Origin: Bugula neritina
Lineage: Eukaryota; Bryozoa; Gymnolaemata; Cheilostomatida; Bugulidae
NCBI GenBank assembly: GCA_964035545.1
Contig: OZ037765.1
Location: forward strand, 32,549,004 to 32,613,003
Reading direction: 5' to 3'
DNA length: 64,000 nucleotides
Shown here: in pieces, positions 1 through 64,000 of the stretch
How positions within the stretch are numbered: position 1 is the stretch's first letter
Layout: every line of letters begins with the position of its first letter
Notes under the pieces: model-generated
Databases searched by the model: none
What the model saw: the letters and a program-made list of their open reading frames with translations, nothing else
Told to the model about the DNA's origin: nothing
Translations under genes and position numbers: made by a program

Positions 1-42
1 CAGATGGGTTAGATTAGATGTAGAATGTATGCGTTGTGCAAG

Positions 43-98
<56 letters not shown>
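43..98. repeat. (TA)n microsatellite
   Basis: Uninterrupted TA dinucleotide tract of about 56 bp, seen directly. Confidence 0.95.
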
Positions 99-102
<4 letters not shown>

Positions 103-360
103 TTTGTGTAGCTAGGGAGATTTATTGACTTAAACAAATATCTTTGTGATTTACAAGCAGTTCACTATATGTTTCATAGCTGTGTGCATTCTTAGCTGCA
201 AGATAAATATTCCAAATTTTCAGTATTTGAAAGCATTTCAACAGGAAATCATGTCTAAATATCCCATCTGACGTTTAAGGTTTTATCAGTATCTCACTGC
301 AATAACAATGATCTGAAACTGCTTGAGGACAAATCCCGAAACAGCTGCTGTCCACAGATT

Positions 361-361
<1 letters not shown>

Positions 362-409
<48 letters not shown>

Positions 410-420
410 ATATGTATATA
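362..420. repeat. (TA)n microsatellite with TATATG variants
   Basis: TA dinucleotide tract whose right half becomes TATATG units, seen directly. Confidence 0.9.
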
Positions 421-433
421 TAATATGATATAA

Positions 434-490
434 AAAATAATGTGAGGCGTGGTGATTAATGTGTAAACTACTAGTTTTCACATTAAGCAG

Positions 491-580
<90 letters not shown>

Positions 581-637
581 CTGCTTAATGTGAAAACTAG
601 TAGTTTACACATTAATCACCACGCCTCACATTATTTT
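434..637. repeat. 204-bp palindrome with (TA)n centre
   Basis: The left arm (about 434-495) is the reverse complement of the right arm (about 576-637) with no mismatch I could find. The centre is a self-complementary (TA)n tract, so the whole segment can fold into one hairpin. Both arms carry the string GTGAGGCGTGGTGATTAATG. It could be a foldback MITE or an inverted duplication; I see no target duplication that decides. Confidence 0.85.
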
Positions 638-754
638 TGTTTCACATAATTTTTCATACAATGCTTAGAAACTACAACCATAAGTTAATGCAAGCCGCAC
701 TGCACCGCACTAGCATTCATTGTAAAGAAAACACAGTAATATAGTTGAACGAAA

Positions 755-8888
<8,134 letters not shown>

Positions 8889-11343
8889 ACTTAGAAATGT
8901 CAACTTTCATCTTATCATAAGCCAAAGCTGCAACAAAAAATAACTAATTTATTTAAAATAAAGCTTATAAGGGTTAATATTTTTTCACAAATAAGCTAAA
9001 ATAGTCCATCTGATCAAGTGTGTTCTAACTTGCAACTGAAATAATACAAACAGTCAAAAATAAATATCAAAACTTTATTGAAAAGTTATAGTATACATTT
9101 GTTTCACATACGTAAAAGAAAAACAAATTTAGAAAAACTTAGCTAATTTGGTTTTGTTATATAAAATAAAACACTTGTAGTAGTAGGTTGTGGTTGCATT
9201 CTTCAAATTGAATAAAAATAAGCCATTTGATTCAATTTTGATGTATATTTTTTATCATATTTATGCAAGTATTTCTTATAGGTATTGCATAAATTTGATA
9301 AGAAAATGTCGCTTTAGTACATTTAATCTTAAATATAGTAGCCTACTTTTTTTCTAGCACCCACAACAATTGACATCTAGATTGAAATTTTTTTCATACC
9401 ATGAAATCAAATTTAAATAAATTAGCAAAATTTTAAATTAGTTAAAAATAAACATTGATGATATTAGTTTTCATTCAAAGTTAGAAAGCTAGTTTATATC
9501 ATTTAAAAGTTATTTCTGGTAGTGGTGGCAGTGGTATAACTATATTTCGACTACTGAAATAGGCTAGATACACTTAACCTGTCTGACCATCATTATAAGA
9601 GTTATTAAGTGATTTACAGGTAGTTATCTCCGAATTAATATTATTAGTATTACTTATTAAATTTAATTACTAGTGCAGTGGTGGTGGTAGTGGTAGTGGT
9701 AGTAGTAGTAGTAGTGGTAGTAGTAGTGGTAGTATTACTATTAGTATTAGTAGTAGTAGTAGTAGCAGCAGCAGTAGCAGTAGTAGTAGTAGTACTAATA
9801 GTAGTACTAGTTATACTTATTATTTATCATTTTATGTATATTAGTATTACTATTACTATTAGTATTAGTATTACTATTACTTTAGACTTAGTTCTAATAG
9901 TAATAGTAATTAGTTCATAGCTGGTACATGTTTTATAATTCCTAATAGTAATAGTAATACTAATAGTAATACTATTAGTGAAACCAAATCCAATAGTCAT
10001 AGGCAATACGAATAATTAATATCATCAAATTCAATAATCATCAGAATCATTATAACCTAAATCAACATGAACATGTGAATATCAATATGAATATGAAATT
10101 AGAAATAGAATAGCCTTGAATAGGAGTAACACTAACTCTAATACTAATAATAATCTCACACTCATACTTACTATTGACATTGTGAATTGTTGAGAAATGA
10201 CATTAGTTGCAGTAGGAGGCGAGTGGCCACTGTAAGTGGCAAACATAGTATCTGTAAGGGGAGCTACATCTTCTTTCGGCTTGCATTAGCTACCTGGAAA
10301 TCTTGGGTTGTCACCAACATTGTGCCTAATTCTTGAATACGCCCTATCAAGCGCAGTAACTCGAAAAATTCTAATAGCCTAAGTTTAAACCCATATATGA
10401 TATTTTTTAATATGCGGGTTAAAAATCTTTCTAGAGGGAAACTCTATGGTCTCTTTAATACCGTACCCCTTACTTCACATGCCGTTGCTGTAATTCTTAT
10501 TCCTATGGATACTAATCTATTCCAGTTCATTTACTGTGGACCACTGAGCTGGAATAGACCTGAAGAGGCCAAGGACGTTTTAGCGTGGCCAAATAGTTTA
10601 GCTCCGCCTTAACATGGAAAACTTAACCACGCCTACTTGTTTTGCACGCAGTAGTAGTAAAATCCATTATAAATGCAAGCTATTAGAGCTTATAAATTGA
10701 GGTAAACACTAAAAAATAATGAAAATTCAGCAATGTGAAGCAGGAACCAATTATTTTGTTTATTTTACTTTTGGTATTTGTAATTTCATGACTAATTATC
10801 ATTTTATGAAGCATGTACCTCAAGTATATATGATAATAACTTTAATAACCTAACAAATGCATTACATATTTATTGATTAGATCAACACATTAGTCAAAAT
10901 TAAATGAAAAGCAACAGCAAAGCAAATTTCAGCCTTAGTACATGAACACTGGCAGTAAGGATAACAAGTATAAAAGTTTATAAATAATATAAAAAAACCG
11001 GTGGTAAGACACAGCTTTACAACACAGGCAAGTAACAGATTTCCTTAAACCTTTCAAAGTTTTAAATTCTGTTTTCAAGTGCTAATCTGAAAGCAATAAG
11101 TGATTAAAATAGAATTACAGAATAAACAAAAAAATAATATTATATTGCAATAACAATATTTGTTATCATCTAATGTTATAATATAAATACTGTTGTAATA
11201 ACTTCTAAACGATTAATTACCCACATCCTTATTACTGGCCTCTAAACAGTACACTTTTGTTGCTACATTGCCTGAAATTTAGTTTGTGCATAGCAATATT
11301 TGTTAGTTTAGCAATGTGGTGCTGAAATAAGTCATAATATACT
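8889..11343. other. Intergenic region upstream of the first ROCO gene
   Basis: It probably holds a non-coding 5' exon boundary of the ROCO gene, since a TTGTTGCAG acceptor lies about 40 bp upstream of the ATG on the minus strand. The rest is AT-rich sequence and a GTA/GTG triplet tract. The open frame at 10397-10612 has no family resemblance or splice support that I can see. Confidence 0.5.
9678..9990. repeat. GTA/GTG/TATTAC triplet and hexanucleotide tract
   Basis: Successive GTG, GTA and AGC triplets that pass into TATTAC/TATTAG hexamers and then their complement (TAATAG). Poly-Val and Ser-Ile frames across it are repeat artefacts. Confidence 0.9.
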
Positions 11344-12397
11344 TCAATGAGTAAATTTAAAAGGGATAAATGATGATTTTCGATGCCTAATGATGTCTCC
11401 ATGAATAGCAGTTGTGCTATCTAATGGCTTAGAATTTCCTGAGTTGCCTGGATGTACACCACATCGGGTCACCAATTTTCTAAAGAGAGACTGTTTCAGC
11501 GTATCTAGTGAGTCAGCCACTGAAGCTGACAGCAACTGGGTAGCAAGAGACACCTGAGTAGATGACACAATAAGGATATTAGTTCAACACTCAATTATAA
11601 CCGCATTGCCAAAGTAGCGCTCTACTACTAGTAGTAGTAGCAGTAGGCTAGTAGTAGTAGTAGCAGTAGGTTAGTAGTAGAAGTAGCAGCAGCAGTAGTA
11701 GTAGCAGTAGTAGTAGTAGTAGTAGTAGTAGTAGCAGTAGGCTAGTAGTAGTAGTAGCAGTAGGCTAGTAGTAGTAGTAGTAGCAGTAGGCTAGTAGTAG
11801 TAGTAGTAGTAGCAGTAGTAGCAGTAGGCTAGTAGTAGTAGTAGTAGTAGTAGTAGCAGTAGGCTAGTAGTGGTAGTAGCAGTAGGCTAGTAGTAGCAGT
11901 AGGCTAGTAGTAGTAGTAGGCTAGTAGTAGTAGTAGCAGTAGGCTAGTAGTAGTAGTACTAGTAGTAGCAGTAGGCTAGTAGTAGTAGTAGTAGTAGGCT
12001 AGTACTAGTAGTAGTAGTAGCAGCAGTAGCAGCAGTAGTAGTAGTAGTACTATCATACTGATACTGTAAGTATAACATTAGCCATTAGCCTTAGGCTTAG
12101 CTATTAGTATTACTACTACTACTAGTAGTAGTAGTAGTAGTACTAGTAGTAGAGTACTACTAGTACTAGTAGGCAGCAGCACCGCTACCACAACTATTAA
12201 GCCTACTGTTACGCTAGTTCATGTATTACTTTCACTGATTGTTGTAACTAAAGCCATATACTTACTTGTGAAAAGAGATTTTTTGTCTTTATGTAACTGC
12301 TGTACTGGTAGTTGCGGCAATTGTATGCATAACACTGAGACTCAGTGGTCTTGCTTCTTTGACCCTTAGTTTGCTTAGGATACGGAGAATTCGACAT
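11344..12397 (-). CDS. Small two-exon gene, 113 residues, unknown function
   Basis: Exon 1 is 12266-12397 (132 nt, from ATG to a GTAAGT donor). Exon 2 is 11344-11553 (210 nt, after a TCTACTCAG acceptor, to TGA). Both are phase 0, giving a 113-residue protein. It starts MSNSPYPKQTK and contains a short C/Y-rich stretch (QCYAYNCRNYQYSSY), then a Leu/Ser-rich middle and a basic C-terminus ending KFTH. No signal peptide or membrane segment is evident. I do not recognise the family. It lies between the two ROCO genes, on the opposite strand to the larger one. The clean splice sites and matching frame are the main support. The 712-nt intron is mostly a triplet array. Confidence 0.65.
11622..12180. 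repeat. TAG/CAG triplet array with 20-bp higher-order unit
   Basis: AGT/AGC triplets punctuated by repeated GGCTAGTAGTAG motifs, which give a loose 20-30 bp higher-order period. It ends in ACTACTACTAGTAGTAGT, so part is self-complementary. It lies within the intron of the 113-residue gene. Confidence 0.95.
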
Positions 12398-12864
12398 GTT
12401 TAACGAAGTAGAGGTGATAGAAAACACAATTAAATAAAAATATAGTCGCTTCAGATATAAAGCAGGACAAAAAACAAAGTTTAAAAGTGAGATTCACTCA
12501 ATCGAAATGATGGACGACCGGCTCTATTTTCTCCCGCTAGAAAAAGAGCATGCTCGGGCTCACAAAGCCAATCGGCAACGAGGTTACATTACAAAGTACA
12601 ATCGTACCCATTCCAGTTAATAATTATTGAGTTCATTGCTGTGGACGGTTCCAGTGAAGTTGCTCGCCTACGCTATAAAATTATTTTATTATTTTTATTA
12701 TTATTCACGTTTTTGTGAATTAAGAGAAATGTACAATAGCATTCAGTATTTAAAATCTATAAGCTGTTGAATTAGTTTTTGTTTTGGTTGGTTTTACTAG
12801 GCCTAATCCGTAATAGGGATATCTCCCATTAGGCATTAGCATTGTCATTGTGATCGCTATTGCC

Positions 12865-13075
12865 TATTAGTATTACTATTAGTATTAGTATTACTATTAC
12901 TATTAGTATTACTATTACTATTACTATTAGTATTAGTATTAGTATTACTATTAGTATTAGTATTAGTCTTACTATTAGTATTACTATTAGTCTATTACTA
13001 TTAGTAACTATTACTATTAGTATTGGTATTAGTCTTGGATTTAGTATTACTATTAGACTTAGTATTACTTATTTT
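12865..13075. repeat. (TATTAC/TATTAG)n tract
   Basis: Roughly 210 bp of TATTAC and TATTAG hexamers in irregular order. Confidence 0.9.
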
Positions 13076-13946
13076 TATGAAAATATGCTGTTATAAAAGC
13101 TGCTTCTCAGTTAAAAATTGCATATTTAAATGGTGTGTTTTTTCTGCACATTTAGTCAAGCTCTGTTAACCATAGCTGCATCTGTATCTCTGCGCTGCAT
13201 AAGTATTGATTGATGTTGGAAGTTGATATTCTTATTGCTGGCTTTCTAATTGTGTTCTTCATTATCTAAAATATCCAGCTGTAAATCAACTGTCTTATTA
13301 TAAATATATGGTATGACTTTTTGCATCAGTATAATACCAGTAACTTTATTACTTTATTGTAATAGTATACTCAGGCTCATCTGTCTGGGCACATCTAATT
13401 GTTGCTAATAATTTAGTATAAGGACACCAAGTTGAGATATATATGAATTAGAGTATATATAATTGTAAACTTGAGGGCAAGTGGTGTACCTCAGGTCTAT
13501 ACTTTATTATTTTATGTGATTGTTATGTGATAAGTCTAAGAAAAGCAACCCATTGTATTTTTTCTTGTTATCCTTACCTCACTCTTTGCAGTACACATTT
13601 CTACTGTTGGTGTTTGTGACGTTACGTCCTGAGTACCGTCCTTGTGTTGGCTATTTTTAGTGTGTTATATATGACTCAACGTCACCATCTAGTCTCCTCT
13701 TTGCACTGAGTTGGTAATGCAGTATCCTCTTGTGTCTCCAAGTGACTTTTTTCTTGAATAACCTGAAAAATAATAGACATAATATGAAAAAAATTTTTGT
13801 GATGGATCACACTAATTTCCCTTTATCCAGACATGTATTTTTTATGCTATTTTGCTCATTTTTGAAAACTCACTAAATTATCTAGTATTAGTATTACTCT
13901 AAGTCTATTGTATTTTATTATTTACTAAATATTAATATAATACAGT

Positions 13947-14360
13947 AAATGAGTAATACTAATACTAATACTAATAGTAATACTAATAGTAATATTAATA
14001 ATCATAATGTTATAGTAATACTAATAAGTATTATTAACTTTAAGTATAACTATAAGTATAACTATAACATTAACTGTATAAGTATTAGTACAAGTATCAG
14101 TATGAGTATTAGTGTATCAGTATCACCATCGATATTACATCAGTAGGAGTATGAGTATCACTATCAGTATCAGTATGACTATGACTGTATTACATTTTGA
14201 TTAACATTTACTTTTAGTTTTACTATTACTATAACTATTACTATTAGTATTGGTATATTTATAATTATTAATAAAAACTTGTCTATCAGTAGCAGGCCAT
14301 TAATTTCAAATTTAATTGTTAATATTAATACTATTACTATTAGAACTATTATGTGCTTTC
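13947..14360. repeat. TAATAC / AGTATCAGT-type degenerate tract
   Basis: Begins as TAATACTAATAG hexamers, passes into TATAAC and AGTATCAGT units, and ends with TATTAC units of the complementary sense. Open frames across it are artefacts. Confidence 0.8.
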
Positions 14361-14961
14361 TCTCAATCATGGATGTTCCCCTAGTACCGGGTGGAAGAAG
14401 ACAACTTCAAAATATAAATGCCCCTAGAGAGGGACTTCTGAAAAGGGTCTATTAAGCTAATTATTTTTTCAAATGCCATGTATATTTTTGTTTATTTGTG
14501 TTGGAACATCGCTGTAAAGCATTGCACCCGCCATGATGATAGACCAACATTTTTAATGATTTAAGGTTTATTTTAGTATAGTTAGTATGACAGAGTATGT
14601 TCAATCAAAGATGGAACTGTTTACTAGATGTTAGTTCAAGAAAACAAATATGGGTGGTATTGCAAGCTCGTTCCATGCAGGTATGTGGTCATAATTAGTA
14701 GTTTACATTTTGGATACTTTTTTTAATACAGTTTCATTGTATATGTTGTCAATTTATCACTTTGGTTGAGTACTGATCTTGATATTTTTCAATAGTTAGT
14801 AGATTTAAATGAGGTCAATATTAGATTGTTTGTTTTGGTATTGGTTTAAGTGTTAACTCAGTGAGTATATAGATTACTTAAGGACTCTTAGTATTAGGGC
14901 TATTAGATTCTATCAACCCAATATACATTTAAGATGTAGTTTTAGTATTCAATTCAAGCTA

Positions 14962-17900
14962 ATGTCAATGGATGTTATTCCAGCAAAATACAAGGTCTGG
15001 TTCCGGCATTCTGGAGAGCCTGCAATTAGCCAACCTTGGCATGATAACGAAACTAGGCTTTACACTAAGGAAGAGCTGATAAATAAAATTGAAGGCCATA
15101 CAATTACCCACATGATAATAGATGGGGATGTACCAACTCACCTTAATCTTCTAATTCCACACTTGAGTCATCTGGCTGTCAAAAAAATCAAGTCTGCAAA
15201 CACCCTCATAAAGTAAGGTTTATAGCTTGCAATTTGCAGTCTCTTGATGAGACATTTGTATTGTCATACTCTGATTAGTCTTCTTTTCAAAGTTGGGTTT
15301 TCTAAATATTGTAGGTAGATGAAAATAGTATTGTTCATCCTTGATTACAGCTTTTTTCTACAAAATAGCAACTAAACCTTGAAAAAAAATTCCTTCACAT
15401 TCTAGGACTAATTTTGTTCTATAATGCATCTTTGATTTTCTTTTAAAACTTCATGTAAAAATAATGTGACTACTAAGACCATACATAATAAAATTATTAT
15501 TTGACATAGTTATGAATCTTGTTCACCCTACATTCCTGCAGTTCATTCCGATCACGCGATGTTTTATATGTCTATCACGTCTGTTATAATACTTTTCAGT
15601 CTAAAATATTTAGTGTTACGCCTATATTTAGTACATTTACATGTAAAATATATTTTTTTATAATTTAATCAGTTAGAGCATAAACTGAAAATATTTAACC
15701 TTTCGGAAACTTTTTTGGGTTTTTTTAATGACTACAAAAACCATAAAGGAATATTGACATTTACTCAAAGCAGCTCTGCAATAGGTAACCAATTATGCAA
15801 TTTATTCGAAACTGTATAGTAGCTGCTGCAAGTAAAATTTTTGACTAGTTTTATGTTGTTTGAAAGTAAGTTTTTTACAGGAACTCTAATTAGCCCATTG
15901 ACTTAAAACTAAAATTATGACAATTTAAAAAATTGACGGGTATATATATATATTTTCTTAATTCTTAGTTTTACCATTTAAGGCATACAATAGCCTTCAG
16001 TGTACCATTGAAATGGCTGGTTTCTAAGACAATATATTCAAGTATCGTCATAATATGCAACAGCTCAGTATATATGTGTTTCCCAGATAGTGAGTGCTAG
16101 GATTAAATTATTGATTATTTTATTCTCCTAGTTTTTATGCCACTCAATATACTCAGTCTCTGTTGCTTTTGACTGCTGAGTTTTTAAAGTAAAATGAAGG
16201 TTGCTTTGAGAATGTACTTTTATTTGCTATTGTTTTTGCTTCATGTTCAAGTTTTTGTTAGCATAACTGGAATATGTAGAGGTATAAATATATTATTATA
16301 CTCAGTCATTTGATGCTTTTTCAGCTCTAACATTTTACATGTGGTGTAGGTTTGAGCTTTCTCAGAATATGGAGAAACCTAGTGATTTTATTGTCTGTCC
16401 TAACCCAGGCATCGCATTATATTATAATATAAAAGTGTGATATTTATCAAAGTGTATAGACGTTATTTTACCACAGTATGTTTTTGTTGAACCACCTGGA
16501 CAGGCGTATGTCTGAGGGTTTATCTGTATGCTATGTTTACAGCATATCTTCACTGAGGAATCTTGAGGTGTTGAATATCTCAGGAAATAACCTGTCTGAA
16601 GGTCTACCTGACGATGTATTCACATCCTTGCTATCATTGAGAGAGTTGAACATGTGGAACTGTAGACTGGAGACTTTACCAAACAGGTATGTGAGTTGGG
16701 TTTAAGGGTTGCATGACAAGCATTTGTGAAACGCATGCATTTTTTAGTATAACTCATGTACCCCTCAACGATTGGTTAAATAGCTCATTTCTTGAGCATG
16801 CTCTTAGGTCTTATGGGGTCTACAGGCTACAGTAGGAACTGAACTGTGAACGTGAATACTTTCAACGTCACTTCCTACTTTTTGCTGGTCACACTACAGT
16901 TCACACTACAAACGCTGAATGCTAACTGTCTCTAGCCCCTCTCCCCCCAGTTAACTTTTAACTAATAGGAATGCCGTAGCTTAGTCTCTGCTTTGCCTAC
17001 AGCAGCCAAAAATTAAATTTAGCGCAATTTATTGAGATTTACTAGCATAATTCAATAAGATTTACTAGCTATTTTTATCCTAATTTACTAGCTTCACTTA
17101 TATTCAAAATTACTAGCTTCATTTAATGAGATTTACTAGCTTTATTCAACCACATTCACTAGCATAACGAACTAAGTATGCTAATAAAATTCAGCCAAAT
17201 TAGAATAGCCAAATATGCTGATACAATTTTTAGCCAAATTTAGCTGCTAAATATTTATTTTCACAGCTAACTTTTATTAAGATTTGCATACGTAACTTCA
17301 TCATAATAATGCTAAGTAAAATAATATAGTTTTCGAATAACCAAATCAAATAATAATGCTCGCTAGTAGCACTTGGAATAAGTAAAAGCACTTAACCAAT
17401 CAGGGCATACCTGGCCAGTCAGTGGTTGGCTGAACGCATCGAGAAAAAACTGACGGTTGTGTTCAGAAATCAGACAGTTGTGACATCACAGAGTTTAATG
17501 CTTAGCCCCGAAAACCTTTCACAGTTCAGTTTCAACCATAGACTCCTTAAGTTTGTGAGATTAAAAAACTGGTTGTAAACATAAAATGTTGCTACATATT
17601 TTAGTATCCTACAGTTGAAAAATCTGGAGGTCTTAAATTTATCATGGAATAACCTATCTGAAGATCTACCTGACAACATATTCACATCCTTACTGCCATT
17701 AAGAAAATTGAACATGGAGTACTGTAAACTGCAAACTCTGCCAAGCAGGTATGTAGGTAGTATGTATACTAAATAATGAAATGAAAACATCATTGACTTC
17801 TGTACAAAACCTCAACATTATTAATTAATCAATTGGTGTTGGAGGTACTGTTGAGCCATGTTGGGGGGGGGGGGGGTATCGAACATACTTGAGTTATTTT

Positions 17901-20900
17901 GGGTCCTAATTTGTTGATATTTTCAGCACAACTTATTAAATACTTTCACTCTATGCTAGCCAAACCTTTTTGAATTTTGAGACTTTACAGCATTGTACTG
18001 GAGAGAATAGCAACTAGAAATACTAAGTTACTTAATGCCAGGAACACCATAGGCCAGTTACAAAACCCAGATGATAACAGCACAAATACCTGTGGGTGAT
18101 CACCCAAGTTAACTTATTTGTCAGTAGTTCATATTTTGTTCAATATTTGTGAGGTGATAGAAAAATATGCATATCATTTGAAAGCTGCATATGTTCTCTT
18201 TACAAGCGTGTTTTAAAAAATTAGATCAATTTGGTTTTTCCAGCTAGTACACTTTTGGGGGTCATTCCAGATAGAAGCTTTCCAGTTAGACGCTATTTAT
18301 TTATTTATTTTGGTACAATAATATATGTATTTTATGAGCAATTTATTTGAATTTTATTGAAATATACTGAGGTGAGGTGTGAGTAAGTGTGACTGTTGAG
18401 CATAATTCGGCATTATTAAATTTCCTTTAATTTTCAAATAAATTCCTTTGTTCTTTATTACCTTATTAATTTTACGTTTTCTGTACTTCTTGTTGTTTGA
18501 AAAAATATTTTAGGATAGGTATTTATTAAAGATAATGTCTATTATTAAGGTAATACTGTGTTTGTCCCTCACAATACTGTGAAAATTGTAATAATGTTAT
18601 TCCACATAATTCATATTAACTATTATTTTATTTTTAGCAATCAATATAAAAGTAATATAGGCATATTACTATATATATGTTCCAAAATAAAAAGTAGCAT
18701 CTAAGTGGGAAGTTTCTATCTGAGATGAAACCTAATTTTGAACCAATCTACTCAATTAAGAGTTGAGATAAAACTATTTTAGCACAAAACTTGCTCTGAA
18801 TCCAGCTTTTTTTGAATGAAATTCTTTGAAATTAAATTGGCGACACTGTAAAGGGCCATTAAGGATGTCGGATTCAAAGTTTGCAAAATTAAAACCTGTG
18901 TAATTTTTACTAAAATATTTCTATCTTAATGCTAAAATGAGTATATTGGTTCAAAATTGTAGAATTGAAAAACTAAAATCAGCTAACATTTTGAATTATT
19001 TTTCCAAAGAGAACATTTATAGTTTTCCAATGATATGCATATTGTCCAAACTTTGGTTAGACCCATAATTTCGATCACCATGTCATGCTAAATATCGTCC
19101 TTGGTATTCGAAATAAACCAACTGTTGATAAGGTCACTTCACCTCATTTAGTATACACTAAATAAAATCATAGTTCTATGAAAATTTAGCGGCTGATATG
19201 TATGCTTTTTGTTGTAAAATAATGAATTGTTAGCAAATAAATCCAAATGTTCAGGTATTTTTCAAATTTTTTCTCTGTCTCTTAATTGTTGAATGATTAG
19301 TAAAAACCCTACCGGTTACAGTAATGATTATTAATAATAATATGATGATAATTAATTAATAACAATGCATTCAGCTGTTGGGGTCTCAGAATTTTTTTAC
19401 ACCTTACAAGGCCTGCTAGTTGTGCTATAGCAATACACATGGTGAACAGAGTATTTCTTCCTGTATTAGTCAATGCTGTGCAATGAATGTATTCCCTAAT
19501 GTTGTTAGCATAAACTAGTTGTAAAAATTATTGTCCTGAAATCTTAAGTTTTTTATATGTGCATATTGTGTGGTGTGTTGCAGTATATCCCTACTAAAGA
19601 ATCTTGAGGTGTTAGACATATCCGGAAATAACCTAACTGAAGGTCTACCTGACAATATATTCACATCCTTACTATCATTGAGAGATTTAGACATTGGCTA
19701 CTGTGAATTGCCAACTCTACCAAACAGGTGTATATCAATTGTAGAAGATCAAATTAGACATTAGTCAATTTTATATTGAGACTTTGCCAAGTCATTTTTT
19801 ATACAGAGTGACAATGTTTTTATTAAGCTATTATTGAATCTGATATGTGTTATCAAGTGAAAGAAACCGTGAGCTTTTTTAATGTTTTTATTCATTGAAA
19901 TATAATTTAATTATAGTCATTGGTTGAGCCAATCATGGATTTTTTAATTTCTATTATCAATTTGGCAATGCTAAACGTGGCTAGTTAGATTCATTTGAAC
20001 TTTCATTTATTGCCATAATGTACATAAGCAAATTGTACTATTTTATGCTGTGAAGTGTGTGCATCTTTGTGTCATAACTTGTAGTTCCATTATTTTATAT
20101 AAATATTTTTGCAGGTTTTCACAATATTATAGAATAAATATTATACTATGTTTATCCAATATTGCAGCATATCTTCACTGAAGAATCTTGAGGTGTTGAA
20201 TATATCATGGAATAAGCTATCTAAAGGTCTACCTGACAATATATTCACATCCTTACTATCATTGAGAGAGTTGTACATGAGTTACTGTAAACTGCCAACT
20301 CTACCAAACGGGTGTGTATAAAGTAAAGCTAAACCATTTAGCCATTTTTCGATCATGTTGGCACTAGGCCTTGTTATAATAGACCATGTAAAACTCAGCC
20401 AATCAGCGAAGTGTACCAGGTCAATGTCTTACCATTGTAACTGATATAAAATCCTGCAAGTTCAATTGCAAAATGCATGCTTCTAAAAGCTAGTTGTGCA
20501 ACTTTTTTTTCATGCATTATTTAATTTCATATCTTAAATTGATGACTCTTGAAATGATTTTTTAAAATGTCTAAATTAAGTGTTTATAAAACGCAATTAA
20601 AAATTGCATGTCTAGAAAAATGACCTGGTACACTTTTGCAACTTAAGGCCAATTATTACATAACTGCCAGCTTAGTAGTTATTTGTTGTTGCAGCTTGAA
20701 TGGGTTATTGTTTAGCATTGGAAGCTTGCAGTAAACATCTGTGAATTTGGTACATGACTTTGATTGGCTGGTTTTTGAATGGCCCTTTAGTATATGCATC
20801 TGAATGCTGGGTAGTGTAGACTCAGCCTACATCTAGCTAATGTACAGTAGCCAATCCACAGTAGTATTACAAAATTTCTGTTTAACAAATGAAATATTCT

Positions 20901-23900
20901 GGTCATTTGTTTTGTACTTTACAATAGTAAATATTCTATTCAACTGGAATTTTATTGTATGTAAGCCATGGGAACTACTAAGAGGTTAAATCAACCACCC
21001 ATGCTAGTAATATTGTTGCAGTAATAGCAAGTCCACACCATGTAAATATACACATAAGCTATTATGTGCAGCTTATGAATGCTGAAATGACCCCATTTTT
21101 TACTTTCAATTTGAAAAAAATTGTATTACATATTCTGCCACTTCTGCACCAAGAATTTGTTTTCCTTTTAAATTTTGAAAATAGTAGTCAGTTTCTGCAG
21201 CAGTCAACTGCATCCACAATAAACAACGTAGGCTTTCAAATAAACTATAAATATATGAAATATTAGTGTGGAAACAATGTAATTTATTCATTGCTATGAT
21301 GGAAAATTACAAGATTATATAAAAGCTAGATATATATTTCTATAAAATGGCACAGGTAAAAATAACACATTTTTACTTCAAATTCTAAATTTCATCAGTC
21401 ACCAATAGTGGCTGTAGATTACAGAGAGCACAGCAGACTATCATAATCATAATCATAAGAATGGTCAGCCCACTAAGCAAAATCCAACTTCAATCTTTCA
21501 TTTGGGTTACTAACGCACTAAAGCATATAATGTAAGACGCGCAAAAAAACAGTGGTTTTAATGAAACATGTGAAGGAAGCAAACAAAAAACGTCTTCAAC
21601 AGAGTCAGCTGATATAGAGCAACAGAACTCATCTGACAGCCATCCTCATAGTCAGACTTCATCAGAAGTAACTGAGTTACCAGAATCATCAACTACTCAG
21701 AAAAAAAGATCTGCACATTCTATTGATAGACTAAAATCAAAAGTTGGAAGAAAAGGCTCAAAAAGTTCCACGTTTAAACAAAAAGCAACTATTGAAAAAG
21801 TAAGTTTTCAAAACTTTCACCACTACAGATAAGCAAACTAAATTCTATACTGAACTACCTACACGTTCTCTATACTATTTTTTAGCAAAGTGAAAATTAT
21901 GATTTTCTTATTGCAAAGATAGACTATGGTTTATTACAAATAAACAATGCAAGTCTCACTATGCTAAAATTTCTACATTGATTAAATTTGATGTGTAGTA
22001 AAACTGTCATTTTAATTAAATTTGTTGCAGTGTGAGTGCATCATTCATACATTTTTTATTAAAGATGTTGTTTTATGTAAGATATTCATAAATACCACAG
22101 TGGTCATCTGTATGCTTTTTCCTTTTTTAGTTTAGGGTTTTATTTAAACAAGCAGCAGTCTTTTATTTGTGGACAAATTGACTCACTTTCTCCAGGAAAA
22201 GTAAATTGTTTTGACTTAAATTTTCCTTGGTTATTTTAAAGCTTATCAAAAGTGGCCTCCTAATCTAATTTTTAGCTGAAACTAACTCAGTGTTTAAAAC
22301 TAAAATGGTTTACACTTGTTACTAGTTTCACTTATTCACAAACATTATTGAATGCTATTCTAGAAATAATATGGGTTTGAATTAGTTATAGTATAATTAT
22401 AAAATGAAGTAATAATTGTTTGTCAACACTATTTGTTTAAACTCATGACTTCATTCAAAGCATGTATTCATGCAACTAGCTTATCATGTACTGTTACAGT
22501 ATTATGTAACACATGTTGACACACATTACATTCTGTTTGAATGGTGATATATTGGGTCAAGCCTTCAGCTAGCAGTTCTTGAACTTCATAGTTGTTGCAA
22601 AATATAACTGAAGCTACTTACCAGAGGGTAAAAACTGCCAAATGAATACAAACTAAGCACAAAATTTATTTAGCACATACATTATAATTTGAATCATAAT
22701 TTAATTTTCATTCTTTATTTACTATATTTAGATTTATATGTCTGAAGATGAAAGTTCTCACTCTCAGAAAAAAGTTAACAGGACAAGATAAACTTTAATT
22801 GGCTTTGATGAAGCTGCGTCAAGGTTTACAGTTTCAAATACTTGCTAGCCTTTTTTATATCTCTAGATTGCTAGCAAGCAAAACCTTCAAAAACACATTA
22901 GATATTTTAGCAAGAGAACTGAACAATCTAATAGTTTTTCCAACAGGAGAGAAGCTGAACATCCCTCTGAGCTTTCAAAGCCAATATGCTAACATTAGGT
23001 GCATTATAGACTGCACAGAAATATCCATTTGCAAGCCTCAATCTGTAATCTACAGCCACCATTGGTAACTGATGAAATTTAGAATTTGAAGTAAAAATGT
23101 GTTATTTTTACCTGTACCATTTCACTAGAAATCTATATCTAGCTTTTATATAATATTCTTGTAATTTTCCATCATAGCAATGAATAAATTACATTGTTTC
23201 CACACTAATATTTCATATATTTATAGTTTATTTGAAAGCTTACGTTGTTTATTGTGGATGCAGTTGACTGCTGCAGAAACTGACTACTATTTTCAAAATT
23301 TAAAAGGAAAACAAATTCTTGGTGCAGAAGTGGCAGAATATGTAATACAATTTTTTTCAAATTGAAAGTAAGAAATGGGGTCATTTCAGCATTCATAAGC
23401 TGCACATAATAGCTTATGTGTATATTTATATGGTGTGGACTTGTTATTACTGTGAGCTACAATATTACTAGCATGGGTGGTTGATTTAACCTCTTAGTAG
23501 TTCCCATGGCTTACATACAATAAAATTCTAGTTGAATAGAATATTTACTATTGTAAAGTACAAAATAAGTGACCAGAATACTTCATTTGTTAAACAGAAA
23601 TTTTGTAATACTACTGTGGATTGGCTACTGTACATTAGCTAGATGTAGGCGGAGTCTCTACTACCCAGCCATCCAGATGCATATACTAAAGGGCCATTCA
23701 AAAACCAGCCAATCAAAGTCATGTACCAAATTCACAGATGTTTACTGCAAGCTTCCAATGCTAAACAATAACCCATTCAAGCTGCAACAACAAATAACTA
23801 CTAAGCTGGCAGTTATGTAATAATTGGCCTTAAGTTGCAAAAGTGTACCAGGTCATTTTTCTAGACATGCAATTTTTAATTGCGTTTTATAAACACTTAA

Positions 23901-26900
23901 TTTAGACATTTTAAAAAATCATTTCAAGAGTCATCAATTTAAGATATGAAATTAAATAATGCATGAAAAAAAAGTTGCACAACGAGCTTTTAGAAGCATG
24001 CATTTTGCAATTGAACTTGCAGAATTTTATATCAGTTACAATGGTAAGACATTGACCTGGTACACTTCGCTGATTGGCTGAGTTTTACATGGTCTATTGT
24101 AGAAATTTGAAATAATTTTTGACATGCCCTCAAAGTTATGAGGCTGACATAGTTGGAAAAGCTCCGAGTATAGAAATTCTAGATTTAATGCCCAGGATCA
24201 CATGCAATGAGTTCAGAGAAAACATTTAAAGACACCTCTAGTCTCTAATTCTGTTGATGTCCTGTGTGCAATCTTTGCTTAGTAAAAACTTTGTTCTTAA
24301 AAATAGTAGCTGAGTTACTATGACTATTAGTCTAGCTACGCCTTAGGGTTTCCTGTTGGAATATTAGTTCTATTTACTGCAATTATTATTTTAATTAGAA
24401 GAAAACTGCCAGGGAATGTTGGTTGAATTTCTGTTCTTTGCATATACATGGAATATGCATTTCTATATTTTTAAAATTACCTAGTGCTGTGTATTCAGCA
24501 GTGATTTCTGGGTGATTTTGTGTACAGTTTCAGTCAAAAGTGTAATTTTCTGTTCACTATTGTATAGTGAACAGAAAATTATACCTTGCATTATTTGACG
24601 GCATGTCTTTTTGTAACTGTACTCTATTCTCAACGAGTTGGCGTAGTTTTTGACCAATAAACCAATATACTTTTTCAATGCAATTTGCTGAGTTAGTATA
24701 CTGAGAGCAATTGAGCAATTTTGCTGCTGAGCCTAAAACAGGTGATACCAGTTTTATTATTTTTGAAGAACCTAGCATAATAAGGTACTTAATATAAGCT
24801 GTTCATATTACAAACCTGTTATTTGTTAGAATATATACACCATTCATGCTTTTTTGTTACAGCATATGTTCACTGAAGAATCTTGAGGTATTGAATATCT
24901 CAGGAAATAACCTGTCTGAAGGTCTACCTGAGAACATATTCACATCCTTACTATCATTGAGAGAGTTGAACATGAGTGTCTGTAGACTGGAAACTTTACC
25001 AAACAGGTGTGCTATGTTTTACATTAGAACACAACTACAGTGCTGTGAAAAAGTTTAAGGACACCTCCCTGTTTTCCATAATAGTAATGTTCCAAGCTAA
25101 TTTTAAAACATAACTGAAGCATTTCCATAAGCGTGGTGCCTATCAAAATGATCCTTAAGATCTCCTTATCTCATTCATATAGAATATAAGTGTCTCTTTT
25201 TACATCCTCCAAAAATTTGGGTGAAACAACAAGATACTATGCATATATGGGAATTATTCAATGTTCTCACAATTTGTGTGCACTGTATGACATCAGAATG
25301 TTTTACTCAAAATATAGAAAAATATTATATGGGGTTTGTTATACACCTTATAGCAGCATTGCAACACACAGTGCACTCAATTTTAGTATCAATATTTTGT
25401 TGGCCAGCCTTTATTCCTAATCAGAAGTCGACAGTGACTCGTACAGCTTCTCCAACTCATTTTCAGTCACGACATAATGCCAAGCATGAATTACAGACTC
25501 TGTGAGTGTCACCTTAGTTGTTGGCTTTTTTGAGAAGACTTTTTTACCCACTCTTGATCATAATTTTCTATAGGGTTCAAGTCAGGGCTTCGTGCTTGCC
25601 AGTTGAGCGTTGAGACCGTCTGCTTTTTTATCCACTCTTTAACACTCCTCGCCCAATGACATGGTGCATTGTCATCTTGAAATATGTAAATTACATTTGG
25701 AAAAAAAGGTTTTTATAATTGGAAGAAATTTAGCATTGAGATTAATATTTATATATTTTTGGGTACTAACATCATTCCAGAGCAAATACTGAGTTCACCT
25801 ACCATTTTGATGTTATACAATCCTAAAGCATAACACTGATTATAGGGTGCCTAATTGTTCTAAGTACACATTGGCGGCTATATTTCTCATACTGGTATCT
25901 TCTAACACAGTAGTTTTCAGGATGACTGTTCACATTAAATATGGATTCATCTAAAATAATTACTTTTTTTTCAAATCATTCACTGTCTAACTCCCATGCT
26001 CCCTGGCCCACCGTAAACGATTTTTTTGCTGCTTCTTGGTTGGTAGAAGCTTCTTCTTGCTTTGCGGCCATGTAAGCTATGGCTCAGCAATCTTACCTTA
26101 TCAGAAATGTCTAAGCTGGTGTTCTTGTTGATTCTGACCATTCCTTGCCAACTCAGGACTTGTTTTATGGCGATCCTTTTTGCTGATCCCAATGAGAACC
26201 TTGTAATCTCTAGGTGTGCTTATTTTTAGTCATCCACTTTCAGGTCCATCTGCTACACTGCCAGTCTTCATAAACTTCTTGATAATTTGATGTAAAGTTG
26301 TCTTTGCTTTGCCAACCTTTTCAGATATTTTCCTAATTGAATAACCTTTCTTATGCAAGAAAATTACTACAAACCTTGCTTTTGAAGTAAGATTTACACC
26401 TCTCATTTTGTCTATGTGCAGCAGCCAAGTGGTCACCATATAAAAGCTCACAACTGAAGTTGCGTTTATACCTCTGCTGAAAAAAGTACCGAGTTTAAGT
26501 TAATAATGCTTGTCAGGGCACTCCTTTATAGTCAAACTGAAACTCGTTGAAATCATATTGATGCGGTTGCTCACTTTCTGAAATTGAAATTTGACTCGCA
26601 TAATAGCTATTTGATGCCCTTTGTAAACGTCGTGAATTAGTGAAGCGGACAGCATAAAAGCGATAATTGAGAAGGCGTAGGCTATATATTTATAACCGTA
26701 TAAGTACGTTGTCTAATCGCCAAAGTAATAACTAAATAAAGATGTTTACAAGGAGTTATTACTCCTATTCTAAAATTGGCCGATTAAGTTATCACAGTAC
26801 AAAAATTTTTACGAGTGGCTTTTACAATGCAATGCAACTCGGTGAAATTTCAACCCGGTGAAATTTCAACCCGGTCAAATTGAAATTCTGACCGAAAATC

Positions 26901-29900
26901 GTGAAGGTATAAAGGCAACTTAAATAACAGATTTCAAATTACAAAGGGAAGTTATACTTTATGATAACATGATGCCATGCACAAAGTCAAATTTCACTAT
27001 TTAGTTTTTGTGGTAAAAAAGGATAAACTTTGGTTACATAAAAATACAGGAGTTGCGCTTTCCTAACTTCTTGTGTAGTTGGCCTGAAAATAGGTGGAAA
27101 ACATCACAACAGTAAGAATTAATAGGTGGAAGTTGTAGAACACATTCTAAGGGTCATTTTAATATATAGAACTTGCAGGAAAATATTAAGAACTTACAAG
27201 AAATGTCTATTAAACAAGATACATGGAAATTTCTGCAAGGGTCCTTCACATCACTGTATAATAGTAATCACTATATTCTTTATACGTGGCCTATTTATTG
27301 CTATTTCTGTTTTCAGTGGTGCAAACCTATCGACTCCTCCTCATTTTAAGTCAAATGGCCCATAGTCATAGGTCCCAATGTGACCAATCGAATTCAATCA
27401 AGCTAGGTTTTAGCTCAAAGACTCCACATATATTTTGGCCATTAGGTAAATGGTGGCTTCAGGGTAGTATTTTGGTTTTATAATAAGTGCCTTGAGTTGC
27501 TTAAGATAATGGCTTATTTACTGATGAGGTTTGGTTAGCTCGGCATCCTCAGCACTATAAGAACTGATACTCGCCATACAGTGCATATTCTCGCAGACTA
27601 AAATTTGCTCCATGAGTGGAAAAAGGTGTCCACTGTACGGAATGTAGCGTCAGTGAAATCCAAAAACTACTAGCTAATAATATTTGCGTTTAACTTTACT
27701 GCTCGCCTTGTCTCTTTGGCTACATGTCTGGGATAAATTAGGATTTCATTTTTAAATCCCACTCGCTTTCAATAAAACGCAATGGAATGTAGCACTAAAT
27801 TGAGAAAAGTGGGCTCGCTAAATAACTACCAGCCAATTAGGTGACTACGGCAGAAAATATTCGCATTTGTCGTTCAGAGCTACAAGTGCATGACATTCAG
27901 ATACAGTGGATACCTTTATCTACTTCCGTCTGTGAAAATACACACCGTGTGGCCCTAAGCTAATTGGCTTTCTGTTTGTGCACCAGAGAAGTGTTTCTAC
28001 TAAAAAGGTTTCTTCTTTTCTGTACTTTTCTCAGTAAAATATGTTATACTTGTATCCTATATTGCAGCATATCTTCACTGAAGAATGTTGAGGTGTTGAA
28101 TATATCAGAGAATAACCTATCTGAAGGTCTACCTGACAATATATTCACATCCTTACTATCATTGAGAGAGTTGAACATGGAAGACTGTAAACTCTCAGCT
28201 CTACCATACAGGTGTGAATAAATATAATATTGCCTTTTCATAATTGCAGAAATTTGAAATAGTTTTTGACATGCCCTCAAAGTTATGAAGCTGACATAGT
28301 TGGAAAAGCTCCGAGTATAGAAATTCTAGATTTAATGCCCAGGATCACATGCAATGAGTTCAGAGAAAACATTTAAAGACACCTCTAGTCTCTAATTCTG
28401 TTGATGTCCTGTGTGCAATCTTTGCTTAGTAAAAACTTTGTTCTTAAAAATAGTAGCTGAGTTACTATGACTATTAGTCTAGGCCTTAGGGTTTCCTATT
28501 AGAATATGAGTCCCATTTACTGCAGTTATTTTTTATTATTAGGCTGTGTGAGCTGGAAACACAGGTGTGCTGTTTTATAGATTGTAGAGTATTAAAATAA
28601 TACAATAAACATGCTTTACAAGCAATTGACTACAAAGCGCTATAAATTATTCACCATAGATATATTTGTAAGTTCATTCGCAAGTTACTATAATATGAGC
28701 ATCAACATGTTTTATTATGTTATAGCATGTCTTCTCTGAAGAATATCGAGATATTAGGCATATACTTTTCTCAGTAAAATGTGGTATACTTGTATCCTAT
28801 AAAACTCACGCAAGTTTATAGTCGCTATCCCTGTGAAAAACCCCTGATGGAAAGGGTTTTTGTTAAAGCGGGCTAAGGACTTGTTTAAATGAGGCACAGG
28901 AGCAATTATGACTGGATGCTCTTCCTAACATCACCAATGACCTCTGTCCGGACTCGAACACAGGACTCGAACACATGACCTTCGTGTTCACAAAGCAAAT
29001 GTTTTAACCCCTTGACCACGGCTGCTCCCTAACTTATACTTGTATCCTATATTACAGCATATCTTCACTGAAGAATGTTGAGGTGTTGAATATATCAGAG
29101 AATAACCTATCTGAAGGTCTACCTGACAATATATTTTCATCCTTCCAGTTGCTGAGAGAGTTGAACGTGGGAAACTGTGAACTGTTAACTCTACCAAATA
29201 GGTATGTGTTGCTGTTTTTATTATGCTCTTGTAAATGCTGTTTTTCTAATATATAATATAATGCTCTTGTATCTAATTAATTGTTAGCAATATATTATAA
29301 GTATAGATAGATAATATGGACTTGTGCTGGTTTTTGTAAATGTAAATGTTTGCATAAAACGTGAACAGTAAGAAAACAACTCAAAAAAGTCCCTTATGCC
29401 TATTCTAAACCTAAAAACTGGTTTGGGGAAAGTGGCTTAACAATAAACCAACCATTTCTTGGCAGAAATATGAGCAAAAAGTTTAATTGCATATTTAATG
29501 CTAAAAAATTAAAAGTTTTATAAACGCTATTATTACTGTCTCCATATTAGCTATCGGACAGTACCCTTTTGCTTCTTTTTCTTTGCACTCTTTTTTTCCT
29601 TAACTCAAGACTTTTTTCTTTCTGTATTAACTGTTAGAAGCAATAAACTGACAACAACAACAACTTATGAGCGTGAACAATAAGACAATGAAAAGCATCA
29701 AGCTCATTTAATATGATTCTTGTAGTTATGTATATACCATGACTGCCTTTGTCCTTTTTATCTAAAATACTAGCTAAATTATAAATGCGTTTTTCAATCA
29801 TCTCACTTTAATTAGTGCACACCAAGAAACTTTTACCCAAAACTATTAATTATTCTTCAAATTATAGAATAATTTGTATTTAGATGTAAGTTGCATATAC

Positions 29901-32900
29901 ACAGGCCAGACATTGTACTAGCTGATTTCTTTATGGCTGATTTTGCAATCGGCAAAAAGTCTAGTCCGGAGTTATTTTTCTGCTTGCGTTTTATTGGCAG
30001 ATGGCTCTCAGTCTATATAACTTTCGTAAATTTATGCATAATAATAAATAATTTCAACAATGGTGTTAATCGGCCGATTTTGAAACTGATTTTTCACAAT
30101 TGAACATGATCAATTTTTCGCAAATAATTGGTTGAACCAGCCAATCAAAAAATCACGACAACGAGTGCGATTAGCATCATTATTGAAATACAAACAGGAA
30201 GTAATTAATACATTCCTATTACTATGAAAAATAATGTATTAAAATAACTATTAATGGCAGTAGTAGTAACAAAGGATTGGCTGTTGTGTAACTTTGAGAA
30301 ATTTAGTGTCAGTTTCATGGAAATCTCTTAAATATTGCTTTTTATGATTGAAAACTGGCATTATTCTTAACTTTTACTCATTTATAATATAATTTATAAC
30401 TTGTAGTTTATATGTTGTTGTTTTTATAGTATCTCTGTAATATCAAGTCCTATTCTGTGTAAGAGTCCCCTTGCGGCCTTTACTTTCACTCTCACAATGG
30501 CCAATATCGAAGCTGGTAGGAAATCCTAATGCTTGTAAGGCAGTTAGCCAATCACCTCAGGTTAGCTTGTAGCTTATCTGCTAAAGACTATAAACCACAT
30601 TATATTCCAATCTCAACTTTACAATTTAATTTTTTTGAAAGAACATATTTGCCGCAGTTGACGGTTTTAGTTAACTATATAAACAATAGCGCTTAAGTTA
30701 AACTTCTAGTTTTAAACTAAATAGCTTAAAAAATTTTGTAAGTGATGTTAATAGTGTAACTTAGTAATTTATGGATAATTAGACATTAGATCTAGTTAAA
30801 TAAATAGCTACCAAGCCAGCTATTTGTTTTTTAATTTAATACTAAAATACCAAAATTAGCATTAAATTTTTACGAAACTTTCAAATGCAGCAAGCTGTCA
30901 ACAAATTATACACAGCCAGTTTATTTTATCCAGTTTTTATTTATTAAAACATCAGAATAAACAGAAATGTTGAAGTAGCAATATCTTGATTGGTTTTATC
31001 AATTTATGTTATCAGTTTGATTTTTCAATTTAAATTTAAATTTCTTTATTGTTTCTAGCCATTTCACTTGTGAAAAATAAAAAGATATAAAAATTGCCGA
31101 GGTATGTTTACTATGCTAATGCACATACAACTGATCTTGACCTCTTCGAGTGAACCTAGAAGAAAGTTATATAGACTGAGAACCATCTGCCAATAAAACG
31201 CAAGCAGAAAAATAACTCGGGGCATTTTTTAAACATTTTTCGCCGATTGCAAAATCGGCCATAGAGAAATCGGCTAGTACAAAATCTGTTGAAATAATCG
31301 ACCTGTGTACGTGCAGATTTATAGCTTATTCACACGATCAACGAATTGGACGAATAGCGGACCAAAATGGCACGGCGAATACAAATTTTGTTAGTTTTGG
31401 ATCACGTGATCGACTTTTCACAGTTTCGTTGGAACCTGACCCAGCTAGGTTTCAGCTGACGAATTTTTTCTGATTGCGCTCCATTGGCTTATTTCAAAAA
31501 GCATAATTCACATGGCAAACATTTCGGCATTGTAACTAATTTAAATAATCAATATTTTAGTAATATTAATAATAATAGATACTAATTAATTAAAATAAAC
31601 AAATTTGTAGGAAGCATATTATTTTGCTAGTCAGCAGCATCTTAAAATTATTTTAAGCAGTTTTCATGACGGAATTACGTTTTTTATAGAAATTATCATA
31701 GCTTGACCAGCTGCATGCTCTTTGTGATCCTGAATACAAAGATGCACGTAAGCAACTGAGTCGATGTGCACAATGAGTAGCAGTGACTTGAAAAAAAGTT
31801 AAAATGTAGTTAAATTGAAACTGATGCAACTGAATCATTTCACCTAAAGTAGACACTACCAACTTCTATTTTATTTTATAATTGTTCCAGCTGAAACATC
31901 TTAGCTATAGTTCTTTCATAGAAAAACTACTATAAAACAGGTCATTTTAATTTTTTATTTTGCAACAATAAAAAATATAAGTAGAATGAGTAATGAAAAG
32001 CTGCGAAAAAAATAGGTAATCAGTTTGAGTTTGATATAAAAGCACGACCAGGGCATTGCAGTTTTACGTGTCATTTTCATTTCCTTTTCACAGTCCAACT
32101 GTTGTTAAACATAAATCTACTAAATCTTTAGCTAATAAATTTGTCGTAATTCAAATGTTTCATATTTGATTATAATCATTTTATTAACGCAAAATTTTTA
32201 CCTAGTTATCGCTAAATTTAAATAGTCACAACTTTACTAGTAAAAGCACTGTTGCTAAGCAACTATACACTACTATTGCAGCTGGCGCGACAAAGAAGTG
32301 CGATGATTGTTAGTTGGGCATTCGTCGGACCCAACGAACCAAAAAACGTCGTGTGTGAATAAGCTATTAGACCAATTTTGATGGGCTGACTCTCAATTTG
32401 ACCTCAAATTTTTTTGTATGACAGCCTGCTGCCATAATAACACAATGTCAAGTGCGTTTCATTACATAATTTAATAGCTCACAGTTTGAGTAAACCATTC
32501 ACTAGTTAAACATACAGTTTCTTGTAATAGTCTAAATTCTAAATTTGAATGACAACTTTTGTAACTTATATAGACAATAAGTGGTGCAATGTGAATTTTC
32601 AGTCATGAAATAGCGTAGCTGCCATGGTTTGTACTTCTTTTTTATTCATAATAATAGTGTTAGAACACACATTATTTTGTTATAGAGTATTTTCATTATG
32701 CTGATCACTTCCACTGTCTTTCCATGAATCCATCTCAGTTCGATATAAACCAGATCCATCTAATGTGATCAGTGCGATTGTTTTTCCATGGCATTCTAGG
32801 TTAAATCTTGAGTAGTTGCCTTCTGTTATCCGCAGAGTACTTGAATAAACTTTGCTAGTATAATTTGTTCACCCACCCGAGAGACTAAATCTACTTTGAT

Positions 32901-35900
32901 TAAAAAACGGAGTTGTTGATGGTGCTTTATGCTCTTAATTTTTTTAGCTTAGCAGCTTATATAAAATTAATAGCTGCTCAGCAAATTATTCACTAACCTA
33001 CAAGATTGTTAGCAACAAATAACTCACGGGAGCAATTTTTATTTGTCGAGTAAATTCAATTTAAGTGTCCTGTTTTTACTTTCTGCGATCTATAATTTTA
33101 TAGAATTGAGCTTTCTCAATCATTGTAATGGAAGTCAAAGTTTTTTCATCTGAAAATGTGGCCACCGTGATTCTTCACTTTGCTTATAAGTAACTAACAA
33201 TAAGTTGTCATTTTTATTAGCACACAAAAATTTAGCAAGCAGTCTTTTTCTATTTCTCAGATCGATCGTCGTTATGTTATCTGTCTACATACCCACAAAT
33301 TTTAGTTGCTTCGTTCCAGGAGCCTTTGTGTAATCTAGAATAAAATATATGACACTTGTTGCAGTGATCTGAGATTACTGGTGTGTAATTGTAATTTCGG
33401 CAGCAACTATCAAAATTAAATATTTATATAACTCTAAATTGAAAGACTGCACCATTGACTTTTTTCATTCTATCTGCATAGCTAAATGAAGTATAGTCTG
33501 CTAAGTATTGGCCTGCTTTAACGGTTCTATTTCAATTGTAGAATACAGAATCTACAGAAGTTAGAGAACCTGAACATATCAAGGAATCAATTCACCAGTT
33601 TACCATCTCCTGTGTACACATTAAGTAGTCTCCGAGTCATGAACATATTGTACAATCACTCCCTGACATCCTTAGATCCTGAGATACTACAGCTAACTCA
33701 ACTTCATACACTGGATGTATCTGGTTGTAATGCTCTCACATCTCCTCCACGAGAAGTATGTGAGAGCGGAGTAGATGCTGTGAGACAATACTACACAGAC
33801 TTGGCTAAAGGAGCTGGTAGAAGTCTTCCATTTGCTACTATAGCTGTGCTGGGTAATACGATGGCTGGGAAGACCAGTCTAATCAGAACATTACAGAGTT
33901 CTGACAAAAAGAGAGTTCTGACTAACAGAGGGCCAGATGCTGTGAGGGATGAGACAACAAAGGTGTTTAATGTTGAAGAGGTGGAAGTGGATGGTACAGT
34001 ACTCCGTGTCATTGATATGGGAGGCCAGGAGGTCTACCATATCACCTATCAACTGACACTGAGACAGAATTGTATTCCAGTCATAGTAGTCAACATGGAA
34101 CAGTATGATGAGATTTCAAAAGAATCAACACACAGAGAAGCTGTTAGAAGATTAGCCTTTGATTACATGTCTCACCTCTACCTGGCTAACCCAACTCTGG
34201 GTGCTCCAAAACTTATCTTCACACATACAGATAAGTTTCAAAATGCAGAATTTCAGAAGCTTCGAAAGAACTTTCTAGAAACTTCCAATCAACTGTGTGA
34301 GGAAATGATTAGAGAAGAGAAAGCACTGGGTGGAGAATTTGCTCAAATCAAACATTTCAGTGAATCAGCTGAAGGAGTTTTTCTTGGTGAGGACATTTAT
34401 GAGGTTGGGAAAGATGATAAGTATGAAGTGTTTGACCTGATCAAGGAGTCTCTTCTTCAAAGCAGTCAACATTTTGTGAAACCGTTACCTCTGGTTTGGG
34501 AAGAAGTGAATGAAAAAGTGCTGTCTATTCCCTCTGTGTACAGTACCTTTGATGAGGTACTGAAATATGTGCAAACAGAACTTCAACACATTGAGTCAAG
34601 TCAGCTGGACATAATCCTCACATACATGCATAACTGCGGCAAAGTCTTGTGGTATAAAAATATCAGCTCTCTCCGGCCATACATATTCTACAAGATTTCA
34701 GAAGTTACCAAACTTCTCTGTGTCTTGTATCACCACGATTCTAACATATGGCAGAGTAGAGTTGACAAGTTCCAGCCGTATTACTCAAAGCCCGAAATGC
34801 GTTTTGAGAAACAGGACTTTGAGGAATCTGTTAATTGTTTCACAGACACTGGTTTGATGATGCAATCTCTTCTTGTTTATTTGATTCAAAATGAAACAAT
34901 ATTTCACAGTTCTGAGAATGTTGAAGTTGCTATCCGCTTGCTCCAGACATTCCAGTTGTTGTACGGTCCTATACATGGTGGCTCTGCAAAGCCATGTTTT
35001 GTTGTACCACAGTTTGCCAGCGATTACTACAGAACCTCATCCTCTCAATCACAAAATCTGCTCCTTCAAGTTGGAACGCAGTTCAATGGTCTAGCCCTGC
35101 CACGCTATGTCTACCAGCAAATGACGGTTGGCTTGTTGGAGTTGTTTCCAGACGAGTTTGCTGTGATGGAAGTGAAGAGAAATGGAGCCAATGTCTATCA
35201 AGATGGAATCTACACGCAGCTCGTACACGACTATAAATCTAGAAAAGTGTTACTCCAGGTGTCATCTAATGCTGCCAACATCAGCAGAATGTGGGAGAGA
35301 CTTATCACCACCAACAACAACATCCTTAGACATGTTCTAAAAACTTGGACAGCAAGTAGAGCAGTCACTACAAGCTACTGTGCTCACTGTCTTCTCCTAC
35401 AAGTTCCTTGTCCTAAAAAAATGCTCAATCCTCCATGGTGTCTTCGTTCCTTGAAACATCCTACACCAAATACCAGGCTGTGCAGTGGATCTTCAATGAC
35501 ATTGTGTAACGATGAGGCGATTCCCAGTGCTCTACTTCACCCTTGTGAGTTGATATTTTCTGCTTTTACTGTGATATCTTTTGAATAATTGACTTCTCTT
35601 TACTTTTTGTTTTGAATTAATTTTATCTTTTACATTAATAGGCGAGTCTTTGTCCGAGAGCGAAGTTGCAACGATACACGAGTTTGTTGACCATCTTGTG
35701 AAAGTTGGGAATACTCGAAATGAATTACGTGTTTCAGGTATGTAGCTTGATACTAAGTGAGCAATAGTAATTGTGTCATTCACAACTAAGAGTACGAAAC
35801 AGATAATACAAATTATTTCTAACTGCAATATCTTATAAAGTCCTTTCTGATAATCATAAATCGTCTGTTAAATTTATAATGATATTTTCTCAGATCTAAA

Positions 35901-38900
35901 ATGTCTCTGTTTTGTGTTAATGCACTTTCATGTAAACTGTTATTTTGTAAATGTTGATTTAGAACTAGATTTTATTCTTGTTTAGATGAGGCTTTGGCAG
36001 AAGCAGAAACTGAGAAGTTGGGCAATCAACTAAAATCGGAAAGAGAACAAAACACTCCATCCGGTAGTTCCTAAGTATTTGTAGGCGTCTTCTAGCAGTA
36101 TTTTTTATATTTTTAGCACTTGCTGAAATATAGGCCTACAAAAATATATTATTATAATGTAAAGCTAAACTAAATTCTTTCTAATTTTTTTATTCTTAGG
36201 TTTCTATTACTATGCTGCTACTGCTGCTGCTACTATTACCACTACCACTAATCCTTAGAAATGTAGTGTATAGCTTGCGTGTGTGCCAATTTGCTTCAGT
36301 CGGAAAGTACTTCGACTTGTTTATTTAGGAAGCAGTCATATAAAACTAATTCAAGTGAAATCAAAATCGAAGCAAGTGTTAACAAGTTTTTGATTAGCAA
36401 AACTGTATCAAATATCTAAAATTAAATTGAATAAAATTTTGAAATTACTATAAAATAAAGCTTGAAAAACTTTTATAGGATTTGTGCAATATTTTTGAAA
36501 AGTGTTCATATTGAAACTTTTTGATCTAGTAAAGGAAAACACAGATGGCCTAAATACATACAAAATATGTAATTATGTCATTTGAATGCATGAATCAAGG
36601 TAATTAATATCTGCATAACAATATTGTTTAACAAATTTAAAAATAACATAGCTAAATGAAATTACCATTATATCTCTCAGAATTGTAATGTAATAGTAAA
36701 CTGCCAAAATGGCTCTTTTGGCTCTCGTACACTGAAGGCTCAGTTGAGTGATGTACTGGCCCAAGAAATCTTATTACTTCACGTGACTGTTAATGTGCCG
36801 GTATGATGTAAACATGTAAACAAAGTAGCATGGCTGTGCCATCTACAAGGAGTAGGATTTAGTTTGCTTGAGATTGTATCTGGACCTGTCAAAATTTGTA
36901 TTTTGGTTGTCAAACAATAAATGCTCAGAGCTAGAAAGAAGTTCATCTATTTCTGTGTATTTGTAGGATCTTCTTCAGTTATCGATGATGAGTTGAGTGA
37001 TCTTTCAGATGATGAGTTCATGGAGCAGAGTGATACCTTACATAGACAGAGTGTAAGGCCAACCTCAAACCCCAGAATTCAGAGCCTGTTTTATGATACT
37101 GAAAAGGTATAAAGAAAAATATTTTGAGAGTTCATAACAATTCTTAAAAAACTTTTACACCTTAACAATCATCAGTGGACAATTCAATTTCGATAAGTGG
37201 ATTTTTTGCATCATGAAAGCAACCTGCTCAGATCATAGTTCTGCTATCACTTTTTGGCTCATGTTCAATCTTCAATAATTACTTTCTTTATCAACTAATT
37301 TACTTCAGTCATGTTATGTTTTAATAAATAGGAATATTTATTGTCGCAGACTGAATGATAATTGCAATGTGAAACCTGTTACATCATAAGTTGTAAGTAT
37401 AGTTGCAAGTTGTAAGTAGCAAGTTGCAAGACGCAAGTGTGGAGATAAGTGAACAAATGCTAGGTTTTTATACCAGTTTAAAAGGTTAGCTATTGTGTAG
37501 TAACCATATTGAGTGTGTAGAAAGCATAATAATATAGCTGGCATAGCTGTGGTGATACATGAAAAGCTATACCTAATGAATTAGGGAAAAGCTCTCCCAG
37601 CTTATGTAAAGTCCCAACCAGTCATTTAAGTAAAAGCTATGATGTAATCCTACTACATAGGTTCTCATCAATATGATTTCAATTAATTTCAGTGAAGCTA
37701 TAAAAGGGTGCTTATCTGGGTTGAATGAACTCTACCTCGGTGCTTCAATTTCTATTATTTATATTTGAATGAAACCTTTGTCTTTCATTTATTCATCATA
37801 GCTGCAAGCGATTTATCAAAAACAGTTCTGGTGAATTGCGAAGTTATCATTTCCAATTTGTACAGAAAGCTGAAATTATCCTGAAAGAATCTTCGTTTTT
37901 CAACTCCGTTTGTCAAATAGTCTGCCTATATGAGCTTAACACTGCATAACCTACTAGATAAAAATGGCACAGGTAGCAATGGCACAAATGGCAAAGCAAG
38001 TAAAAATGGCACATTTTCAATATTAGGGTTTGGAGTAATGGTTGTGGGTTTCAAATGGGGGGTTTAGGTTTGGGGAAAATTCACCATCAGTGTGTCATTT
38101 TAACTACTTTTCCATTTGCGTCATTATTACCTGTGCCATTTTATGCTGTCGGGCCAACCCCAACAAGACAGCTTGATAATGAGGTTGCTGAGAGTTCACT
38201 CCATCGGTGCTGTAAAGGTTCAAACCAGCTTGTTAGTTTCTTCTGCTACTCAGTGGATTGTGCTTGTCGTAAGCAGCCTGTTTGTTTACCAATCTCCGGG
38301 CTTTTATTCACTCAACAGCAGCTATGATCTTTTATTTCCCTAATTGTCGGCAATCAATTCAATTTTAATTTGCATAAGATATTATGGTTACTATTGATGT
38401 TCTTCAATTGATAGATATTAGCTGGAAAGTTTATGCAGCATAGCCAATAATAATTTGTATTGGCAATTTAGCCATTGACACAAATTTTCACTGAGTATGC
38501 ATTAGTAAGAAAACTTTCAAGTACATTTTTTTCAATGTGTCTAAAATAAGATTTCTTCATCTTTCTTTTCTGTGCAGGTGTTCAAGATGTCTCCCATAAG
38601 AGGTAGAGCCTTGATAATCAATAACGCATCTTTTTCTGATCAGCATCGTGGTCCCGAGCTAGATGTTATTAATATAACAGACATGCTCAAACAGTTCAAG
38701 TTCCAAGTTTCAATGTTTGACGACATCACAGCTGAGGTGAAATTAACTCTTGTGAAAGTTTTTTTTAAAATGGCAACTTGTTAGATTTTATTCACTCAAT
38801 GTCTTATTTTTCCAAGGCCTATTCAATCCCATTAATGCAAATGGAAAGCTGCTACTGTAAATTATTTTCTAGTGCTACAGATTTTTTGCAGTAATAGAGC

Positions 38901-40695
38901 TACTTTTAGCTACTTATTATTGTTTAAATCAAAGTGACTTTAAAGTGCAATAATTGTACCTTACAAATATGTTGTGCTCTAAGCTGCACGGATAATGAAT
39001 GCTCTAGGTCACTTATACTCGTTCAAAACATCCAACTCATTTAAGAAATAATGGCATGGTTCGTTGTGTTAACAGTTACATGTATATAATCTTTAACATA
39101 AAATCCAATTGTCCCAGGTTTAAAGATCAAGTAAAAATCTTCCTTATCAGAACTAAATATTGTAGCAAAGCTTTAATGAACCTTATTCTTTTATTTAAAA
39201 ACATCCACCAATGAGGAATGTTTTGTTGTTTTGAAATAATAGCCAGGTTTTGTATCTTCCCAATACCAAGGTTTCTCTGATTATTTTCAACAGGATATTC
39301 TCCGTGTGATCAGGAATGAGGTTGAGGATGACCGCCATGAATACTATGGCACATTCTGGCTATGTATTATGGCTCACGGGTCTGGTGATGATTTTGTCTG
39401 TGGTTCTGATGGTGCTCTTGTTAGTCTAAAAAGTGTCTATGCTTTACTTTCACCATTCAACTTTCCTGGTATGGCTGGGAAACCAAAGGTGGTAGTTATT
39501 GAGACATATAAAGGAGGTAAGTGGTTGGAGAACTCATGATAGCACGTATACTGCTCTCACATTTTGTGCACATCTAATTTTACTGTATCCTGCGTCATAT
39601 TTGGGTTTTATAGTTGGTGCCCCAGGCAATATTTCATCTCACATGGGACACACCCTTGTAAATTTTCACATATTATATTGTATGGGAGGGAGGGTCTATT
39701 ATTTTCTTTCTATTGACATTTCTTGTCCCATTTTAATTTTTATTTTTGGAATCCAAATTCCTTCATCAGCGCTACATAGGAACTCTACAATTCCTGCCTT
39801 TGAATTTGTTTAACTTTATTTACACATGTTCTCCTTTTAAGTGGAACCAGTAAACAAGTCTAGTGGCCTACATTTTTTTAATCTGCATGTAATTTAATTC
39901 CTATCAAATGTCAGGCCCAGAAAACTACTAAACATTTAGTGTCAATTAACAGGGAAGTACAAGTTAAGGCATAAGTGTTGAAAGCTTTTTTTTAAATTTG
40001 GATACAAAAGGTTCTTTGCATACATAGTTTGATAATCTATTTGCATATATAATTTTGAAATATTTAGAGTTTCCAGATTCAGAAGAGAAATCTGTTGAGC
40101 CATCAGCGGTCAAAGTCCCTTCCAGCGAAACTCCATCTTTCCCTCCAATCACACAGTTGGAATGTGATGATTTGCTGATAATCACATGCAAGTCACATAG
40201 ACATGATATTGTTTACTTTCTAATTATCATCATATAATTTTTCCTAACAATATTTTGTAACAGAAATATATTTCTTGTTCATAAAACTATGATTGCAGCT
40301 TTTTGTAATGGCAGCTTTAGTGTTAATGGAACTGTTTTACTTTATAATTTTCTGGTCACCTACCATTGTTTCAACTCTAGACTTTTGCCACATATTTATG
40401 TTGTAGCTGGTCTATCAAATAGAGATTTCAATCATAGCTCCACGCTAATCAACTGCCTAGTTCGAACTATGTACAGGCATGCTTGTCACAGAGATATGCA
40501 TGAAATCTTCAAGATTGTAAGTATAGGTGGTAGCGGTCTCCCAAGGCTGAAAATAATTGTGTAAATGTGTTTATACTGTGGTAATCGAACATCTCAGATT
40601 GACCAAATCTACTCAATTTTTGTATGCTTTCTTACACAAAACTCCCGGATTGTGATCAACTGCTACTACTACTACTGCTACTACTACTGCTACTG

Positions 40696-40727
<32 letters not shown>

Positions 40728-42057
40728 GCTACTATTGCTACTACTACTACTATTGCTACTACTACTACTGCTACTGCTACTACTACTACTACTACTACTG
40801 CTACTATTGCTGCTACTACTACTACTGCTACTGCTACTACTACTGCTACTACTACTGCTACTACTACTACTACTACTACTACTGCCACTACTAATACTAC
40901 TACCACTGCTGCCAGTACCACTACTGCCAGTACTATTACTGGCTATTAAAGGCATATTTCAATTCCAGATATAAGCAAGTACCTACAAGTTTGCCACGGC
41001 ATTACTGTGACAAACTGACATTGCTAAATTGTTGCATTCTAGTATACTTTATTACTCACTTTGTTGCTTTTTACTGTACAATAAATGGAGTTATATAGAA
41101 AGTTTTAATAAAAATTGGAATATTATAAACTTACAGTACTTATATGTGGCAGTTGACATAGTTATTAAAGTGCAAGAGACTCGGCAAATACTGGCAACAC
41201 CCTAGGGAAATGGGGAAATATTATCTGGTGTCTTATCTGGCAGCAATTTGTTAAATTGTTGCAGGCAGTTTTTATTTTCACAATTTGTTGGTTTGAGTCA
41301 TTTGTTAGTATTTCAGAGTAGCTTTAATATTACGGCTAAAAGCAACACCACTTTGTTTCATAAAATTACAGTGGGGTAGGCTAGCAAAGTTTAGCTCAAT
41401 GAGTAATATTATTTTTTCAGAGTGCTTTCTGCTACTTAGATTTTGGCAAATATCAACTTCAAAGCAGAAAAGCAGTTAAATGGTTATTTAGCCCTGCTCA
41501 CGCAAAACAACCAAGTATAATAGATTTCATTTTAGGTAGAACACTTGCAAAAAGACAAAATAAAAGTATTTACATGTATATTTGGTCTCTGTCCTTTCTT
41601 CTGAGCATTGTTTAGAACTGGGTGGGGTTGATAAATTTTGTATTACAAGCAACATAATTGAATTAATACATAATGGCACAGCTATAAATGTACCAGTCCA
41701 AGCATGACTTAGTAATAATTATCAAATAATGCCTACAGATATTTACTATACTATACTCTTAGTTTGTCACAAATAAGGTCTATAATGGCTGACCTCTACT
41801 GTACAGTCTAGTACTAGTACCAGTAGCTGCACCTAATTGGGAAAACAAATCATGTTGGCTAACAATTTACTTAATTTCCTGATGAATTTTAGGTGGAGCA
41901 CCGGGTGAGAGAATATTGGATTAAAACCCGAAAAATCGGACAGTCAACATTGATTATAGACACGCTGACAAGTTTTAGGAAGCTTTACCTGTTTCCTGGA
42001 TATGATGGCTCCCGCAAGCATGGACTTGGGTATACTTCTCGTAGACGAGGCTCATAA
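14962..42057 (+). CDS. LRR-ROC-COR GTPase fused to a caspase-like (pseudocaspase) domain
   Basis: Model of about 1450 residues. Exons: 14962-15212; seven 144-nt LRR exons (16543-16686, 17605-17748, 19584-19727, 20168-20311, 24863-25006, 28068-28211, 29058-29201); 33542-35544; 35642-35737; 35986-36063; 36967-37106; 38578-38736; 39294-39516; 40068-40187; 40407-40516; 41893-42057. All phases match. Order: N-terminal domain (1-83), 14 LRRs (84-419), further LRRs and ROC-COR (420-1087), acidic linker (1088-1192), caspase p20/p10 (1193-1450). The ROC keeps GNTMAGKTS (524-532), DMGGQ (578-582) and THTDK (647-651). The caspase keeps the His (MAHGS, H1273) and an S1-type Arg (R1216), but the QACRG-equivalent reads ETYKG with Tyr1317 in place of Cys. 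Inference: a GTP-switched scaffold carrying an inactive caspase fold. The start is tentative, because the frame is open upstream for about 110 nt and a short extra 5' exon is possible. The 40.2-40.4 kb splice has two options (1450 or 1460 residues). Confidence 0.85.
17040..17170. repeat. Degenerate tandem repeat around ATTTACTAGC
   Basis: The decamer (A)TTTACTAGC or a close variant recurs about six times at irregular 25-30 bp spacing in an LRR intron. It is probably a decayed minisatellite. Confidence 0.6.
17863..17876 (+). repeat. G14 homopolymer
   Basis: A run of 14 G in otherwise AT-rich intron sequence, seen directly. It may also be a site of sequencing or assembly length error. Confidence 0.85.
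20381..21424 (+). repeat. Left inverted arm of the 3.7-kb transposon
   Basis: About 1044 bp, matching 23041-24095 in reverse complement with scattered single-base differences. Identical reading frames appear on opposite strands in the two arms; I regard them as non-coding. Confidence 0.88.
21547..21800 (+). pseudogene. Possible N-terminal transposase exon remnant
   Basis: An open stretch rich in Ser, Glu and Lys (pieces such as SSTESADIEQQ and KKRSAHSIDRLK) that ends at a GTAAGT-type donor. Its low-complexity, linker-like composition fits the region between the DNA-binding and DDE domains of such transposases. Assignment rests mainly on position inside the element. Confidence 0.45.
22799..23068 (+). 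pseudogene. DDE_Tnp_4 transposase fragment
   Basis: The frame encodes LMKLRQGLQFQILASLF, then FPTGEKL, then IIDCTEISICKP. This matches the start of the DDE_Tnp_4 fold of ISL2EU/Harbinger-like transposases; the IIDxTEI motif holds the first catalytic Asp. The frame ends at HHW-stop just inside the right arm, so the second Asp and the Glu are missing. Confidence 0.75.
23041..24095 (-). repeat. Right inverted arm of the 3.7-kb transposon
   Basis: Reverse-complement partner of 20381-21424. It begins within the transposase frame just after the CKPQS residues, which suggests that an internal inverted duplication replaced the transposase 3' part. Confidence 0.88.
24108..24360 (+). repeat. Intron segment duplicated at 28245-28505
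   Basis: About 250 bp starting AGAAATTTGAAAT is nearly identical to 28245-28505, which follows another LRR exon. In this copy the transposon lies between the exon and the segment. It supports duplication of an exon-plus-intron unit. Confidence 0.9.
24543..24581. repeat. Perfect 18-bp-stem hairpin
   Basis: 24543-24560 is the exact reverse complement of 24564-24581, with a 3-nt loop. The stem contains TTTTCTGTTCACTAT. It is intronic and I see no known function. Confidence 0.85.
25037..26455 (-). mobile_element. Decayed Tc1-like transposon
   Basis: One end reads CAGTGCTGTGAAAAAGTTT, a typical Tc1-type terminus. On the minus strand there is a transposase in pieces: an N-terminal helix-turn-helix (ARFVVIFLHKKGYSIRKISE), a DESIFNV second-Asp motif near 25950, and the DNAPCHWARSVKEW...SPDLNPIEN block at about 25570-25680. 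Frameshifts and stops separate them. I could not find the opposite terminal repeat, so the right boundary is approximate. Confidence 0.82.
25427..26448 (-). pseudogene. Tc1-like transposase pseudogene
   Basis: It starts MRGVNLTSK and shows the two helix-turn-helix regions, then DESIF and SPDLNPIEN. At least two frameshifts or stops are needed to join them (after GPESG, and before the DESIF block). It lies in the intron between the fifth and sixth LRR exons, antisense to the host gene. Confidence 0.82.
26838..26885 (+). repeat. Short tandem repeat, CCCGGTGAAATTTCAA unit
   Basis: The unit CGGTGAAATTTCAACC occurs twice in tandem with a partial third copy. Intronic. Confidence 0.75.
28245..28505 (+). 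repeat. Intron segment duplicated from or to 24108-24360
   Basis: Second copy of the duplicated intron block, lying directly after the 28068-28211 LRR exon. It lacks the transposon and so serves as the empty-site reference. Confidence 0.9.
28726..28762 (+). pseudogene. Truncated LRR exon remnant
   Basis: It follows a TTATAG acceptor and reads like the first 37 nt of an LRR exon (MSSLKNIEIL), then breaks into sequence copied from upstream of the 28068 exon (CTTTTCTCAGTAAAAT). There is no donor, so it is not a usable exon. Confidence 0.75.
28801..29034 (-). mobile_element. tRNA-derived SINE with 16-bp target duplication
   Basis: The element is flanked by direct repeats TATACTTGTATCCTAT at 28785-28800 and 29035-29050. 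On the minus strand the head is tRNA-like: an A-box (TGGTCAAGGGGTT, about 29007-29019) and a B-box (GTGTTCGAGTCC, about 28963-28975), with a second B-box-like copy just after. The body contains TTAGGAAGAGCATCCAG, like the conserved core I recall from several metazoan SINEs (Nin-DC type, from memory). It is inserted just before the acceptor of the last LRR exon. Confidence 0.85.
29886..31318. repeat. Inverted-repeat element, arms about 140-155 bp
   Basis: 29890-30027 matches 31163-31318 in reverse complement with moderate divergence; shared pieces include TGCTTGCGTTTTATTGGCAG and TTTTGCAATCGGC. It is probably a non-autonomous DNA transposon. I see no transposase between the arms. Confidence 0.65.
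31322..32366. mobile_element. Harbinger-like non-autonomous element with TTA target duplication
   Basis: The terminal inverted repeats are TAGCTTATTCACAC (left) and GTGTGAATAAGCTA (right), flanked by TTA at 31319-31321 and 32367-32369. The 3-bp TTA duplication fits PIF/Harbinger. There is no coding frame, so it is a 1045-bp non-autonomous copy, sitting next to the inverted-repeat element on its left. Confidence 0.75.
33542..35544 (+). other. ROC-COR exon of the large ROCO gene
   Basis: A 2003-nt exon from a TTCAATTGTAG acceptor to a CCTT|GTGAGT donor. It encodes terminal LRRs (LENLNISRNQFTSLP), then a ROC domain with P-loop GNTMAGKTS, switch-II DMGGQ and G4 THTDK, then COR. All core GTPase motifs look intact, unlike the minus-strand paralogue. 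Confidence 0.92.
37332..37608 (-). repeat. Dispersed repeat, inverted copy at 63543-63789
   Basis: About 275 bp that matches the right edge of the window in reverse complement (GCAGACTGA, AGTTGCAAG, GGGAAAAGCT and CCCAGCTTATGTAAAGT). A transposable-element origin is likely; the class is not determined. Confidence 0.75.
37958..38143. mobile_element. Short MITE with ATAAAATGGCACAGGTA termini
   Basis: The left end reads ATAAAAATGGCACAGGTA and the right end is its near-complement TACCTGTGCCATTTTAT. The element is about 186 bp and intronic, between the linker and the caspase exons. Confidence 0.65.
38578..42057 (+). other. Caspase-like domain exons (p20 and p10), catalytic Cys replaced by Tyr
   Basis: Five exons: 38578-38736 (RGRALIINN; HRGPELDV carries the S1-type Arg), 39294-39516 (MAHGSGDDFVCGSDG with the catalytic His; KPKVVVIETYKGG at the QACRG site), 40068-40187, 40407-40516 (GLSNRDF, like the SYRN Arg loop) and 41893-42057 (p10 end, ending RRGS). 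His-Tyr spacing is 44 residues, close to the usual His-Cys spacing. A linker rich in Glu, Ser and Pro lies between p20 and p10. The 40.2-40.4 kb intron is GC-AG, or alternatively GT-AG (end 40191, start 40381). Confidence 0.85.
40663..40925. repeat. (CTA/CTG)n triplet array
   Basis: About 260 bp of CTA, CTG and ATT triplets in the intron between the two p10 exons of the pseudocaspase. Poly-Leu, poly-Ser and poly-Val frames on both strands are artefacts. Confidence 0.95.
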
Positions 42058-43427
42058 TGCATTCATTATATAGATGCTAAGACAATGATGCCTTGAAATT
42101 TCTCAAGGTTAATTTCATTCCTGTTTGGGTACACTTTTACCTTCTGGCAAGCTACTGGGCCTTATACTAACAGCACTAGTATATTTTCTAAAATAATTTT
42201 ATTGCGTAATTTTACCATTTATCTGAGTATATCAACCACATATATATTGATTTGATGCACAGGCTTTCTTCAGTCTATTTTAGAGTTATTTGAGGATATT
42301 GCAATGAATTTTTGCTGCTAAACTACATAGTTTAGAGGTTTTTAATATATTTTATTGGTCATTCATGGACGTCATTTCAAATATGACATATCTTTCACAA
42401 TTATAAGTTTTTATTTACATTTTAATTTTTAAAATGAGTGAGCTATCCAATTAATCCACAAATGCTAGCCTATATTTCTAATATCTATTTGATCATTACA
42501 ATGTAATTTGCTTATTCAAATGCTTAACATAGCCATAGAAATGCAAGATTCGGGTTAAAAATGAGAGTTATTAGCCCTAAAAGTTCATTCCTACAATCAT
42601 TTTAGTGCCTGTAACATAAAATATCCATATATGTATATTATATTGGAGTGTTTACTTGATTGATATATAGAAAAAATATAATAAATTAGCTTGCCACCGT
42701 CAACATCAAAGCATTTCCATAATTGCATGTTCTTCAAATGTATTGTTTACCAGTTTTCAATGCAAGAAACAGGACACCAGTATGATGGCAAATGCTGCAG
42801 CCTGCAGCAAGTGCATCTGTTAATAGAACATCAGCTGTATATAAATTTTGTTTAGGCTGCTTGGGAACTCAAGCCAAAATTTCCATTCAGCAGATATTTT
42901 TCATTAATATACTCCCTCGTAAATAATAGATCTTAAAGACATTTATTGCAACTCCATTTTGATCAATTTTGTAATTGAAAATTAGAAAAAAATACAATAG
43001 GTTATTAAATATAAGAACTTTTGGGCAATAGGGCACAAAACCCTGTGATAATGACAGAATTCATACTGTTGTCAGTTATAAAACATACAAAAGCTAAGCA
43101 TAATGTGGTATAATAGACTAGGAGAAAGAAGTTGACGATTTCTTTTAAAAATTGAATAGCATTTGGTAACAACAAAACGAAAAGCATTCTCAACTTGCTT
43201 CACAGTAAACGGATAATTTATAATAAATTACAGCAAAACTGTCATAAGATTTTGCTTTAGTGGAATGATTTAATGACTGCCTATAAAAATTACAATAACT
43301 TGTTCAGAATTTTGGATATGCAGTGCTTTTAGAAAAAGATATTATATAAAATTTATAATACATGATGGTATTATAGTGAAATAAGAATATGGGGATTGTG
43401 AAAAAATATTGACGGCACATTTGTGAG
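42058..43427. other. Convergent intergenic region
   Basis: It lies between the 3' ends of the large ROCO gene (plus) and the transporter gene (minus). A possible AATAAA for the ROCO gene is at 42680-42685. No coding exon is seen. Confidence 0.5.
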
Positions 43428-46400
43428 CTACACATTAGTGTCGGTGGATGTGTTGGAACGGAGACGAGATTGACGATTGTTCCAAACTTTATAAATAAAT
43501 ATAGTCAACAGGAAGAGCACCGAAGAGGCTAAGTACATCCCAGGAAACAGGATAATCAGTGCATCTGCAATAGTATAAATATAACAGTCATGTAAAAAAG
43601 TTATCTCCTCTCCATAAAATACAGCAAAGCACAGGTGTCCACATAGAACAAATGAAATTATTTGTTTTAAAGCTACATGATCTATTTTTAGAAAGAGATA
43701 AAAAAGTGATTTAGAAAAGAACAATTAACTAATTTATTACAATATTCAACAATATTAAAACTTATCAAATTAGTCCGAGTCAATAAATCATAATCAGAAT
43801 AATTATGTATAGTATAAATTATATTATCTAGATCCATACCATACCATAATTTATAAGTCAAACAAATTTATAGCAGAGAAATGATTTAAAATGAAACTTA
43901 TATTTATTGTAGACACTTGAATAAATTTATAAAATACATTACTACTCATCTAACATACAACATTTGAGCATAATTTATTGATGGAATGAATTTTAAAATT
44001 TTTATAATTTATTTAGTAAAATATTTCAAGTTTATTGCAGATAAAATAAAAACTATATATTCAATTTTATAGTAATAATATGTATCTATTTTATTACTGG
44101 ATCAAACAGCATTAGAGTTTTTTCATAAAATTTTATCATTACTTTTATATAGAATTTATGACATATTTAAGAGTTGTCCCCTTCACAGAGGGTCCCTCTA
44201 TATATGATATATTGAGTACAGTAGCTGCTGTGTTACTATAAATGAGATGCTAATGTGAGATAACAAGTTAGAAGAGTTACTCACTCCTGAGCGCTACATC
44301 GGCTCCCACATTGGCAAAGAGAGTCTTTAATGGAGGAAGTAGAAGAGGAATGTTACCTCCAATATTTGTGATTATGAAGAGGTAGTAGCCTACTGAAGCT
44401 CCTCTCAGTTTCTCTGGAACCAACTCCAGTACACAGGTTAAACACACCCCTATCCACATCTCACCTGTCAATCACATGTATAGTGTATACGCGATGCAAT
44501 TCGATATTTCGAAGCTTAAATATCAACAAGTTTTTTAAACATAGCAGAGAAGGCAACTGCTAGTTTAGGGCTATTTTTCAAAAAAATAGAGACCGTAAGA
44601 CTCCAACCTTTTTGATAGATTAAGTATGTTATATGATAAATCAAGCAAAGGGAAACACTTTGATGATAGGATTTGAACTTTTACAGCACCAATATTGACT
44701 AGGCAGTAATACAGTAACCACAGGGTACACTTCGTATACTGCGCAGCTGCTTGTGTGGAAGAAATATCAGGTGTGAGTTCAATTTGAATTTTCTCAAAAC
44801 AAAGATTTAAAAAACTTCTATCCCATCGCCCACCACATCCCAATACATGAACATGACAACAAGGGCTAGGAAATCACTCTATAAAAACATCATACATTCT
44901 GGGAATTTAGTCAAATAGTTTTTAAATAGATATTAAAAAAAAGAATGTCAAAACTTTGGATTTTTTAAAATTGATTTTATCCTTATTTTTTAAATATCAT
45001 TCCAGTGCAAAAACAGTTTAAATTTCTTTACCTTTCCCAAAAATTGACTCGAAGGCACAGCAAAGCAAATAATAATTATGGGTGGCTGCATAATATTATG
45101 GAGTCATCAATTCAGAACACTACATAGTGTGTACTATATCACAGTACGGTACAGTGGGTACTAATGTGACCAAAAGTAATGATTGTGATATGAGATCCCT
45201 CCTTCTATTGTATATTGCTTAGTGATGATACAAATTCTCAACATTCGGTAACTGTCTGCGAGGGAGGAGAGCCATGAGTTACTCACCTATGATATTAGAT
45301 GGCAGCAGCATGATGTAACAAGCCGGGGCAGGAAGCAACAGAGCCATCAAGGCGAATGGAGCAGCACAGACCTGCAACAGGAAGTTAAAGAATTGTATAC
45401 TGGTGGTAAGAGAACTCAGTAATGTGAGTTATTTTTAGCATCAATACCTTCTAGTCAGCCAGCTTTCATTGTGTGTTGAATATAAAACTATTTTGAATTA
45501 TTGATTTGAAAATGAAGATAGTAAATCCTAGGACCTAGATGATAAAGTTAAAACATTTATAGTGCTTCAGCAAATACACTTAACAAGCAATAGTAGAGCA
45601 AAGACCCTAAAAATACTTATTTACTATAAATTCAGAAAACCAGTGTCACAAATTCTGAGTGTACATATACCTATAAATAGACTTACCGGGTTTTTCCTAA
45701 TGATTATACACGAATGTTCATAAATATTCTAGACTGATCAAAGAGATGGGTCATTGTTCATTGTTATTGTTTTCATTAGTCATGTTAACTACTGCCCAGC
45801 AATGTAAACAAGGTGTTGCGCAATAATTGCGAAATAACCATGGAAATTCCAATGTTTTGTTTTGTTTTGATTTTCTATAAATAGTATTGGCATGTGGGGA
45901 ATGTTTCCTACTAGAATCTTCTATACTGGAATGCTTGAGAATGTTCTAGAGTTTTTTGTTTACTATAAATACTGAGGCAGTTGTGTTTACAAATCAGTTC
46001 ATTCTTGGAGTTCATTTTTATTAATTCATCTGTGCATATCTTACTAAAGGAATAAAGTCTACTTATATCCACAACTCTATTTACTCACAACTGGATTAGC
46101 AAGCTGTATGCTACTTGTCTCTACACTTCTGACTACCAGACTTTTCGAACTCGTCACACTGCTACCAACAGTTTTGTGACAATTGGGGGCTGCTCCGGGA
46201 AGTCTCAGTCGCACACAGGGAAGTTATTAGTTACAACGTGAGTATACACAGGATTAATTAACAGTTGTTGAGACATTATGGCGTTGTTGGAGAGAGTGAC
46301 ACAGATGGGTAAAGATCTTGGACTGGTGAATGACAAGCTCGTAGCTTTTGTTGAAAAGAACCTACCCATTGTCGCTGCACAAGAAGAAAAAGAAAAGGAC

Positions 46401-49400
46401 CGAGAGGAAAAAGAAAAGGACCGAGAGGAGCATAGATTAGAGCGTGAGGCAGAAAAGATCAGGCAAGAAAATGAGAAAGCCCTAATGGAGATGAAGATAA
46501 AAGCTGATCAGGAGGCAATGGCACTCAAGATAAAAGCTGACCAGGAGGCAGAAGAGAGAAGACAACAACATGAATTAGATATGGAAAAGCTGAAAGCTAA
46601 CACAAGTTTGGAGCACTCAAGACATGAGAGCACCAGGTTAGAAATAGCTAATAAACCAAAACCGAAAATACCATTCTTTGATGAGAAGGTGGACGAAATG
46701 GATAGCTATTTAGAGCGGTTCGAGTGGGTTGCCGAAGGATGTAACTGGGACATGGGAGATTGGCCCTACCATCTCAGTCAGTACCTAAGGGGTACAGCAA
46801 CAGAAGCTTACATCCGGTTGTCACCTACCGATCGTAGAGATTATAAAAAAGTCAAAGAAGCCTTGTTGGAGCGCTTTAACTTGACTCAAGAGGGCTACAG
46901 AAAAAAGCTCAGAGAGGCAGAAGCTTACGAGGATGAAACTCCTGCCCAACTATTCACTAGGATAGAAAGTTATGTGCACAAGTGGGTGGAGCTTTCAGGG
47001 GGCATGGACATAGCCAAACTAGTGGCGACTGAACAATTTATATCATCATGCCCAGACGACCTAGCCGTGCATTTAAAGCAAAGTTCCTACAACAGTAGTG
47101 AGGATATGTGTGATGCAGCGTCACTGTTCTTGCACGCTCGTGGAAGGAAACTAGCAAAGACAAAGAAAACTAATACAAAAAGGATGGAAAACACACCTGC
47201 CGATAGCATGAATGCTGAACAAGGAAGTAAAAGCAATGGTGCATGCTTCATCTGCAAAGATAAGTCACACATTGCTCGTAATTGCCCACGACGAGGGAAG
47301 AAGTACTGTTCACATTGCAAGATGAACAACCACAATACTTCAGACTGCAGAAAGTATGGTGGAAGGTCAGTGCATGCTGCTGCTGCAATAGCGACTACTC
47401 AGAATAAGACTATGGTCACAGATCCAGGAATGTCATCTAAAGTGGAAGAACCTACGGAAATCACAGTTAACGGTAAAAAGTTTGTCAACGCTGCTGTCTG
47501 CAAGAATGGGCCTAAATTCAAAGATGGGGGCACAGCGATATTTGATGCGGAAGTTAATGGCCAACGAGCTACTGTAATGCGCGACACCGGCTGTGGTTGC
47601 ATTGTAGTCAATGCAAAGTATGTGCAACCTCAACACTTAACTGGAGAATCAGTTTATCTGAATATGGCTGATGCAAGTGTTAGGGAGGCTCAGTGGGCAC
47701 TTATCTCAGTACGCTCACCATTTTACAATGGTGTCATCAAAGCTGCAGTAATGGACAAGACGATTTGTGACCTGCTTATTGGGAATGTGGATGGAGCGAG
47801 ATCAGCTGACCAGCCGCTGGAAAACTGGAAGGACTGCGCCGTAACCACAAGAGCTCAAGCTGTCAAAGAGAAATCAGGAGACAAACCACTAATGATTGAC
47901 TCAAATGCTAACCCATTAAGTATAGGGAAAGATGAGATAGCCAGACTGCAGAGGGATGACCCCACATTGGAGCGCTTCTTCGATGTAAGAGAAGTGAAGG
48001 AGAAAAAGGGATGCACCACTAGGTTTGTGGTGAGGAATAAGATTCTGTACCGTGAGTACACCGACTCGAAGTCTGTCAATGTAAAACCTGTTAAACAACT
48101 CATGGTACCCAGTTCACTGAGGAAGGAAGTTCTACAGAAAGCTCATGACTGCATAATGAGCGGACACCTAGGAGTAAAGAAAACCACTGATAGAGTGCTT
48201 TCCAACTTCTTTTGGCCAGGACTAAACGGAGATGTCGTACGTTTCTGTCAGTCATGTGACATTTGCCAGAAGACGGTGAAAAAAGGCTCAGTCATGAAAG
48301 TTCCAGTACAGGAAACTCCACTAATTGACACCCCATTCAAGAGATGTGCAATAGACCTAATCGGACCAATTAACCCTCCAAGTGAGAAAGGACACCGCTA
48401 CATCCTAACTTTAGTTGACTATGCTACAAGATACCCTGAAGCTACACCATTGAAGAATATTGACTCAGCTACTGTAGCTGAAGCGCTGCTTGACATATAC
48501 AGTCGTGTTGGGATACCAGAGGAGGTGATAAGCGACCAAGGAACTCAATTCATCTCGGATTACATGAAAGAGTTTACCAGATTACTTGACATGCGACAAC
48601 TTCCTACCTCACCATACCATGCAATGGCCAATGGACTTGTGGAAAAGTTCAACGGAACCCTCAAGAGTATGTTAAAAAAGTTGTGTGCTAAAGAGCCAAG
48701 ACAGTGGCATCGGTTTATCAATGCGGCTCTATTTGCATATAGAGAAGTCCCACAGGAATCAACAGGCTTCGCCCCATTCGAGTTACTCTATGGAAGAACT
48801 GTGCGTGGACCAATGTACATCCTGCGACAACTTTGGACAAAAGAAGACACTGCCGATGAAGTCAAGACCTGCTATCAACATGTTTTTGAATTGAGAGAGC
48901 GTTTAGATGACATGATGGAAATGGCACTAGCTTCGCTAAAAGACAGTCAAAAAAGATACAAACACTATTTTGACAAGAAAGCTAAGCAGAGAGACTTCAA
49001 ACCTGGTGACAAAGTGCTCATTCTTCTACCTACAGATGGAAATAAATTGCTGATGCATTGGCAAGGACCATTCAATATTGAGGAGAAAGTCAGACTGAAT
49101 GACTACATTATCAACATTAGAGGCAAGAGGAGAACATACCATGCCAACATGCTGAAGAAATATTTTGAGCGGGAGACGCCTACCGACCCTATGACTGTTG
49201 GAGCTGTGATGACTTTAGATGCTGCTGGTACTGGAATTATTGATCATGATGAGGAAAGAGAAGAAGGCCAAGATGATTTGTTGGACCTGTACAGTAAGAA
49301 ACAGCAGACAGAAACAAGCAAAGATGTCATTCTGGGTGAAGAGCTGGAGAATCAGCAAAGAAGACAGCTGGAGGAGTTACTAAGAAAGTTTGAAGGTATC

Positions 49401-52400
49401 TTCAGTGACTTGCCAGGAAATGCAACGGGAATAGAACATTCTATCGAGCTCACGACTGATGAGCCAGTGAAATCCAAACCATATAGATTGCCCTACAGGA
49501 TAAGAGAAACTCTCAAGGCGGACATCGAGGACATGTTGAAGATGGGTGTTATTCGGCCATCTACCTCTCCCTACGCCTCACCAACGGTGATAGTAAAGAA
49601 GCCAGATGGAAGCAACAGGATTTGTATAGACTATCGCAAACTAAACCGAGTCTCAGTATTCGATCCTGAACCAATGGTGAAAACAGATGACGTTTTCAGA
49701 AAGCTCAGTAAAGATAAATACTTTACCAAACTTGATTTATCCAAGGGATACTGGCAAATACCAGTGAAGAAAGAAGATATTCCTAAAACTGCATTTGTGA
49801 CACCCGATGGACATTATGAATTCATCAAGATGCCATTTGGGATGGTTAACTCTGGAGCGACACTGGTGAGAGGGTTGAGAAAACTTTTTGAAAATCTGAA
49901 AGGAGTGGACAACTATATTGATGACATTCTAGTGCACACGGAAAGTTGGGAAGAACACATTAAAATGCTAACAGAAGTTTTCAGTCGACTTGCCACAGCT
50001 GGACTCACCGTTAGACCAAGTAAATGTAGAGTAGGAGGAACAAACATGGAGTTCATCGGACATAAACTTTACAGAGGTGAAATCAAACCAATGGATGACA
50101 ACATTGAGAAAATTAGGGCTGTGCCAAGGCCAACCAATAAGACGCAAGTGAGATCGTTCATTGGACTTACTAGTTACTACAGAGAATATATACCTCATTA
50201 TTCAACTATAGCGAGTCCACTAACAGATTTAACAAAGAAGGGAGAACCAAAGAAAGTCAAATGGCAGGAACCACAAGAGAAGGCGTACACCACCTTAAAA
50301 ACAATGCTGACAAGTGCACCAATTTTAAAATTGCCAGATGTACACAAACCGTTTGTGCTAAGGACGGATGCATCAGATGTTGGGCTAGGGGCAGTGCTGA
50401 TGCAGCCTCAGGATGGAAAACTGCACCCTGTGAGTTACGCAAGTAGGAAATTACTAGACCGAGAGAGAAACTACTCAGCCATAGAGAAAGAATGCTTAGC
50501 TGTGGTATGGGCGGTCAAGAAATATCTACAATATTTATATGGTGTGGAGTTCGTGCTGCAGACTGATCACCAACCGCTGGTGTACATCAATCAGGCCAAA
50601 TTTGAGAACAGCAGAGTGATGAGATGGGCTATGTATTTACAGAACTTCAGAATCAAGGTGGAGTCAATCAAAGGAAAGGACAATGTTGGAGCCGATTATC
50701 TAAGCCGAATTGACTCAGAATTTTAAGTAGTTAGGAGAAATGATCAAGATAATTTCTCTTAGAATGGGGGGTTGTCACAAATTCTGAGTGTACATATACC
50801 TATAAATAGACTTACCGGGTTTTTCCTAATGATTATACACGAATGTTCATAAATATTCTAGACTGATCAAAGAGATGGGTCATTGTTCATTGTTATTGTT
50901 TTCATTAGTCATGTTAACTACTGCCCAGCAATGTAAACAAGGTGTTGCGCAATAATTGCGAAATAACCATGGAAATTCCAATGTTTTGTTTTGTTTTGAT
51001 TTTCTATAAATAGTATTGGCATGTGGGGAATGTTTCCTACTAGAATCTTCTATACTGGAATGCTTGAGAATGTTCTAGAGTTTTTTGTTTACTATAAATA
51101 CTGAGGCAGTTGTGTTTACAAATCAGTTCATTCTTGGAGTTCATTTTTATTAATTCATCTGTGCATATCTTACTAAAGGAATAAAGTCTACTTATATCCA
51201 CAACTCTATTTACTCACAACTGGATTAGCAAGCTGTATGCTACTTGTCTCTACACTTCTGACTACCAGACTTTTCGAACTCGTCACACTGCTACCAACAG
51301 TTTTGTGACAACCAGCAAATTAAACGTCGTGACACAGCAAGTAAAAGCAAACTTTAAAATTCATTTATATCATTCAAACTGCATGTGGAGTTCTCTCACC
51401 GGACTAGGAATTAAGTCACTTTTGCATTTACACCTGAATGATTTTCACAATAATTTTTTTATTTCTTATCTTATAAGTAACTTTTATAAATTGAAATGAC
51501 AAAATACATGTTTAGCTTTAAAAATTAAAGCACCAAAATAGGAGGATATGACATCACTGCTCACTATATTTACCTGTGAGACCATGAGGACGGCCATCCT
51601 AGCCGGGATACCTCGTCTCTTTACCACTCTGTCAGATATAAACCCACCAAAGAAGGCGCCAACGGATCCGCCCACCAGAGGGATCCAGCTCATGTAAGAA
51701 CCGATTTGTTCAGAGGTCTGGTGCTGACTCTCGAAGAAGAGCTGAGTGTTGACGGCCCACGTGTAGCCCCCTGATAGGATATACTATACACTGTATCCAC
51801 CCCTGATAGGATATACTATACACTGTATCTCCCTGATAAGATATACTATACACTGTATCTCCCTGATAAGATACACTATATACTGTATCCCCTGATAGGA
51901 TATACTGTATCCCCTGATAGGATATACTATATACTGTACCCCCTGATAGGATATACTATACACTGTATCCCCTGATAAGATATACTATATACTGTATCCC
52001 CTGATAGGATATACTGTATCCCCTGATAGGATATACTATATACTGTACCCCCTGATAGGATATACTATATACTGTATCCCCTGATAAGATATACTATATA
52101 CTGTATCCCCTGATAGGATATACTGTATCCCCTGATAGGATATACTATACACTGTATCCCCTGATAAGATATACTATATACTGTATCCCCTGATAGGATA
52201 TACTGTATCCCCTGATAGGATATACTATATACTGTACCCCCTGATAGGATATACTATATACTGTATCCCCTGATAAGATATACTATATACTGTATCCCCT
52301 GATAGGATATACTGTATCCCCTGATAGGATATACTATACACTGTACCCCCTGATAGAATATACTATGCACTGTATTCCCTGATAGGATATACTATACAGT

Positions 52401-55400
52401 GTACCCCCTGATAGAATATACTATATACTGTACCCCCTGATAGGATATACTATACAGTGTACCCCCTGATAGGATATACTATACACTGTACCCCCTGAGA
52501 GGATATAATATACACTGTATCCCCTGATAGGATATAATGTACCCCCTGATAGGATATACTATATACTGTACCCCCTGATAGGATATACTATACACTGTAT
52601 TCCCTGATAGGATATACTATACAGTGTATCCCCTGATAGGATATAATATATACTGAAGCCCCCTATTGAGATAAAATATACACTGCAATATAATATCATA
52701 ACATTTAATATATCATAATATACACTTTAACAGGATATAATACAATATACTAAACACTGTGACAGTATATTATATTATATAACATAGGCTACTATAATAT
52801 GCACTGTATATCTTCCTAATGCAATGATAAACTCAAAATAGCTCAATCAAATTTAATTGGTAAATGAACTGCCATTTGCTGGAGTAAGAAAAACATACAT
52901 ATGCAGTTTTTCAAACTAAAATATTACAACAACCTATAGGAGCATACGATATATTTTATTCTAGGAGTCACAGACCTGCGTTTCTGATAGAACCAGCTAA
53001 GCAGAGCATGAGGAGGGGCGGGGATAGGAACGCAAAGAACAGCTCCTTCAACTTCTCAGACCACGAGCTATAACAGAGAATTGAGGCTATATATAAGAAA
53101 TAAATAATACAAGTTGAATACAATTGATGTACTTCTACAGTAGATAATGGTGAACTATACTGTGTCAATACTGACGAGTTGATAAATAAGTCACATGACT
53201 TGATGTGAGTTATCATCTCATGTCAAGTCGCTAAAATGTTTTCCACGTGTTGTTTCTATACCCTATACTATGTAATCTATACTTTATGAATAATACATGA
53301 CTCTAAAGAGCAAGCTGCCATTAGTCATCCCCATGAGTTGTCAACCCCTGTACCATACAAGCACACTGTGGAGAACACAACTCCACTGCTAGGAGTTTAG
53401 TCGATGGAATCACAACCCATACTCGGTGTATAACTGTGTGAAAAGGAGAGTATTTGGTACGCTGTGTCTACTTACGGTTGGGTTGGCTGGGGGTCCTCCT
53501 CAAGGAGGGGGCAGTCATCCTCATCACCTTCGTTGCTGACAGGGGTGGAGCTAGAAGGGGGTGATTCTTTAACAGTTATAAAGAGCAGAGCCGCCACTGG
53601 TAAAGCCATCATTGCAGATATATAGAAGACCCAGCGCCAGCCCTGTATTATAGCATATACAGATCATATAGGATACACATGTATGTATAGCAACTACAGC
53701 ACACAAATGTTAGTAGCAGAGACTTTGAAAAAATTCACTGCCCCAAACAGGGTTATAATTTAGTGTCATTAGGTACAAAGTTCTACACAACTCTTAACTT
53801 GAGATATTCACAAGTATTGGTGGGGCATTAGCAGCTCTCCCAACAACTAAAGTGATCAGTTTGCAAAGGCTATAACAGAAATACTCAAGTGTTGTTATAA
53901 AAGAAGGAGGAAAGTCAAAAGGTTTTTTTCAGTTTAAATTTGAACACAAAAATCTAACAGCCTACCAGAAAGTGCAAAGACTAGAACATTTATACTGCAA
54001 GTCATAATGTACATTAGATATAAAAATGATGATAATTTTACAATTAAATTAAGAAATGACAACTCCAAAACTGAAAAATATCCTGTCTCCAATTCCGAAG
54101 CAGCAGCCTACCTCGTCCATGATATTAGCGTCATAGAGGAAGTTGCCGAACGCGTAGGACATGCTGTAGCCGAAGTAAATGCCGAAGTTGTAGATACCCA
54201 TCGCACTTCCTCTCAACTCCGTGTCGAACATCTCAGCTATGATGACCGCAGCAAATGGCGTGCAGCCGGCCTCACTGTAATACGAGAAGTGAAGAAACTA
54301 GATGCAGTATTATGCAGGCAGTTATAGAACATCTAGAGATAGATGGCAACTGCTTTTGACAGGATAGAAATTAGCTACAATATGATTATACCAAAAGTGG
54401 AAAGGGCAAAACATTACTAATATTTATAAACCTAACGTATTTATAAAATATATTTACTGAATCAAATTTTTCTGATTGTTAATTTATATAAAACAACTCT
54501 TTCACCGTGTAAAAATTAAGATGTAAAGAAATTTCAACCAATGACCATGTAATAGAACACTTATAGCACATTACTCAGCTACCACATAATGCAGTAATGG
54601 CACACTTATAGCACACTACTCACCCTATTCCCAGCCCGAACCTGGTCAGAGCCAACTGCCAGTACGCATTGCAAGCACCACTGAGGGCTGTGAAGACAGA
54701 CCAGACCAGCAGGAAGAAGGCTAGGAGGTTCTTCTTCTTGAATATTGAAGTCAGATACCCTGTGAGTAATAACACATGATGAGTCATACTGAAGTCAGAT
54801 ACCCTGTGAGTAATAACACATGATGAGTCATACTGAAGTCAGATACCCTGTGAGTAATAACACATGATGAGTCATACTGAAGTGAGATACCCTGTGAGTA
54901 ATAACACATGATGAGTCATACTGAAGTCAGATATCCTGTGAGTAATAACACATGATGAGTCATACTGAAGTCAGATACCATGTGAGTAATAATACATGAT
55001 GAGTCATACTGAAGTCAGATACCCTGTGAGTAATAACACGTGATGAGTCATACTGAAGTCAGATACCCTGTGAGTAATAACACGTGATGAGTCATACTGA
55101 AGTCAGATACCCTGTGAGTAATAACACATGATGAGTCATACTGAAGTCAGATACCCTGTGAGTAATAACACATGATGAGTCATACTGAAGTCAGATACCC
55201 TGTGAGTAATAACACATGATGAGTCATACTGAAGTGAGATACCCTGTGAGTAATAACACATGATGAGTCATACTGAAGTCAGATACCCTGTGAGTAATAA
55301 CACATGATGAGTCATACTGAAGTCAGATACCATGTGAGTAATAATACATGATGAGTCATACTGAAGTCAGATACCCTGTGAGTAATAACACGTGATGAGT

Positions 55401-57827
55401 CATACTGAAGTCAGATACCCTGTGAGTAATAACACGTGATGAGTCATACTGAAGTCAGATACCCTGTGAGTAATAACACATGATGAGTCATATTGAAGTG
55501 AGATACCCTGTGAGTAATAACGCGTGATGAGTCATATTGAAGTCAGATACCATGTGAGTAATAACACATGATGAGTCATACTGAAGTCAGATACCCTGTG
55601 AGTAATAACACATGATGAGTCATACTGAAGTCAGATACCCTGTGAGTAATAACACATGATGAGTCATACTGAAGTCAGATACCCTGTGAGTAATAACACG
55701 TGATGAGTCATATTGAAGTGAGATACCCTGTGAGTAATAACACGTGATGAGTCATATTGAAGTCAGATACCATGTGAGTAATAACACATGATGAGTCATA
55801 CTGAAGTCAGATACCCTGTGAGTAATAACACATGATGAGTCATACTGAAGTCAGATACCCTGTGAGTAATAACACATGATGAGTCATACTGAAGTCAGAT
55901 ACCCTGTAAGTAATAACACATGATGAGTCATACTGAAGTCAGATACCCTGTGAGTAATAACACATGATGAGTCATACTGAAGTCAGATACCCTGTGAGTA
56001 ATAACACATGATGAGTCATACTGAAGTCAGATACCCTGTGAGTAATAACACGTGATGAGTCATATCGAGTAGAAAATTCACACAATTTCTATGAAACATG
56101 TTTCCTGCTGTGAACGATTTCTTCTTGACCAAATGTTCATAACTAATGACCCTTTTAAAGGTCATTAGTTGTGAAAGCAAGTTTTTCTAGCATCAGTGAA
56201 CCTAGTTAACAAATGCCTCTATTCGATGTACCCGACAGCTCTTTCTGAATGACTCATGACTCTGTGATGAATCATGACAGCAAACTTGTAGTAACAGCAA
56301 TATGAGGAAACTATTTCTTTATGTTAATCAGAAGGTAATATTTACGATAATCTATTTATCGATTTGAATAACCAACACAGCCTATAAATTTGGAGAGCAT
56401 CTAACTGTAGTATTGTGTGACCACACACATACACTGATAGCACACCTATGAATATGCCACAGTGAGTCTAGTATTGTGTGACCACACGTATACAGAGATA
56501 ACAAACCTATGAATATTCCACAGTGAGTTTAGTATTGTGTGACCACACGTATACAGAGATAACAAACCTATGAATATTCCACACAGAGTGTAGACGACTA
56601 TAAACACGGGTCCAGCTATGAGCTGATACTCAATACCCTGTCCTGTGTAGTCCCACTCGCACACACTCTCGTTGCCTCCAAAGTAGAAGCTTGATTCGCA
56701 CCTGCAACACAGAGCAATGTGCAATGGCTAGCAAGTAGAGCTGTCGTGCATATAATATACAGTAGTTGTGTATATAATGTACAGTGAAAGTGTTAACTGC
56801 AGTCAATCTACAGCAACATGAAACTGAGAGCTGCAGTTATACTATTATTGAAATGAATTTAAATTACATACAAACTCAAGGAATTGACCAATAGAACATC
56901 AGTTTGATATTCAGTGCAGAATTTACTGCAAATCAAGAAAGCATATGTAGTGAAGAAAACTGATGATGAAATGGGTAAAAGCCTTGTGTTTTAGATGAAA
57001 ACTTCCAAAAAGTGATGGTCTTGCAAAAATTTTAATTCCCGCTTCAAACCAAATTATTCAGGTAGATAAAAGAACTTTAGCTATTAAAATTTCTCCTTCA
57101 CTGCACTTAAATTCAAATAGAGTAAGATTGGAATAGTTCTTCTGCCATGAAAGGATTATAACTGATTCAATAAACTCTACCACTGTGTTGATACCAGCTT
57201 CTGTCTAAATTAATACTTAATGACATTTCTATATAAATAATTCTAGTAGCAATGTGATGAGCAATACAACTGGTCAGACAACTTCTTAAATGTTACACAA
57301 AGTTTCTTTATGGCAATAGATCAGTTAACAGAATGACGAAAGGGTTTAGAGAACTTACACAGGCTGAGTAGTGATATGAGAGCAGTATTTATCATCTGTT
57401 ACAGAGGCGTTGAAGTAACCATCCCTGTCTAGACACCCCATGTCTCCATAATGTATATCATGTGCTATGTGCTTAGACATCACGGGTAATAGATATCTAC
57501 AAGCACATGCTAGAATCTTACAACTTAGTATGTGCAAAATAGCACTGTCTTGCAGTATTTTATATATATGGTATATACTATATCAGTGTATATGTATAAC
57601 AGTGTATAGTACAACAGTATATAGTATAACAGTGTATAGTATAACAGTATATTACTATAATATGGTCTGAGAACGTAGCCAGCAGGTTTCAACACACAGC
57701 ACACTGTTTCAATACAAGCATATTGTATATACCTATCCAGTTGATTGAGTAGATATGCCAGTAGACAAAGTAGAAGCACATAACACTTGTATGGGGTGAG
57801 ACTGCGAAGGAAGTCTAGGAACGCCAT
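43428..57827 (-). CDS. Major facilitator superfamily transporter, spinster-like, 507 residues
   Basis: Eleven-exon model, every junction GT-AG and in frame: 57733-57827, 57359-57496, 56568-56701, 54624-54759, 54112-54274, 53476-53642, 52976-53067, 51574-51770, 45287-45371, 44285-44464, 43428-43564 (1524 nt including stop). The start MAFLDFLRS has a good context (AACAAGATGG). About 11-12 hydrophobic segments. TM1 holds the NQLDRY motif. A long first extracellular loop is Cys-rich with N-glycosylation sites (NAS, NES). GLGIGEAG and ISDRVVKRRG are MFS loop signatures. The C-terminal tail is Ser/Thr-rich. Family knowledge: spinster-like MFS proteins move lipids, sugars or organic anions across membranes; I cannot assign the substrate. 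Odd: one intron hosts a full LTR retrotransposon, and three introns hold arrays that repeat the gene's own splice junctions. Confidence 0.9.
45644..46181 (+). repeat. 5' LTR
   Basis: 538 bp, starting TGTCACAA and ending TTTGTGACA, so the ends are inverted. It contains a TATA-like TATAAAT at 45964-45970 and an AATAAA at 46051-46056. Confidence 0.93.
46184..46200 (+). promoter_or_regulatory. Primer-binding site, tRNA-Pro-like
   Basis: TGGGGGCTGCTCCGGGA lies two bases after the 5' LTR. It resembles the tRNA-Pro primer site, except that CG is swapped to GC at two positions (comparison from memory). The true primer depends on this animal's tRNA set. Confidence 0.7.
46278..50726 (+). CDS. Gag-Pol polyprotein (Gmr1 order: Gag-PR-INT-RT-RH)
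   Basis: 1482 residues in one frame. Gag starts with a Glu/Lys-rich coiled coil (about 35-115), then a capsid-like region and two CCHC zinc knuckles (C323-C336 and C344-C357). Protease has DTG at 436-438. Integrase has an HHCC finger (H623, H630, CDIC), the D693-D753-E789 triad with 35-residue spacing, and a downstream module (WQGPF). RT follows with catalytic D1153 and YIDD (1213-1216). RNase H has TDAS (D1364), EKEC and TDHQPL. No stops or frameshifts, and no gag-pol frameshift site is needed. Visibly less AT-rich than the flanks. All catalytic residues are present, so it may be competent. Confidence 0.95.
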   Translation: MALLERVTQMGKDLGLVNDKLVAFVEKNLPIVAAQEEKEKDREEKEKDREEHRLEREAEKIRQENEKALMEMKIKADQEAMALKIKADQEAEERRQQHELDMEKLKANTSLEHSRHESTRLEIANKPKPKIPFFDEKVDEMDSYLERFEWVAEGCNWDMGDWPYHLSQYLRGTATEAYIRLSPTDRRDYKKVKEALLERFNLTQEGYRKKLREAEAYEDETPAQLFTRIESYVHKWVELSGGMDIAKLVATEQFISSCPDDLAVHLKQSSYNSSEDMCDAASLFLHARGRKLAKTKKTNTKRMENTPADSMNAEQGSKSNGACFICKDKSHIARNCPRRGKKYCSHCKMNNHNTSDCRKYGGRSVHAAAAIATTQNKTMVTDPGMSSKVEEPTEITVNGKKFVNAAVCKNGPKFKDGGTAIFDAEVNGQRATVMRDTGCGCIVVNAKYVQPQHLTGESVYLNMADASVREAQWALISVRSPFYNGVIKAAVMDKTICDLLIGNVDGARSADQPLENWKDCAVTTRAQAVKEKSGDKPLMIDSNANPLSIGKDEIARLQRDDPTLERFFDVREVKEKKGCTTRFVVRNKILYREYTDSKSVNVKPVKQLMVPSSLRKEVLQKAHDCIMSGHLGVKKTTDRVLSNFFWPGLNGDVVRFCQSCDICQKTVKKGSVMKVPVQETPLIDTPFKRCAIDLIGPINPPSEKGHRYILTLVDYATRYPEATPLKNIDSATVAEALLDIYSRVGIPEEVISDQGTQFISDYMKEFTRLLDMRQLPTSPYHAMANGLVEKFNGTLKSMLKKLCAKEPRQWHRFINAALFAYREVPQESTGFAPFELLYGRTVRGPMYILRQLWTKEDTADEVKTCYQHVFELRERLDDMMEMALASLKDSQKRYKHYFDKKAKQRDFKPGDKVLILLPTDGNKLLMHWQGPFNIEEKVRLNDYIINIRGKRRTYHANMLKKYFERETPTDPMTVGAVMTLDAAGTGIIDHDEEREEGQDDLLDLYSKKQQTETSKDVILGEELENQQRRQLEELLRKFEGIFSDLPGNATGIEHSIELTTDEPVKSKPYRLPYRIRETLKADIEDMLKMGVIRPSTSPYASPTVIVKKPDGSNRICIDYRKLNRVSVFDPEPMVKTDDVFRKLSKDKYFTKLDLSKGYWQIPVKKEDIPKTAFVTPDGHYEFIKMPFGMVNSGATLVRGLRKLFENLKGVDNYIDDILVHTESWEEHIKMLTEVFSRLATAGLTVRPSKCRVGGTNMEFIGHKLYRGEIKPMDDNIEKIRAVPRPTNKTQVRSFIGLTSYYREYIPHYSTIASPLTDLTKKGEPKKVKWQEPQEKAYTTLKTMLTSAPILKLPDVHKPFVLRTDASDVGLGAVLMQPQDGKLHPVSYASRKLLDRERNYSAIEKECLAVVWAVKKYLQYLYGVEFVLQTDHQPLVYINQAKFENSRVMRWAMYLQNFRIKVESIKGKDNVGADYLSRIDSEF
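50761..50771 (+). promoter_or_regulatory. Polypurine tract
   Basis: AGAATGGGGGG just before the 3' LTR, the expected plus-strand primer. A single T separates it from the LTR. Confidence 0.8.
50773..51310 (+). repeat. 3' LTR
   Basis: 538 bp. I found no difference from 45644-46181 when reading them side by side. It ends TTTGTGACA and is followed by the ACCAG duplication. Confidence 0.93.
51771..52655. repeat. Minisatellite, 22-30 bp units carrying a 3' splice site
   Basis: About 30 units of CCCTGATAGGATATACTATA plus ACTGTATC, with shorter variants lacking the middle. It abuts exon 8 of the minus-strand transporter. Read on that strand, each unit has TATATCCTATCAG|GGG, the same as the acceptor of exon 8 with its first bases (GGGGCTAC). 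Confidence 0.92.
54753..56063. repeat. 44-bp minisatellite carrying a 3' splice site and exon start
   Basis: About 30 tandem copies of a 44-bp unit (TCAGATACCCTGTGAGTAAT... to ...GAGTCATACTGAAG). On the minus strand each unit contains TTACTCACAG|GGTATCTGACTTCA, the acceptor and first 14 nt of exon 4 of the transporter. The copy nearest 54759 is the real exon edge. Confidence 0.95.
56417..56584. repeat. 61-bp tandem repeat carrying a 5' splice site
   Basis: Two full units and a partial one. On the minus strand each has GGAATATTCATAG|GTTTGTTATC, the exon 3 end and its donor (the outermost full unit has GGCATATTCATAG). The first donor (exon end 56568) keeps the reading frame with exon 4. Confidence 0.85.
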
Positions 57828-58682
57828 CTTGTTTTCAAGTGTATACTACAATGGCTAGTCACTGTATGCTTGATATGATGGATATGTCAGTGAGAGAGTA
57901 TGTTATGTAAGAATGACATTCATTCCTGGAGAGTTGATAAGTTCTATAAAACAATTGTATGCAGAAGATTAATAAATAGCATAACATTTTATAAAAAATC
58001 ATAAATAGCATAGCATCTATATAAATAAAATGTTATAGTAAGGTTAATAGCAGATTGCAATACTCCACCATTATAATGAAACTGGATGAAGTAAAGTTTG
58101 ATAAATAAAATTCAAACAAAAAGTCCGTGCCATTTGAAATATAACATGGTCACTAGCCTATGACTAACGACTGAGTTTGGTAATAGTATGGTTGCCATTA
58201 TGATTATGATTTCATAATTATTGTTCACTAAAATCGTCATTGCGTTTGCAGCTGGGAATGTGTAGCTCAACTTGTTACTTGTGATTACTTGTGCAATATT
58301 CTAACTCATTAATCAATTACTCATGGTCACCTTGATTTTATCATTATCATTATCAAATTGAATTTAATAAAACAAATAAAAGCACGCTAATGATCAGTAT
58401 CACAATAATTATAACAATAATTATATCTAATTCTTATAAATTAATATTATTCCCATTATCAAACTTACGATATTCACATTTTTATTTAGTTTTACTGTTA
58501 TAATATTAATATACTTGACATTTAAAATTAATATTACCATTGACTTTGAGATTCAATTTATGTTAATGTTAAACTTAAAGTTAATGTTATGCTTATTTAC
58601 AATTAATATTATTATAACTATCATAATTATTAAATTTAATTATAATATTATTAAATTTAACATTAATCATTATTTATATTAT

Positions 58683-58799
58683 AAACTACAATATGAATAT
58701 GAATAACAATATAATTATAAATTATATTCATATTGTAGTTTTGCAGATGTTTCTTTAAGTCAATATTGAATATTGACTTGAAGAAAAATCTGCAAAACT
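58683..58799. repeat. Two overlapping palindromes
   Basis: The first palindrome pairs ACTACAATATGAATAT (about 58685) with its complement ending at 58739. The second pairs 58737-58767 with 58769-58799: 31-bp arms with two mismatches and almost no loop. They share the bases around 58737-58741. Confidence 0.8.
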
Positions 58800-61700
58800 T
58801 TGCCTTAACCTAATTAATAAAGTGGTACACGTAGGTGCAGAAGTGTGTAAAACAATTATAAAATCAAAATGCTTTCATTTCAGTGGCATCAAATTCAGCT
58901 TTGACTCTGGGACAATCATGTGTCGCAAACCGAAGAAAAAGTTGTGTAACATTAATATCATGTGACTGCACTAAAATTCTAGGCCCTTAGTTGCTGCTTA
59001 ACGGTGCTCTGCATACTCACCGAAATCAACTACAGAAAGCGATAGAACTTGACAGAAACTAGGTAACCGAGGTCAAAGAGCAACTCTGCAAATAATACGA
59101 TTTTAGATAAGGAAACGCTGTTAGCGCGGCGCAAAAATATTAGACAACAGGTAAAACTTATTTCTACTGTTTCCTATACTGATATCTAAGTTAACGGACT
59201 GCTATTTTCGCAATACAATGAAAATAGAGTTATCTGCCCATTCTCTAAAGCGCTCTCATTTTTACTGTTATGTCACTGGTAATGTCAGCCACAGAACTGG
59301 AAATCTTTCTAGTTTATTGATGTCAGCTGCCTACATAATATTCATAACGAATATACGAATCCAAAAGCTGCTTAAATAACTGCATAGGAGTATAATATTA
59401 CTCACAATTACTTGGTTGCATATCTGCAAGTTTACACTTCCCCATACGGCATACACAGACAAGATAAGATGAAGCATTATAATATGATGTATGTGAATAA
59501 TACAATACGATGGTATTAAATAACTAAACCACTTTAATGTTAGTACATTTAGCAAAATATTCTAAACTATCTTAATCTTATACTTTGCGTATGTTTATTG
59601 CAATGGTTTCCTAATTTAACTATCCATACTATGTGAAACATATAATATGCATTATATATACTAAGTAACAAATTCCAGATATATATCAGTTGTAAGAGTT
59701 TTAACTGGTTTGACATTACAACCAAATTGCTTTGGACTAATAGCAACTCATGACCTAAATTTGTATATAAAATGTTGTTGTCTATAATTATTGATTGTTT
59801 ATTTTACTTCTTTATCTGAAGAAGGACAACTCCTAAAACATGTAATAGATTTGTTGCAAAGCATAAGAAAAGTATAATTATTATGCTGTTACTCAAGTAG
59901 GCACAAGCCTCTAGTTACTAGCATGCACTCCAATATTGTTGATTTCTCAAAAGAGTTATAGAACAATCTCATTGATATAACTTGTATTGGAATATAAGAA
60001 AACAACATATTATAGCATAATGCAGTGTCTGCGTCTATCTTTCCAATATACCTGTTTATTATCTTTTCACCTAAGTGTACAACTTTTTTGTTTGCCACTT
60101 TGTACAAAAATATATAATGTAATAAGTTTTACAGAAAGCAATTAAATTATAAACCTTAGACAACTTTGTAATCTTTAAAATATTGCAAGTCAAACAAATG
60201 GATGCTGTCTCAATTTTAATTAAACTATTTGAAACAAGGTGGCAAGGTAACAAAACATCAATGATAAGAAAACAGTTTCATCCCACTTTGACGATTTCTA
60301 CTTGAACTATTTTTTTTATTTTGGTACAATATATTATATAGTAATATACAAATATAACTGTTGCATTTACTGCTAAACATGAAATAAGCTATCAAGCCAG
60401 CTATTTGCTTTAACTCAATACTAATTTAGCAACAGTTTATTTATTCAGAATAACAGGTAAAAATGCACAAATGCATTTCATGGTATATCACATACTGCTA
60501 TATTACAACTTTTTCTTATTATATTGTGTCTATCTTTTACCTTTAAGATAAAGGTTTGTGCAAGATGGCTTTAGAAGCATTGTTACTGTAAGTGGCTTGC
60601 TGGTGGCTTCTTTGCTTTCTATTATGTGCTAAATAATAGCATAAAATACATATATTACATTAAAATCTATAAATATAGTGTAAGTGGGAATCGGCTAAAT
60701 GGGATGATACCAATAAAACATCTTCTGCAACGCAAAACTATCAGTTAATATATTCAACATTCAATGTACTGCTATGTGTCATGCGATAAGTGAATAGGCT
60801 AAAGCCTAAGGCTACAATCTTAAAACCAAACAAATGTACAATTGATGTGTTGATAACTAAGATACGCATTAAAAGCATTTCTAAATAAACAAATACCTTA
60901 ACACTTTTGTTGCAAGGACTTATGAGTTATGCCATGTTGCAAATATGAGAAAGATGCATGGAATACGCAGAACGGCATAAGGTTTTGCCATAACTTGATT
61001 GTTAAATAAAATTGCCAAATTTTATTGTTTATTTATTATATATACTTTATAATCGGTGAAATGTGAAATTAATTTTTACTCAGGGTTCTTAATTTTTAGA
61101 GCTTGAGGGTTAAAAGAGAAATGCTACACTATGATAAACTAACTTATTGATTTATCAATGGGTGTCAGCAATAACAGCTTTCAATTATTCTCAACTAATT
61201 TTGACCCCAGATTGTTCCAACGAGCTAAAAATTAAAATACCTTTAAAGTCTGAAATAACTACTCAGAACATAATACAATGCAGCGTTGGTTTTGCAAGCG
61301 TTAAATTATATTATAGCTTTATGGTGCAAGAATTCTAAAATACAATAATAAAGAATGCAATTAACTTTTAAATAGCCCAGTTGACAAAATAGCCTTCAAG
61401 CATTGATTAATTGTAGCAAACTATTAAAGGTTTTATGTTGCCCAACAATTCTTTGTGTGATTGGTAAAAATTGAAAGTAATTGGATTTATTTCATATATG
61501 GAGACATTATATGAAGCAAGAAAATAATATATTTTGCATTACATAGCAGAAAATAAGGTTCCGTTTCAAAATGCCGCATTTAACAATTAAAATGGTAATA
61601 CTTTCTTGTCTACTTTTATTTCTTTATATTGTAGAACACGCATTATTTGTACACTATGTGTGACGTTATATTGATTAGCATTTAAAAAAGAGTATTTTGT

Positions 61701-63542
61701 AGTTAACTACTTTAAATAAAAAACCAGGTAGTGAACCTACATTTCAGATATCTCTGTAGCCATTTTCAGAGTTTGATGATAGATTGCAGTTGTATTTGAA
61801 ATATAAATCCCTTTTATTTATTTATACAAATAAAGTAGTAATAATTTTTTAATTAAATTATCAGCCTGTAAGCATGATATTGGTATCAGTAATATGCCTA
61901 AAGCTTCATATAATATAAGAAAATGCTGATTGTAGAACACTTCTGCTGTTGAAAATAGAGAGCAGCCTGGTCTATATAGCTTAGATATAATTTTCTTAGT
62001 TAATGCTAAATCAACTTTAAAACTACTATTTTATATTTGACAATAAAGTGTGAGCCTATATACTTGGTTTTGATCTTACATTCAGTTTTGCTGTTATACC
62101 TTATTATCTGTTGCAATGTTATTGATGCAGGTGGTTGGCCTAGATTGTTTGCTGCTAGTTTAATATTTTTAATTTCAAAGCCAACTAAGCATTCTGCAGA
62201 TTAAAAGACAGGACTGCAGGTAACTTTCCATGAAGCTTATCCACAACAGCTATACTTAGGTGCTGTTTTGAAGGTTATATAAGTAATTTTGATAGTTTAG
62301 TTTAAAGAAACACATCGATTTGCTAAAAATTTTTAAACACTGGGATATTCTGCTAGCAGTCCAAGTTTGAGTTTAAAAGACATTTTTGGTTAGCAAATAA
62401 AATTAGTAAACATAATTTTTCATGATGCATAAACATTGGCTTTCATTTATTTTTCTACTACGCCTTAAAAACCACTCCAATTTTTTTATTCCTATCTAAC
62501 ACAAGAACAATTAAGTTTTATGACTCAATCATGTAAACCAAAGCATAATTTCAATTGACTTTAATGTTGTTTTAACCCAGCATTACGCGAGAGAAAAAAA
62601 TCTAACCGCAGTCTCGAATCGTCAAGTGTTAATTTTGCGTAACAGCCAATATGACCTCATAAGTTTAATATTCATGTATTTATACTGACCAATCAAAAGC
62701 TAAGCTATATTTATAGCAATGGCTATTTGCTAGCTCAGTGTTAGACCACCAAAGATGGCTTTATAGTTTCATAGACTCTGCCAAGTGAATGAATAATTTA
62801 CATATTAATTTATCAGGAACTGCATAATGTTTTTTTCTTCTCTAATTATTCTGTATACATATTGAGATGAATGTTGAAAGGAAAAACCACTACTTTTTTT
62901 AATCTCAAAGTATTAACTATGTATATAATACTGCTATAAAGCGCTTACTCATTCAATTAAGCCAAATTTATTTCTTAAAGCCAATTATTAAAAATAAGGA
63001 ATGGCTAAAGACAGTCTACGGGAGCACCGGCATTGGCATTGCTAGTCCTAATCATACTCTCCTTTTTCCAGTGGAACTAATTTTAATTTTTATGCCACAT
63101 TGCATTGAAAATCAGGATGTCCAATTATAGTGTCTAGTTAATAGTCTGCTCTGCCCTATTTGACAAATTTTTTCTATTTTCTATTCAGCTAGCAGATGAT
63201 GTGTATAGGACAAGGCACTGTAGTATAATCTTTAATGTAATGTAGCATAGTGTGATTTAATGCAATATAGTACAATACACAGTATAAATAATAGAACACA
63301 ATAGTTCGTAATATGATATGCCTTGGAATAAGCTAATATGACATAGCATATTATATGACTTGGTGCAACATGATGTAATGTAGTATGCTGTAAACGTAGG
63401 TTTAGTATTCGCTTATTTCTTATAAATTTTAGGATATAGCAGCGTAGTTGACTTGATGTACCTACTTAGTTACTATATGATATTCTATAACTGGTTGTTG
63501 TAGTTATTGTTGTATGTCTGAGGTGCAATGGTATCTATTGAG

Positions 63543-63789
63543 ACTTTACATAAGCTGGGAAAGCTTTTCCCTAAGTCATTGTAGCTTTTCACGTATCATC
63601 ACCGCTATGCCAGCTATATTATGCTTTTTATATGGCTATTAAACAATAGCTGACCTTTTTGACTGGTATACAAAAACCCAGCATTTTCATTTATCTTTTC
63701 ACTTACACTTGCAAACTTGCAACTACACTTATAACACAGTTTTTCACATCGGTATTTTCTTTCAGTCTGCTACAATAAACATTTTTATA
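63543..63789 (+). repeat. Dispersed repeat, inverted copy of 37332-37608
   Basis: Roughly 250 bp matching the intronic copy in reverse complement, with small insertions and deletions. It includes ACTTTACATAAGCTGGGAAA and CAGTCTGCTACAATAAACA. Confidence 0.75.
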
Positions 63790-64000
63790 TACAAAAAACA
63801 ACAGTAATAAAGAAAGCTTGTGCTCTAAATGTGACAGGATAGCATAATACCACAAACCAAACTTTATGAAGCTTCATCACTTTAAGTTAAAGAACTAGAG
63901 CTATTTCCTACACCCAAATGCTGAAGCTACCTGACTCAGTCAGTAGTACTAACGACCAATGATATGGAATACTAATGGCTAAAATTATTAACTGTACAAC

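Follow-up and report, generated by a model that had tools for sequence, protein, structure and literature searches.

The stretch of DNA analysed here (the window, 64,000 nucleotides) is positions 32549004-32613003 of chromosome 1 of Bugula neritina, whose genome measures 216 Mb. From splice sites and homology we rebuilt a gene of 17 exons that begins at 14962 and ends at 42057 of the window, with consistent intron phases and a single open frame of 1450 residues followed by a stop codon; these are the same in-frame exons and the same ends that the initial annotation had claimed. The domain order of the protein model is LRR-ROC-COR-caspase. When the 1450 residues were compared with Pfam, LRRs, Roc (E 8.5e-7, above the cut-off) and Peptidase_C14 (E 1.5e-23) were recognised, and COR-A gave a weak match (E 0.01) below the cut-off.

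All exons lie on the plus strand. Exon 1 (14962..15212) holds the putative start codon and a conserved N-terminal cap ("VWFRHSGEP...ITHMIIDGD") in an open frame that ends at a phase-2 donor. In a two-sequence comparison it was 35% identical (E 4e-9) to the N-terminus of P0001, a protein of the bryozoan Watersipora, and a small search returned the Watersipora proteins P0010 (E 5e-6), P0001 (3.5e-5), P0055 (0.004) and, weakly, P0011 (0.35). Seven LRR exons follow, each of 144 nt with phase 2 on both sides, at 16543..16686 (with consensus splice sites), 17605..17748, 19584..19727, 20168..20311, 24863..25006, 28068..28211 and 29058..29201; their pairwise DNA identity is 72-91%, the exon at 24863 being 91% identical to that at 16543. 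The last LRRs, the ROC GTPase and COR are encoded by one exon of 2003 nt (33542..35544; Pfam Roc E 3e-7). COR-A matched the open frame of this exon with E 0.0019, below the Pfam cut-off, and several paralogues score above it. The motifs GNTMAGKT, DMGGQ and THTD, which we take to be the P-loop and further G motifs, can be read in the ROC domain, and the C-terminus of COR is rich in Cys and His.

Three small exons connect COR to the caspase. Exon 10 (35642..35737, phase 1-1) resembles by eye the "[CY]..LTD.E" that comes after COR in Watersipora proteins, exon 11 (35986..36063, phase 1-1) has its best relative at E 0.67 (locus L027) and is weakly supported, and exon 12 (36967..37106) is an acidic linker ("DDELSDLSDDE...LFYDTEK") whose profile finds matches at the paralogous loci and in the Watersipora fusions. 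The caspase occupies five exons: exon 13 (38578..38736), an open frame with the start of p20 ("VFKM...RGRALIINN...", Peptidase_C14 E 8.3e-9); exon 14 (39294..39516, Peptidase_C14 E 4.7e-7), where the catalytic His is kept and Tyr stands at the Cys position; exon 15 (40068..40187), with the p20-p10 linker and the start of p10 ("ECDDLLII"); exon 16 (40407..40516), in whose "LSNRD" the Arg lines up with that of the S1 pocket; and exon 17 (41893..42057), with the end of p10 ("RKLYLFPGY") and the stop codon. Exon 15 had to be ended at a GC donor (T|GCAAGT), and a few residues are missing there; a phase-2 donor combined with an acceptor upstream of 40407 is likewise in frame. The last intron contains a long trinucleotide-repeat tract (CTA/CTG-like, 40660-40930). 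Downstream of the gene lies a retroelement (46272-50723, plus strand) with a frame of 1484 codons encoding reverse transcriptase, RNase H and integrase, and with a SCAN match just below the cut-off.

Part of another ROCO-caspase gene, on the minus strand, falls within the window, with its ROC-COR exon at 2332..4029 (profile E 1.9e-75). The caspase exons of this gene (e1, e2, e4 and e5) lie to the left of the window, in locus L135, and keep the Cys (QACSG). Two putative LRR exons of 147 nt, at 4737-4883 and 5541-5687, emerged from a pattern scan.

The fusion in the window does not stand alone. Its ROC-COR exon has at least 75 matches in the genome, with identities of 48-100%, and 73 of these are free of in-frame stops. 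Genome-wide lists, which are lower bounds, comprise 96 ROC-COR exons and 127 copies of caspase exon 2, and 92 of the 96 listed ROC-COR exons have a listed caspase exon 2 downstream on the same strand within 12 kb, at a median distance of 1.9 kb (four pairs are 6-12 kb apart, the others nearer). As controls, a caspase exon was found upstream of two of the 96 ROC-COR exons and on the opposite strand of none, which rules out the chance adjacency of two genes. The window gene is thus one of about 92 such loci in this genome. An earlier, narrower count from two protein-family searches had given a listed downstream caspase match for 51 of 58 ROC-COR exons. Unpaired in the lists are 35 of the 127 caspase exons, which lack an upstream ROC-COR exon, and four of the 96 ROC-COR exons, which lack a caspase exon.

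Two side observations concern the ROC-COR matches themselves. At C1:33884506-33886254 (minus strand) a ROC-COR exon 85% identical to that of the window lies inside one open frame that runs for 2363 codons and may be an LRR array with few introns; the open frames around the other 74 matches span 550-753 codons. The best genome matches to the Roc profile fall on small contigs (C58, C90 and C99) with several in-frame TAA and TAG codons and no TGA, the pattern to be expected if the sample contained ciliate DNA.

We fetched 20 loci in full, all chosen because a caspase match was already listed for them, and restricted the scan to the strand of ROC-COR, so that this set speaks to the order of the exons and not to their frequency. 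ROC-COR, linker and caspase exons 1 and 2 were present in that order at all 20 loci, and both p10 exons (e4 and e5) were also present at 17. The acidic linker profile matched at 19 of the 20 with E below 0.05, and at L027 with E 0.47. At three loci (L012, L016 and L017) the ROC-COR match is split in two, and these family members look damaged.

An arrangement that could resemble a fusion is an LRR-ROC-COR gene followed by a separate caspase gene, the two amplified together as a conserved tandem. Read-through past exon 12 of the window meets an immediate stop (GTA TAA), and three Watersipora models and the draft B. neritina protein P0066 end soon past the linker exon, as such a pair of genes would predict. 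Against it, the linker exon sits between the two parts at all 20 fetched loci; splice sites read by eye in the window and in L015 join the linker exon to the caspase exon in phase 0, and in both the caspase exon opens at its acceptor with "[VI][FY]KM" and has no upstream sequence of its own. In addition, 11 Watersipora models cross the junction, and the draft B. neritina protein P0062 joins the linker to caspase exon 2. We therefore consider two separate genes very improbable; the ROCO-caspase fusion is real, as a gene model, and is a member of a large family.

The initial annotation had proposed a search for Roc and Peptidase_C14 on a single chain. Our database searches returned proteins of Watersipora subatra, and of the 17 ROCO proteins of this species that we examined, 11 combine ROC-COR, linker and caspase in a single chain, if P0014, whose last strand is cut short, is included. 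The profile of linker exon 12 matched in all 11, and the precomputed Pfam list gives LRR domains for 10 of them. The joining of LRRs, ROC-COR and caspase in one gene model, as originally read, is therefore borne out by an order that recurs across the B. neritina genome and in the independently predicted proteins of a second bryozoan. According to the part of the Watersipora genome paper that we consulted, its Ensembl annotation derives mainly from transcript alignment (PMC12902671); the proteins used here carry NCBI names. In the protein search, in which about 8000 length-limited candidates were scored, the matches with a named organism came from Watersipora and Bugula neritina only.

Six of the 17 Watersipora models are without a complete caspase. 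P0055, P0058 and P0059 end at most 40 residues past the linker exon, P0045 and P0065 end earlier, and P0050 has the first caspase exon only. The initial annotation had named transcripts ending within the linker as a sign against fusion, and this finds a partial echo in the three of 17 models that stop just past the linker exon, while 11 of 17 span the junction. P0055 and P0059 share the C-terminus "NTD[VA]AST" directly past the linker exon, which may be a shared transcript end without the caspase. Of the two draft B. neritina proteins, P0062 contains COR and the linker and goes on into part of caspase exon 2, skipping exon 1, whereas P0066 terminates after the linker. A caspase-less isoform beside the fusion is possible. 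P0015 (1869 residues) continues past the ROCO-caspase part with a match to fn3 and a hydrophobic stretch at the C-terminus; two genes may have been merged in this model, or the protein may be a membrane form.

As a structural comparison, the AlphaFold chain of Watersipora P0013 was searched against known structures. It matched LRRK1 (8e05, E 8e-19), RocCOR (3dpu, E 4.5e-15) and LRRK2, and also, with E values from 7e-13 to 5e-11 and TM scores by target of 0.67-0.83, caspase-9, -1, -3, -7, -8 and -11 and CED-3. The model has a mean pLDDT of 63 and a pTM of 0.52, with much of the domains in the 70s to 80s and low values in the linkers.

What the caspase of the window copy can do is a separate matter. 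In sequence the spliced domain is closest to chains of caspase-1, CED-3 and caspase-4; it matched 159 PDB sequences at E 0.001, with caspase-1 the best. The catalytic His is kept (CAC, 39375-39377), but the position of the catalytic Cys is occupied by Tyr (TAT, 39507-39509) in "IETYKG"; the corresponding residues of relatives are, for example, QACSG, EACSG or VACRS. The complete p20/p10 caspase fold of the initial annotation thus stands as a fold, and its catalytic Cys is absent. By alignment, the Arg residues of "HRGPELD" and "LSNRD", candidates for the S1 pocket, are kept and the Gln of QACRG is replaced by Glu; the roles of these pocket residues, including the Arg of "LSNRD", are those we presume from caspase structures. 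The window copy reads as a pseudo-caspase, and its protein is unlikely to be a protease itself because the catalytic Cys is missing. The assembly, tzBugNeri2.1, has a quality value of 53.7 according to the section of its description available to us (PMC11480708), which makes a base error at the Tyr codon unlikely.

Loss of the Cys is not confined to the window. Among the 127 listed copies of caspase exon 2, the Cys column reads Cys in 112, Ser in 10, and Ala, Leu and Tyr (the window) in one each, with two unreadable; the His column reads His in 124, Leu in one (L090, a Cys copy) and Gln in one, and one copy is too short. By contrast with the window copy, the 10 tabulated Watersipora proteins have both His and Cys. 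When pairing was judged by eye, all the non-Cys copies (10 Ser, and the Ala, Leu and Tyr copies) adjoin ROC-COR exons, making 13 of the 92 pairs, with one of the Ser copies at 7.5 kb. The differing replacement residues suggest that the Cys was lost more than once.

These losses bear on whether the window gene is a decaying pseudogene, with the Tyr, the GC donor and the missing exon-15 residues as early damage and an inert protein as the outcome. The window copy is the only one of 127 with Tyr, the donor of exon 15 is non-canonical, and the ROC-COR frame is broken in three of the 20 fetched paralogues. Moreover, the protein distance (pN) of the window caspase exon is 0.24-0.27, compared with 0.02-0.20 among its nearest relatives; this faster protein change than in those relatives is possibly decay. 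Nevertheless, all 17 exons are open in spite of the great divergence of the window caspase from all other copies, and the variety of Cys substitutes elsewhere, with all 10 Ser copies paired with ROC-COR, looks like the retention of dead caspases. The dN/dS of the ROC-COR exon is 0.17-0.26 against six paralogues, and from these values of about 0.2 we infer that this exon is under constraint, which counts against plain decay. On balance we hold an inert pseudogene to be unlikely, while allowing it an appreciable chance, and read the window gene as probably a maintained copy with a Cys-less caspase.

Comparison of the two halves of the gene revealed a mosaic. The ROC-COR exon of the window is 81-89% identical to those of 24 other copies, whereas caspase exon 2 of the same copies is only 33-48% identical. 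Against L020, L024, L018 and L026, the ROC-COR protein is 81-85% identical (dS 0.35-0.55), while the caspase is 39-48% identical with saturated dS; the same contrast holds for L018 against L024 (ROC-COR 88%, caspase 43%). The caspase exons nearest to that of the window are those of L029, L030 and L031 (55-56% identical, all with Cys), two of which adjoin ROC-COR exons that are 49-50% identical to the window's and one of which has no listed ROC-COR exon. The caspase halves fall into close sets, 86-94% identical, that cross the ROC-COR similarities. In the ROC-COR tree, L024 groups with L018 and L026 (support 100/99), and in the caspase tree, which has 131 columns only and long branches, it groups with L020 (84/77). 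In topology tests the ROC-COR data rejected a grouping of L020, L021, L024 and L028, which are 86-93% alike in the caspase (AU p 0.004), and the caspase data rejected a grouping of seven loci whose ROC-COR similarity is 74% or more (p 0.024). Both sets were named from pairwise identity, and neither forms a supported clade even in the tree built from the half that defined it. As far as comparison of the sequences goes, the two halves have different histories, with recombination or conversion having acted on each of them separately.

The same contrast could arise without any exchange of cassettes, if gene conversion had homogenised the ROC-COR exon and the caspase exons were simply old. The DNA similarity to four paralogues is consistent with this, as it covers the ROC-COR exon (33539-35546) and ends at the exon borders, with little beyond them (a 41-base match in caspase exon 14 to L020 and one intron stretch, 37959-38142, to L026). 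The caspase sets that cut across the ROC-COR similarities argue the other way, as do the ROC-COR exons, only 49-50% identical, beside two of the three nearest caspases. We rate conversion without exchange a serious contender with somewhat under an even chance. Conversion of ROC-COR could itself be the route to the mosaics, and the data are compatible with either half having moved.

We propose that these genes form a multigene bryozoan family of single-chain sensor-switch-effectors in which the window copy partners active paralogues and does not itself cleave, a reading we consider probable. The family layout would be an N-terminal cap, LRRs encoded by repeatable 144-nt phase-2 exons, ROC-COR, an acidic linker and an animal-type caspase. 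The LRRs may bind a ligand or mask the protein, and the nucleotide state of ROC-COR would set whether it is a monomer or a dimer. Initiator caspases are activated by proximity. One bacterial Roco protein is mainly a dimer when GDP is bound and a monomer when GTP is bound, according to the portion of the study available to us (PMC5714945). Since initiator caspases need proximity and the dimer state of this bacterial Roco follows the nucleotide, nucleotide-controlled dimerisation is our proposed trigger: it would bring two caspase domains together and activate them, as for initiator caspases, and the active caspase would then act on substrates or on its own linker, with the acidic "SDLSD.E" as a putative hinge or cleavage point. 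The window copy, with its GTPase motifs and caspase fold kept and its Cys replaced by Tyr, would occupy a dimer without cutting, as a decoy or modulator, perhaps in heterodimers with active paralogues in the manner of c-FLIP and caspase-8.

An immune or cell-death role is plausible, judged from the parts and the expansion of the family. The fusion could instead serve a role other than immunity, as a death switch in development or in zooid regression (brown body), or in colony allorecognition. Bryozoans are colonial and recycle their zooids, and nothing in this analysis ties the ROCO-caspase family to microbes. A recognition repertoire is the closer likeness for a family with so many copies, duplicated in clusters, with LRR exons that can be repeated and with mosaic caspases, though such traits do not separate pathogens from colony mates; we regard a non-immune role as possible without favouring it. 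We also put forward, tentatively, a broader picture: a repertoire specific to the cheilostome lineage, of about 100 single-chain sensors, with ROC-COR in place of the NLR ATPase and wired to a caspase. Its LRR exons would repeat, its caspase cassettes would pass from one ROC-COR chassis to another, and caspases inactivated on repeated occasions would be decoys that tune mixed dimers, together making a combinatorial recognition and death system directed at pathogens or at colony self and non-self.

Taken together, the observation is stronger than was claimed for the family and weaker for the window copy. The architecture is a new arrangement of known parts, and what should surprise specialists is the family-wide mix of Cys-bearing and Cys-less caspases and mosaic halves. 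Because of LRRK2 and Parkinson's disease, the output that ROCO GTPases switch on is a question of broad interest. In the bryozoan family the effector is part of the ROCO chain and is an enzyme whose chemistry is known; in the paralogues that keep the Cys, the relation between GTP state, dimerisation and output could therefore be read by an ordinary caspase assay. If the proposal is true, it adds a further route joining LRR sensing to caspases, beside the NACHT/NB-ARC receptors and adaptor-based inflammasomes, and the dead copies and mosaic genes bear on the evolution of such repertoires.

The initial annotation knew of no described ROCO-caspase fusion, and our search of open-licence full texts, a scope outside which most subscription papers and all bioRxiv preprints fall, likewise found no published description. 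In the accessible parts of two papers considered for a ROC-COR and caspase precedent (PMC7159879, PMC8195603), roco occurs only in the reference lists, and in those of a bivalve caspase paper Bugula is named only in a reference (PMC7836458). A Roco review describes LRR-RocCOR, kinase and DAPK groups, with no occurrence of "caspase" or "protease" in the main text available to us (PMC6337361). Vertebrate MFHAS1/MASL1 resembles the bryozoan proteins in having N-terminal LRRs followed by ROC-COR and no kinase, and several Watersipora relatives carry the NCBI name "MFHAS1 homolog"; however, MFHAS1 consists of LRRs and RocCOR only, as given in the same portion of that review (PMC6337361), whereas the bryozoan genes add a caspase, at about 92 paired loci. 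LRRK1, LRRK2 and DAPK1 likewise couple a central ROC-COR switch to an effector or adaptor domain within one chain, and the fold of P0013 matches LRRK1, but in them that domain is a kinase or a death domain (PMC6337361, same portion). The bacterial protein P0004 combines LRR-ROC-COR with a further enzymatic domain (PF01048) on one chain, but it is 23% identical over 38% of the query and has no PF00656 in its list. NACHT and NB-ARC, which define the inflammasome and NLR receptors, were absent among the 12 families of the Pfam scan of the window model, so that the window protein is at most an analogue of those receptors.

Initiator caspases and the pseudo-caspase c-FLIP have an animal-type p20/p10 domain, and they offer a parallel in the occurrence of Cys-bearing, active-looking copies and Cys-less copies in one genome. 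They differ in the recruitment part: Pfam recognised no CARD or DED on the window model, and LRR-ROC-COR therefore stands where other initiator caspases have their recruitment domain. Brown-algal ROCO genes provide another comparison, in which some carry the peptidase entry IPR009003, which we take to be of the trypsin type and not a caspase. As described in the part of the study we could draw on (PMC11378527), these proposed immune receptors have 72-nt phase-2 LRR exons that shuffle, and three of 111 genes have a C-terminal peptidase domain of that entry. The two systems share LRR exons of a single length in phase 2, many copies and, in one group, a C-terminal peptidase; they differ in that the 72-nt exon encodes one LRR and the 144-nt bryozoan exon two. 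By analogy, the 144-nt phase-2 LRR exons of the bryozoan genes appear as a striking parallel to the brown-algal exons.
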